A stretch of 64,000 nucleotides of DNA from Nereocystis luetkeana (lineage: Eukaryota; Sar; Phaeophyceae; Laminariales; Laminariaceae): the NCBI GenBank assembly GCA_031213475.1, contig JARUPZ010000007.1, positions 3,343,586-3,407,585 of the forward strand, in the 5' to 3' direction. Positions 1 to 64,000 of the stretch are shown in pieces. Every line of letters begins with the position of its first letter. Position 1 is the stretch's first letter. A program made the position numbers and the translations under genes. The notes under the pieces are model-generated. The model made no database searches, was not told the DNA's origin, and saw only the letters and a program-made list of their open reading frames with translations.

Positions 1-364
1 GTGAATTATTGGTACACCCCAACTTGGCAACCGACAGACTCCGGCATCGCAAGGGATACGAGCCCGCAGTATTCCCCGTCGACGCGTGTCGGTTGCATCG
101 ACAACGGTCGACCTACTGTAGCCCATATGACCAGAACCTAGTCCAGACTCCGTGGGGCAGCAAATGCCGAGTGCGACAAGCAAGTACAACTGCGCCAATA
201 ACGTACGTACAATATGTACGAGTACGTGCATAGCCTTTTTCTGAACCACATGGTGCCTTTTCTGGCGGCGGCTGTTCACGATTTACATGACGGACTTATC
301 CATCACCGGAGAGGTTCATGTTTCCTAGTCAAGCGCACAATAAACGCTCATCTGTAGGAAGGTC

Positions 365-918
365 ATGACGATCTACTGTACTATTGTTTTGTTGACGGCC
401 GCGCTTTCGTCGGCATTGGAAGCCCTGCAAATGCCACTCGCGGCAGAGGCTTTGCCTGGTGAATCGGGGATGACCTTCAGAGTGAGCAGACAGTATGCAG
501 AACATCAGGTGGCTGTGCAGTCGTCAATGCCATCGAGATTTTCGCGCGTTTGCCAGGGGGCATGCTACGGCAGTGGAGCCATGTGTAGATGTGTCCTCAT
601 AATCAGTTTTGTGAACAGCACAAAGGTGGAGGGTGTGCTACCTGCTGTGCCCCCGACGAGCTTTCCCGCGACTTTATGCATCCGAAGGATACGAACGCAA
701 TTTGGAAACTTGGTGAGGAGTGCGAATTGTATGCACCCGAGACTAAATATATCAGGCGGGCCACAATTCTGGCCCGCAATGGTGGTGCAATTTCCGAGCG
801 GGTGGTCTGGAGAATACTGTTCAGATCAAACGTTATGATGTACGACGCGTGCGGCATGTGCACTGACGCGATATGCTCAAGGGATATTGTTGTTGTTCTC
901 ACGTTAACTCCTTACTAA
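365..918 (+). CDS. Possible small secreted Cys-rich protein (two frames)
   Basis: An ATG at 365 opens a frame starting with a signal-peptide-like stretch (MTIYCTIVLLTAALSS, then Ala/Leu-rich). That frame runs to 838. A second frame, open from 589 to 918, carries a Cys-rich segment (FCEQHKGGGCATCCAP, later CGMCTDAIC). A 98-base GT-AG intron at 509-606 would join the two frames in phase 0, giving about 150 residues. A one-base frameshift near 585-595 would also reconcile them. I recognise no family. The 98-base intron would be far shorter than those of the two well-supported genes here, so this is tentative. Confidence 0.25.
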
Positions 919-2599
919 TCAAGGAGTCCGTGGTCACTTAAAAAGGTGCAGGAGCCCTAGGAAAATCCGAAAAACCATGTAAAAAAATATATATATCGGC
1001 TGGGAAGCACTAGCCTTGCCACCTGAAAACACACACGAGACGAAGAAGGCGGACAACATTACATGAAACCAATGTGCAAACTGAATTCACGTGGCCGCGG
1101 GTATCCACGTCACTGCAGCATAGAGCTCCCGACCCGTTCTACGATAGAGGTAACATTTCCGCTATTTTGTTTCTGAAAGACGGGGTTCCTTGACCTGAAG
1201 TCGTCGGAATGCCAATCTTGATTTCGAAAAAAACGTTTTGTAGACTCGGGCCTTGGGACTATTCGCTGCGATGCAATTTGATTTTTTGCTGAAGTCGGTT
1301 TTCGGGTGAGGTATGGAGCTCCTCAAGTGAGGAGCCTCAGAAAATTCAGGGTCAACCTCTATCATCGTAGAACGCCTCTCCCCCCGTTCCCACAACTAAC
1401 CAACTCGTGGCAGCTGACTACTGCGTGTTAACCCGCTGACACTACAAAGATGGTGTTTTCTTGTGCTGGGCGTTTTCTTTCAATCAGCGGTTGGTTTCCT
1501 TTGTCTTGATTATTCCACAATAATTAACTGTAGCATGCTGCCCTTGCAAATTACATCCACCTACTACGGCCGGTGCAGAGCTTCTGAGAACGGAGTGCGC
1601 TTGAGCTACGAGTAAATAAATGTGAAAGTGTTTTGTTTGTTTGTTTTGTCTGTTCCAGGGGGCTGCAGGAGCAGTGAGCGACGAAGACTGCTTCTGCGAC
1701 GTGTTGCCCCCGAGGAGGATTCACGAGCGCTTTGCTGTCGAGAGGCGAACGCAAATTTGGCCAACATCATGAGACTACGTTTTGTTTGGGAAACTACGCG
1801 ATTTTTTCAATCTACACGAACAATAGAATGTACGATGCGCGCACATCTATGAACCCGGTGATGATTTCTACCGTGCACGTTCTTTCACCAGCACGCGCTT
1901 GTTAATACTTCCTGACTTCACCCGGCCGGGCTAGCTGCCCACTCACGGCGAGTGCTCGCGACGTTATCATAGGCAACTGAACCGTTCGCTGCAGACAAAC
2001 ATCGTCTGGCCCATTAAAAATACCAAGTCTAAGAGCAAAGACAAGAAGAAATACGTACATTTTGTATATAGATAGATAGCATCAAGGCAAGCGTACACTG
2101 TGGACAAATGTAAATATACCCAAAAGCTGTAGTGCTCGTATTTCGGCAAGTACCAGTTAATAGATAAAGGAGGCAAGTTTGCCTGTTACATGCCGTAGGC
2201 CGTGTGCTTTCACCGGAAACGAAGCGAAAATACAAACGAATTATAGCCGCTCTCAAAACAAGACCATAGCAGCACTCCAAAAGTGACCAACTCGAGACAA
2301 CTTGTGCGGCGAAAGAAGTTCCACGCGCTAGCCCAAGAACACCCGCTTCTGTAGGTGTCGAGTTTGTGGAAATCGGTGCGTACAGCTCTCAAAACCAGTA
2401 CTACTGCAAAAACACGACGTACAGACAGATAAACCCTGAAAGCACCGCTTTACGACAGAGTTGTTTTCGCCTATTATAGACGAAAAAGACTTCGGTCGGC
2501 TTGATCTCTCGTTTTTGGCGCTCCGTGCCAATGCATTTCAATTGCCGGCTCCAGGTAGGACCATGGGGCCGCGGCCATTTTTGCCCGATGCTCATGTGT
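919..2599. other. No supportable gene
   Basis: Only short, mutually overlapping frames with no recognisable motif. AT-rich patches lie at 980-1000 and near 2060-2080. I see nothing else here. Confidence 0.5.
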
Positions 2600-2945
2600 G
2601 AAGGTATTGCCTACTACTGAGCTATCGGGGGGTACAAGGTCGATTGATTACCCAGCCCCGAGGGTATTCTTTATAACACACACCCCCCTCTGAACGGCGG
2701 GATCTTTGGGGCGTCGGTACCGTACACGGCCGTACGCTGACCTACCCGCTTCGTTCCAATACCTCCTGGGGAGCCAGGGAAACATGTTTTTAGGGACGCA
2801 CGCGCAATCGTTTGTATGCGCAAAATAAACGTTCGACGTGAGGTTCGAACCCGTGTCCCGCCGACGACGCCAAATGCAAAGGTATTTCCTTCTTGAGCTA
2901 CCGGTATAGGGGTAAAAGGCCGATCGATTACCCAGTCCACGGTAA
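2600..2945 (-). repeat. Two tRNA-like modules, probable SINE pieces
   Basis: On the minus strand, 2945 down to about 2825 has a tRNA-style A box (GGTAGCTCAAGAAGG) followed about 35 bases later by a good B box (CGGGTTCGAACCTC). A second module in the same orientation at 2680-2600 has GATAGCTCAGTAGTAGG and the same flank (GGGTAATCgATCg-type) but no clear B box. The spacing fits a tRNA-derived SINE or a decayed tRNA gene. I could not fold a convincing acceptor stem or anticodon arm, so I do not call a tRNA. Confidence 0.45.
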
Positions 2946-3005
2946 TGTGATATGATCTACAGTAGTATCGGGCTACAGAAGAAGTGTTTTTGAGCTAGCC
3001 CGTAG

Positions 3006-3128
3006 TGTCAAAGCCCTGTGGATACTCTAAGAGTATTCCTGGGGCGCTGAAGTTCCCTCGGTAAACAAGAATCAAAGCCCTGAATACCCTAAGAGTATTC
3101 TTGGGGCTCTGAAGTTTTTCTCGGTAGA
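3006..3128. repeat. Tandem duplication of about 60 bp
   Basis: The phrase AAAGCCCTG...CTAAGAGTATTC.TGGGGC.CTGAAGTT...CTCGGTA occurs twice in direct tandem, once from about 3009 and again from about 3074. The copies differ at a few positions. No coding frame spans both. Confidence 0.7.
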
Positions 3129-5171
3129 TAAGACAGCCATAAATATAGTACTCGTAGGGCTTTCGTAAGGACGCAAGGGATGCTCATAGGACAAACGACG
3201 CTGACACTCATGCGTCTCCTGGTTCCCGGGTTTCCGGTCAGTCCAGTATCTAGATGTTTCATTGGAACAGAAAACACATCGCCAGTTTAACATGCTCCGT
3301 TTACTGGTTCGTGTTTACCAGAGAGCGACGGTGACTCGAAAGAAGTTTCTTCACAGCAGCTTATATTTCTCTCGAGATTGATCTCCCGCCCGTTCTCAAC
3401 AGAGGCCTGCATACGTCTCGACTCAGAGGTGCTGCAGTGATCGAAGTAGGTCCAAATTTGGGGTGCACAAAATGAGACCAAAAAGGAGCTATCAACCGCA
3501 AGCTCAGGATTCTTGTAAATTTGCATCAACTATTCTACAACTATACGAAACACTTCTCTTGGTTGCAAGTCCCTGGCTCTAATTCCAAGTCGCATACATA
3601 TGCTGCCGAAACGCCTACGCGCGGGTACTTGACGCATCCTGAGGACGCCAGCGTCCCTTTGAAGACAGCATTACCCGTAGAATTGGGTTTTACAGTACTA
3701 GTGGTAGACTACAGAAGTATATCCTACCTGGTATACTGTAGTAGGGTTTGGCTACTCCTTTGGTTAGGAGCACCGGCAGGAGAAGAATAGACCAGCATCC
3801 GAGGAAAGTTCCTCGGGCAAGTGCATTTAGCCGTCTAGCGGGTTATAATGGAAGAGAGCAGAATGGGCTTGATGCCTTGAATCAAGCCCCTATCGAATCA
3901 CGCTCAAACTGCCCCCTTTTCTCTCATCATAAACGGGATAACACGGCAACGAAAGAAAGAGGTCTTCGGAACAAGAAAGAGAAGCTGACTTCCGAGCCAG
4001 TTCCTGCATTCCACCTCCCTTACCACGATAGATACTCGGGTTCTACAACACAGTAATACTAATAATCCTTACCAGGTACAACAACATAACACATGGCTGC
4101 CAGGTGCCCCCTCTGCTGCGACGCCACCACGAGCGCTATAATAGTTGGAACCTCGCCGTGAAAATAGAAAATAGCTACCAGGTACACATTCGAACGATCC
4201 CGTTTAGAGCTACGTACGCCGAAGATATTTAAATCAGCTCAATTAGTTGGAGGATGTGGGCTATTGATCAAAGGCCTCACAAGATCAGTCATCTACGACG
4301 CCGAATACGTACGTACGAGCCATTCTGGGGAAAATGTAATGACCGTTTAATCTCCACATTTGTCCCCCAACGGTCTTTACAAATAATCCCCGTTTTCTCA
4401 AACAAAAGCCCCTGCCCAGTCATTTCTGGTCAATCGACGTTCGGATTTGGGGGGGGGCGCTGTGTCTCGTTGCGACAATAACAGCAACACGCTGCAACAG
4501 CAGCAACGATATAGATACGTACCCAGCCCCTGTGGTCGTACGAACTCCAACAAACTCCTATGCGTATGCATGCTGTCGGGGTGTCGAGATGGCCCTGCCG
4601 CTGATTTATCAGTTGAGCAGTTTGGATATTTTTGTTCTCGCTCGCATTCGCTTGTCACAGCTTGCCATGGCCGCGTCTTCCTCTACCGCTGCTGCTGCTG
4701 TGATCTACTGCTGTATGTCTCCAGTCTCGGGGTTGTCCGGAGGCAGCACACGACTGCGCGGCGTCTGCTTGTTGCTTGTCGCAGCAGCTAGCTGCTTGCT
4801 GCACGGTCGTCAGATGCTTCCTCCATCAAGCTGTGAGGCGCTTCTGCTGCAGGCGCTGCCGTGCTGCATCGGCGGCAGAATTAGCCAGCTATGTGATCAT
4901 GTCATCATCCAATCAGCGTACGAATTTGTTCACAATCTTGATTGTGATTGGTCTACATGATAATTTCTCAATAATCCCTATCCAGACATTCAAATAGCTT
5001 TTATTGAAACCCTCGTCCTTATACTAACATTCAATGAAACGAAACTGCCCATTAAACACTAGAGAAAACCAATCTCGCCACACCCCGAACACAGCAAGTC
5101 CATTCATAGCAAGCCTAGCAGCACAGCAGCAGCAGCAGGGTGTGCTGTCTTTCACCTACTAAAGTTCCGTG
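3129..5171. other. Upstream region of the PRMT9-like gene
   Basis: No gene recognised. The stretch includes a G run at 4450-4457 and CTG/CAG-rich sequence at 4485-4860 that opens frames on both strands by composition alone. The promoter of the PRMT9-like gene should lie toward the right-hand end, but I see no convincing TATA box. Confidence 0.4.
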
Positions 5172-5273
5172 ATGGACGCGGATGATGCCATGAAGACGTT
5201 GGCCTCTGTGCAGATGGCCCGGGATCACGCCTCTCGTGGCAGGCACGGAGCTGCAACGGCCCTACTGATGAAG
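5172..5273 (+). CDS. PRMT9: PRMT9-like exon 1
   Basis: The ATG at 5172 starts 34 codons ([20 protein letters not shown]...), ending AAG|GTCTGC in phase 0. The helical, Ala-rich sequence fits the first helices of a TPR, and an upstream in-frame GTG is not needed as a start. It lies 12.3 kb from the next exon, so its membership in the gene rests on phase, composition and position. It is the least certain of the eight exons. Confidence 0.6.
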
Positions 5274-8200
5274 GTCTGCCTCGTTGCTGGTTTGAATCCG
5301 AGTAGACCGGGGGGCAGACTTCTTGCGTTTCGACGGCCTGCCGTACTCCTGCTGCCGCAGATGTAAGAGGGGGAGACAAACAGCAGGGTGGTCGTTGCAA
5401 TGGAGCAGTTGTAACGCCAACGCATCCCATACCGCCCTTCGTGAGAGTTTGGTTAATTCGTAGCAAACGTTTTTTTTCGACAAACACGTACAACACGAAT
5501 GTCCGTACGCATCATGATGATATTATGATGATTGGTGACTCACTTCTCTGAAATCCTGCCTCTGGTGACAAGAAAAAATGCATCTCGATGGCAGGAAACC
5601 AAGAGGTAGGGAAAATGGTGCGCACGGGAGTACCATACTGCTGTACCAGTCCGTAAGAGAAACGGTACTAGCGAGCTGTGGTATACCATCCCGTATCACT
5701 TGCAACGACGTAACGCAAGCGACGATGCCCATCGTATTATGTGTACAACACTCGAAAAAAAATAAGATAAAAATGGAAAAAGAAAAACACGAAGAGGATT
5801 AAGGGCTTTAGAACCGCAGTCCCGTTCTGGGGACAAACCAGTCAAATTTCAAGTAGTTTTGTCCCCAAACGGGACCGCGGTTCTAAAAGGCTTAACGGGG
5901 AACGCTACGACTTTACGTATGAAAGTAAAAATTTGATTTCAATGAATTTTAATTTTATAGATTTCGAAAAAAAACGTGTTTGTGTCCTATCGGGGAACAG
6001 CGTACTATTAATATATTATAGTTGTCAATCAAAAAATAATTCGAAAAAAAAGCACCGCGTCACACAACGCCCAGCCGACAAACAACGACGCGCGTAGACG
6101 AGAGCGAAGGTTTGCGCTGCCGCGTGCGCGCCGCCGCCAGCCTCTTTTTCTTTTTGGTCGCGCAGGATAGGAAACTATCACTCTCAGGGTGTCTTGGGTG
6201 GACGGAGGAAGCCCTCAAGCGCCACGTGCGAAACAGCAGCGGTGATGCAGCTATCGAGGTCTCGAGCGTGTCCTCCGTTTTTTTGCGCGTTTGCTCGGTT
6301 TTCGTGATTTGTTGGCCGATCGAGCAGGACGAAAAATTGGGATTGCGGCCGCCATGAATATTTTTGAGGCGCCACGGCCGGGATACGATGTGCTATGGTG
6401 TGTGGGCGTGGGCGCGGCTATTGCTCCGGTCACCTCCCGTTGAGGTTCGCGTTTTATCGCCTCGATCGTGGTCACCGAAGCGGCCAAGAATCGCCCCAGA
6501 CTCCACCGAGGGTGTTGACCCACCATGAACATGCTACGTCAAGACCGAGGAACTCCCAAATTCCAAATTGAAACTTGAAAAAAATCACACGAAAAAAAAT
6601 CCGAAAGACTTTCCACTTAAATTCAAATTTTCTAATTTGCCTGCTTGGTCGTTCACTCTTCGGCCGATCAGATGCAAATTAAATTATAATAAAAACAAGA
6701 AAATCAAACTGAAAAAAATAAAAGTCCCCGTTAAGATGGGCCCTAAAAGGAACAAAACAGAAAAAAGAAGGAAAAAATAAAGCAAGAAAAACACGAAGCA
6801 AAAATGAGCTCAGGGCGCAGGCCGAATCACGAGGACAAGGTTGCTGCTTGCTGGTACGATCAGTCCTATGATGGGTCTAGCTGATGAGCCAACATAAGGA
6901 CGTCTCAAGAAGATCAGACGGAAGGCAAGAAGACAACAAGAAGAAGGTAGAGACAAAGACCCAACGACGAGCAAAAAACGAGCAGTCGTATGTCCTGCTG
7001 GTGGGTCAAGGACGACACTAAAAGGACAGAGACAGACCCACCGAGGGGGAGTAGGAAACAAAAAGAAACGTGAACAAAATCGGAAAAAAAGGACAAATAT
7101 AGCAAAGGGTCTCACGAATATCATAATAAGGTGACGCAGCCGACGCGAATGGCAGGGTACGGGGTGGGGGGAGGGGGGGGGGGGGCGTACTCATTTGTTG
7201 CTTGCCTTAGTCCTTTGACCATTGACCACGCATCCCTTTCGAGACGGAGCACCGTTCCTACTCCTAATAGAGACACCTCCAACAATTGGGCGCTCATTAC
7301 GTTGTTTCCATATATTACATAGAAACTTTTTGTTAATCTTATCCCCTTCCTGTTTGGCCGCCTGTGGCCACCATCTATCTCCTAGAATAGCGATCGTTTT
7401 CTCGCTGCTATCTAGTGTGTTAAACTCCTCCATGTCACCTTCTTCTATTCCCCTCATCTCCTCTTCTAACACATCCCGTTCCTCCTTGTATATTTCACAT
7501 TCTCCTACTATGTGAGTTCTACTCTCTATCGCTTTGCCACACGGGCACATCTGTGCATCAATTTCCTCCTCCGCCCGGCTACTGGTATACCTCTTTCTTC
7601 TTTCTGGCAAGTCCAGGCCGCCTACACGAAACCGCAGCTTCAGCGTTTTCGCGAGTCCATTGGGCCGTGCAGATACGTTTTCATTCCTATTCCTTCCCTC
7701 AATCTCCCGTATATCTCTAGGTGTTTTTCCGATTCCACCTTGTTTCGTAGCGCTAGCCTTTCCCTTCTTTCCATCCTTTCTTCTACTTCTGCCTTGTACT
7801 TCCCAAACTTCCCGGCGAACATCACCTCTTCTTGGTTTCCCCCTATATCCTTCCATACTTTCTCAACTACGCTATCCCACCTTATTCCAGTTCGCCCTTT
7901 TGTTACTTTCTCCCATATAGCTTTATCAACTATGGCCGGCAACCTCTTTTTTGGCATGTTCCTTACTTTATATTGCCATTTCAACTTTCTCATATCCCTG
8001 TCGGTCTTGAGTGGGTGCATTCCCAGTTCTGCTCTTAATACTGTATTACTAGTCGTACTTGAGCATCTTGGGATTTTTTTAGCTGCTGTCATCTGTACTG
8101 TTTCCAACTGTTTTACGAGTTTCGCATTCCCTTCCCATACTTCTCCTGCATATTCTAGCTTTGGCATTATCACATTCGTCAGGATACATCTCGTAATCCT

Positions 8201-11200
8201 GGTGTGAAGGTGCGAGTCTGTTAGGATCGCATCCATCTTGCCTATGTGTGCTTTACCCTTTCCTATTACTTTTGCTATATGTGTATCCCAAGAGCAGTCT
8301 TTTGAGATCTCTACGCCAAGGTACGTATACTGGTATACGATCGGCAATTCATCTTCTCCCCACTTCCAACTGAAATTTATCGGGTTCACCTTATCTTCGT
8401 TACAAACAACTACTGCGCATTTCTTGACGTTCGCCGTCACCCTCCCTTTCCTAGTGTATTCTAGCGCGTTCTCTATTTGTTTCTGCAATCCTTCGGGTGT
8501 TTCTGATATCCCCACGAAGTCATCAGCAAACATCAATCCCGACACTGTATCTTCCCCTACCGTGACTCCCTGCCTAGCTGCTTCAACTGCTACTATCAGG
8601 TCGTCAATATATATCTTGAATAGGTTGGGTGACAGCGTAAATCCCTGTGCAACTCCTTGTGAAATATCAACATACTCCGATATTTCCCCGTCCAGCATCA
8701 CAGCACTTCTCGCACATTCCGTCATCTTTTTCATCATTCTCCACATATTTCCTCTGATTCCTATTTCCCATAGTTTTTTCCACAATCCATTTCTCCATAC
8801 TGTGTCGTAGGCCTTCTGTACATCTAGAAAGAAACAGTACGTTGGTAGTCCCGCGTCTTTCCTACCTTGGATTATCTTACCTAGAGTGTACACATGGTCT
8901 ACGCAGCTACGGTTTGGCCTGAACCCTGCTTGCCCTTCGCTTATGTTGTCTTCCTTCTCCATCATCGTTCCCATTCTATCGTTCAAAATCTTACAAAATA
9001 TTTTGCCTACTGTGCTTAGTAGCGTTATCCCTCTATAGTTCCCCGGGTCAGCCTTATCTCCTTTCTTGAATAAGTTTACTACTACTCCTTCTCTCCACCT
9101 CCTGGGTGCGTACTCGTTTTTCCATATCCAGTTATACAACATAACCAGCATGATAAGCATTCCTTCTCCCCCGTACTTCATAAATTCATTCACTATTTGG
9201 TCTGCCCCTGCTGCTTTTCTATTCTTAAGTTTAGCTACACATTTTTTTACCTCTTCCCTTGTGAACTCTCTCTGTAACCCTTCCGAACCACTGTCTTCCC
9301 TTTCTGATGCATCTACGTTCGCCTCTGCCCACGCGTTGATTCCTTCTCGAATTCTGTGTCGAACGTTTCGTTGGCTGTGGGTGTTCCTAGCTTACGGTAA
9401 TGCTCGACAAGTACTTTCCTTTTTCCCTTCGAACTACTAACCATTTTACCGTTCTGTGCTCTTAAGGTAGCTATTCCCGTGTCAGCCTCTCCTGCTTGTT
9501 TGCCCAGTATCCCTTTTATCCCTACCCACATCTGCTTCATCCCTCCCTCAAAGTCTGCATTCGTTTCATTTACTACGTCTTTCCATATCCCTTTCTTCTT
9601 CTTCTCTACCATCTCTTTTACTTTCTTTCTAGCTACATCATATTCCTCCCATCCTGTTGTAGTTTAGCTCGATGTATACCTTGCGTGTGCCTTTCTCCTT
9701 ACTGTTATAGCCTCTTTTACTTCTTCATCCCACCATTTTACTGCTCTGTTGCATACTATCAACTTTTTCCCTATTACTTTACTTGCTGTGGTCTTGACCA
9801 ACTTCTCCCATCCTTCTATTATCCTAGCTCCTGCATCATCCCTCTCTATATCGTTCCTTGTAGTACCTATTATTTCCAATAACTCGGAAAATTGCTCTGC
9901 ATTTTTGGCCATCTCTTCTTGGAACTCTTCCCGTTTCTCTTCTACTTCTAGTTTATCTATTCTCCATCTGTGTAATTTCCTACCTCGTCTTTGTTTGATA
10001 ACTCTTGTCTGTCGACTGTCTGTCCATATTAGACAGTGATCCGTAGTTCCTACGTCCGCTGCGCATATATGTAGTTCTGTTTCCTTCGCACTTCCGTTTT
10101 TTACTACTATAAAGTCAAGGATAGAGCTTTCTCCTTTTTGTATGCACTGTCTAGTCCATTCCGGTTCTGCCTTTTTTACTCTGTCGTTCAACGTCTTCAT
10201 CTCGTTGTGTTTGAGGAACTTCAACATCTCTTCCCCATTCTTATTTTTTGTTACTTCCCCATACTGTCCAATGCTCTCATTCAGCTTGCTTGCCTTCCCA
10301 ATTCTTGAATTAAAATCTCCCACTAGTACTACTTCTCCTTGCCTCTTATACTTCTGTGCATCTACTGCTACTTCTCCGAACTTCCTCTGTATATCTTTTA
10401 TCGTATTCTTCGACTCTGGGGGCATATAGATGTTTCCTAAGAAGTAATCTTTCGCTCCCCGCTCCCCTGGTATCTTAATCTATGTGCTTTCGTCGAATTT
10501 AGTGTCTTTGATCACCTCTATTATGTCACACAGGTATTCTTTGACTAGGAACCCCACGCCCCCCGACCCCCTATTCTTGCTATTCTGTCCCTTCCTCTTC
10601 TTCCCTATCCATGCGTACTCTCCAACTTTGCATCCTATCTCCCCCCCCTCTTTCTCCCATGACTCTTGAATTCCCACTATGTCTAGGTCGCGCTTAGTTA
10701 CTTGTTCCACAATTTCGATCCTTTTTCGTTCATCCGTGGCGAACCCACATACGTTCCATGATCCTATTCTCAGCCTCTTTTTCGTTTCACTATCCGCTCT
10801 AGTCTTACCTGTTCCTTCTCTGTTGTCGCTACGAGTATTTCTGTCATCTCTTCTTTGAGCATTCTTTCCATTTCCGTTTCTGTTTTTGTCTTCTTGTTCT
10901 ACGCCCCTATGTTTCTCCCCCATTCCCTTTGGACCACTTGCTATTTCCTGCCTCCCCTTACCTTCGTTCACCCTAGAACTACGTCTTAGTTTCGCTATTC
11001 CATTAGCTATACATACTCTCCATCCCAGTCTTCTAACCCATGCCGACACTTTTTCTGTCTCTATCCTCTGCCACTCCATGCTCGCTTTCGGCTTTAGCGT
11101 GACTCGAAAGTGTTCTCCATCTCGTTCTACGTTTCCTATTGCAAAGCAGTACAGTCCTACTTCTTCGCGCTTCCTCTTGAACTCAATCCTCGTCATGTCG

Positions 11201-14200
11201 CTAGGAACTCCAAATATCAGCACTATTAGTACTTTACCCTGCCAGTCTTTCTTGCTCCACCCACCCTGCCTCAACGTCTTTCTCCTAATCTCTTCGGAGG
11301 AAATCTCCAGCTTGTTTGTGTTCATAATGGTAGTGGGAAACGTTCAAGTTACTGGGACTTCCCAATCCTAGTACTCGTTGGGGGTCTGGTGTCTTTCAGT
11401 TCTTTTGCCGGCGCACCACACTAAATAGTGTCTCCAACACGGGCTCTCAGCCTGGAGCCAAGTTCAACACCCTTAACACAAGTACCCCACGTTTGTGTCA
11501 GGCGATCTGCATGGTAACCATCCTGGCGTCCCACGATCGTATCTCCTATCTTCTTGCCCCGCTGCTGTACTGGTTACTTTCCTCCAGGGAGGTCATTTTT
11601 ACCGTGCAAGGTTCAAGGACGGCTTGCATAACACAAAATCTTACTCACACATCGGGATGCCCCGTACGTCTCCTTCTCCGTCATATGTACGTTTCACCAT
11701 GGGTAACTACCCCACTAATGCTCCCGAGTAAACCTTCACTGCCGAAAGCTTGGCCAACAATTCCCCCACACTTTGTACCGGCTTCTATCCTTCAAGATAT
11801 CAAGATATCTACGTACCGCTTGGTGCTCCTTCTCTTTGGTCACGTGGTCGGTCAAGTGCAAGGTGTTTGTTCCATGAGTATAATAGGTCTTGACTTAATG
11901 TCATGCATCATCCACCCCTCCCCTTCATTTAGCGCTTGGTATGTGCAACAAATGTCGGGGATTTCAGGAATAATGTCAGACCAGACTTCCACCGCCCAAT
12001 GGAAATCGGTAAAGTTTTACGGGTATCTTACCACGAGACCCAACCTTCATGTGAATTGAACATGTTGGGGTGACCATGCTGTATATATGTGTGTGCATGT
12101 GAGGCGATCCACCTTCATGCTAGGTTTTTGGTCTATTTTTTTTCATGCCTTTACTACCAGTATTATGATACGGGAGAAACTTTATACTTTTTTTTCATGT
12201 CTATGTCTGATTTGGGTTCGGATATGGGGAGAAAAAAAAATGGTTAGTTAACTTGTTTCATTTCTAGATCTGGTTTGTGGTTTGGTATGGAAAAAAACAA
12301 ACAAACAAACAAACAATCAAACAAACAAGCGGTTAGGTGAGTAGTTTCATATATACTTCTGATTTGGGTTTCGGTATCGGGAAACAACATGGTTAGTTGA
12401 GTAGTTTCATGCCTGAATCCGGTTTGTGTTATTTTATCGTGAAAAAAAAACTGGTTAGTTCAATTGTTTCATGTCTAAATCTGTTTTTTGCTTTTTCGGT
12501 ATGATGAAAAAAAAATAAGGTAGCTGAGTAATTTCATGTCTAATCTGGTTTGTGTTATGTTATGAAGAAAAAAAAACTGGCTAGTTCAATTATTCCACGT
12601 CTAAATATGTTAGCTGAGCAATTTCATGTCTAATCTGGTTTGTGTTATTTTATGGTGAAAAAAAAAACTGGTTAGTTCAATTATTTCACGTCTAAATCTG
12701 GTTTTGCGTTTTTGATGTGAAAAAAATAAATATAGTTAGTAGCGTAATTTCGAGTCTAAATCCAGTCTGTGTAATCATATGGGAAAAAAAAACTGGTTAG
12801 TTCAATTGTTTCATTTCTAAATTTGGTTTTTGCGTTTCGGTATGGGGAAAAAAAAAATGTTAGTTGAGTAATTTCATGTCTATTTCTGGTTTTGTGTTTT
12901 TTGTGCCGGAAAATATCTGTAAACCGTGTATATTATGTTGTGTTTGTTTTACCGGCGGGTCTGTTTTTGTTTCGTTTTTTTTTCTGTTGTTTGCATGGTG
13001 TATATGTCTGGTCTGGTCTATATGACATTTATGTCGGAAGGAGCCGTCTGTATATTTCATGTCTAGTGCCTGGTGGCTTGTTTTACAGCGTCGTCGCCAC
13101 TCGACACCAACCCATCCAGATTTGTTGTGTGTGTGGGGGGGGGGGGTGTACTAGATAGGAGAGATGCACTCGATCTCATACATGGCCGTAGTCATATGAC
13201 CATAAGACCCTCGCATCCCTACAATGCCGGGACGGAGCATGTCGGGTTTTCACCGACCAGGCAGACACTTCTTGCACCAAGCGCGAAGCGCCATGAGGTG
13301 TCCGGCGAGTCGCATGAAGGGTGAGCTGCATCCTACTAAGAACCGCTTGTGAGGCGGACTTGCATATGGATGACAGCTCCAATGGGTTGATTTAATTTCC
13401 GGTATAGACACTTCCAGAGACAGCAATGGGAGTACTATGTAACTGCCTCGTGAGTGTCTTACCTTGAACACTACGTGATACGATCAATTCGCTTGTGCGG
13501 TGTAAATATTATTTACCTCGCACAAATGATCTAACTCTACGACCAGCTGTGGGAGACCGCCAAAAAAGAAAAACGATACCCTGTTTGTCTAGCTCACGTA
13601 GTGAGCGGCATGTTTTACAGTGTCGTTGCCAACCGACGCCAACCCAACCTATGTATGATAGGGGGGGGCAGGGTACGGGGGGGGGTACCATCGACTTGGC
13701 AGGGAATAGGGCAACACAACAAAGAAAAATAAACTACATAAAAGGGGTATTGTAACACAGCATTAGGCAGTAGTCAGTGGGCGTCTCAACTAGAAAGACG
13801 GCCGGTGCCACGCTTCGGCGGGTGCCTTCAGTTTCTTACCGACCTAGCTGCTGTTGCTTTGCCTCCTTCCACCCGGATCCTCTTTCCTCCCCCGGCGGGC
13901 CTTGGGCCCAACAGCGTCTTACGTTGCTGCGCGTTTAATACCTCAAGCACTAGTTGTTTAGCTACATTCTCCTTCTCCTTAACGAGCCAGCGCTTCATGT
14001 ACCGCTCCGCCACTTCCTCTACACGCTGGACCATTCACCCGGTGTCTTCGCTGCCAGCGTCCATCGTTTTTTATTTGGTGGGCAAGTTAAACAACGATAG
14101 GTCGCGTTTGGAGCAACCCATTCACTCCTGCTCGTGCCCCCCCAAGCAACCCTTTCCCCCCTCCAGCTCCCCTAACATCACTCATTTGGGTAGTCTCTCG

Positions 14201-17200
14201 TTACCCATACGAGCCACGGACCTCGCGTAAAGTATCCTCCGCTTTCGCACCGCCGTCTCGACGTTCTCACAGCCAGTCTTGGCCAGTGCGTCTGAGGATG
14301 AAAGCATATGGTACCCGTTGCAAGGTTTTCTCTCCCATCCGATGCAGCGGAGGAGCAATCGGTGGTGAGCTGTCCGCAGAATGGCGAGATGGGCCACGGT
14401 GGGGCTCCACATGACACACCCGTATAGCATGGTCTCCATTACCTCGGCTTTGAGCATCCGCACTTTTCGCCGGAGCGGCGCGGGGGGCTGGTCGTACAGT
14501 GGCAAACTTTACCGTCTGAAACTTGGGTTGGCCAGCAGCACGCGCGGGTTGATTTCGGCAGTAAGGTCGGCGTTCTTGCACACAGTTTCTCCATGGCACA
14601 CGAACTTGGTGGTTTGTTTGTACACCTGGCGGGCTTCCTCATTAACGAAAGTGACCCCGCTCATACGTTTCGTCATCAGGTATATGGTCTACGTCTTGTC
14701 TTCCGAAACTGTCAATCCGAACAAACCCCACACTGCAACGATATCTGTCATCATCTTTGCAAGGCTGTTCCCTGATCTGGAAACGATGCCCCCTTCGTTT
14801 GCATAATGCATTCCCCAGATCGGTTGCGGCTCCGCTACAGTCTACTTGAATGTATCACGCCCTTTCTCCGGCCTCCCTCGCTTACCCCCCCCCCTCTTTC
14901 TCATCCCTCGCCTTGGTGCACACCATGTTCTTCACTAAGTCTGCATTGGCGCTAAACCGCTCCACCGACATACGCAGTACGGCAGTAAATAACATGCTGG
15001 ACAACAATGGTGCGAGCACGCATCCTTGCCGTAGGTCCTCCCCGCCGCCGAACCAGTCTGAACTTTCGCCATCGTCCGTCCGGATGCGCGCACGCATTCC
15101 ATCGTGGAAGTGAAGAATAACCGTGAGCATCTTCGTGGTACACCGAACCGAGCGAGCACGGTCCACAAGAGAGCCCGCCGAGTGAATCGTATTCCTTGGC
15201 GAGGTCAACGACATGTAAAGGGGGGTGGTCTTCTTGCCCTTTGGTGAACTCGTCGAACCACGAAGATCAATCGATCGTAGACCGTTGCGGTCTGAAGCCG
15301 CACTGCTCCTTTGGTAGGATATCCTCCCGTTCGCTGTAACTGCTGATGCCACTGTCGATTGCCTCGAGGAGAACCTTGCCAGCGTGTGCCACGAGCGAAA
15401 TGCGTCGATAGTTACCGCACTCCGTCCGGTCCTTCGTCTTGTGCAGCACTATGATCGTGGCATCTTTCCACTCCTGCGGTACGCCCCCGCCCTGCCGTAT
15501 GGCGATCACAATGGCGTGGAGCTGTTCTAGTATACGGCGGTAATAATCATCGCAATCTCCATCTAAGGGGAGCTTGACCAGTTCAGCGGGAAGCTCATCG
15601 GGTCCAGCAGCCTTGTGGTTGGTTTCCTCCACCTCGAAGATCGAAGGCAAATCATTGAAAGGTGTGCACGGGGGCCATATCTTGAGCTCTTCGACGATAT
15701 TCGGGCCGAGCGCTGGCGACTTAGTGTTGAGCAAAGAGCTGACCTACTGTACCCACCAATCGGGAATGATCCCCATGTCACGAAGCCAACTGCCCTCTGC
15801 ATACTTGATGCATTCAGAGCTGCATGATGTCTTCCCCTCGAAATCCATCCCCTTGAGGTGCTTATAGAAACCAGATTGGTCACCATCTTTGATGCGCACA
15901 ACTGACAAATTCCTCGAATAATCTCTGCACAGCTTCGATCCTCACGCGCTCAAGGCGTTGCCCAGCAGCATTTGGGGACTCCCTGACGTTGCTGTCGCCT
16001 GGATCCGCGCGCAGTAGCTCTCTCGCGGCTTCCCCCTCTCGCCACGCCGCAAGTATTTCCGCTTTCGTTTCCTCGCTAGCACACCACCCCGCCTGTACTT
16101 GACTGTGCTTTGCACGTGGCGCGATGTTAGCGGCAGCCGACCGCATCGCTTCAGCGAACACCGTTGCCACACCACCCCCATCCGTGCCAGGGGGTGGGAG
16201 TGTTGATCTCTCGGTGAAGGCTCTCCGCAGTTGGGGATTTGCCATCGGTTGTTGGAGGTCGATCGCCCGTCTGCCCCTCATCTCTCGCTCGCGGCGGTCA
16301 GGGGCAAAGCGTCCAAGCAGCCGGATGTCTGCTGTGACCTGGTTGTGATCTGATTCGGGTTTCACTAGAGGAGGTCGACTCACAGTGACATCTCGTACGA
16401 GCCACCTGTGTGGTTGCCACGTGAGGACCCTGGACGTTGGAAGGTGTATGAGATTCCACGTTTGGGTGCGCTGAAAAACGTCTTGACAAGAGCGAGTGTG
16501 TTATCTGCTGAGAAGGCCAGCAGACGCCGTCCGTTGTCATTCAGCGTATCTCACCCGTATGCACCCAGCACCTTGTCATTGACGCAACCTTACCCCATTG
16601 CGCCTGTGCGAGCATTAACATCCATCATGACAAGTAGGTGCTCTCCTTTAGGCACTTCAGCAACTGTGCTGCCTAGTATGGCCCTAAAAAACGTCACGGA
16701 CTGATTTGTGACTATCAGTCGGAGCGTACGCAACCACAAAGGAAAAATCCCATTCGATTTCCCCTTTTTTTAGTCGCACCTTCGTGAGTGGAGCACTGAT
16801 GTGCTCCACAGCCAGTCCATCCTTCTCGACATCCTGCAAGATCGACTCCTTGATGGCTAGCCCTACTCCGTGTTGACCCTTGGCCTCCGTACCACCTCCG
16901 CCAGCTCCACTGCAGTACACAGTGGAACCCGCCGCTGTTGTTTCCATCCTGCTTATCCCGTCTCGTCCTCTGCAATCCATCGATATCACACTGGCTTAGC
17001 CTGCAGACCTCCATGATCTCCTCGGCATGGCCAAGACCGTTCCTGCCGCTGACGGCCAGAGTACAGACGTTGGATGTGCCCACGGTCAACTCGCCCTCCC
17101 GAATCTTCAATACAGCGGCTCTTCGTACCGCTCGATTATCTCGCCGCGTATTTCGATCCATCCTTCTCTTTTTGTTCTTAATAGCAGCTTTCAACCATCT

Positions 17201-20200
17201 AACATTTCGCCGGTTTTGGTTCTGGCCTTGCTTCCATTGTGACGGGTGCAGCACTCCAGACCCGCCACATCCGCCTCCACCCCGGCATGTACGTTGCTTT
17301 CTACCGTGGGATCTCCTGTCTTTTCTACTCTCCACTCTACGGGGCCCACGCTTTCCCAGCAAGCAGCGTATTTTGTAAATAATGGTGGTGACGACATCGA
17401 GATTCTCCTGTTTTATCAAAATAGCTGTTTCAGCTCACGCCGACATATGACGACCGGTGTGCCTTGTCGAGGTGCAAATGTACCTCCCGTCCATCACCTG
17501 AGCCCGCCTCTCCTCTGTGCTTGCGAAACGATCCGCGCGTCTCGGTATGTGTGCGTGCGGTGTGACAGGCTCTCCAGGATGTCCCCCAGCTAGCGGAGGA
17601 GCTGGGGATGGACTTGACCTTTTCCCTCAAGGCTTACGGCGAGCATCTCGCCGGCGCAGGACAGCTCACGAACGCCCTCTGGCTCTACTCGCAGGTGAGC
17701 ATCGAAAAGCAAGGTCCTGCCAGGTATACCTGTACGTGGGGGGCGCACGTGGTCGAATTCGATCGGTCTACGTACGGTAGGTTGCGGCGCGTCTGTCGAA
17801 TGGGAACCTTGGTTGTGACACCATTGCGGGTCAACATATCTGGGACCCCGATATAGCGACGAACACAATGGTTGATACATTCTGTATCATCCAACCGTCT
17901 ACGAGCACAGCGTGAGCGCCGGGAAATCCGCGCAGGATCATGCCGTTCCCGTGCCATGCGACGCCTTTTCATTGTGAATCTCGGACACCAATGTGTATTG
18001 TCCCCGCCCCCCCATCACATATATATATATATATATATATATAGGTCGGGTTGGCGTCGGTTGGCAACGACACTGTAAAACATGCCGCTCACTACGTGAG
18101 CTAGACAACCAGGGTACCGTTTTTTTTTGCTTTTTTTTTGGCGGTCAGTCAGAGCTGATTGTCGAGTTAGATTGTTGGTGCGAGGAGAACAACCTTTACT
18201 CCGCAAAAGTGGGAATGATCGTATCACGTAGCGTTTATGGTGAGGCATCCAAGGGGCAGTTACATAGTACTCCCATAGCTGTCTCTGGAAATGCTTACGC
18301 CAGAAATGAAATCAACTCATTGAAGCTGTCATCCATATGCAAGTCCGCCTCAAAAGCGGTTCTTAGTAGAGGGTGCAGCTCACCCTTCATGCGACTCGCT
18401 AGACACCTCACGGCGCTTCGCGCTTGGTGCAAGCAATGTCTGCCTGGTCGGTGAAAACCCGACATACTCCGTCCTGGCATTGTAGGGATGCAAAGGTCTA
18501 TGGTCATACGACTACGGCCATCCATGCGATCGAGTACATATCTCCTATCAAGTACACCCCCCCCCATCGCGCGGCCGGCGCTGTAACCGTCTTTTCGTTT
18601 TTGTCGTCGTCCATTTCCCCCCCCTGAACCCCCAAGAAGATTAAGACGTTAAAACGGCCGTCTGTGCTATTCATATGTTGCTGTTACTGTTCCACTGCAA
18701 ATAAACATGACATGGAAGAACGCAATGCCTAGACGAAGACAGCGCGCCTGAAAATCAATAGTTGGTCAAATGAATCTACAATAAAACACCTTGTGCGTCC
18801 AAGCTGCCAGAAGCCCATACTCCAACAAATCCCCGTTATATATTCCACACACCATATTCCTCGACGATTACTTGGAAATATTATGAATAACGACATCTAT
18901 CTCCGAGAGGACACGACAGGCCATAACACAGTGCCAAAGTTCCTATGCCCCGCGACGTCAACGCACGTCATGTTTCGTTCAATGTTCCACGAAGCCAACG
19001 TCGCTCCAAGATCAAAGCTCACGACGCTCAACGCATATGGAATTATTGCCCACGCACCGACACGGCCCGAAGCCCACAACAGTCATTAACCCTTTTAGGA
19101 CTGCAGTCTCGTTTTGGGGACAATTGGGTACAAATTACTTGGAATTTGACTGCCTTGTCCCCAAAACGGGACAGGAGTTCTAAAGGGGTTAACCTATAAT
19201 TTTCTCCGAAAGATTATCGACATGCCTCCAAGAGCACACACATAAGCAGTCCGATAGATTCAACACATCGGAGCCTACATTGTTCAATAATTATTACTAA
19301 CTCGGAAAAAAAAACGGTATGCCTCCAAGAGCGCACGCACAGCACTTCGTGCAATACATTCAACACGGCGCCAGTGTCCCAAGTCTTTCCAGAGCCAGTA
19401 CCTACCAAAGATGTCAGGAGACGCGTCAAGCAACACAAAACGTGCGCTGTCAAGGATGTAGGGCCGACTGTTCCACGCTAAAACCTAGCAGCTTGGTGTA
19501 ATTCAAGGGATATCAAGGCAAAGTTGCTGTCTGTCAAGGGGTGAAAGTGCTGTCTCCTAACACGTTTGGTGTCAACAGGGGAGTCGATCATATAATCGGG
19601 CGTATCATCTTACGTCACGATTAAATGACAACAATAACAAAAATAGCACTGGATTATTATATGATGAACCACCACCCTATTAGGACCTGAAATATCTCCA
19701 ACCTACCTGGTTTACTATTGTAAGAGGATTGTGTGGCGGAAGAAACGGATGCGTACGACTGGAACCGACGGAAGAGTGAAAAGTCGAATCATACTGTGTG
19801 TGCAGGAGCCTAGTCTGTACGGCCAGGCGGTCAGTGAAACCGCCGAAATAGAATCGGAACGATCGGTCTTTTGCTTCCACGTATCGATAAGAAGAACATA
19901 TATCATTCTAAAGATAGTGATATGTAACTACTGCATATTTTTACAGCAAGTACAGCCAACACTGACTGTACCTTAGCTTGGAGTCTTGTTTGAAGATTCG
20001 TATCTCGGGGATGCTTGCGCTCGAGGTATGAACATGTGTCGTGGAACCTGCTCAACCACGGACTACTGCTGTCCTGTCACCCACGTCGGCCTTGAAAGTT
20101 GAACACCGCTTCTTCGGCTCGCACCCATTTTCGCCTCATACCCTTCCCTCCGACCCGTGATTCTTGTCACATGCTACATCACAAATCACGGCTCATTGGC

Positions 20201-23200
20201 GTCATGCACCAGGTACGTGGCGGTAGCAACGAACGTGTGCATCACGGCTGTCTATCGCGAACTTCAGACTGAACCCCCCCTTCCCGGCATCCTCGTTTCC
20301 GATCCCGATGCTCTTATTTTGTTTGGCGTTGCCCGGTGCTCAGGCATTTTCGCTTCTCCCACTCCCGTGCGGGTTGCACACGAATGCCGGCGCCTTGCAG
20401 TACTCTCATGGTAGAGCTGCCGCGTCCGTCAAGAGCTTCGAACGGGTGAGGACCGTTTGCTGTCAACCGACAACCTGTCTCCTCGTTCAGCGACCCATGC
20501 GGCCCATAGCGCTTGTTTCCTTGTTGCTTACGCTTGTTTGCAAGGGCGTGTGGTGTTTGCCTCGTGCTGCTGGCAGCCTCCTTATTTCGTCGAGACGAGC
20601 GTTGCCACGAGCGTTCGATTCCGAAGGACAGGACGACCGACGGGTCATGGACGGATGGTGGCCAACGGCAGCAACAGCGAGAGACTCGATGGGCACGTCC
20701 TTCTCTACGTCACTATTAACAGTGCCTCAATATACTCGTGGTTGTTCAGGCTCTGGCGTTGGACCCGGAGTATTGGCCAGCCCTGGAGAGCTTGGAAAAC
20801 GTCAAGAGCTTGGCGGTGGACCGCTGGCACTTTCGAATGCTGAACCACTCCGCCCGAAACGAGGCCTACGCGCGAGCGATTAAGAGGGCGGTGGCTGACG
20901 CGGCGTCCGACGGCGGTAGATCAGAGGTGAACCCTACTGTATATCTGCCCATTTCCGCGACTCAGGAGGTTAACTGCAACGGGCAGAGTGCCGCATGTTG
21001 GCTGATCTGCCATGAGGCTGGGTATGCTCAGCATGCCAGTAGAGGGGTCGTTGTGGCTGGATCTCGGGCGAAGGTTAAGAAGTAGGTGACGGGTGAACCA
21101 CCGTGTCTCGGTGTGCGCAGAGTGTTTCGGGCAGCGTTGCCGCGTGAAGGGCAGCCCCCCTGGATGTATGGCTAGCACGCTTGGTTTGGATCGATCGGGG
21201 TCGAGATGCTGGTGCCGCGCGTGTAGGTAGCCTTCATCATTTGCTCCATGAATGGAGACAACATCCTTGGGCGGATTTGCGAGCGCCTGTAGTTTGAGTT
21301 GTTCCGCCATCTGCGCGGCTGAGCTTGGTATAATCCAAGAAAATGAACGCTGTTGGCCCTGGGTGCATGTGGTGCGCAGACGTATTGTGATAGTGCGAAA
21401 CGCGCAAGCGTTGGCTGCTCAATGGGCTATTTGTCCGACGAGAAAATCAGCACGAGGTAGACACAATGCCTATGCCATACACCCTGCGAGTATACAGAGC
21501 CCCCACGGGGGGGTCGCTCCCACGCGGGATGACTGCGTGCCGTATATAGATATGGCACACCGTGCGAGTTCACCACGCAAATCTCAGTTGGACCCTACGC
21601 TGCCGCGATGTGCGCTTGGACGCCAGGGCCTGGGCGTTCCGTCCCACTACCGTTGCGCTCGCTCGTGTGCCACCACATGGGGATAATATTGTCCCTGAGA
21701 CGCTTGTCTGATGGACACCGACTTTTTTGTGATTCCTGCTCGCGCAGGCGGGCGTTACCGTGCTGGACATCGGCACGGGTACGGGTATATTGGCGGTCAT
21801 GGCGGCTAGAGCCGGCGCGTCGATGGTGTACGCCTGCGAAGTGAACAGCGTGCTGTGCGATATCGCGAGGGAGGTGGTGAAGAGGTGGGCGAGACGCGCG
21901 CACCGACGTGACTCGCCAAAAACACACACCGTTTCTGTGCAGTTATCTGTACTACCTTCGAGACCTTTATTCCCCCCTCTCGTAAACCCCCGAAGAGTTT
22001 AGCCTTGAAAAATCTGCGATCTACGGGCTCACGTTGCCTTCCCTTTGACGTGTTCGGTTCGTCGCGCATTTTCTGGCAGGAACGGGGTTGCCGATCACGT
22101 TACCGTTATCCACAAATCGTCGGGAGATCTCCAACCGGGCATCGATCTACCCGAACGCGGGGTGGATATCATTGTCACGGAGCTCGTCGACTCCGGGCTT
22201 CTCGGAGAGCGCATTATCCCCGTCCTGACGGACGCGCGAGCACGGGGACTTCTGGCGAGGGGAGGGCGTGTCATCCCTGAGGTACTGTTGGCAACGATGA
22301 AAACATTATGTCAATACTACGATTGGCCTGATGGGAACCCGGGCGTGCTTGTCCTAAGCTTTGAAGGAATCGCGGAACGTACTCGGCTCGTACTGCGATT
22401 CATAAATCGTTGTCGGCCGGCCAAAGATTGTACGCCGTGCTGGACACTGAACATGTTTCCTCGGCGCTTTATGTAGTTTGCTTCTGCGCCCTTGCTACGA
22501 CAATTTCGCTCACCGATCGTACGCTCATAATGGGTATGGTGGGCACACTCTCAACGTGGTCTTCGCTTTCGCGCGAGTCCCTTCGTCACCACAACATGAG
22601 CATCAGCGAAAACAACGCCAAACGAAGGTATGCGCGTTGCCTCTGGTGTTGTGTACAGGGAGCTTGCGTCTACGCGAGCATCCTCGAGTCTCAGACGGTT
22701 CGGAGGCGCTCACGATTGCTCCCTGGCAATCCGGCAGGGCTATCCACGGCGACGGTGCGCCCGACGATTGAGGAGTCCTACACGTGCGAGGTAAAGTGTT
22801 GGACCCTTGCGCTTGCTCGTGGCTGCTAACCAACCCCCCACGTTACATACACCTGTGTGTCCAGGAGAGACGCATCCCACTCATCTGCATGGTTCGCATG
22901 TGCATCGGTGGCGTAGATTACCGTCTTGCGCTTTTGTCGAGCATCCGTGCGGCGGTCGCTCCCGCACTATCCTCGCGCACTGTTTCGTTTACACCACGAA
23001 AAAATCTGGCGTTCATCCGACGAGCAATTCTTTTTTTGTTGTGGTTCTTTTTTTAGGACCTTGACCGCCTGGATCATCGGCTGTTGACCTCCCCAACAGC
23101 GGTGCTGGAGATCGACTTCCTGAGGGACGGGGCGACCCTCATGGCGCCCAAGCCGTCCGCAGCACCGCAACCTTCTTCAGAAAGTTCTGCGACGCCATCT

Positions 23201-25190
23201 ACCGCACTGCAAGTGGTGCTGGTGGAGCGTTCGGGCCGTGCGGATGCTGTCGCCGTCTGGTTTGACCTCTGGCTCGATGGGGAGAGGACAGAGCGAGACG
23301 TTGTCAGCACGAGGCCCGAACGGAGCAATCACAGGGACTCGTCGGGTTGGGTAAGTTTCGTCGTTGCTTCGCTTGTTCCCTTATGTTGTGTCGACGACAG
23401 GGTCAAAGCCTCCTTCGAATGGTTCGTGCGACCCTATATACGATGTACCATGTTTTGGTGTCGGGCGTTACCCTTTTTCCCTGGCACAAAAGCGCTCTCC
23501 TGCTGCCGTGCTCATCAGGTGGAGATGCACCGTTCGTCGTTATCGTATGCCCTGCTGACCACGCGCGTTTCCCGCACTGTCCCCATCTTGATGCTTGATG
23601 CAGGACGCTGGCATCTATTTTTTGTCAGGGACAGGCGTGAGCGACGGAGACGAAATGGCCTTGGGAGCGGCCGCAGGGCGAGACAGGCTCCACTTCACGT
23701 TGCACTGCGATGAAGGGGCCGTCGTCGATTCGACCGCCGGCTGGACAGCGCGCGAAGATGCCGTCGGCAACGGCAGTGGGAACAGCAAGGGCAATGCGGT
23801 GGGGGACTACTGTGGGCCTTGTTTGTTGGGGGAGATGGACCTGGCCCGGCTGAACGATGGGCAGTTTCACCTGGCGCATGCAACCGCTGTGGTGGAGGCG
23901 CTCGTTGCGCGTGGGGTGGAGACCGGCATCTCTCGCTCTTGCAGGAGTCACGCCTCAAACAATGATTCATCGCGACAGCGGCCAGTGGCCTCATCCGCCG
24001 GGATGGTACCAGTTGAGACAGCGGCCGCGCCCCCACCCCCGGCGTTCATTCTTGACCTGTGCGGTGCGTGGGGAGTGGCCGGGTTGCTTGTCGCTCAACT
24101 TGAGCGCCGTGACGGATCGCCGGCAACACGAGTGCTTGCGGTCGCAGAGGGCGAGGACGCCGCGGCCAAACTGAACGCGCTCGCTGAGGAGAATGGTTTA
24201 GGCCCAGATCGTTACCTGGCGACCTCGGACAAGCTGGTCGAGTTCATGTCGCGCGGCGCGGTTGCTGCCAGGGCGGAAAGTGTTAGCGGTGATCCCACCA
24301 ACGCATCGGGGGATGGAGTTTGTTTGGAGACTGTATCTGATGGGCGCAATAATTGCTGGCCCGGGCGCGACAATGGTCTCGAATGGACCGTGGTGATGGG
24401 GTCGTCGCTAGTAGAAGGGTCAGGACTGCTAAAGCAAGGAGGGCTCGGAGATTTAGAATTTTGCCGTCGGTTTATTCACGATGGCGCCGGAGTAGCGGAA
24501 GCGTCGCCACGAGCCACCTTTGTGCCGGGTCACTGCGAGGTGATCTGCCAAGGCCTTCAGCGTGCTTCCTTGGTGTCGGAGAACAAGGTCCAACACGACA
24601 GCTGCTGCGGCGTGGATGTCGAACCGGTGAACGCATTCAGCGTGGCTACTTTCCGCGAACTGGACCTCTCCGCTGCCGCTCGCAGCGAATCAAGTGCGGG
24701 GGCGGAGGGAAGTGGCGACGTCGGCACCATGCAGCATAATTTTTGCGATAGAGAGACCACGACTAGGGTTTTTAACAGGTGCCTGAACGAAAGGGAAGAG
24801 GCGTTCCTAACGCCACCGACTGTGTGCTATAACTTGGACCTTACCAACGTGCAGGCGGGGCCGGACGGCTGCCTCCAGCGCCGGCCGGCCCGTTTGCACG
24901 TGCGGCGCGACGGGACGCTGCACGCGATAGCTTACTGGTACCGGCAGCACCTGGAGCCTGCAGCAGCGGGGCCCGGAAAATGCGCCGCTCGCATTCTAGA
25001 CACGGGACCCACCCCTAGCCCTAGCGCGGGCGATGACTGGTCTTCATCCCACTTCAGGCAGGCGGCTGTCCTGCTTAAAGAGCCGATCGCAGTGACGGCA
25101 GGGCAATGTATACATCTGTCCGTGTTCTGTAACACGAGCAAAGGTGTTGTCGTCGAGGTATCCGGCATCACTGATTCCGGTGGGGCGTGA
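5172..25190 (+). CDS. PRMT9: PRMT9-like protein arginine N-methyltransferase (8 exons)
   Basis: Joining 5172-5273, 17569-17694, 20750-20926, 21748-21884, 22080-22281, 22659-22790, 23057-23350 and 23604-25190 gives one frame of 918 codons plus TGA, with GT-AG borders and matching phases throughout. Order of parts: TPR-like N-terminus (1-100), the W-H-F element that precedes PRMT catalytic cores (102-104), AdoMet motif [12 protein letters not shown] (140-150), acidic post-I residue E166 in YACE, double-E loop [11 protein letters not shown] with E215 and E224, a beta-barrel region (249-400), then a second methyltransferase-like half with motif-I-like [13 protein letters not shown] (about 538) and YWYRQHL (about 833). 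PRMT7 and PRMT9 both have two such halves. The N-terminal TPR-like part and the C-terminal HFRQAAVLL element favour PRMT9, an enzyme that symmetrically dimethylates arginine (SF3B2 in animals). An extra N-terminal exon inside the huge intron 1 cannot be excluded. Confidence 0.88.
5799..5895. mobile_element. TTAA-flanked MITE (family A)
   Basis: Near-perfect inverted repeat: the arm CTTTAGAACCGCAGTCCCGT is followed by GGGGACAAA, an A/T-rich centre, then the reverse complement. TTAA stands at both outer edges (5799 and 5892), as expected for piggyBac-type target-site duplication. It has no coding capacity. Confidence 0.8.
5896..7162. other. PRMT9-like intron 1, left part
   Basis: Intron sequence left of the first LINE. 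It includes A-rich runs (5970-6060, 6560-6790) and no frame with a recognisable product. Confidence 0.5.
7191..7690 (-). pseudogene. LINE L1: C-terminal zinc-finger segment
   Basis: The frame carries [17 protein letters not shown], a C-x-C...H...C finger common at the end of LINE ORFs, and ends KASNK then TGA. Past that stop only GTACG and poly-C follow. Confidence 0.8.
7640..9350 (-). pseudogene. LINE L1: reverse transcriptase
   Basis: RT motifs in order: [70 protein letters not shown], then the catalytic [10 protein letters not shown] and YLGVEI. The FADD aspartates are intact. A frameshift near 7650-7700 separates this from the C-terminal finger. Confidence 0.92.
9313..10479 (-). pseudogene. 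LINE L1: endonuclease, second part, and linker
   Basis: Continues the endonuclease frame with [12 protein letters not shown] and the D-H pair in GTTDHCLIW, both expected of this fold. A second in-frame stop (TAA, 9664-9666) lies in the linker, after which the frame runs on to 9313. Around 9350 the sense passes to another frame, marking a frameshift before the RT. Confidence 0.82.
10480..11325 (-). pseudogene. LINE L1: N-terminus and endonuclease, first part
   Basis: A 281-residue frame. The first 190 residues are basic and unrecognised. [18 protein letters not shown] then opens an APE-type endonuclease, followed by [10 protein letters not shown] with the catalytic-type Glu. A TAG at 10480-10482 ends it, but the same frame continues in the next segment, so the TAG is a point nonsense mutation. 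Confidence 0.85.
11331..12189. other. Flank of LINE L1, no gene seen
   Basis: Lies between the first ATG of the antisense LINE and a tandem array, so it may be LINE 5' UTR. An open plus-strand frame (11493-12059) has no recognisable feature, and I do not call it. Confidence 0.35.
12190..12900. repeat. Degenerate tandem array, about 60-bp unit
   Basis: About eleven units of the form (A)6-9, (C)TGGTTAGTT, (C/G)A(A/G)T, (A/T)(A/G)TTTCATGTCTA, AATCTGGTTTGTG, with variable A runs. Unit length drifts between about 55 and 65 bases. It lies just 5' of the LINE L1 reading frame on that element's strand. Confidence 0.8.
13060..13663 (-). mobile_element. 5'-truncated C-tailed LINE, family L2
   Basis: About 85% similar by eye to the reverse complement of 18030-18570. 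It ends with a C tract (read as G at 13136-13147). The 38-bp end piece TTTTACAG(T/C)GTCGT(T/C)GCCA is present twice (13079 and 13611), suggesting nested or tandem insertion. Confidence 0.7.
14182..14505 (-). pseudogene. Second LINE: C-terminal segment
   Basis: The frame contains [19 protein letters not shown] and [11 protein letters not shown], typical of the post-RT region of LINE ORFs (the ...LLYG.E.W...L...Q...LR type). It ends at 14182. Confidence 0.65.
14782..15734 (-). pseudogene. Second LINE: reverse transcriptase
   Basis: [36 protein letters not shown] and [13 protein letters not shown] in one frame, then [20 protein letters not shown] in another after a frameshift near 15300. Further on, [13 protein letters not shown] marks the catalytic site with YADD changed to YANE. 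Confidence 0.82.
15880..16383 (-). pseudogene. Second LINE: linker between endonuclease and RT
   Basis: A frame with [16 protein letters not shown], an S-D-H-N-x-V close that often ends the endonuclease domain, followed by a charged alpha-helical linker. No RT motif lies here. Confidence 0.6.
16684..17419 (-). pseudogene. Second LINE: endonuclease region
   Basis: Two frames share this stretch. The upper one has [19 protein letters not shown] and [12 protein letters not shown]. The lower (16684-16989) has [13 protein letters not shown] and [12 protein letters not shown]. Together they give the order of an APE-type endonuclease split by a frameshift near 16950. Confidence 0.75.
17569..17694 (+). 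CDS. PRMT9: PRMT9-like exon 2 (TPR)
   Basis: GACAG|GCT...CAG|GTGAGC, 42 codons, phase 0 at both ends. It encodes a TPR-type helix pair ([20 protein letters not shown]). The matching part of PRMT9 has a G-E-H-L...G....A..Y pattern. It starts only about 150 bp beyond the 5' edge of a LINE on the other strand. Confidence 0.85.
17695..18029. other. PRMT9-like intron 2, start
   Basis: Intron sequence with no gene. A microsatellite begins at its end. Confidence 0.4.
18018..18043. repeat. (AT)n microsatellite
   Basis: Uninterrupted AT dinucleotides. Confidence 0.95.
18044..18568 (+). mobile_element. 5'-truncated C-tailed LINE, family L2
   Basis: Plus-strand copy opposite in orientation to 13060-13663. 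It encodes an RT-thumb-like piece ([16 protein letters not shown]...) and ends CAAGTACACCCCCCCCC. A broken remnant. Confidence 0.75.
19086..19192. mobile_element. TTAA-flanked MITE (family A)
   Basis: TTAACCCTTTTAGGACTGCA ... and its inverted complement ending GGGGTTAA. TTAA is present on both sides. Confidence 0.85.
19193..20749. other. PRMT9-like intron 2, end
   Basis: No exon or repeat with clear limits. A short phrase (ATGCCTCCAAGAGC.CAC) occurs twice, at 19221 and 19319. A plus frame at 20308-20883 overlaps exon 3 in the wrong phase and is not used. Confidence 0.4.
20750..20926 (+). CDS. PRMT9: PRMT9-like exon 3 (TPR end and WHF element)
   Basis: TTCAG|GCT...GAG|GTGAAC, 59 codons, phase 0/0. 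It completes the TPR ([15 protein letters not shown]) and carries [11 protein letters not shown], the conserved block just before the catalytic domain of PRMT9-type enzymes. Confidence 0.9.
20927..21747. other. PRMT9-like intron 3
   Basis: Intron bounded by GTGAAC and CGCAG. No other feature is visible. Confidence 0.6.
21748..21884 (+). CDS. PRMT9: PRMT9-like exon 4 (AdoMet motif I)
   Basis: CGCAG|GCG...AAGAG|GTGGGC, 45 codons plus 2 bases. It contains motif I ([11 protein letters not shown]) and the post-I strand ending VYACEVN, where the Glu is expected to bind the AdoMet ribose. Confidence 0.95.
22080..22281 (+). CDS. PRMT9: PRMT9-like exon 5 (double-E loop)
   Basis: GGCAG|G...GAG|GTACTG, 1 base plus 67 codons; the split codon reads AG+G (Arg). 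[11 protein letters not shown] holds both active-site glutamates. The exon ends GGRVIPE, the usual segment before the PRMT beta-barrel. Confidence 0.95.
22282..22658. other. PRMT9-like intron 5
   Basis: Begins GTACTG and ends GTGTACAG. No other feature is visible. Confidence 0.6.
22659..22790 (+). CDS. PRMT9: PRMT9-like exon 6
   Basis: GTACAG|GGA...GAG|GTAAAG, 44 codons, phase 0/0. [11 protein letters not shown] follows directly on VIPE of the previous exon, as the first beta-barrel strand does in this family. It ends ESYTCE. Confidence 0.9.
23057..23350 (+). CDS. PRMT9: PRMT9-like exon 7 (beta-barrel)
   Basis: TTTTTAG|GAC...TGG|GTAAGT, 98 codons, phase 0/0. It contains AVLEIDFL and [13 protein letters not shown], typical PRMT barrel strands, separated by a Ser/Pro/Ala-rich insertion. 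Confidence 0.92.
23604..25190 (+). CDS. PRMT9: PRMT9-like exon 8 (second methyltransferase half, stop)
   Basis: GATGCAG|GAC, then 528 codons and TGA at 25188-25190. The barrel ends ([11 protein letters not shown]) and a degenerate second Rossmann half follows, with [13 protein letters not shown] as its motif-I remnant. The C-terminus has YWYRQHL and [12 protein letters not shown]. Low-complexity inserts (Gly/Ser/Asn and Ala/Pro) make this half longer than usual. It lacks a full GxGxG, so it is probably catalytically silent. Confidence 0.93.
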   Translation, partial: DAGIYFLSGTGVSDGDEMALGAAAGRDRLHFTLHCDEGAVVDSTAGWTAREDAVGNGSGNSKGNAVGDYCGPCLLGEMDLARLNDGQFHLAHATAVVEALVARGVETGISRSCRSHASNNDSSRQRPVASSAGMVPVETAAAPPPPAFILDLCGAWGVAGLLVAQLERRDGSPATRVLAVAEGEDAAAKLNALAEENGLGPDRYLATSDKLVEFMSRGAVAARAESVSGDPTNASGDGVCLETVSDGRNNCWPGRDNGLEWTVVMGSSLVEGSGLLKQGGLGDLEFCRRFIHDGAGVAEASPRATFVPGHCEVICQGLQRASLVSENKVQHDSCCGVDVEPVNAFSVATFRELDLSAAARSESSAGAEGSGDVGTMQHNFCDRETTTRVFNRCLNEREEAFLTPPTVCYNLDLTNVQAGPDGCLQRRPARLHVRRDGTLHAIAYWYRQHLEPAAAGPGKCAARILDTGPTPSPSAGDDWSSSHFRQAAVLLKEPIAVTAGQCIHLSVFCNTSKGVVVEVSGITDSGGA

Positions 25191-28100
25191 GCTATGTAGT
25201 AAGGTATTCTAGAAAAGACAGTTAAGGTTGAGACGGACAGACATCCAAGGCATTAGCCCCGGTATCAATCAAGTGATACCGATTCCTCTATATTACTGGC
25301 CACGAATAAACGAGGTTCATAACCTGTTTGGATTTCCTTTTCTTTGGCCCACGATTGGACGAGGCTCATAACCTGTTCGAATTATACGTGTCGAGGCTCC
25401 GTCATTTGTGAAAAAAGAGGTTCAAAGGTGACACCTGGATCCAGAGACGAGTGGTGTATTCACTTGGACTACTTTTGGCCGGGTGTGGTTCGATCGGCAT
25501 GGAAATGATTGTTCCGCGTGCAATCGACCGCCGAAAGCTGTATTTAAGATTCGGCTGCCGCATACCAAGTATTCTTTACGTAGACCCCTGCTGCCATCCC
25601 CTTGGATTCGTATGTGGCGAGTGGATGTGCTCCTTTATGCTCGAGCGATCGCGTAGAAGCCAGCATGCAACATCCTGCGTCCTCAGTTCCACAAGATGAT
25701 ATCATGGGGCTGCTGGCGTTTCGTTTTGCAGGTGCCCTGATTACGTTGGCTGCAACCTCGATATTGTCGATATGCACGCAACGCAACGCAACGCAACGCA
25801 CGTACTACAGTCACCAGTAATGATAGTGACCGTTATCGCTCACGCCGGCTACAAGCACTCAGTCGCCGTACTGATCCAACGATGCGGCTATCGATGCGGT
25901 ATGGTCATGCATGTCCCCGGCAGACCCCCCTCGACGATCGATTTCGCGATGGGTATTTTTTCATTTTTATCGCACAACTCTCGCAGGGCAACGATTCATT
26001 ACACAAACCACGAAAAAATGACACAGAACAACAACGGCGGCGCGCGGAAAACGAACAGTGTAAGTGACGGATGAAGCTAGAGACCCCGCTCCCGCTTGGC
26101 CAGCTACGCTCTACGCTTCCACCTACTTCCATGATCGGATGTTTTTCCCGTCCATTCTCTGAACCAGCTCCCCACCCGTATCAAACCATACAGCCACACC
26201 ACGGAGTGGGCAGGGAAACGACATGCTCTTGCCCCAGAAATTTCCGTGACACCGTGCGCATACGAAAGATGCTCTGGATACCTGCCAAGCTGGGCTGTAC
26301 CAAACCGAGCGCCGTGTGCGTACGTGCTACTACGAAAAACGCATATTACTGCGAAGAATAGTATCTGCCGAATTTCGCTTCGCCGCCGGACTAAAAAAAC
26401 GCTCATTGCTTTGATACAACGCCAACAACTTACGACTAAAAGTCGACAGAACACACCACCATCTTTACACTACACCCTCCCCTCGAGGAAAACACTGTCC
26501 TGTGTCAACACCTACTTGCCGCGCCACGAGCGTAAAAAAATCGCGAACCCAACCCCCCGAGTCAGCGAATAGACATCCAACAGGCACACAAGGCAGCGCC
26601 GTAACGTATTACACGGGCAACCGCAAGGGAGCACGAGCACTGCTACACGTCAAGATACCAGCAGACGGTGACGACGCCCACGCGACTCACAGCTACCACC
26701 TTATATTTTCCTCGCGATAGAGCAAGGTCTACGTACAAATTAAACCAGCCTAGCGGCACCTCCCCCCCCCCCCCCCCTCCCCGATCTATTAACAACAACA
26801 CCCGCTTTTCCAGCCCCCCCAAAAAAGCAACGCCGCTTTTTTTTCCGTTGCCGGGAGTCAGCGTCGAGGGCAGAGGCCTTGGAGACGGTTGCTGGCTGTC
26901 CTTACTGATGACGGACGTTTTCCTTCATGTTTCATGCTACGGCCGAAAGTGAAGCAACGCCAAATCAGGCACGATAAACCCCTTCTCTTCTCTTCTCTGA
27001 ACGTATTGCGACCACCGATGATAGATGTAGTTCTCTGACGTCTCGAACCCTCCTACCAGGTACCTGGTATATTTTACCATCGTACAACTCTATAGATGTG
27101 CCGGGTAAGGCGCACAACCATATCTATCTCCTGAGCGCGTTGTTACACCCCCCACCTCCCCTTCAATCACGAGGCATGGAGGCTTCAACGTAAAGTCGTA
27201 CGCAGGTTTCGCTTGAGACCGAGCACCTTGAGTGTATGAAATATCAATCCTTGTACACTCCATCCGCTTCCAGGAGGAATTAACGTTCATTTTCACACGA
27301 GCCGCGCGTACGCACGTAGCAGTAGCGGCCCACTAAATCACGTCTGTTTTTTCTGTTACCACGACATGCGCGAAGAGAAAAAATCGGCGGTTCGTGACGT
27401 GGACCACTCCCACGAGCGTTCTTTCAACCTGAACTTTTGTAGTACCAGCCAGTACAGCACTTCTATTTAGACTCCTACCGATATGATCAAAGCTTCGGCT
27501 TCAGCCAAAAATCCACAGAAGACCAGAGAGCTCGATAGAGCAGTAACAAAAAAAAAACGCCTACGGGAGCTTTCCACCTATAATCCGTCACGATCAAGAT
27601 GGGCCTCACTTTTTACCATACGTAAACCGCGCGCCTGGATACCTACAGGTGGCGCCGGATCAAATGGCAGTTACGAGCTGAGCGCAGGACCTCACAAAGC
27701 CCCGATGGGTCCGCAACACCTGCGTATGGGCGGAGGGGAGAGGTTTATCAACACGTGCACAAAAGGAAATCTGAATGACATGACAGAGCTGTGTCAGAAG
27801 TGGAGCCGTCCTATAACGCGTTCCTTCGTCATATAAAACAAGGCGCCGTCTTAAACCCCAGAGCAAAATTTACAAAATACCCCCCAAAAAAAAAACGCCA
27901 CCGCAGTGCGTCAGAACACACGACATGCCCCTCTGGAGCGCCTACCGTCGCATCACACACATACCGTATCGCACTATCACCCGTGTGATAACGCACCCCC
28001 TCGGACGAACTTCAGAGCTGATTTTCTCAGCAGCGGGGAGAGTGCAATCGCCGAGCGACGATAGCTTCCCTAGAGCCGCCATTTACTCAAAAACCCACAG

Positions 28101-28900
28101 CGCCCCCCCCCCCCCCCCCCATTGGTTTTGGGAGAAAATCGGCTCCAACAACATTCATCACGGGGCCTGTGTTACCTTGCGTGTTATATAAAGCGTGATG
28201 AACCAGGCCGCCAAATAGGACTGAACATGGCGCCAGAGCGTTACAAAACCCTTTTAGGTACTACTGCAAAACATACCGGGTATCCCACGCTAAATCTGGA
28301 GTGGTTAGTGTGTCCCAAAAAGAAAGGGGGTGCATGCAGCGGCCCTCAAACGGGGGCGGGCAGGAAATGTGTCCTCGAGAATCGGCCACATCTTTCAACA
28401 ATGGTTGCACACAACGTTCAATTTTCCGATGGCATTGCCATGGCACGCCTGACATGGGGAAATGAGCGCTCCCCACCGGTTCCGCATTTTCATACGTAGG
28501 GCCTAGGGGCTGTAATTTAGCTGGCTGTAAGTCGCCGACTAGTTAATAGCTGGCTACGAAGACAACACAGCTATTCGTCGTTGCGTGCGGGAAACATGGA
28601 TGGAGTATGCGTCGTTGTATATGACAGGCGCGTTTGTTTTGTGGCTCCTCGGATTGTGTTTTCGTTGTGGTTAGTAAAATGCGAAAAAGAAGAAGAAAAC
28701 AAATGTAAAGTTAGTCAGTTGCCTCACTGCGCCACACCGGACCAACAACCAAAACCTCTTGCCTCTAATTACAAGGACAGTTTTCATTACTACACGTGAC
28801 ATACCGATGTGAATCCGATCTAGTGGGAGCCCCGAATGTACAGCCAACTATGACAACTCACTACCCAAGCGTAACACGTAAAAATAAACATGGGCGGCAA
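25191..28900. other. Intergenic region between convergent genes
   Basis: Holds the 3' ends of both convergent genes. A 3' UTR signal for the PRMT9-like gene may lie in the A/T-rich 25270-25420. C tracts at 26761-26780 and 28104-28120 resemble LINE tails but lack the adjoining 3' sequence. A short CGCAA run is at 25776-25800. No gene supported. Confidence 0.45.
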
Positions 28901-31900
28901 TCACACCTGGTGGACGAGAAGGGCGTAGCTCGCGTCCGTGTCGACGACGTATATTCCCTTGTTCGTCAGCTCTTGAATCGAAATGCGCTTGGAAAGGCTT
29001 TTCTGCAGCAGAGCCGACACCTAAAGAATATGAGCAAAAGAGAGAAACAAAATAGCAGGAGAAATACTTCAGTCAACAAGCTGCCACCGTGTTTTTTTTT
29101 CTTCATGATTTTGCACGTTCTGCGTTCCCAACTGTAATTTCCTATTTCTCCTTGGACGAGGTTTCGGGGGCTGTACGTACGTACCCAGCAAGCGCGGTAA
29201 AGCAGAACGAAACGAGGCTGCTATGCAGCGCCGGCATGGTCGAGTTTCCCAGCGTGATCAAATAACTCGTAATATATATATATATGCTTCGAAGTACAAG
29301 CGCAAAAATCAGCGCGCTTTGCTTCGTGCGGCTTTTTTTTATTCTTATTGGGCTACGCCAAGCGAAGGTCGTAGATGGTGGTCCATGTGGAGTGTACAAA
29401 CCAATCACTTCAAAAACAATAAATAGGTCTATTAGATCGGGGTTGATGAACTCACTGAATTTTTTATCTACAAGCGGATGAACTGGTACAGTGTTGTGCT
29501 CAAAATAAGAATGGTGGTGCCTTCCGCTCGTTCCGGCCGATGTTACTCGTTTACAGAGGTTAAAACCCCAACGCTACTCAGTCAGGTATGAAGAAAAAAC
29601 CAGGCGCTGGTTGGGGGCTTGATCAACCCGGGAGGTTGTGTCGAGCGGGAGGCTGGATTGAACCCACAAACACTGATAATTTTGTTCGTTTACAATGGTT
29701 GAACCACCGAGTACTATTCAGCGGGATAACCTTCGTAAAGGAACAGATGTGTGCGCCACCCTTCGAGAGGTCCCTACAAGATAAACAAGCGGCTGCACAC
29801 ACGCTGAAACGCGAACCATCCTGACGGATACCCCGACAGAAAAGGAGCGGCATCACGCGCAATCAAAATCTGTGCGTCCTGGCGCCAAGCACGCCCCCCT
29901 CGGCGCGTCGAACACGCCCGAACAAGATACCCAAGACGCGGACGGACGGTGCGCACACCTCTCGGACGAAACGAACCAACGCATCCCAAAGCGGCGGCCT
30001 GCCGCGGTGGTGTCTATAATACATACAGACAGCAGTAGCGGGGTCCCTCTCTAATGCCGGTATGTGCCTGCCAGGCCAACATACCGGCACTATTTTAGCG
30101 GGCACCGGCACCAATTACTCCGCACACTTGCCACACTGCTTTATCCCATCTGTGCCAAGCGATATCACCGGCATTATTAAGCAAGCATTATTAACCCGGC
30201 ATCATAGAGGGGATCCCTGTGTAGTGCAGTGCAGTACCTCCTCTCTCGCCCCTGCCCCCAGCTGCGACGGGTGGGACCTCCACCGCGCGTCATCGTGCTG
30301 CATGGTCAGGTCCAGAGCTTCGCGGAGCTTCGAGCTGTTTTTCTCGTGTTGAGTCTGTCCCGAACGGAGCAAGTTCGACAATCAAACAACGCGGGGGAGA
30401 CGGGGGGGTTTTTCCGGCACAGAGGGGAGAGAGAGCGCACGAGCGCGCACGGCAAGAACGAGGTAGATATAGATTCGACCATTTTTGCGAGATTTTTTTC
30501 ACATGAAAGGGAAAAAACCTTCAGCCGCCGATGTACACAGAGGCAACGAACCACCAGGTGAGAGGGGGTTTAATTGCTCCCACTCTCTTGGGCGTGTAAC
30601 CGTAAGGGCCGCTTGGTTTTCATGTTCTTATCTAAACGGTGCTATTGGTAGTATTTCCACACAGATTGGTATTGCTGCCTCGCCGGACACCTCACGGCGC
30701 TTCGCGCTTGGTGCAAGCGATGTCCGCCTCCCCCGACGTGCTCCGTCCCGGCATTGTACGGATGCGAGGGTCTATGGCCATGCAACTACCACCCTGCATG
30801 ATGATGAGTGCACCCCCCCCCCCCCCCCGTCTGGGACTAAAAAAAACAATGTGGGATGTCGGTTTTTCGTTTTGTTTCGTGTACCCTTGGGCATGTATGA
30901 CCTTTTTTATTTTGTTTTTTACCTGCGTCCCCTGCTGGGGTTTGATGCCGCGCTTTTCTAGGTCCTCAAGAGCCGGCCTCGTCAGCAGGCGCTCCTTCAG
31001 GCTAATGGCGATCAAATTGCGCTCCAAGTGCTCCGTCGCAGGATCGAGACCACCCGCCCGGTAGATCCTGGTATAACGTATAACGAGAAAAAAAAGGCGG
31101 CAACAACGAACCCGTGTTAGGAACCGCTTTACGAATGTTTTGTTGTTGTTGTTGTTGTTGTTGGGGGGGGGGGGAAATCGGATTCGAGGATTCCGTGCCC
31201 AACGCAGTGGCTCCGAGCCTATTATATATATACCCACGGGGGATATTTTTTCAAGGCGATAAGTTATAGGGATGTTTTCCTCGGGGGAGAGTTTCGTTAA
31301 ACTTTTGATTTTTTTAAGAGTGCGTTTCGACTTCTTTTTCCACGTACGCGATACCCGCTCTTACCCGCTCTTGCCTCGAAAAATTCAGGATAGTTTGGGG
31401 ATTCAGATGAGTTTTCAACAAGGTGTTGGACGTACGTACAGGGCGGTGCTGCTGCTCATCGCTCTGTCCGGAAGTGTAAGGACTGTCGAGGGGCATGAAG
31501 ATGAGTGCATCAAAGTTCTCTTACAAGCCGGACAGGGCATTTTTTGCTCCGAAAAATCTGAAGGAAAAAGCACGTCCCTTCTTACTGAAATACGGGGATT
31601 CCTCGCTGCTGCGGGTGAACGCCAGGTCTCGAATCATTCCTCGCTTCTGCGGGTGAACGCCAGGTCTCTCGAATCCACGGAGACGAAGCGACTGCCGCTG
31701 AAATAGCAGTCTGGTGCTGGCGGTGCTGTGGTCTCGCTACACGAACGCACTCCAAACATGTGCCTCCGCGGGCTCTGGGCAGATGATGGTACGTGCGTCG
31801 TACGTGTAGAGATAGAGCAGCTTGCGCTGGTCCTGACTTTCGACCCTCACACAGGGACAGAGCGCATGCTCCCAGAAACACAACCAGGCTTATACTAGAG

Positions 31901-34900
31901 GGGGGGGACACCGCCACACCGCGAGGGTGTTGAACCGCCCATGCGGCGGCGGTTGTCTGACTGTCCGAGCTGCAACAGCGGTCTCTCTCCGTCTCGACGC
32001 GCAACCTCTCTGCTTTCGGTATGCATCTCGGCAAAAAAAGGCAGCCGCGCGACCTCGTACCAATCACCATCGCTCGTCCTTATAAAATCCAGGCAAAACT
32101 CATCTTTAGTTGGTCTTGATGTACTGATTCTAAAGCCTCCCGTGATTGGTCGGTCCTAATAATAATTGCCTCACGTATAGGTCCTGTGCCCGACGCAAGC
32201 AAAGGGAAGGGGGTGCCACGCGCTTGGGCGTTGCAAGCACGGTACGAACACCGAAGCATTTCGCCCTCCCAGAACTGCTCTCGAGTATTTGCGCATCAAT
32301 GTCAAGACTGGGATGCGAGTTTGTGAAAGCGAAAGTCTTGCTGAAAATATCGTCGTGTGCACCAAGAGCCTAAACCGTTTGCGCGGACAAGTGGTACTAC
32401 TCTAATGGATTCTACTACTTTCTCGCGGTGAACGAGCTCCTATGATATCACATTTCGCTGGCGAGGGCCGTCGAAACCACGCCATTCGAATGTCCTAACC
32501 TGGCTTTCTTGAGCTCTTCGAGGTCGGGTCGGGCGGACAATTTTGCGGACAGCTTGGCGCGGAGGTCTGCCTTAACCTGATTGAGCCGCAACCCATTCGA
32601 GGCGCGCGAGAAGCACAAGAGGACCGAGGCATAGCGAGGGGAAAGAGAAGAAAGTTTGACACAATTATGTATCTCGTCCCTGCACATATTTTTTAATCGG
32701 AGATCGTGGAAGGCGAGTGCGGCGGGTGTGTGTGGGTGGGTGGAGGGGGGGGCGTACTCATCTGTTGCGAACCTCTTTCAAGACAGAGCAGCGGGGGGGG
32801 GAGGAGGGGGGGCGCACTCATTTGTTGCTTGCCTGTAGCCCTTTGATCATTAACCACGGATCTCTTTCGAGGCGGAGCACCGTTCCCACTCCTGATAGAG
32901 ACAACTCCAACAGTTGGGCGCTTAGGGAGGGGGGGGCGAGGGGGGGGAGGGGTCCCGATTTCCCGATTTTTCCGACCAAGCACCTTAACCAAACATTTCC
33001 CCCCTTCTTAACGTCTACCAGGGTATACGTTAAAGGGGCATCGGTAAGCGGTAATCACACTCCTATCTGTCGTAAATCCTAAACTTGCGAGGTGATGCCG
33101 ACTTTTCCATACTAGTCTACTGCAGTCACAACCAACAGCTTAGCGGGGGGGTGGTTTAGCTGACGGGACCGATTGCGCAAAACCATCGCAAAAACAAAAC
33201 GACCAAATCTCCATGAAAACAACTTAACAACACACGGTCCGAACAGCAAGAACCGCACTCGCTAGAGTACGCGCGGCAAACAAACTGGTATCACCCACAG
33301 CACGGGGTCCTCTCTGCGACCGGCGCCATGATAAGGGCAGTACTTCTACGTGGGGAAGCTCGTGCTAGGCCTAAACCCCGCAGTGCAACTAGGGGTAGCC
33401 CCCTTCCCCCCCACCGTAGCCCACATTAGCTCGGGGCCTACGCCAGTGGTGCTGCAGCGAGGGACGTTTACCGCCTCTTCGACACTAACGCTCTGGGCGG
33501 CCGTAAATACAAGGAGCATTTGGTCTTCATATTATTGTCTAAAATATCCTTATATTTCCGGCCAGAGAACTGTGGTCTAAAGTGTCACTGGCGCGTACCG
33601 TACGATACTAACATAACTAACCCTAACCCTTACCCTACCTCTTTCGGCCCTTTTAGCACCACAGTCCCGTTGTTGAGGACACACCAGTCAAATTGTAAGT
33701 AGTTTGTCCCCAAAGACGGGACTGCAGTCCTAAAAGGGTTAATTAAGATAATCAGACACACCCAACCAAACCGACCATTGGCTCGGCATAGTTAGCCCCT
33801 TTTTTTGTCTCGGATCACAAGCGAGTGTGTGCTCCAACCATCCTACGATTAAGACTACAGTAAGTGTCGAACAGCTGGTGGTAACTCTACGGCTGACTGT
33901 AGCATACCAGTACATTCACATCGCCCTGAGACAAAAACCGTCAAAAAAAAAAAGTCTAGTGCTTGCCTTGGCCTCCTCCTCGGAAGCTTCCACCTGGAGG
34001 TCCGCCAGCCGCACCTCATGAGCCACCAGAGACCGCGACTCGCAGTGCCTGCAGAACACCTAGGACAACGGGACGGGGGGTGAAAAAGGCGTGATGGAGT
34101 CGAGGGCGGGAGTGGGGGGGGGGGGATGCAACCCATTGTCATTCATGGTCGTAGTCGTATGACCATAGAGACTCCCGCATCACTGCAATGTCGGAATGGA
34201 ACGCGCCGGGTTTCCACCGACCAGGTGGGCATTTTTTGCCTGCACCAAAGTTGAGCGAAATGCCGTGAGTTGGTTCGGCGAATCGCGTGAAGGGGTGAGC
34301 CGCATCCTACTTCTACTGTAGTAAACTAAAGTAGTAACCGCTTTTGAGGTGGGTTTTGGGCACCTTGTAACGAACTTTCGAACCATACGGATGAGAAGCG
34401 TCGAACCACGTGACTTGTTTCTTCCGAACCTCCCATCATCGATCGCCCTTCCGTCACCCCCCATCTCCCAGCCCCTCCGCCTTCCACTTCCCAACCCCCA
34501 CGTCACCCTGACGACGCCCTCGACTGCATCGAGCCCCCATTGATGGCCACTGAGGGCACAAAAAAACACCATGAACAAGCACCACTCAAAAGAAGGGGCA
34601 ACGCATGACGGTGACACATGCCTAATATGGAAAATCGTATCTACTGTAATTGGAAAGAGGCAAACGGGGGGTGGACGTGAACGAAGACAAAAATCCAGCC
34701 AAACTATTGCGAACTATATGGCACACATTTGTTTACCTTGCTTTTCTGTAGGGTTTGAAATTTACTAAACATACCTGGTAAGATATATACGGGCAAAGTT
34801 CCTCTGAAAAGAGGGCTACCATCTTAAATTTTATTGGCTACGTATGTAAGACTTCTAAACATTTTTTCCCCCTCAATTTGGAACGCCCCCGACCCGACGC

Positions 34901-37775
34901 GGAAACCGAGTTGTGACCGCCTCTTGCGGGTTTGTCTTCGTTCGCCCGCCGTCTCCCCGTCACTCTCCTCTACTCCCCTGCCTGCCTCCGGTGTAGTGTG
35001 GGACACATCACCAGTATTCCACACGTCGGGCGCAACTTACAGCCCTTACGTAAACCGTTTTAGTGCCGCACTACACATGAACCTAAATCTCACTCTAATT
35101 CCAAGGAATACGCCCCCACAACGGGAGGGCACTGCTAACAGGGTCCATGAGTAGATATTTCAGGGCAGACAGACCCACGATCTGTACTGGCACAAGCTAG
35201 CTCATGTCGCCGGGTGGGAGTCGTATAGATCTGCATGATCTACTACCGTACGTATTGATAACACGGGGTCGGATCTTCCGTGCTACGCAGATCATCTCCA
35301 CCACAACTCACGACGGCAGGTTTAGAAGGACGTGCTGCAGATAATCTACTGCTGTAGATAATCCACTGCTGTAGATGACCTACTGCTGTAGATGACCTAC
35401 TGCTGTAGATAATCTACTGCTATAGATGACCTACTGCTGTAGATGATCTACTGCTGTAGATGACCTACTGCTGTAGATTATCTACTGTGAGTTATCTACT
35501 GCAGATGGTCTACTGTGGATTTTCTGCTGCAGATGATTTGCTGTAGATGACCTACTGCTGTAGATGACCTACTGCTGTAGATGATCTACTGCTGTAGATG
35601 ATCTACTGTGAGTTATCTACTGTGAGTTATCTACTGTGGATGGTCTACTGTGGATGGTCTACTGTGGATGGTCTACTGTGGATTATCTACTGCTGTAGTT
35701 AATCTACTACTATGTGGATTTTCTACTGTGAATTATCTACTATTTTACGGGGGACCATAGTTAACAGGACCAAATTTTCTTAATAAAAATGCTTAAATAT
35801 ATAGGTTTTTATCTATACCATAGGTCCTATTAACTATGGTCCCCCAAAATACTATGGATTATCTACTGTAGACGATATATTGTGGATTATCTACTGTGGA
35901 TTATCTACTGTGAATTATCTGCTGTGGATTATCTACTACTGTGGGTTTTCTACTGTGAATTATCTACTGCGGATTATCTACTGTAGACGATCTACTGTGG
36001 ATTTTCTACTGCTGTATCATCTACTGTAGATTGTCTACTGTGAATGATCTATTGCACACTGCAATCTGTCCCACGTAGTATGCGGTGTTCCCACACGTAC
36101 CTTGAACTTATCCGCCCGTTTCATGCTCCCCGCCGAATCGCTGCCTCCCCACAACAGTTCCAGATCCTTTACGTCAAGCGACGCGGAAGTGGACCAGCGC
36201 TGCACCAGGCGGCACGACATGGCCTGCTCGAGGGTAACCCTGGTCGCCGAAGATTGGCGCCGCACAACAAACCAGAAACACATGAATCGGAGGGAAGGCA
36301 AGGGAAGAGGGTGTGCTTAACCTTAACCCCTTTAGAACTCCAGTCCCGTTTTGGGGACAATCCACTCAAAATCCAAGTAAGTTGTCCCCAATTGTCCCCA
36401 AAACGAAACTGCAGTCCTAAACGGGTTAAGTGCACAAGGACAAAAAGGGTGGAATGGCATGGTATGCTCTGCCCTTCGGCCATAATACATCAGGTGGAAC
36501 CAACATGGCCTATTTCCATTCCACAAAAAAACGATTGCGAGGGTGTGTGCTCCCCCCCCTCCCGAGTCGGCGGGCGGGCGGGCGGGCGGGCGCGGGTGCG
36601 ATACATATCGCGACCGATTCAACGATGTTGCGCGGGGGAAACACAAGAAAAGAAAAGAAGAGAAAAAAAGATAGGTGCGCGCGCCACCTTGCGCATGTAC
36701 CCCCTGCGGTGAAGGCGAGTCAGACAGGCAGGCGAAGTGTGAACAACGTCGAACCCAATGAGGAGGGGGCCTCGCCGCGAAAGGAGAGACATTGACTACG
36801 CCCGCTATATATTCCATTTCAGTACCTACCAGTACGACCAGTACACCAGTGAAAAAAATACGGAAAAGTTTTAGAGTGAATACGGGTGGACCCAAGCGTA
36901 GATCATCATCATGCTCGTTGCGCTACGGACAGAGAGGCGAGCAAATATTCATATTACCAGCAAACACCGGTAGAAACAGGCGAACGCTCGTAGTCCGGCG
37001 GCGCCAACAGTAACTAACTGCTGTACCAGGTACGTAAAACAGCCAGCACTTCCTTCCCCCGCCCGCCGCTGTGCGCGGGGGTCGGGGGGGCGGGGGGGGT
37101 GGGGGGCACCCAAGAAGAAAAAAAAAGACGCCCCGAAGGAACAGTGACACTAAAAAAACGAGCAAAAAACTAGAGCAACAACAACAAAGAAAAACGAAAC
37201 GCTTTTTCGCGTGAAAAAAAACGTCCAGAAAGTCCCCACCCCACTGGCTCGTGTTTCATTCCAATGTGAACTATGGCCATTTTATCGGAAGCGTGGTTTC
37301 TTTTTTATCTTCCGGCCGTGCAACCATGGTGGGGAGGGTCGCTACTACTACTACAATAAAAAACGCCCCCAAAGCCTCGGACAGGCCCTCGTTTTCCCAC
37401 TTTTGTAATTAATCTACATCTAAAGTCTCTGTCAACAAAAAAAAAGGCAGATTCGCTCCTTCCCGGTCTTGTATGATCTGCCACAGCAGTAGGGATTGTA
37501 GGCCACGTTGCCGGGTGGGATCCGTATAACCCGCATGATCTACCTGGTGTATGGTAGCGCGTGTTTCCTTGGGTTGGATCCGTACTGCTGTTGCAGACAG
37601 ATTCTGCATAACCTGTCACAGCGGCTACTGTAGGGGAGGAACTATTTACGGGGGACCACATTAAACAGGACCTACGGCACACACGAAAACCTCTATGTTT
37701 CGCTATTTTTACTAACAATATTTGGTCCTATTTACTATGGTCCCCCGTAATAGACCATCTGTGCACAGTAGATAA

Positions 37776-37809
<34 letters not shown>

Positions 37810-40800
37810 CATGAACTGTCTGAGCAGTGAAATCATCCAGCCGCGACCTAGGTATCTATATACATGTGCGTAGAGGGGAGAGATTGTTGGGACAGAAAAA
37901 ACAAACTGCGCACGTACATCGTAGGAGAACAAACGACGTGTTGCTTGTACATACGATACTGCTGTAGGCCATTTTTAATAGCCAAGGGGGCGGGGTCGGT
38001 GTAACGTTCATCACACGCGCTCTCCCTCTCACCCTTTATCGCATTCCCCTCCCAGCTTGGCGTATTCGGCATCCAAGTCGGCGTCGGTCACCTATTGACG
38101 GGAGGTAACACACAACACACGTAGTAACCGCAACCAATGTAAACATGGTGATCATCAATAGTACCTGGTACAACAAAACAAAAGGAATACACAATTACTA
38201 GGTGGAGTTTTGTTGGGACGACGAACGACACCTATTCCGGGAGAACATACAGAGTAGTAGAACATGCAGCAGTCGTCAGAACCAACTCATAACATGGTTG
38301 ATCATGAATAACAATACGCGTGGGTTAAGGTTACTATGCCCGCCCCCCGTAGTACATGGCGAAAGTCACCGAAGGGAAGGGGACAGAAACGCCACGGCTC
38401 GGCAGGGCATGGCACAGGAGGAGGAGCTTTGAAAAGCAAAAAATGAGTGAAAACAAAAATACCTGGTACCGCTTTTTATAAGCAGAAGAGGTATCCTTGT
38501 GTGTTTGAGCGGTCTGCACGCGCCAACTTCTCGTTCGCGCGCATGTACGGCTGCACCAGGTATGAAGCAGTCGATTATGCGACGACCGACCGACTCCCTG
38601 CCGGTCCCTCCCTCCCTCCCGCCCTCCCTCCCTCCCTCCCTCCCTCACTCCCTCACTCCAACGCTTACACGGGTTGAACAGCACCGTTTCAGTACCGCTT
38701 TGTACGTACACTTACATACCTGGTATTACGGGGGGCCATAGTTGATAGGACCAAATATTGTTAGTAAAAACGGTTAAATAGATAGGTTTTTATGTACACT
38801 ATAGCTCCTATTAACTACCAGGTATGGTCCCCCGTAATAGTAAATATGACTCTTTACTCTTACCTCCAAACGTTTTTTTTTTTTCTCACCCACAATGGGA
38901 GTTCATGCAGCCTGGGGGGGGTTATAACCAACCATTTTAGAACTGCAGTCCCGTTTTGGGGACAAACTACCTCGAAAAAAAATAAGTGTTTTTCCCCAAA
39001 AAAGGGGACTGCAGTTTTCGCCTTAAAAGGGCCAGAGTAAATAGGACCCGATATTGTGCGTAAAAATAGGTAAATATATAGTTTTTTATATGTACCATAG
39101 GTCCTATTTACTATGGTTGCCCGTAATATTAATAGTAATCGGCCCAGTTTTATCGCAGACTCAAGACAGAATACCCGGTTCACCTGGTATAATATGTAGT
39201 GTACATACGTACAGTAGTAGTGCACGATCTCGGTAAAAAAATCCGACCCTTTCTACGAGTAGATATAACGCAGACCCTAAACAGTAGCTGCGGTCCTTTC
39301 TATGCAACGCAGGCAAATGACCACAACTATTACGGGGGACCATAGTTAATAGGACCTATGGTATACATAAAAACCTATCTATTTAACCATTTTTACTAAC
39401 AATATTTGGTCCTATTAACTATGGTCCCCCGTAATACTACTACTAATGTGCCAACTTGGTAATCACACGTAATTACAGCAACAGTAGTTCGGCCCCTCTT
39501 CAACCCCTTTAGCACCGCAGTCCCGTTTTGGGGACAAACTACTTGAAATTTGACTGGTTTGTCCCCAAAACGGAACTGCGGTTCTAAAAGGGTTTACGCC
39601 CCCCCCCCCCTTCACGCGACTCGCCGAACACCTCCCCTCACGGCGCTTCGCTCCGCGCTTGGTGCAAGCAACGCCTTCCTGGCCGGTGCAAAGCTCGACA
39701 TATTCCGTCCCGACATTTTTAGGGGTGCAAGGGTCCATGGTCATACGCCTACGTCCATGCGTGGCACGATTACCCCCGGTCGATGGGCGTACGACTAAGG
39801 CCATACCTGTACATGACATGAGTGCACCCCCCCACCGATCACCATCAATCAAGTCTCTGATGCCACTCCCCCCTCCCTCAGTACCTGGAGGTGGTCGTCA
39901 GGGTCAAGGCCACACAACTCCACCCAGCGAAGGAACTGACTGAACGTGATGAAACCGTCGCCGTCGCTGTCGCAGAGCTCAAAGTGCTGGGCCATTTCGT
40001 GCCTCGCGTCGTCCCCGCCTTCCCCGCCTAGGTACTCCTGAACGAAAACAAAAACAAAAAAAAAACGGAGGTCCGGACAACAAGCAAAATCCCGCCGGGT
40101 GTCATGGGATGGGAAAAAAAAGGTGGTTTTCCTCTCTTTCGACCAGTTTTAATATGGCGCGTGGCGAGGGGCGAGGCGAGTGAGTACGCCTCGGAGATCC
40201 ATACCGACGCCGAGCCAAAGTCAAGCAAGTGTCAGCATGCCGGGTGGACTTCGCTTGTTACCAGGGAGCGGCCCCGTACGACTATTGCGGGGGACCATAG
40301 TAAATAGGACCAAGTATTGTTGGTAAAAATAGCGAAATAGATAGGTTTTGTGTGTGTAGCGTAGGCCCCTATTCAACATGGCCCCCCGTAATAAATAACA
40401 GCAAACTTTTCGAACACCTCGGATGAATCATTTTCTACAGCAGTAGATCATCTGTCACAGGTCTCCACCTAATGCCGTTGTGAGAGGTTTTGCAGGATCT
40501 GCATGGTGCAGACACAACCCAAGGAAATCCCGTCCTACCCCATATCATGGCAGGGAGGGTGTGTACGGCTCCCATGCGGGAACATTATTGAGCTGCATAC
40601 ACTCACCGTACATACATCGTATGTACAACATTGGGAATATATCATATGTGCGCGCTGAAACATCTATTACGGGGGACCCTAGCAAATAGGGCCAAATATT
40701 GTTAGTAAAAATGAGTAAAAATACCCTGGTATAAGTTTTTGTGGGTACCATAGGTCCTGTTTACTATGGTCCCCAGTAATAGAGCACTACGAACAGCATG

Positions 40801-41644
40801 GACGTGTGGGGAATCATCGATGGTCTGCCCGAAGGGGGTGGGTGGGTGGGGGGGGGGGGGGCGTACTCATTTGTTGCTTGCCTTAGTCATTGGACCATTG
40901 ACCACGCATCCCTTACGAGACCAAGGAGGTGGTGGGGGAGGGAAGGAGAGGGGGGGGGGGGGGGGGGGGGGGGCGTACTCACTTGTTGCTTGCCTTAGTC
41001 ATTGGACCATTGAAGCATTGAAGGGGGGGAGGGGGGGGGGGGGGGGGGGTGACAGCATTAATCGCTGACGGAGCTCCTTCTCAACCAATGCATCAACCAT
41101 TGCAAAACCGTTGGAGCCGATGTCAACCAGTATACATATGGATACCTGGCATTTTACTCAAGGAGTGTGCACCGGGCTTGGCTTGACACTTTTCCCGCAC
41201 CTCGGATCAGATAGATCATCTCTCTTACTCTACGGATTTGACCATCTACGGTAGTTTCCTCGCCTGCACCGTTGCGAGAGACTGGTTGGCGCAAGGACCC
41301 GTATAGTGCGCACATACATCAGATGCAGCAGCCCGAGAAAAAAAAAAGTGCGCTGTACTATCATGCGGATTGAACGCGGCTCCCACCCGGCAAGACCAGC
41401 AAAAAATCGTAGCAGCACAGGTCTTCCTCTGAATGATCCAGATCGAACCCTATACTACAGTAGGAATCGCCATCAACCTGTCCAAGGAGCGAACTTTTCC
41501 TGAAAAATCGGTTGTCGGGGTTCCCCGCGCCAGGAATGCTTGCTAGGGTGCGCAACGTAGCGTACGGATGTAGCCACGGGTCACATGACGCACGCTCGAT
41601 GTAGAACATTTTTCCACTCCATCGGGCAGACCATACAGATCGCG

Positions 41645-41680
<36 letters not shown>

Positions 41681-41697
41681 CTATATCTGTCTATCTG

Positions 41698-41740
<43 letters not shown>

Positions 41741-41753
41741 GTCTACCAATCTG

Positions 41754-41791
<38 letters not shown>

Positions 41792-44700
41792 CGCAGATCA
41801 CCTAGACCATGTAGTTCCTCACCTGCCCCGCACTGCGAGACGTTTGCGCAAGATCTGCCTACTATAGCACAGATTCCAACCTGAAAAAAAAACAAAACAT
41901 ATGCGCTATGATACATCGTGCAGATTAGGTAAACGGGTTCCATTCGGCAACGTGAGGTACGAGGTCACACAATATCGGGAATACATGATCTATCTGCTTC
42001 GAAAGAGCTCGCAGATCATCATCTGCGGGAACGATCTGTAGATGAGGTGACCCGTCCGAGGGGCGCATTTTTCCATCCCATTTGGTACATTCGCCCTCCT
42101 ACGGCATACACTCCGAACTATACACGTAGTCGTACACCAGGACCGGGGTAAGCAAGCAGGCTCTTTCTTCTCCCCCCTCCCCAAGCTACGGTACAGGACT
42201 TACACCCTTTTTTTTTTCAATCAGGGTAAAGAGCTCAGCTTTTTCTTCCCTTGTCGGCAGGCTGGCGTAGAATGTGGAATGGCGGCGACCGATTTTCTTT
42301 TTAGTTTTTTCTTACTGAGACTGCTGTACTAGTTTTTTTTAATAAAAAAAATGAATAAATAAATAAAAAATAAAGCATGGAACATGCACCGCGCGAATCG
42401 AAATCGATCACAACACCCGCCCCCTCCCAATCCCCCCCCCCCTCCCCCCCCCCCCCCCCCCCCCCCGAAAAGAAAAGGCGCACCTGTACGTCTGGCCAGG
42501 TCATGAGTCCCTCGAAAGACACCAAGTGCTCCGGTCCCACCCCCCCCGCGCCCTCAGCATCGACCTTCTCGCCGCCTTCCCCGCCGTCAGTATTATCTCC
42601 TAAGCGTGGCATAACCCTCTCCTCGAAGACGAGAGCCAGAGTGCTCGCCTCCATCAGTCCGGGGTGCTCCTTCTGTAGCTGCGCTGGGTCCGGGCGGTCA
42701 CTGACGAGGCGAGCAAGCTGTGGCGGTCGGTAGGTAACGTAGGGCGTGGGGGGGGGAGAGGCGGTGGGGGGGGGGGGGGGGGGGGGGGGTGTACTCATTA
42801 TCATGCATGGCCGTAATCGTAGGACCATGGACCTTCGCATCCCTACAATGCCGGGACGGGGCACGTCGGGTTATCGCCGACCAGGCAGACAGGGGGGGGA
42901 GAGGGGAGGGGGGTGTACTCAAGTCCTGCATAGGGGGGTGCGCTCATGTCCTGCATGGCGGCCGAAGTGGTATGACTATATACAGACCCTCGCATCCCTA
43001 CATAATGTATATATGTGCGATGCCCCGGACGGAGCACGTCGGGTCTTCACCGATCAGGCAGACGTTGATTGTGCTTGCGTGAGGTGCTGGGGGGGGGAGG
43101 GGGGGGGGGGGGGGGGGGGAGTGGAATGAACGGTGAGCTTCTTCTATTCCTACTAAGAAACGCCTGTGAGGCGGACTTGCACATGGACGAGGGCGTCGAA
43201 GCATTGCACGGGTGGTAAGTAACTCTTTCCGTTCGTCGCACGTATCACCGACCCCCACGTGCGGATAAAATTTTGCGCGTAATATGTTCCAAAAGGCTAA
43301 AACAGTTTGTCACAACCAACACCTGTAAACGCAGCCTATACGTATCACTTCTGTCCGGGAATCTCATCATCGTCGATACCCACATAAATGCCCATAGTCT
43401 ATCGCATCGCTCTGTCTGTGAGTTTAAGGGTCGTTGCATATTTTCACATAGAAATGAAATCAAACCGTCCTTGTACCGTACGTGCTTCCGAACAGAGCGG
43501 TGTAATTCGTGGACCTCTTGACTAAGCCCAAGATATTTCATGAGGGAAGATGAGAATCCCTGGTCTCTGTACTGCATCACCTACGTGCGTACCTCGTGCG
43601 GCCGGGCGGGAAGCCGGGCAAACAACTGCCGCGATCTACCTAAGCAACGTGTACATGCTTCCTGGGGCTGGGTCTTCTGTACTGCGTACGTACGCAGATC
43701 CTGCGCGACATTTCGCGGCGACAGGTTTTGGGATCCAATGTGGGCTGGGCTGATCGTGCATGTGTCCGATGTTTTTGTTGGTTCCTTCGAAAAAACAGGG
43801 CTGTTGACGGGTCATGATGATCCAGCCGGCGGGTCGGGTCAGGAGGTCTTTAAAAACCTCACGGGTCCAGTCCGGTCCGGTCCGGTCCGGTCCGGTCCGG
43901 TCCGGTCCGGTTAAAAAGTACTCGAAATCTCACGGGTCGGGCCGGGTCGGGTCGGATCGGATCGGGTTAGGTGATCCCATTCGACCCGACCCGCGAGTTT
44001 TGACCCGACCAGTGAACAGCGTTGGAAAAGAAACGAAAGCCTCCGGTCCCGGCTGGAACGTCACGCCAACCCCGGGGAAAAGCGGATGCGGCTGGTTCGC
44101 TAACAACATGCATGGGCAGGCTTTTCTGCGCGCTATTTAGGCGCAACTCCTCGTGTGTCAGGAAAGGACGCGACGGCGAGAGAACATACGAAGGGGCAGA
44201 GGAGGTAGCGTGTGTGTTCGGCACGTTATATACACATACCGTCCCTTCTACCCGATGACTCGGTGTCTGTGCTGATTCTCCATTCTAAAAAGGAGATACA
44301 AGCTCTGTGGTCACAAAACTACGATACAGAGATAATACACTGTAATGCGGTACGGAGTAGACCACGCGATGCCATGCCATTGTGCCAGCAAGGCACTGGA
44401 TACGGCAAGCGACAACCTACACGCGCTACGTGGTGCAGTCTGCCGACCGTCAAAGAAAGCGGCCGTGAAAAAAAAAAAACAGTTAAAACAATCCTCACTA
44501 AAAGGACGAAAAAGCTCTCCACAGCAAAGCAGCAGCCATATACAAGCGCTCGAGAAAAAATTAACCAAAAACGTAGACAGGTAAAAACATGACCGTTTCA
44601 AGCTCCGGGGTGTCATCACCCCAAATTAACGAGGACATACGTACCACACCCCTAGCAACCATCGCCACGGGAGGCAACGCCAGGTCTTATTCTGAAAGCG

Positions 44701-47639
44701 AGCAGAGCTGGGTGTGGTGCCAACACCCAACATAAAAGACCAAGCCACACGACGCCAACGCGGGGCGAACACCCCCCCCCCCCCCCAAGTAGGCTTTCTC
44801 TTGTGGGGGTGTGGTGTGGAGTACCAGGTACGCGTGACGAAGTGACAGATCTTGGGTGTGACCTTGAGCTTGAGTATAATGAGGCGGTGTTATCTAGGGC
44901 GAGGGGACCTGGTATCTACGAAGGGCAAGTTTCCGGATCGATCGCAACAAACAACACCTACCTCCAGACCCCTGGTTGATAGATACAGTAGGAGCAACTC
45001 CCCAGGACCTATTAAACCTGTAATGATTTGGAGACAGCTCCCAAACCCCACATCCCTCCCGTACGTAGGATGCGCGATCGCACTGTCACACCAAGCCTGC
45101 AAAGCTGAGTTTCGAGGAAAATTTCGATCAGACGGCTCCGTTTTTTTCTTCTTGTTTCCTTCATATTTTAGAGTCGACCTTGTCACACAGCACAGAAATT
45201 ACAAAAACCTGTCGCGTGATGAGGAGGCGCTCGGCTTCCAGCTTCTCGTGCTCCGCCACCTTGTACACCCCCTTCTGCTTGAGGCGGGCCACCTCCTCCG
45301 AGGAGAATGCGTGCGTAAGCTTCCGCTGAAGGAGGGCCTTGAGCAGCCTCTTCTCGTGGGCTGCGCGTTGTCCGTCGTGCGGCTGGATAAGGAGGAGGAG
45401 GAGGAGGAGGAAGAGCGAGAGAGAGAGAGAGAGAGAGAACAACAGAGGTTAAAAAAGCTCGCGCTTCGCGCTCGCGCGCCTCATAATAAACCCCGGTTAC
45501 GGGAGCGCAGTCCTAGTGGGGTTTAAAGCAGGCGCGGGACAAGACAAGAGAGGTGAGTGGGGGGAGTGGGAGGACGACACAATCATGGTTTGGAACCTTT
45601 CCATAAACCCCCCCAGAACGCCTATCAGACGAGAGGCTCCTGCTTCATGGTCCAGATTTTTCAAGGCAGGTCTATTCCCGCTATTATCTGATTTACAGAG
45701 TCCCATGTTGCCAGATGGAACTCGATGATCTCGCAAATAGGTTTGTAGTTGTACTACGGTATGCAGATCCTGCACAGCCTCTCACAACGACAGGCAGATG
45801 GGGGAACTAGATCATCAACTGCACCACGTGAATCGACTTCACCCAAACGGTCAACTCTGTCTCTCCCTGCCGGAGGAACATGTGCAGCGAGAGCTCAGCA
45901 GAAGTTACGACAGCGGAAAAGCTCTGCGGTGTGAGCAATACTCTCGGACCCCTCCCGCCCCCCCCCAGTGCTCCGTCTCGAAAGGGATGCGTGGTCAATG
46001 GTCAAATGACTAAGGCAAGCAACAAATGAGTACGCCCCCCCCCCCCCTCGCTCTGTCCTGGCATTGTAGAGATGCGAGGGTCTATGGTCACACGACTACG
46101 GCCAGGCATGAGATCGAGTACACTCCCCCCCGTCCTGTACGAACCGCTACAGTCCGCAGTAACGTTCGATTAGATAGGCCAAGACGCATCCTTTTTGGCG
46201 ACGGTGATGGAGCGCGCGCGGGGGGGGGGGGGGAGGGGGGGGGGGGTACTCATGTCATGCATGTCCGTAATCGTATGGGGACGCGAAATGGCAAAATATC
46301 TGGTCATACCCGTACAGGTATTGCGCTTTGCCCTACGATATGCGTGAAAATACCTGGCTTGCTCAAAGTATTCCGAAGACGCGACGTCGCCACACACGGG
46401 GAGAAGTTTTCGGTGCACGCAGAAAATTAGGCCCGCAAAGCAGATTTTCTCACGCGGCCCAGAACACACCATTCCTACCAGTAGTGCTTGCTTACGTACG
46501 TCAAGATTCTTTTCAGCGGGGGTAAAAAAAACAAAAAATACTGGGGAAACCATTCAAGAATCAATGTCTGACCTTGTAAACGCCGTGATCCTTCAAGTCT
46601 TGAATCGATTCCCTTTCTCGGAGGGCGTGCTTGAGGTTCCGTGCAGCGAGGTAGTGCTGCAAGGTCGGTCAGCGCGCAGGCAGAAGGGAAAGGCGAGCGC
46701 CCGCGCGCGGGGGGGGGGGGGGAGGGGGGGGGGGGCGTGTAGTGGGTGGACGGACGCAAGCAGAGAGAGATGTGCGCGGAAAGCTCGCCACCACCTCGAA
46801 ACTGCAGCATGTATAGATATAGAGCGAAAAACAATAACGCGCGTACAAGGGGGAAATGGTCATATCAAATCGCCATCGCACATCACGAGAAGGAGACGGG
46901 AGGAAGAAAAAAAACTCTCTGGCGCACCTTGAGAGAGCAGTGCCATAGAGAACGTTGAGTACGCGCAGCAGGGGTGCATACCACTTTCCAGCGCTCGTTT
47001 TTGTCACAAGGGGAAGGAAGGTTAAGGTTGCAAAATACCGAACAACATTTAAGGGGTCTTTTCTGACAAATCTGGTGGAGCGAGACAGAGCCTTCCGAGA
47101 ATAGAACGTACCCGGTACAACTTTCACGTAGCACCCTTAGTACCGTTGTTACGAGAAAAAGAGCGCTGAATGACGAGCGCACTCCTGCGCCAACTCAACC
47201 TTCTTTGCGGTATACCATGGTACCATCTAAAAGAGACAAGAGGGGTGGCGGAACCAAGATTGAAAAAAGAAAGAAAGAGGGAATCGCTCGTATGCAAGGC
47301 AAAATCGCTGCGGAGACTACTACGGGATCCCCGCTGGATCGCTTTCGGACCGGGAGGCGGTAGTTTGTTTCCCGAATGCCACTTTCGTTCGGGCATGAGC
47401 ACCATCGCCGCGCTATCCAACTTTCCGCAAGCGTGACAGGATCGAATGGGCGCGAACACGCGCTGCGCTGTGCTGTCCCGAACGTCCTGTCTCGGAAGTC
47501 CGGGGAAATATATCGGACCACCCACCCACACCCACCCACCCACCCACCCCAGCTCAATTTGTTTTTTCACAGCTGGAGGCAAGACGTTCCTTATGTCCGA
47601 CGAAACGGCACAACCAGCCGGGGGGGCGTAAATTGCGCA

Positions 47640-47707
<68 letters not shown>

Positions 47708-50700
47708 TCTCTCGCGGTAGCGTTCCGCATAAGTTTGCAAGTAGCAACAACGGCAGGGCCTCGGCAATGGCATGCCTGCCTACCGTTCTCCAAAAACGCT
47801 CGTCACGCGTGAAACGGCGACAGCTTCTTCTTCTTCCAAGCTATTGACTAGTGGCACACAAGCGGAGTCAACAGTTAACGTACACCTGGTACACTCCATC
47901 GGCTTCTTTATTTCTGGTGTAGAAGATATCTCGTGGTATAGACTAACATTCGTCCAATGGAAGATCTGGCGGTGTTTATTCATATTCAAAACTGCGGACG
48001 ATCCGCCCGACAAAACCCTCCGTTAGGTGAGACTCTGCGTTGGCGATTGTCGTTCCGCTTCTTCCAAAATATAGGCGTGTGAATAAAATTCAATTTGATG
48101 GCGCTCATCGTCCACCCGTCCATCCACCCGTCCGTCTTTCGGTTCGTCCATCCGCCCCGAAGGACGTAGACCGTCAGTGCCCGAAAAGAACCGTCGCTCA
48201 GGTGAAGGAAAAAAAAAATGAAGGGGACAAAACGCGCTATGTTACTAATTGTACAGGCTTGACTCACTTCCATCTGCAGCTCGCGAGGGGTAGCGTCGAT
48301 GTAGATGCCGTGCTCCACGAGGTCTTGCTTGGATGGCCGCCTGGGGTTTTGAAGCGATCTGGAGATTCGCAGTCCGATCAAGTGCCGCTCCAGGCTGTGC
48401 TGCAACGGTGTCGTCCTCTGCGATAACCCCCCCCCCCCCCCCCCCCCCCCCCGATGCCCCGCACGTGGGTGCCGTGAGAACGAGCGGCAACCAAACGGTT
48501 CGGGGGCGGAAACGACATAAATAAGTAAGAAGAAGACGTGCATTAAATTGGACTTGTATTGCTCTTCAGTAACTCCCTCAACTCGGACAGGTCACACGAT
48601 CTGATGATCTATCTATCTGTCTACAGATAGATAGTCTAACAGCTATCCCTGCCGTTATGAGATTGCTGTGCGGGATCTGCACAGTAGTACAGATCCATTG
48701 TCCTGCAGTAGATTATACAGGTTATGCGGCTCCCACCCCCGCAACATGAGCTGTTGTAGATCATACAGATCATACAGATCATACATCAGGAACATATTAT
48801 GTATCTTCCCTGACAGGTTTTCTAGATCATGAACTATGGGAATCGATGATCTGTCCCAGATATATGAAAGGGTTTATAATGTCGTGGGCGGGCGCGGCGG
48901 GGGGGGGGTGGGGGGTGGGGGGGGAGGGGGCGGGGAGAGCACGCGGCTGACTCACATCGAGGTAGATCCCCGTGTGACAAAGTTCCGATAGTTCGGGCCT
49001 GTTGGCCAGCCCGTGCGCCAGGGTGTGAATGAGATGTGCTCGTTCCACGGCCCCTTTCGCGGCAGTCCTGTCCAAGTAGATTCCCTTGTTCGCCTGGTGG
49101 GATGGAAACAACGATACATCAAGCAGAGCCAAGTAAGTGAACATAGCGCGGAGGGGGCTTCAAGAGGCTGCGTAAGGTGTGAGTGGCATTAAAACACGTG
49201 CTGCTGCGGCGCCGAAATATAATACCAAGAGAACGTTTTTTTTTCAGAAAATAGTTCTTCCCTGCATTTTCGCTGCCGCTGTTCATGTATGCGCCCCTGG
49301 AATCGCTCTGAACCTGCCTTGCTAAGCAGAAGAACGGTGTGCTTTCGTCAGACGCTCTTCGTGGAAAACAGAACTAACGACATCGGGCGTTTACACCGAA
49401 TCGGAGTAGGCCGTATGCTGGATCATAGCTGGCATTATTTTCCAGCGGTATTAGGCGTCGCATCCAAATACCTTTCCCGCACTACGAAATGAAACGGCCA
49501 CTCTACATATTATCATGTGGTGTTCGGTGAATCATACGGAGTATACAGGACTGTCCCCGAAACATACCAAGTAAGGCAGTTTCGGGCATCATGGGGGGCG
49601 TGTACTTGACGTTCGAAAACTACCACATGCTTCGGGAACATGCTGGTAAGCACGAAGTCTTCCTGGCTGGGGCATTTCCCCGACAATGATTTCCGGAGGT
49701 GAAAACAAGTAAAGAAAGCAACCGCCTACAGAAATTGGGAAGCCGCTGTATGGAAAGGTACAAGACGCCCCCCAAGTAAACGGTATTCTGCAGGCATCGG
49801 GGAGGAAGGCAATCTTCACCTGGGCTTTTGACTGATCGAGTCAAACCTCACGGGTCAGGTCGGATCGGATTGGGTAAAGGGGTGACCCGATCAGATCTAC
49901 GAGAGTTTGAAGGTCGGATCGTATTGAGTAAAGGGGTGACCCGATCAGATCTACGAGAGTTTGAAAACCTCCTGACCCCACCCGACCCGACCCGACCCGA
50001 CCCAACCCGACCCAACCCCGTGGCATTAAATCCTAGTATTTGCACAAACTTTTGACGTGCCAGTCAAGGGCCTTTCAAGACTGCAGTCACGTTTTGTGGA
50101 CAAACTACTTGGGTTAAACTTATCGTTCGAAGGGTCGCAGCATATACAGCCGATGTATTTTACCTCTGCCGCCCTCGGATTTTCAGCAGAGAGAAACGGG
50201 AAATGCGTGATTTCTTTGTTTGCCTCTCCCCCGCCAAAACAATGAGCGATCGAAGGGCATTATCATCGAACCCAGCTTTTTTTTTTTTATTTAGCGGAAA
50301 AATGATACCGGTATGGGCAAGCAGCATCCCTACCCCCCCCCCACCCCAGCCACCTGACCTATTATCAACGTACGTACCAGGCGTTCGAGCGGCTCCCTCT
50401 TCCCTAACTCATGCTCCAGCTCCTTGGCCATCAGGGCGTTCCTCCTGTTAGCGGTACGAAGGCGAACACGCCCGGCGTTTGTTTGTCACTGGTTGTCTCG
50501 CACCGAAACGCGCACAGAACAAACGACACATGCAGGCCGACTATCGCGGATGACCGTGGACGGAAACCGTTCAGAGAAACGTGCCTGAGGTTCTGAGAAC
50601 GGGTTCCTGGGATCCGACTACCTCACGGGGTGTTTCGTTGTGGTAGGATACGATCGGTACACCGTCCTATTTCCCACCGTGTGCATCGGCCCCGTGCCTC

Positions 50701-53700
50701 CTGTTGTCGAGTCCACCTCAGACAGAAACCTCCCAATTCGACATCGACAGGAGTACGAACACTGTATGCGCCAGTGCTAGGCGTGTATGTGGCCTTAGCG
50801 CGGCTGTTAAGCTTCCGTGCATCCCTCGTATATCGGCAACAATTTGAACAAGAGGGATATCTACTGTCTCTACCTGTGGAAGACGAGCGATCGAAATTTT
50901 CTCGGTGAAATTTTTTTGACCGGTACGCGGTGTAGCAGCGGCTGTTCCGCGACTGCAAGAAGACACCCCGAAAAATAGCTTCCAAGCGACAAACGATCGG
51001 AGCAAAGCAGAGCACCGACAAGCGGTATGATGGCTAATCGTATCGTAGCTCTCGCAGGGAAGTAGTCGTGCCGGTGGGCGTTTGTAGCTCAATCGGTAGT
51101 CAACTGTATGCGCTGGTGGAATGAACGGTTTGTCGTGATATTGGCCAAAAAACTAATTTTTCGATAGTTATTCCGTCGGACCGGTCCGGAGAGCCGGCTT
51201 CAGATCTCCGGAGCTTCGGACGTCCGGCTCCACCCAGCTCCGACAAACCAAAAACCTACAGTACCACTTTGCTTATAAAGATAATGATAGTTCATATATT
51301 AATATCAAATCAAAACGATGTTTGTATTCAGGGACGGAGTGATATGTTTTGGGCAAGCGAGTCTTTAGTTGGGTAGACCTGGTACACTCTTCAGGTGCCC
51401 AGGTATCAAGCTTGGTTGCTTTGGTCATACTCGGGTAGATACCCGGGTACCCTCAGAATTTATACCCGGATATGTACCCGAGTACCCCCAGAGTATATAC
51501 CCGGATAGGTACCCGGGTAACCCCAGAGTGTATACCAGTGTACGCAGGTACCCAGGTACACCCAGATTATACGAATTAAAACAAAAAACTATCAGCTGTG
51601 ATATCGAATTTTCGTCGAAACTCATCCTTGCATGCTCTGTGTGATACTTCTATCGCCGCGTACTACGGCTTTTTGTAGGTACCGCGTACCCCCAGAGTAT
51701 CTACCCTACTACAGCTAGTAAAACCTTCCATAAGACTGGTGCAGATTAACGTGGAGCCCTTACATACATACGTACAGCGGACAGATAACCGACCCCCAGC
51801 TCACGATCTGCGGTAGGTTCAGGGCACAACATAGTCCTGACCTGGTATGGTCTATCGGTAGATCACGTTCCCGGGTGATGGAGGTCGTACACGAGAATCT
51901 GCATGGTCCTAACATACGATTCCTCGGTCGGAGCTACTATGTACTGATGTCGGTCCTGCACACAGCAGCATATACCATAAATGGCAGATATGATATCTGC
52001 ATGCAGCAGATGATCTACGTATCGTAGTCTGTTCGGCGTGTTAACTCTTCTCTTTGACGCATTGGAAACGACAGACCTACCTGCGGTTTCCTTCCCGGTG
52101 GTTCTGCTCATCCAGCGCGGGTCTCATCCGCATAAGCGTCCAAAGCTTCAGGGAGTAAGGCTCTTCCTCCACCTGTGTACCACATGCACCATACACAGCC
52201 GCAGGAGAAGGGCAACAAGAAAAACGTGTTGTTTTTTGTGCACATGCGATACGTAAGATACCCAGCGTAGATACGCAGGGTAGTGGTGAAACGTTTTGAA
52301 TTTCTGCGGCTCGAAACTGCTGTGCTGGCCATGTGCATCCCTACCCCACGAGATGTATGTGAGCGACGCTCGGATGCAGACGTCTATTGACAGGGATGGT
52401 CCGCACACACCCCGGCATGTTCGCGCGAGAAAAAACCCGGAGGGGGTCATTGTATACATCTTTGTATATATTGCTTATTCTCGACAAGCACAAAAAATGC
52501 ACAAAACAAAAAAAAAACGGCACAAAAAAACACGCAAAAACAACTGGGGCGGGAGGGGATGAGGGGGGTTCATTCAACACACACTCTGGCTGATCACCGT
52601 GGAAAGCTCATCCAGAGCATTGAGAGCAGTCCCACGAAACAGTCTCAACTCATCTTATTTCCGTTCTCCGTTCGAAGAAGAAAGCAAAGGGGCTTGTTAT
52701 TGCGGGAGAGCATGCCAATGTATAGTAGTACTGTAACGAGAACTAAACATGGTGAACACAGGGAGATACCTGGCTCTTGGGGTCCATCGTGGGTTCTGAT
52801 CACCGTCAATATGGACCCCTCCCCGTAACAGGTGATCTCTTCTGAAAACCCCCGAATGCTCGTGATGAGTGAGGCCTTCCCTTGAAAACGGTGATATGAT
52901 AAGGGCAGCTGTTTCAAGATTTTTACCGATTTCAGTCTTTGGAGGATCCGCTCGGCTGGCATCTTACCCACAGCAGTTCTTGTTCTCCAAATAGTACACG
53001 AGGGAACACTATTGTAGCAATCAGAACCAAAAAATTAGTAGGTGAGCACAGGGGAAAACACGGTTTTTGAGTCCCTTGTGGGTTCTGATTACTATCCCAC
53101 CCCCGTCAATAGTATGGGATGGAAAGGCGGAAAAAACTGTAGTGAGCCGATGGGCAGAATTTCAAGGGCATCCAGAAAATACGGAGAAGCAAAATGACGC
53201 GCGCCTTGGCGACAATCCTACGCACGCACGCACGCACGTACGTAGACATCTGAAGGGTTGCTTGCGGGCATCCTACATATATGCTTCGAAGTATATACAC
53301 GATACCTGGTTGGTTTCTGTCGTAGCCAGGAAATTGTCGAACTCTTGAAAGTTCATCCCCTTGGCGTCGCCGATGTTCTGAACCTTGCCGAGGGATTTCT
53401 CAAGCGTTGCCCTGGACACCTATTCGCGTAAAAGATGCAAAAAACGAAGAGCAATACCAGGGTGCAAGTCAGTCATTTTTTATACTAATGCGACAGAGGC
53501 ATTCGCGTCAAAAACGCGAAAAGAAAAGAAAAAAGAGCATACCAGAGTATAATTGAATGTTTCGATACAGGCTGATACCTTTAGCAGAGGCACTCAATTT
53601 TTATTGTGGAATTCAGGGACACGACGCACGTTGAGACGGTCCTGGACTCGTCAGGCTGAGCTATCGGCAGCGGATACATTTCGTAGCCTGCTTCGTGACC

Positions 53701-53973
53701 TCGGGTTACCAAGGGGGTCCATATTAACAGCGATCAGAACCCACGGTGGACCCAAAAACCATGTATCCCCCTGTGCTCACACACCACATTTGGCTCTCAT
53801 TACTGTGGTATGTTCCCCCTTAATGGATAACTGAGCTAAGGTACGAACATCATCATCGTTATCAAGGTCATCATCATCATCACCATCGTCATCGTCATCG
53901 TCGCCATCATCATCATCATCATCATCATCATCGCCATCACCATCATTACCATCATCATCATCATCATCATTAC

Positions 53974-54032
<59 letters not shown>

Positions 54033-57000
54033 ATCATCATCGTCATTATCATCGCCACGTCTCGTGTCTGGCTCGAACAAGTTGTGCGGCAATAGATCGA
54101 TGTCGATGCCGCGGCCAAGGGGGGATAAACGCTACTACTGTACGGCCCCCGCTTCCCGCTTCCCACTTCCCGCTTCCCCCCCCAGCACCCCCACACAGAC
54201 TCACCACCCCCTCCTCGACCGCGGAGCTGATGACCGAACACTTCAAAATATCGTCCAATGTGATTACCGGCCCCGTATTTTCGAGCTCCTGGAAGGTGTG
54301 TTCCAGCTGTGAGGACTCCAAAACGCCGCGGTCCATGAGGTCCTCTCTGATATACCACGAGAATATTCCCGCAAACGGGAGCACAGACGTTTCGGCGGAT
54401 CAAAAGGCGGGCGGGGGATGGCCCCAAGAGGGGGTGAGGCGCGCGCGGGGGGGGGGGTCGAGATGCTCCACGATTGTTTCGGTGGTCGCGATGAGCCGTG
54501 CAAAGGCGCACAGACACAGACCGCATCTTAAGCCCCCCCCCCCCCCCTCCCAGAAAAAAAACGTTTCGCCATGCATGATACTGAGTACAACCCCCCTCTC
54601 TTGAAGATTGTTGGAATAAATTGAGCACGTCCTTATTGGTATTCTTTCGAGGAAATCTCGCTTTTAGGAATGTCGCGCGTACTTCTGAAGTAGAAGGAGA
54701 GCCCGAAGTAGTCGAACGACGCGTCCATCGGGACACATGATAACCCTGCGAATCACCCCCATCATCACCGCCGGGGGCTCCTGTGTCACTCAACCGTCCG
54801 AGCGAGGACTGCATCAACTTTCGGCAACGGCGAAAGGTCCAGCGTGCGTGTTGCGTGGAGTCTGGAAGTTTTTCCGGCTGCTTCTGCAGCAAGCAGTCAG
54901 TGTTTGGCGCGCTCCTTCTCGCGCTAAAAACTATCGACGCGCTGAAGCGGCGATTCCTTTCGGCTCTCGCAAACCGAACCCCGATGCGCACGTCCACCTA
55001 CAGCCTCGCGTCCGTCAGGGGGCACCCTGGGTACATCCCCGGGTTCCTCAGATCCACAACCACATGCGATACATCAGTTTTTTTAGACCCATACAAGTAG
55101 TATCCACGTAATACACCGGGTTCCTTAGGCTCATATACATCCACGCAAGAAAACCCGGGGTTGTACCCAGGACGTCCCCTGACGCCGACAGCCTGCAGCA
55201 CACACCCTGCCACGGCCCAAGAAAAAAAAAAAAAACGACTGCTACGAAAGAGGTACCGCGTTTTGTCATAAACGTTTTGTGAATGACGGGGGGGGGGGGG
55301 GGGGGGGGGGCTCCTCAATCCAAAATCGTCGTAAAATGCATTCAACCGTGTTGCAAAGTTTCTCTTTCATGTACTCAAAACTTAAAGGGCCGTGGGATTG
55401 CTCATCGGATATCACGGGGGGAAGGTAGAAATTAGGACCAAACACGCTCAGTAAAAAATACCGGAATATACAGGTTTTTGTGTTTACGATGGATTCTGAT
55501 CACTGTTAATACAGATCCCCCGTAGTAGTGTTTTTTTTTTTTCATCAAAATCAGTTTTTGCAGGGCTCTTGACGAGTGTCACGACCCGACCCGCGGGTAG
55601 GGTCAGGAAGTTATTGAAGTTTCACACGGGTCGGGCCGGGTCGGGTTGGGTCTCACCAGGAGGTAGGTTTCCGAAACTCTCACGGGTCGGGTCGGGTAGG
55701 GTCGGATTGGGTCGAGTCGGGTCACCGTTACCCGACCCGATCCGATCCGACCCGACCCTGATCACTGTTATTAATATGTCCCCCCGTAATATTAATAGCA
55801 CTTTTATTGGGTGAGATTTTAGAGCTTTTCAAGTGAGGAACAATGAGAAAAAAAACATGGTTTCCATTCTGCTGTACAATCACACACATGTAAGGACGGC
55901 TCCTCAAGGACTTGCTCAGCTGATCCGATCGCATCGACCTCTCGAGGCGCTGCTTCAGATCGACCTCCCGGTCCAGGTAGATGCCCTTATCCTTCAGCTC
56001 AGAGACGTCGATCCTGTCAGAAGAGAGCGCGCGATCACCGAAAGAAGCCACAACCAAGCGCCTCGAAAATTAATAGCTCGATCGACAGGGAGGCTACGCA
56101 CGCGAGACGCGGCGAAAAGCATAAGCGGTAATGCACTTGGTCTTGCCGCTACGTCGCACAGCTCAAGTGGGGGTGGGCGTGCAGCCTGTGAAACAAAACA
56201 ACTGCCAAGGCGAGCGGTCGGTTCGAAGCGTTTCGAGAGGTACTGTAGTTCCAACTCACACCTCAAGACAGATTAGCGATTCCCACTTGATGATCTAGAT
56301 ATTTGAGGCAGATATATAGATATATGGATAAATAGATAGACCCCTGATCTGTGGTGATCTATCGTAGCTCGCGTTGCCGGGTGAGAACCAGACCAAACCT
56401 GCGTGTCTAAAAGGACAGGTTTCCTGGGTTGGATCTGAACTGCACAGATCCCGCACAGCACCTCAGAACGGCAGGTTGGGGTCTACAGTAGATGATCTGT
56501 CTGTAGATGATCTATCTGTAGACAGATATATCATGATCTGTCGGAGGTGTGAAATAGTTCAAGATTGGCGTTTTTCGGACGGCAGGCCGGTCGCAAACCG
56601 CCGATGGGATTTTCGACCTCTAACGCCTGCGGCAGAGTCAGGACAGGATTGCCGTACGTAGCGTGTGGTCTAATGCGTACACGCTTGCAACTTGCAGAAC
56701 AACATGCCGGTGTGCGCTCTAGCGGGACGGTTTCTGATCCGCCTACATGGGGCGGCGGACGTTCGCTCCGGTATTGCGGCGTGCATCAGGGCGCAAAATG
56801 CCACCGTGTATACCTGTGGGTTAGCTCGTGCTCGAGGAAGGTTCCCGCTAGCTTGTGCAGCCGGCCCGTCGCCTCCAGTTGCTCCGGTGTCTGATAGATG
56901 CCCGAGGATTTCAGCTCGTCCAGAGACGGCCGGCGGTGGTGTCCGTGCCCCTGGTTTCATCAGCGTTTCGTCCGCGGAGCAACAGAGAAATGTCATAAAT

Positions 57001-60000
57001 AATGCCACGATTGCATACATCATTACACACACGACTGTCGTGAGTTCGACAGCTTGCTTGCGGTCGGTTCATACTCAGTTTTTTATCAAGCGGCGTGTAT
57101 GTCAGCCGTGAGTTCGGCCGAGTGAGTGATTCAAACTTACCTTTGAAGGCTGCGTGTTCGGTTTCGGTACACGTACGAATAACAACCCTTACTGCTGACT
57201 TCAGAGGAAAAAAATGGAGGAAAAAAACACAAACTGACGCGTGAAGCAACCGGCCGCACGAAGCTTATGTAGCCCGGGCTGCTTGGATGCGGAAAATACC
57301 AGTCACAACCCGGACAGATAATCGATCCCCACAGTTCATCATCTAGATTTTTCAAGGCAGATCTATCCCCGATCACGCACTATCTCGCTCACGGTGCTGG
57401 GGTGGGGCCCGTCCAGTTTTACATGATCTGTGTACAGTAAGTAGCACATGTTTCCTGGGTTGGATCTGACCTGTAATGCAGATCCTGCACAACCTCTCAC
57501 AACGGCAGGTGAGGAACTACATGATCTATGCACTGTAGACAGATAGATAGATAGATAGACAGATCATGGTCTGTCTCATCTGTCCAAGGTGAGCGAGTGT
57601 CCCCAACTCCCAAAGTGCAGGGACACGCTATCAGTCACATACCTGGACCGAAACATAACGGCACTCTACGTATATGTCGATATTTATACCGCTTGGGAGT
57701 TCCTTATACTCTCGCCCAGAGTGGCCCTATGCTCGTACAGGTGCGCGCTCAAACCACAACAGAAGGCTGACTATAGGGAATCGAAGGGGCCTCTCCGCCC
57801 TAATGGCGGACCGGCCAAACTGTGGATTTAGTCGTAGTTCATCCAAACGGGCTACGAAAAAACGTATCGGGTGCAGGTACAAGAAGCGCCTGCGAACCGC
57901 CGACACTACCAGGTATATCCTGCAGTAGTTGAAACCCTTTTGAGAATCGGTCGATTTCCTAGCCAAGTAAGGTTAACAACACCGAACAACAAGGTGTTTT
58001 TGGAAACATTCCGGTCGAGAGCCTACCGAAAAAATAGTGGTGGACTTAAGCACCCCACCGTTACAGTTGTCGAGAAAGCGAGCGCTGAAAAACGACCGCG
58101 CCCCTGTGCGAAATCAACGTTCTTTGCGGGAATATCCGAATGCTCGTAGATCAAATGGACTACTTTTCTCCTTCGGTCGAGGGTCTTTCCTTTCGCCCTC
58201 GGCTGCGGGGCAAGCAGGGGGCACGCGTGTACACCACGGCGCAAGTGTCGGTCCCGGCCGGGCTCCGTGGCGCATGCTCTGGGATTCCAAAGTCGCGAAA
58301 TCTGGCAAGTAATCGCGAGGAGGCTTTTCAGCCCAGCTACAGCCAAGCAAGCACATGGGAAACCCCGGCTGTCGTGTTTCCGTTTTTCACTCTTGACCAG
58401 ACTGATGCTTGCTGCTGTTTCTTAAGTATCGCAGCAGCGCCCTCAAAGGCTAGGCAGCCACGGTACAACAGCCGCGCTTCAAATATTAATATTTCCCTGT
58501 GTGACAGCCACGAACGGTGCTGCTACTGCTGCTGCGGTTGCTGCTGCGTGTGTGTGAGCGTGCGTGCGCATGTGTACCCTACAGAGGTAGGAACCGATAG
58601 GTCAGGCGCACTCTCAAATTTATTTGTTTTTTAGCCATCACCCTATCTGCTTCTCCTCTTGTGGACCTGTGCAGGCATCACACTGCTGCCGAGAGCTTGA
58701 GCTTTTAACGCCGTAGCACGCACGGTACACGCAGCAGTAGCAGTACCTCAAAGCCCTCTTTTCGTTACACAGCTACGAAAGGTGCTACTGCCGTGTTCGT
58801 GCGTGAGTGTGCTTCTGTGGGCATGCCATCCTCATCACAAAACGAGCTGGACGATTCCAACCCGCACGCGCTCTGAACTTCAAAAGCACCCGCGCTCACA
58901 CAACAGCAGCGGTACAGCATCAGCAGCAGCAGCATCGATCGGTGAAACACCAGCGAACCTCACATAGGCTACTTACTATACATAGGAACACCTAATGATG
59001 TTCACTCTTTTTCAACTTTCGACACCCCGGGATTTCAAGTCAACCACATCCTGAACGGGAACCTTGTAGGTTGATATGAAACCACCGCGCTCCCCATTGT
59101 TGTGGTCGCCACACTGAACAGTAATAATAGTGTAACACGCTAGCTATAGCACACACACCCTGGGAGGACGAAGTTCCGGGTCGATCTCTCCGAGACAAGC
59201 AGCAGGAGCACCCAGGCCGAAAATGGTGGCTTTCGAGAAGAGGTCGTCGTTATTACCTTGCGATAGACGCACGCATCGCTCGGGCGTGTGCACCCTCTCC
59301 CCGCAGTCAAGAGGAAATCACCTTTGGAAACTTGTCCGAGGGGGTGTGTTATCCTATCACCCGGGTGATAGTGTGATACGTACGTACGGCAATCAGGTCG
59401 AAAGGATTCACGGCGCCCCCACCTCGCCCCACACCCGTTCAAAACACGCGCGGTCGGCGTACTGAAGTAGGTATCACGCAGAGTATCAACCACTCAATCG
59501 GTCAATCTCACAATCTGACGTCTATTTGCAAAGCAAATATTACTAAAATACGGCAGGGCGGCCAAATATATACCCCCCCCCCCCCCTCCCCCCCGTTCAG
59601 ACATGCGCGAATGGTACAGAAAAGGGGAAAAAAATGGATGCAAAGAAGCGCTCTCTCTCTCTCTCTGACTCGCCTGGCTGTTCACGTCGCCGGTCTTCAG
59701 CGCCGAGTCGTCCTGCGTACCATACATGTCCGCCAGCATACTCTTGGTAGCGTCGACCTCGGCCTGCCGCAAGGCGTCCTCCGCAGGGGTGTGCACGATG
59801 TGCGACGCACGCATCTCTTCCGGGGAGGGCCGAGACTCTAAGAAACCAGACACCTGATTTATAGTTTGTGCACATGGGGCATGTGTAGGGGTAATAAAGG
59901 TAGAACGCGGAGGCAAGGGGAAGCTTTAGACGAATGATCGTAGCTTGTGTGTGGCGGGAAGCGGGCAGTGGTAGGCGGTAGGCGGGTGGATGGGCGATGG

Positions 60001-63000
60001 CACTCGAGGGAAGAACCTCTGCCTGTGCCGTTTGTATCTCTTTCGCGCCGAGGCGAGAGGCAGGAAGAAAAAAAAAGTATGCCAGGCTTTACGCGCTGCC
60101 CTTCATAGGCTGCGCGCGCGCCACCGCCTAACAACAACAAAAAGTGGCGGTATCGAGTTTTCGCCCAGTTTGGTCTGATCGGATTCGGTAAAAAAAAACT
60201 TGGGCCAGATGCCTCGAGCGGCGGAACGTCGCTCGAGCGCCGCAATTTCCGCTCATATTACTGTACTATAATTATTCCTCCTCTCTGTGGCGTACAAAAT
60301 CTAAGCGGCGACCTTCCGCTAGGGTATGCTCTGAGCGAATCAAGACAGACCCATAAGAATAGGCCGTGATCTGACCACGAAGGAAGGGGTTTCGAAAAGG
60401 CATGCACAAATAGGCCTTCGCGGTGAGGACCTCGGGTCCTCATCGCGCGCGGGGGGGACACGGGAGCATGTGGCCGCGGCTAGAACAGGGAGGGAAGGGC
60501 TCTCTCACAGCACCGATGATGCCGCGACTACGCTTACACCTCGCTTCGGGCGAACATAGCCTTGCGGTATCATGTGGTGGAGGGCGCGATTGTAAAGTAT
60601 GAGCAGGATTTCATGGACACCAAGTCGAAGCTTCGCGCATGCGTGCCGTTACGACAGAACAGTTATCAACGAAGGACGCAGGCACCGCCACCGACCAACG
60701 AACACGGCGAAGGCTGGTGCAGTGCAAGCAGAACCGTGAACCACCTCCGCGAGTCTTCGAGCATACAGACAGTATGCTTGAGGGGGGGGGGGGAGGGGGT
60801 TCTTATTTGTTTCTTGCCTTAGTCATTTGGCCATTGACCACGCATCCCGTTCGAGACGGAGCAATGCTTACGGGGGGGGGATACACAAACCATTGCCAGA
60901 AGAAGGCATACAATGCTTATTACGCGCAGCCCCAGCCCCCCCAGCGCATAAAACAATACCGCCTCCGAGATGTCTGAACACCCACCCGCTCCAGTGTGGC
61001 GCGCGTACTGCTCCCTGCCGCACCAACACAGATTCTTTTTTCTCCCAACACGTGTAAAAATCTATCCGCTCGCCATTGGCGTAGACCAGGAGAACGCCCC
61101 CCTTTCCCCCCTCCCCCCCGACCCACCCTATTTTTCCTTTCTCCGCTTGTTACCGACGCCGTTACTTGCGGAAAACCGAAGCCAAGCCACTACAAATAAT
61201 CTTCTCGCGAACCTACAGCGTCAATGTATGGGCACCTTAGCTGCTGCGAGGAGGTGCTGCTTGTGAGCCTCGCCCTGGCCCGAGCCGAAACGTTGGTCCG
61301 TCAGTAGACAAGCAAGCAAGGGGAGCAGGGGGTTGGGGAAAGGAGGGGAGGGGGGTCAGGGAGCGGGTAGGATGGGAAAACAGTAGCCGCGTGTTGGGTT
61401 GGGGTATTTACCGACGAAAAAACGAGACGAAGAGGCAAAGAGACGATGGCGTTTCTTAACAAGTCTTTACGCAAAGCGAAGGAACAAGAATCGCATCTCA
61501 CTCTTGCACAGCTACTGTACATATAATCTGGCGTGTTCACGGCATCGTGCGCCGTTCGCCTACATAACTTGGGCGTTGTGATTTTCGCGGGACCCGAATA
61601 GTCGAAACGGCGAGCTACAGCGGCAATCAACTGTCGTCAAGCACGGCCCCTAGACCGAGCAGCGAGTGGGTTAATCGAGTTACTCAGGATGCCGCAAATG
61701 GATATATATACACAGTAAAACAATAATCCCCCCCCCCCCCCCCCCACCACGGTGCTTTGTCTCGAAAGGGATGCGGGGTCAATGGTCAAATGACTAAGGC
61801 AAGCAACAAATGAGTACGCCCCCCCCCCCCCCCACCCCCCCCCCCGACTCCCAAGCTCTCATCGTCTTCCCTACCGATGCAACCCCAGTGTCAAAGAGCC
61901 CCCTCCCGCTGGGGCGCCGCGCCGCGCGATCGTGGGCCTGGTCGGCGGAGGCAGGCCTGTCCAGAGCAAGACTTCCCGACAAATTCTTCCTCGGCATGCC
62001 TGTGGAATCGTCGCGGGACACCTGCTTGCTCAGGTGCCGTCCCAGCGAGGCCTGGGATGGGAGCAAGTGACAACGGTGTTCAATGTAGCATGGTGTTAAG
62101 TGTAACCATGGTGTTCTACGTAACATGATGTTCGGTGCAACATGGTGTCCGATGCAACGTGGTGTGCGATGTAGCATGGTGGTGTTCGATGTAACATGGT
62201 ACTCGATATAGAATGGTGGTGTTTAAGGTCTGCTGTGTTTGTCTCTTTTGGGAGGCAGGGGCGGCGATAGTGGAAACACGGACGATCTATGATACGAGTC
62301 CCTCGCTTACCAATGCGGAAACGAACGGGGAGGCGAGAAGCTCGACATCACTTGAAAGCGAAATAGAACCACCGAAGACGGCTTATGCGAAGCGAAGGAC
62401 CCCCGTACACGTTGCGTGGACAACGAGCTCGCCACAAGAGCGACGCCTGAACGGGGCAAGGCTTGTCGCGCGAACTGTACTGTACGTGAGCTGGTCGGAT
62501 ACGCTGCACGCACTTGCAGCCTGGGAAAAACTCACGCTCTGAAAGCGAAGTCGGTTGATACCCCAAGCAAAAGGCCAACGACCAGCAAGAATCGGCGGGG
62601 CCCGCGCTAAGTAGGGCGACAACTAGCCTTCGTACTCCCACGCCACCATAGCGCTCTTACGGCCCCGGTAGCGCCTTGGAAAACAGCGTCTAAAGGCACT
62701 CGCCCCCCCGGCCATATCACGCCAATATACCATACCATACCATACCATACCATACCATACCAGGTGTGATGGTTCTGGTTCACCGAAGAGTACTTTTGTC
62801 GCGGTTCTCCAGGAGAGGGAGGCAATCGCTGACAAAAATCGGGCAAAAGCAATATATTGCAGCTCCGTGCGTTGTGACCTCAGACAAAAACCGTCGCCGC
62901 CTGCATCGTAATATTTTTATCATACCACAGGGGAAGAGCTCCCTCGCCGGCACATCGTATTCCGAGAGTATCAACATAGCCATAACGCCTGCTGGATCAT

Positions 63001-64000
63001 CAGACAGGGCATCTTCGGTTTCTCACGCTGCTCTCCATTGGGGTACGCAGAGAAGCAGAAGTCTGACACACGTTACGTTTTGGGTAACACTATGCATGCC
63101 TACGTATTAGCACTAAACCCGCGAGGATACCCCTGGGTGTCCGCGATGCCATATTTTCGATTCCACACATATACTGCAGCCACATCGAGGTGTACTCCCG
63201 CACGAGTGGTGCTGCAGATATTTCGGCATCAAGGCATTCTCCCGAGGTAGTACTCTTGCTGTTTTCCCGGCACCTTCTTCTCTTCCCTGTCCGTCTCAGA
63301 GTCCGGGGCCTTGTAAACCCCAGTTCTCACGAGCTCGCGCAAGGTTTCCGGCGTGTGGTGCGCCAGCCCCTCCTCGAGCGCCGCGCGCACCATGGTCGAG
63401 TGGAGGGTCTCTCCGAGCGGACCACTTTGGTCTTTCTGGTGGTCTTCCCCCTATGAACAAAAAAATGTTTTTTTTTATAAAACACGGGAAGTCGGAAGCA
63501 CGCGTAAAAAGGGTGAGCTGTGGAATGCGATCGAGTAACTAACCGCCTCAAAAAACGCACACGCACATACGAGCACAGACCAGAGAGAGCGCACGGAAAC
63601 TTCACTTTACGTAGTGTGTTGTGGTGCGGTTGAGTGCGTTGAGTTGCGGGCTAGAGCGGTGCGGTCTGGTGCGGTTTGGTGCGGTACGATACTGTGCGTA
63701 CCACGGACGCGAGACCGCTCAACCCACCTCCTCCTCGCTCACTCCACCCCGCTGGTGAAGGGTTAAGGTGGCACGCAGGAGCCCGAGCATTCGATGCCTG
63801 GCCGCCACGAGATCACGCCCGGTCTGCGCGCTGCGAGGCGAAGTCTCAGGCGACAGCGTTATCCCTGTCACAAAAGGCGGTCAGGGGTAGCATCAAGCAA
63901 AGGCGGTCAGGGGTCGGCATGAAAAGGAAAGGCAAGCGGTAGCATAAGAAGGCAGTCAGGGGTTTAGACACGAAAAGGGAAGGCCGGTGGTTGCAGGTCC
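28901..64000 (-). CDS. Multi-RPEL repeat / EF-hand protein (22 exons, 5' end outside window)
   Basis: Twenty-two minus-strand exons (first 63728-63864, last 28907-29020 or to the TGA at 28901) join with matching phases into 969 codons without a stop. The product is a chain of about 14 RPEL-like units, each close to L..xRP...EL...GIY.D, for example [44 protein letters not shown] and [14 protein letters not shown]. Two EF-hand-like pairs interrupt the chain: a degenerate pair in exons 7-8 and a pair in exons 15-16 whose second loop reads [13 protein letters not shown]. No signal peptide or membrane span is seen. In animals RPEL motifs bind G-actin, so a calcium-responsive actin-monomer-binding or scaffold role is plausible but inferred. 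The N-terminus, promoter and any catalytic domain lie beyond 64000. An undetected in-phase exon is possible. Confidence 0.85.
28907..29020 (-). CDS. RPEL gene exon 22 (probably last)
   Basis: CTTTAG|GTG, 38 codons. [19 protein letters not shown] is the last unit. After ...LVHQ the sequence reads GTG TGA: either a stop at 28901-28903 with one extra Val, or a further GTGTGA donor. I see no later RPEL-like exon, so a stop is preferred. Confidence 0.82.
29021..30686. other. RPEL gene intron 21, right part of last intron
   Basis: Intron between the last two exons. No further exon recognised. A short AT run is at 29269-29285. Confidence 0.4.
30687..30831 (+). mobile_element. 5'-truncated C-tailed LINE, family L2
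   Basis: The last 125 bp of family L2 (GCCGGACACCTCACGGCGCT...GGCATTGTACGGATGCGAGG) ending GATGAGTGCA and a C tract at 30812-30828. Confidence 0.8.
30923..31067 (-). CDS. RPEL gene exon 21
   Basis: ACCAG|G...CAG|GTAAAA, 1 base plus 48 codons. [20 protein letters not shown] is a full unit. A truncated C-tailed LINE lies 90 bp into the following intron. Confidence 0.9.
31138..31172. repeat. (TTG)n followed by a G tract
   Basis: Seven or eight TTG units, then a run of G. Confidence 0.9.
31173..32499. other. RPEL gene intron 20
   Basis: No exon seen. A 36-bp unit containing CTGCGGGTGAACGCCAGGTC is tandemly duplicated at about 31600-31675. A plus frame over it (31272-31706) has no recognisable product. 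Confidence 0.4.
32500..32576 (-). CDS. RPEL gene exon 20
   Basis: AATCAG|GTT...CCAG|GTTAGG, 25 codons plus 2 bases. [17 protein letters not shown] is a strong unit finished by (R)IYRAGG in the next exon. Confidence 0.9.
32748..32945 (-). mobile_element. 5'-truncated C-tailed LINE, family L1
   Basis: The plus strand reads G tract, (C)GTACTCATTTGTTGCTTGCC..., TTTCGAGGCGGAGCACCGTT, CAACAGTTGGGCGCTTAG: the reverse complement of the L1 LINE 3' end. A shorter second start (GCGTACTCATCTGTTGC) at 32752 suggests two insertions side by side. Confidence 0.85.
33648..33742. mobile_element. TTAA-flanked MITE (family A)
   Basis: Inverted repeat CCCTTTTAGCACCACAGTCC / GGACTGCAGTCCTAAAAGGG, with TTAA at the right edge only. 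Confidence 0.8.
33967..34059 (-). CDS. RPEL gene exon 19
   Basis: CCTAG|GTG...AAG|GCAAGC, 31 codons, phase 0/0, with a GC donor. [20 protein letters not shown] has an isolated C-x-x-C. An alternative in-phase GT donor after LADLQ would shorten it by nine codons. Confidence 0.55.
34108..34350 (-). mobile_element. 5'-truncated C-tailed LINE, family L2
   Basis: G tract at 34113-34125 followed by the L2 3' end on the reverse strand (CATGGTCGTAGTCGTATGAC ... GACCAGGTGGGC ... AACCGCTTTTGAGG). It lies just upstream, in transcript sense, of exon 19. Confidence 0.8.
34351..35337. other. RPEL gene intron 18, central part
   Basis: No exon or clear repeat until the minisatellite. The last 150 bp belong to the dispersed repeat family D (CGCCGGGTGGGAGTCG...). 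Confidence 0.35.
35338..36058. repeat. Minisatellite, unit about CTACTGCTGTAGATGATC
   Basis: About 35 imperfect units of 11-18 bp (CTACTG(CTG)TAGATGA(C/T), TCTACTGTGGATTAT). Units are partly self-complementary. A family B MITE sits inside the array. Confidence 0.95.
35744..35849. mobile_element. MITE family B inside the minisatellite
   Basis: TTTTACGGGGGACCATAG ... CTATGGTCCCCCAAAAT with the shared centre (TTAAATATATAGGTTTTTAT). Minisatellite units flank both sides, so insertion came after array growth, or the array grew around it. Confidence 0.9.
36101..36239 (-). CDS. RPEL gene exon 18
   Basis: ACCAG|G...AAG|GTACGT, 1 base plus 46 codons. [20 protein letters not shown] followed by VKDLELLW is a diverged RPEL-like unit without RP. 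Confidence 0.72.
36323..36429. mobile_element. TTAA-flanked MITE (family A)
   Basis: TTAACCCCTTTAGAACTCCA ... CTGCAGTCCTAAACGGGTTAA. TTAA on both sides. Confidence 0.85.
36430..37643. other. RPEL gene intron 17, central part
   Basis: No exon seen. (GGGC)n at 36571-36591 and a G-rich patch at 37077-37106. A family D repeat copy covers about 37480-37640. Confidence 0.4.
37644..37752. mobile_element. MITE family B
   Basis: TATTTACGGGGGACCACA ... CTATGGTCCCCCGTAATA. Outer dinucleotide TA on both sides. Confidence 0.88.
37771..37809. repeat. (GATA)n microsatellite
   Basis: About nine GATA units. Confidence 0.95.
38033..38091 (-). CDS. RPEL gene exon 17
   Basis: AATAG|GTG...AAAGG|GTGAGA, 19 codons plus 2 bases. 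Short helical segment [15 protein letters not shown]. Membership rests on phase, splice sites and position. Confidence 0.65.
38596..38655. repeat. (CCCT)n microsatellite
   Basis: Imperfect CCCT tetranucleotides. Confidence 0.9.
38724..38839. mobile_element. MITE family B
   Basis: TATTACGGGGGGCCATAG ... GGTATGGTCCCCCGTAATA. A 5-6 base ACCAG insertion interrupts the right arm. Confidence 0.88.
38929..39032. mobile_element. MITE family A, diverged
   Basis: CATTTTAGAACTGCAGTCCC ... GGGGACTGCAGTTTTCGCC. The right end is altered and TTAA is not preserved. Confidence 0.75.
39037..39128. mobile_element. MITE family B, left end missing
   Basis: AGTAAATAGGACCCGAT ... TTACTATGGTTGCCCGTAATA. It abuts the family A copy, which seems to have replaced its left end. 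Confidence 0.8.
39328..39436. mobile_element. MITE family B
   Basis: TATTACGGGGGACCATAG ... CTATGGTCCCCCGTAATA. Best-preserved copy, with TA at both edges. Confidence 0.92.
39501..39595. mobile_element. MITE family A
   Basis: AACCCCTTTAGCACCGCAGT ... GAACTGCGGTTCTAAAAGGG. Outer TTAA decayed. Confidence 0.85.
39600..39836 (+). mobile_element. 5'-truncated C-tailed LINE, family L2
   Basis: TTCACGCGACTCGCCGAACACC ... leading to GACATGAGTGCACCCCCCC. Ends 50 bp from exon 16, so insertions come close to exons. Confidence 0.8.
39885..40037 (-). CDS. RPEL gene exon 16 (EF-hand)
   Basis: TTCAG|GAG...CAG|GTACTG, 51 codons, phase 0/0. [20 protein letters not shown] is an EF-hand with ligands D1, D3, D5, G6, I8, but Q instead of E at position 12. 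That change is expected to weaken calcium binding or alter its selectivity. Confidence 0.92.
40283..40393. mobile_element. MITE family B
   Basis: TATTGCGGGGGACCATAG ... GGCCCCCCGTAATA. Confidence 0.85.
40664..40782. mobile_element. MITE family B
   Basis: TATTACGGGGGACCCTAG ... CTATGGTCCCCAGTAATA. Confidence 0.88.
40845..41050 (-). mobile_element. Two 5'-truncated C-tailed LINEs (family L1) in a row
   Basis: Twice on the plus strand: G tract, GCGTACTCA(C/T)TTGTTGCTTG, CCTTAGTCATTGGACCATTG. The second copy ends in a further G-rich tract at 41025-41049. Each copy keeps only 50-70 bp of LINE. Confidence 0.85.
41645..41791. repeat. (CTAT)n microsatellite
   Basis: About 35 CTAT units with some CTGT interruptions. 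Confidence 0.97.
41840..42300. other. RPEL gene intron 15, part with family D repeat
   Basis: Contains TTCGGCAACGTGAGGTACGA and GATC-rich phrases of family D. No exon seen. Confidence 0.4.
42431..42466. repeat. C tract beside exon 15
   Basis: Long C run broken by single T, immediately downstream of the exon 15 donor in transcript sense (read as G there). It has no LINE sequence attached. Confidence 0.9.
42484..42717 (-). CDS. RPEL gene exon 15 (RPEL, then EF-hand start)
   Basis: CCACAG|CTT...CAG|GTGCGC, 78 codons, phase 0/0. [20 protein letters not shown] is an RPEL-like unit. A helix and an acidic/Gly-rich loop then end [10 protein letters not shown], like an EF-hand with an enlarged loop. 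Confidence 0.85.
42757..43240 (-). mobile_element. Cluster of 5'-truncated C-tailed LINEs, family L2
   Basis: G tracts at 42765-42789, about 42891-42911 and 43090-43120 are followed by L2 3'-end pieces in the same orientation (CATGCATGGCCGTAATCGTA; GTCCTGCATGGCGGCC; AACGCCTGTGAGGCGGACTT). At least three insertions or a piecewise duplication. Confidence 0.75.
43241..43850. other. RPEL gene intron 14, central part
   Basis: No exon or clear repeat until the GGTCC array. Confidence 0.4.
43852..43998. repeat. GGTCC / GGGTC array
   Basis: Direct GGTCC(G) units (43866-43911), then GGGTCGG(A/G) units (43934-43970), then inverted CGACCCGACC. Arms can fold back. Confidence 0.9.
43999..45208. other. 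RPEL gene intron 14, right part
   Basis: No exon seen. C tract at 44771-44786 and A-rich runs near 44468. Confidence 0.4.
45209..45382 (-). CDS. RPEL gene exon 14
   Basis: TATCCAG|CCG...CAG|GTTTTT, 58 codons, phase 0/0. [20 protein letters not shown] is a unit lacking RP. The rest is strongly charged and helical. Confidence 0.82.
45391..45438. repeat. (GGA)n / (GA)n microsatellite
   Basis: GGA units pass into GA units, 9 bp from the start of exon 14 and within its acceptor region (read as a pyrimidine tract on the minus strand). Confidence 0.92.
45963..46048 (+). mobile_element. 5'-truncated C-tailed LINE, family L1
   Basis: CAGTGCTCCGTCTCGAAAGG ... AAGCAACAAATGAGTACGCC and a C tract: about 75 bp of L1. 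Confidence 0.88.
46049..46280. mobile_element. Two L2 pieces in opposite orientation
   Basis: Plus-strand piece CTGTCCTGGCATTGTAGAGA ... GATCGAGTACACTCCCCCC (46050-46129) and a minus-strand piece starting from a G tract at 46218-46246 (GTACTCATGTCATGCATGTC). Confidence 0.75.
46573..46656 (-). CDS. RPEL gene exon 13
   Basis: TTGCAG|CAC...AAG|GTCAGA, 28 codons, phase 0/0. [19 protein letters not shown] is one unit with RE for RP. Confidence 0.8.
46710..46735. repeat. G tract, orphan C-tail remnant
   Basis: G run broken by A, then GCGTGTAGTGGG. No LINE sequence is identifiable beside it. Confidence 0.6.
47121..47225. repeat. Dispersed repeat, first copy (other near 58050)
   Basis: GAGAAA(A)(A/G)(A/C)GAGCGCTGAA ... 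TCAAC(C/G)TTCTTTGCGG is shared with 58071-58130, about 75% by eye. Confidence 0.55.
47640..47714. repeat. (CT)n microsatellite
   Basis: Long CT run with a few interruptions. Confidence 0.97.
48268..48417 (-). CDS. RPEL gene exon 12
   Basis: TCGCAG|AGG...GAA|GTGAGT, 50 codons, phase 0/0. [20 protein letters not shown] is a near-canonical unit. It lies next to a C tract that belongs to the intron. Confidence 0.92.
48428..48452. repeat. C tract beside exon 12
   Basis: C run starting 10 bp outside the exon 12 acceptor side. Confidence 0.9.
48590..48850. repeat. Dispersed repeat family D copy
   Basis: GATCTATCTATCTGTCTACA, GCGGGATCTGCACAGTAGTA, TGCGGCTCCCACCCCCGCAA, GATCATACAGATCATACAGA. The same phrases occur at 37480, 40440, 45750, 51850, 56290 and 57330. 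Confidence 0.7.
48956..49093 (-). CDS. RPEL gene exon 11
   Basis: CACCAG|GCG...GAT|GTGAGT, 46 codons, phase 0/0. It contains ANKGIYLD, then the strongest full unit, [19 protein letters not shown]. Confidence 0.92.
49846..50027. repeat. GGGTC / CGACCC array with two long direct units
   Basis: A unit of about 63 bp (TCGGATCGTATTGAGTAAAG type) repeats twice, then CGACC(C) units. The start and end are inverted relative to each other. Confidence 0.88.
50064..50117. mobile_element. MITE family A, one arm
   Basis: GGGCCTTTCAAGACTGCAGT ... GGACAAACTACTTGGGTTAA. Only one arm and the centre remain. Confidence 0.65.
50378..50444 (-). CDS. RPEL gene exon 10
   Basis: TAACAG|G...CTG|GTACGT, 1 base plus 22 codons. 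[14 protein letters not shown] is joined in the next exon to ANKGIYLD, completing a unit. Confidence 0.82.
51078..51120 (+). other. tRNA-like A-box fragment
   Basis: GGGCGTTTGTAGCTCAATCG then GTAG looks like the 5' part of a tRNA, but no anticodon arm or B box follows. Confidence 0.35.
51421..51700. repeat. Array of TACCCGGGTAC-type palindromic units
   Basis: Units (A/G)TA(T/G)(A/G)TACCC(G/A)(G/A)GTA.CC(C/T)CAGA repeat about six times between exons 9 and 10, at roughly 30-37 bp spacing. Confidence 0.8.
52081..52172 (-). CDS. RPEL gene exon 9
   Basis: ACACAG|GTG...CGCAG|GTAGGT, 30 codons plus 2 bases. [20 protein letters not shown] keeps the RP core but has Q for the Leu of EL. Confidence 0.75.
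52725..52829. repeat. Dispersed repeat family E
   Basis: GTAGTACTGTAACGAGAACT ... GGGTTCTGATCACCGTCAAT. Related copies at about 52990-53115 and, inverted, 53700-53815. Confidence 0.7.
53306..53419 (-). CDS. RPEL gene exon 8 (degenerate EF-hand)
   Basis: AATAG|GTG...CAG|GTATCG, 38 codons, phase 0/0. [20 protein letters not shown] then EFDNFL has the helix-loop-helix shape of the second EF-hand of a pair. Loop oxygens are mostly missing, so calcium binding is doubtful. Confidence 0.8.
53700..53822. repeat. Dispersed repeat family E, inverted copy
   Basis: GGGGGTCCATATTAACAGCG ATCAGAACCCACGGTGG-type reverse complement of the copies at 52725 and 52990. Confidence 0.7.
53848..54050. repeat. (ATC)n microsatellite
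   Basis: About 60 CAT/ATC units with scattered GTC and ACC variants. Frames read as poly-Asp, poly-Met or poly-His, all artefacts. Confidence 0.97.
54205..54346 (-). CDS. RPEL gene exon 7 (RPEL end, degenerate EF-hand)
   Basis: TATCAG|A...GTG|GTGAGT, 1 base plus 47 codons. [12 protein letters not shown] ends an RPEL unit. [17 protein letters not shown] then looks like a degenerate EF-hand loop with hydrophobic I at loop position 8 and acidic D at 12. Confidence 0.82.
55280..55311. repeat. G tract
   Basis: Pure G run of about 21 bp preceded by TGAC. No LINE end is identifiable. Confidence 0.8.
55415..55530. mobile_element. MITE family B, chimeric with family E end
   Basis: Left end like family B (ATTAGGACCAAA, AGTAAAAAATAC, GGTTTTTGTG), right end GATTCTGATCACTGTTAATA then CCCCCGTAGTA, as in family E. 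Confidence 0.7.
55565..55765. repeat. GGGTC / CGACCC array
   Basis: CGACCCGACCCGCGGG, then GTCGGGTCGGG units, then inverted CCGACCCGATCCGATCCG. Three related arrays occur in this gene. Confidence 0.9.
55888..56013 (-). CDS. RPEL gene exon 6
   Basis: GACAG|G...TACAT|GTGTGT, 1 base, 41 codons, 2 bases. Begins (R)[14 protein letters not shown]. It ends [10 protein letters not shown], completed by [10 protein letters not shown] in the next exon through a split ATA codon. Confidence 0.9.
56280..56545. repeat. Dispersed repeat family D copy
   Basis: GTTTCCTGGGTTGGATCTGA, CAGATCCCGCACAGCACCTC, GATGATCTGTCTGTAGATGA. Confidence 0.75.
56814..56950 (-). CDS. RPEL gene exon 5
   Basis: ACCAG|GGG...CACAG|GTATAC, 45 codons plus 2 bases. 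[20 protein letters not shown] is a strong unit. FLEHELTH starts the next, which is completed across the intron. Confidence 0.85.
57330..57590. repeat. Dispersed repeat family D copy
   Basis: GTTTCCTGGGTTGGATCTGA, GCAGATCCTGCACAACCTCT and a (GATA)n patch at 57540-57560. Confidence 0.75.
57600..59673. other. RPEL gene intron 4, main part
   Basis: No exon recognised. CTG-rich stretch at 58510-58545. A second copy of the 47121 repeat is at about 58050-58135. A frame at 58023-58346 on the minus strand covers that repeat and shows no RPEL motif. Confidence 0.4.
59674..59853 (-). CDS. RPEL gene exon 4
   Basis: AATCAG|GTG...CAG|GCGAGT, 60 codons, phase 0/0, with a GC donor. [20 protein letters not shown] is a clear unit, followed by a helical, acidic spacer. 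Confidence 0.8.
59854..60779. other. RPEL gene intron 3, left part
   Basis: Several open frames of low complexity. No product recognised. Confidence 0.4.
60780..60865 (-). mobile_element. 5'-truncated C-tailed LINE, family L1
   Basis: G tract with one A, then TTCTTATTTGTTTCTTGCCT ... CGTTCGAGACGGAGCA, the reverse of L1. Confidence 0.85.
61728..61853 (+). mobile_element. 5'-truncated C-tailed LINE, family L1
   Basis: A C tract, then GGTGCTTTGTCTCGAAAGGG ... AAGCAACAAATGAGTACGCC and a second, longer C tract. It ends only 22 bp from the exon 3 donor in transcript sense. The C tract on the other side hints at insertion into an older tail. Confidence 0.88.
61875..62051 (-). CDS. RPEL gene exon 3
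   Basis: TCCCAG|GCC...TCG|GTAGGG, 59 codons, phase 0/0. [18 protein letters not shown] keeps RP but not EL. The donor is chosen by phase, and an earlier in-phase donor after SKQ is possible. Confidence 0.6.
62082..62220. repeat. Degenerate tandem array, about 16-19 bp unit
   Basis: (T/A)GTAACATGGTGTTC(G/T)ATG units repeat about eight times in the intron just upstream of exon 3. Confidence 0.8.
62726..62763. repeat. (CATAC)n microsatellite
   Basis: About seven CATAC units. Confidence 0.95.
62764..63273. other. RPEL gene intron 2, right part
   Basis: No exon or defined repeat seen. Confidence 0.4.
63274..63450 (-). CDS. RPEL gene exon 2
   Basis: CATAG|GGG...AAG|GTGCCG, 59 codons, phase 0/0. 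Unit [20 protein letters not shown] then GVYKAPD: RP is lost but EL..GVY is kept. Confidence 0.75.
63645..63705. repeat. (GTGCGGTTT)n-like short array
   Basis: GTGCGGT(C/T)TG units, five or six, imperfect. Confidence 0.7.
63728..63864 (-). CDS. RPEL gene exon 1 of those in window
   Basis: GACAG|GG...GAG|GTGGGT, 2 bases plus 45 codons, phase 0 out. Encodes a helical leader ending [18 protein letters not shown], the first half of a weak RPEL-like unit. At least one exon must precede it. Confidence 0.6.
63868..64000. repeat. Tandem repeat at the window edge
   Basis: AAGGCGGTCAGGGGT...GCAT(G/C)A-type units repeat about four times. The array continues past the window, in the intron upstream of the first visible exon. 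Confidence 0.75.

Follow-up and report, generated by a model that had tools for sequence, protein, structure and literature searches.

The minus strand of the window analysed here, a 64-kb stretch of brown-algal, probably kelp, DNA, carries a gene that runs from beyond position 64000 down to a stop codon at 27660 and whose predicted protein combines many RPEL units with EF-hand-like modules. The protein is probably a polyvalent G-actin-binding scaffold that would act as a monomer buffer or carrier, with actin binding predicted by analogy with known RPEL proteins.

Relatives of the protein were recovered by protein searches, four in the first search and five more in the second, and a third search using a four-sequence alignment returned only P0008. 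The taxa found represent a lower bound, as each search scored only the 7999 candidates with the most shared words. Full-length relatives were 1453–1662 residues long; profiles detected 15–20 RPEL units in them, along with as many as five EF-hand-like modules. In its C-terminal half, the window protein shared 91.4% identity with a predicted protein of Laminaria digitata and 68.7–73.0% with P0002, P0005, P0006, and P0007; P0005 and P0007 are presumably close relatives of the brown-algal type. Judging from the predicted proteins, the gene is conserved in brown algae and in at least one relative outside brown algae (Chrysoparadoxa). Among viral contigs, none of 56 pattern matches was confirmed. 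No description of this protein was found in the open-licence literature searched on RPEL with actin, algae, stramenopiles, Ectocarpus, or EF-hand and on actin monomers in brown algae.

Gene model and surrounding sequence

The curated model comprised 23 exons in the window, encoding 964 residues with consistent phases and a single stop codon at the end. The donors of the 22 window introns were 21 GT and one GC (exon 18), and AG was present at all 23 acceptors. The first four relatives mapped to the minus strand as collinear exons in tblastn searches, and the model was backed by predicted proteins from Laminaria, Ectocarpus, Scytosiphon, Pylaiella, and Chrysoparadoxa; the predicted gene structure is well supported. 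The 5′ end lies outside the window, and the Ectocarpus protein P0004 has approximately 123–128 additional N-terminal residues. Exons 3, 4, 7, 11, 14, 18, and 19 were placed by hand using splice sites, phase, and the relatives. Exon 3 is the least certain: a partial match, together with phase and splice sites, is the basis for its start and for the decision on a possible small exon near 62051. The candidate near 62051 was excluded, as the model agreed better with the relatives when joined without it. The features of the gene are as follows.

63728..63864, minus strand: exon 1 in the window (the gene runs on 5′ past it); residues 124–170 of P0004 match 63868–63728 at 68% identity
63274..63450, minus strand: exon 2, degenerate RPEL unit without RP (tblastn, curated model, unit profile)
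59686..59853, minus strand: exon 3, RPEL unit, boundaries least certain (curated model, unit profile; its own tblastn match was not significant)
56814..56950, minus strand: exon 4, RPEL unit and start of the next (tblastn, curated model, unit profile)
55888..56013, minus strand: exon 5, RPEL units, including the first part of RPYIEDL (tblastn, curated model, unit profile)
54205..54346, minus strand: exon 6, end of an RPEL unit leading directly into EF-hand-like module EF2 (tblastn, model, profile comparison)
53306..53419, minus strand: exon 7, second half of EF2 (alignment with relatives)
52081..52172, minus strand: exon 8, linker (tblastn, curated model)
50378..50444, minus strand: exon 9, first part of an RPEL unit (tblastn, curated model)
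48956..49093, minus strand: exon 10, end of the exon-9 RPEL unit and one full unit (tblastn, model, unit profile)
48418..48955, minus strand: 538-bp intron separating exon 10 from exon 11, containing 26 consecutive G; the seven relatives covering this point have 338–459 residues here, EF3 among them
48268..48417, minus strand: exon 11, RPEL unit (tblastn, curated model, unit profile)
46573..46656, minus strand: exon 12, RPEL unit (tblastn, curated model, unit profile)
45209..45382, minus strand: exon 13, degenerate RPEL unit and spacer helix (tblastn, curated model, unit profile)
42484..42717, minus strand: exon 14, RPEL unit (DRPDPAQL) and first half of EF4 (tblastn, model, unit profile, profile comparison)
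39885..40037, minus strand: exon 15, EF-hand loop of EF4 with Gln at position 12 (Pfam EF-hand_1 21.1 bits, below the cut-off of 25.4)
38033..38091, minus strand: exon 16, start of EF5 (tblastn, model, profile comparison)
36101..36239, minus strand: exon 17, module EF5 (tblastn, model, profile comparison)
33967..34059, minus strand: exon 18, linker helix, GC donor (tblastn, curated model)
32500..32576, minus strand: exon 19, RPEL unit (tblastn, curated model, unit profile)
30923..31067, minus strand: exon 20, end of the exon-19 RPEL unit and another unit (tblastn, model, unit profile)
30238..30354, minus strand: exon 21, helical linker (tblastn, curated model)
28907..29020, minus strand: exon 22, RPEL unit (38 residues identical to L. 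digitata)
27660..27719, minus strand: exon 23, C-terminus and stop codon (19 residues identical to the L. digitata C-terminus)

An earlier note on this DNA had joined 22 minus-strand exons into 969 codons. That the exons can be joined free of internal stops and phase conflicts was confirmed, with the numbers corrected to 23 exons and 964 residues. The gene end that it placed at 28901 was wrong: a stop is reached there only by reading through the donor of exon 22, and the true end at 27660 lies in exon 23, which had been missed. The extent of more than 35 kb given in the note is due to long introns rather than to protein size.

Spurious exons of two other models were dropped. A 39-exon model, for which the first gene finder had used a unit profile made by hand, contained several of these, such as an Asp-rich repeat at 54067–53804, and a 23-exon homology-guided model contained spurious small exons at 48750 and 41854. 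Microsatellites and a tandem array of 14–17 bases were present in the introns of the gene (41605–41828, 47623–47734, 53818–54053, and 35333–36082); the repeat at 53818–54053 corresponds to the false Asp-rich exon of the first gene finder.

Several other features were also detected in the window. A frame-split non-LTR retrotransposon, with endonuclease and reverse transcriptase in adjacent frames, was found at 7643–11343 on the minus strand (Pfam Exo_endo_phos 25.6, Exo_endo_phos_2 30.3, and RVT_1 105.2 bits), and a second reverse-transcriptase fragment at 15270–15743 on the same strand scored 18.2 bits with RVT_1, below the cut-off of 29.6. On the plus strand, an open frame of 532 codons at 23592–25187 is probably a neighbouring gene; it matched PRMT_C, the arginine methyltransferase C-terminal domain, at 25.7 bits, just under the cut-off of 27. 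An interspersed repeat of approximately 85–100 bases, flanked by long G/C runs, occurred at 7161, 32789, 40837, 40949, and 60773 and in inverted orientation at 45949 and 61733. The G/C runs in the window may disturb assembly.

Between the equivalents of exons 10 and 11, all seven relatives that cover the region (P0002, P0003, and P0005–P0009) carry 338–459 residues, whereas the window has none; the absent segment amounts to approximately 340 residues and includes EF3. A real in-frame loss in the kelp lineage, as opposed to an assembly fault, is conceivable though not probable. Exons 10 and 11 join in phase 0 and the junction of the units looks intact, but the segment is kept in 7 of 7 covering relatives, none of which is a kelp as far as they are named. 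The 26-base G run in the intron also argues against a loss, but it is a weak sign of an assembly fault because such runs are common: the window contains 14 runs of G or C of at least 15 bases, of which this is the longest. The L. digitata prediction is not decisive on this point, as it starts where the missing segment would lie.

RPEL character of the repeated units

An iterated profile was followed by a unit profile built from 24 units of the window, P0002, P0003, and P0004. At a threshold of at least 5 bits, the latter detected 14 units in the window, a count that is not independent since window units are part of the profile, together with 15 units each in P0005, P0006, and P0007 and 20 each in P0008 and P0009, proteins that contributed no unit to the profile. 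At 12 bits, 14, 12, 14, 11, 12, and 12 units were found in the window, P0005, P0006, P0007, P0008, and P0009, respectively. When each of the six proteins was shuffled 50 times, none of the resulting 300 sequences gave a unit. These results agree with the earlier claim of at least 14 RPEL segments, but RP itself was present in just 8 of the 14; in the profile alignment, another four had R without P and two had no R.

The RP pair was intact in 7–8 of the 15 units in each of the three full-length close relatives, in 6 of 20 units in P0009, and in 15 of 20 in P0008, and the window model, P0005, P0006, and P0007 retain RP largely in corresponding units. Across the six proteins, Arg was present in 87 of 98 units, Pro in 53, and the second Leu in 92, while the two positions before the motif were Leu in 69 of 84 and 84 of 92 units with a letter at the position. 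Conservation was concentrated on the two pre-motif leucines, on Arg and the second Leu of the motif, and on the G-I/V-Y tail. Neighbouring units were 35–42 residues apart in 60 of the 66 gaps below 60 residues (38–41 residues in 56 of them), with a mode of 38 (24 gaps); the corresponding spacings are 38 and 38 in Phactr1 and 44 and 44 in MRTF-A. The AlphaFold models of P0004 and P0002 were of low confidence (mean pLDDT 51.7 and 52.8); in these, many units appeared by eye as a long helix, a short break, and a helix of approximately six residues.

The joined draft scored 30.1 bits with Pfam RPEL (PF02755), above the cut-off of 23. This cut-off was passed by five of the nine relatives (P0003, P0005, P0007, P0008, and P0009), including the Chrysoparadoxa australica protein P0008 with 96.0 bits in nine stretches and P0009 with 78.2 bits in six stretches, and was missed by P0001, P0002, P0004, and P0006. 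When ten single window units were compared with Pfam, two matched RPEL, both below the cut-off. A search of 177,635 PDB sequences with the unit profile gave 38 sequences at E≤10, of which 11 were RPEL chains (Phactr1, MAL/MRTF-A, and ArhGAP12), eight at E≤0.015 and three at 0.15–0.42. The matches included Phactr1 4b1z (3.1e-8, three stretches), MAL 3tpq (2e-5), MRTF-A 2yje (3.9e-5), and the Phactr1 peptide 4b1y (0.0027). With a family profile of four full-length proteins, five PDB sequences were found at E≤0.01, all of them RPEL, and one alignment spanned three consecutive MRTF-A motifs and both spacers. P0008 alone gave one PDB match, to Phactr1 (E 0.00052). The RPEL class that the earlier note had proposed for the units, to be checked by profile search, is well supported by the Pfam score and by the matches to Phactr1 and MAL/MRTF-A.

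EF-hand-like modules

Five segments of a common pattern were recognised in the full-length alignment, one at the N-terminus and four further along, set between the RPEL arrays, with the final two adjacent in tandem. Of these, the window includes EF2, EF4, and EF5; EF1 falls outside it, and EF3 belongs to the missing part. P0009 has no EF2. Segments for profile comparison were chosen by us. In hhalign, 6 of the 10 EF–EF pairs scored 58–95% and the remaining four 8.1% or less, none of the 20 comparisons between EF and RPEL segments exceeded 0.5%, and all six RPEL–RPEL pairs reached at least 95.3%. On this profile comparison the EF-like modules were shown to be homologous to one another, and homology to helix-loop-helix pairs was found as well. 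Among the best 60 of 80 PDB matches of an EF1–EF3 profile, most were troponin C, calcineurin B, calmodulin, and calcium-dependent kinases, with a modest best E value of 0.0023; clear exceptions in the same 60 were an alcohol dehydrogenase and a C-type lectin, with DMIP21 and Asr1131 as possible further ones. In the low-confidence AlphaFold models, bridges between paired loops were visible by eye at EF1, EF3, and EF4, none was seen at EF5 (P0004 and P0002), and EF2 was not covered whole.

The RPEL arrays pass directly into EF2 and EF3 through a common G-x-L/F-E-A/S junction, which a pattern search located in P0002–P0008, as well as in the window for EF2, but not in P0009 or P0001. The earlier observation of a high motif count mixed with EF-hands was borne out, in that EF-hand-like modules are present and the combination is conserved.

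Pfam recognised just one EF module, and no EF-hand was found by Pfam in the seven EF1–EF3 members scanned. The consensus EF-hand loop has acidic residues at positions 1, 3, and 5 and Glu at position 12, and replacement of Glu 12 by Gln weakens Ca2+ binding. The EF4 loop of the window departs from this consensus: position 12 is Gln in the window, P0001, P0002, P0005, P0006, and P0007, and Glu in P0008 and P0009. The calcium control considered in the earlier note, at least in a simple form, is therefore doubtful for the window gene, since Gln occupies position 12 of the one loop that looks canonical; EF1–EF3 are not recognised by Pfam.

Proposed function and comparison with known systems

In a study of scapinin and MAL (PMC2626280), tandem RPELs bind G-actin and inhibit its polymerisation, and R/P substitutions abolish binding, RP replacement in one scapinin motif being sufficient. 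The same study describes a lone scapinin motif that did not bind actin in one assay and single MAL motifs reported to bind with constants of approximately 2–19 uM. According to a second paper, the MRTF-A spacers participate in actin loading (PMC4963197). By analogy, the RP-bearing units should bind G-actin, and the protein would therefore be a polyvalent monomer-holding scaffold. Phactr/MRTF-like RPEL arrays alternate with EF-hand-like pair modules along one long protein, and each RP-bearing unit (about half of the units in brown algae) would bind a single G-actin in the way known from MAL and Phactr. One molecule would carry several G-actins in a row, keeping them from polymerising, while the non-RP units and the EF-like modules may provide spacing and structural joints. 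EF4 was probably a Ca2+ sensor in the ancestor, a capacity that brown algae seem to have weakened. The two more distant relatives, P0008 and P0009, start, within residues 1–20, with MGN followed by nearby Ser, Arg, and Lys, which resembles an N-myristoylation signal; the N-termini of P0004–P0007 have no MGN start. Because of this resemblance, a membrane-held ancestor may be considered, and a more elaborate but less likely version can tentatively be drawn, namely a giant actin-monomer carrier that evolved in brown-algal relatives and in which RPEL trains in the Phactr register and EF joints hold more than 10 actins, originally calcium-switched and membrane-held and later calcium-insensitive in brown algae.

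The absence of RP from approximately half of the units in the window and three close relatives, and the fact that 14 of the 20 P0009 units either lack it or have it unaligned, would also fit units of RPEL descent of which most no longer bind actin. The protein would then chiefly serve other partners as a long helical scaffold and keep a few residual actin sites. The helix-forming Leu and the G-I/V-Y tail are conserved despite the absence of RP, and in scapinin and MAL binding was lost when RP was altered (PMC2626280). However, the window model, P0005, P0006, and P0007 keep RP mostly in the same units, and P0008 has RP in 15 of 20 units; we consider this explanation unlikely. Several predicted actin sites in regular register on one chain could instead line up actins to start filaments, in the manner of a tandem-WH2-like nucleator. 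This is quite improbable, as polymerisation is inhibited, not promoted, by the RPEL repeats of scapinin and MAL (PMC2626280), and Pfam scans of the draft and nine relatives found no WH2 domain.

That the units belong to a different helical-repeat family merely resembling RPEL is hardly credible. In the summed unit-profile search of the PDB, thirteen PPR sequences ranked above the first RPEL chain, but they did so by adding up many short stretches; the printed PPR alignments covered 10–11 residues at approximately 4–5 bits, and none was significant alone. Moreover, the family-level profile returned only RPEL proteins at E≤0.01, and the modal spacing is the same as that of Phactr1.

If the units do bind actin, this would be an example from outside animals of a large scaffold that holds actin. 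The existence of a conserved algal family in which profiles detect 15–20 units in the Phactr register, combined with EF-hand-like modules, shows that RPEL is used here in a very different protein, and the family would offer an entry point to the control of the actin monomer pool in brown algae. Because the single canonical EF loop differs by Gln or Glu, the role of calcium can be tested directly by comparing the brown-algal and Chrysoparadoxa proteins.

RPEL proteins are familiar from animals, with three or four motifs. The earlier note described the protein as unlike the animal families; that comparison was with animals, whereas the source is a brown alga. The RPEL motif of ArhGAP12 (6gvc) gave a weak, non-significant match to the unit profile (E 0.42), but no RhoGAP domain was among the Pfam matches of the algal draft and the nine relatives. 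EF-hand pair proteins such as troponin C, calcineurin B, and calmodulin-like kinases share the twofold helix-loop-helix and were the first matches of the EF1–EF3 profile, whereas the algal loops are mostly degenerate. The algal family profile can be aligned across three successive motifs of MRTF/MAL, including the two spacers, but the spacing there is 44 compared with 38 in the algae. The MRTF family carries further domains such as SAP, and none of these was among the Pfam matches of the draft and nine relatives. The Phactr family (Phactr1 and scapinin/Phactr3) has tandem RPEL motifs with a period of 38 residues, a register that the algal family shares (mode 38), and among RPEL chains of the PDB it gave the best match. 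The family profile, at E≤0.01, matched only RPEL-domain chains there. Scapinin has three tandem motifs and a C-terminal PP1-binding domain (PMC2626280), whereas the full-length algal relatives have 15–20 units by profile and EF-hand-like modules between the arrays.
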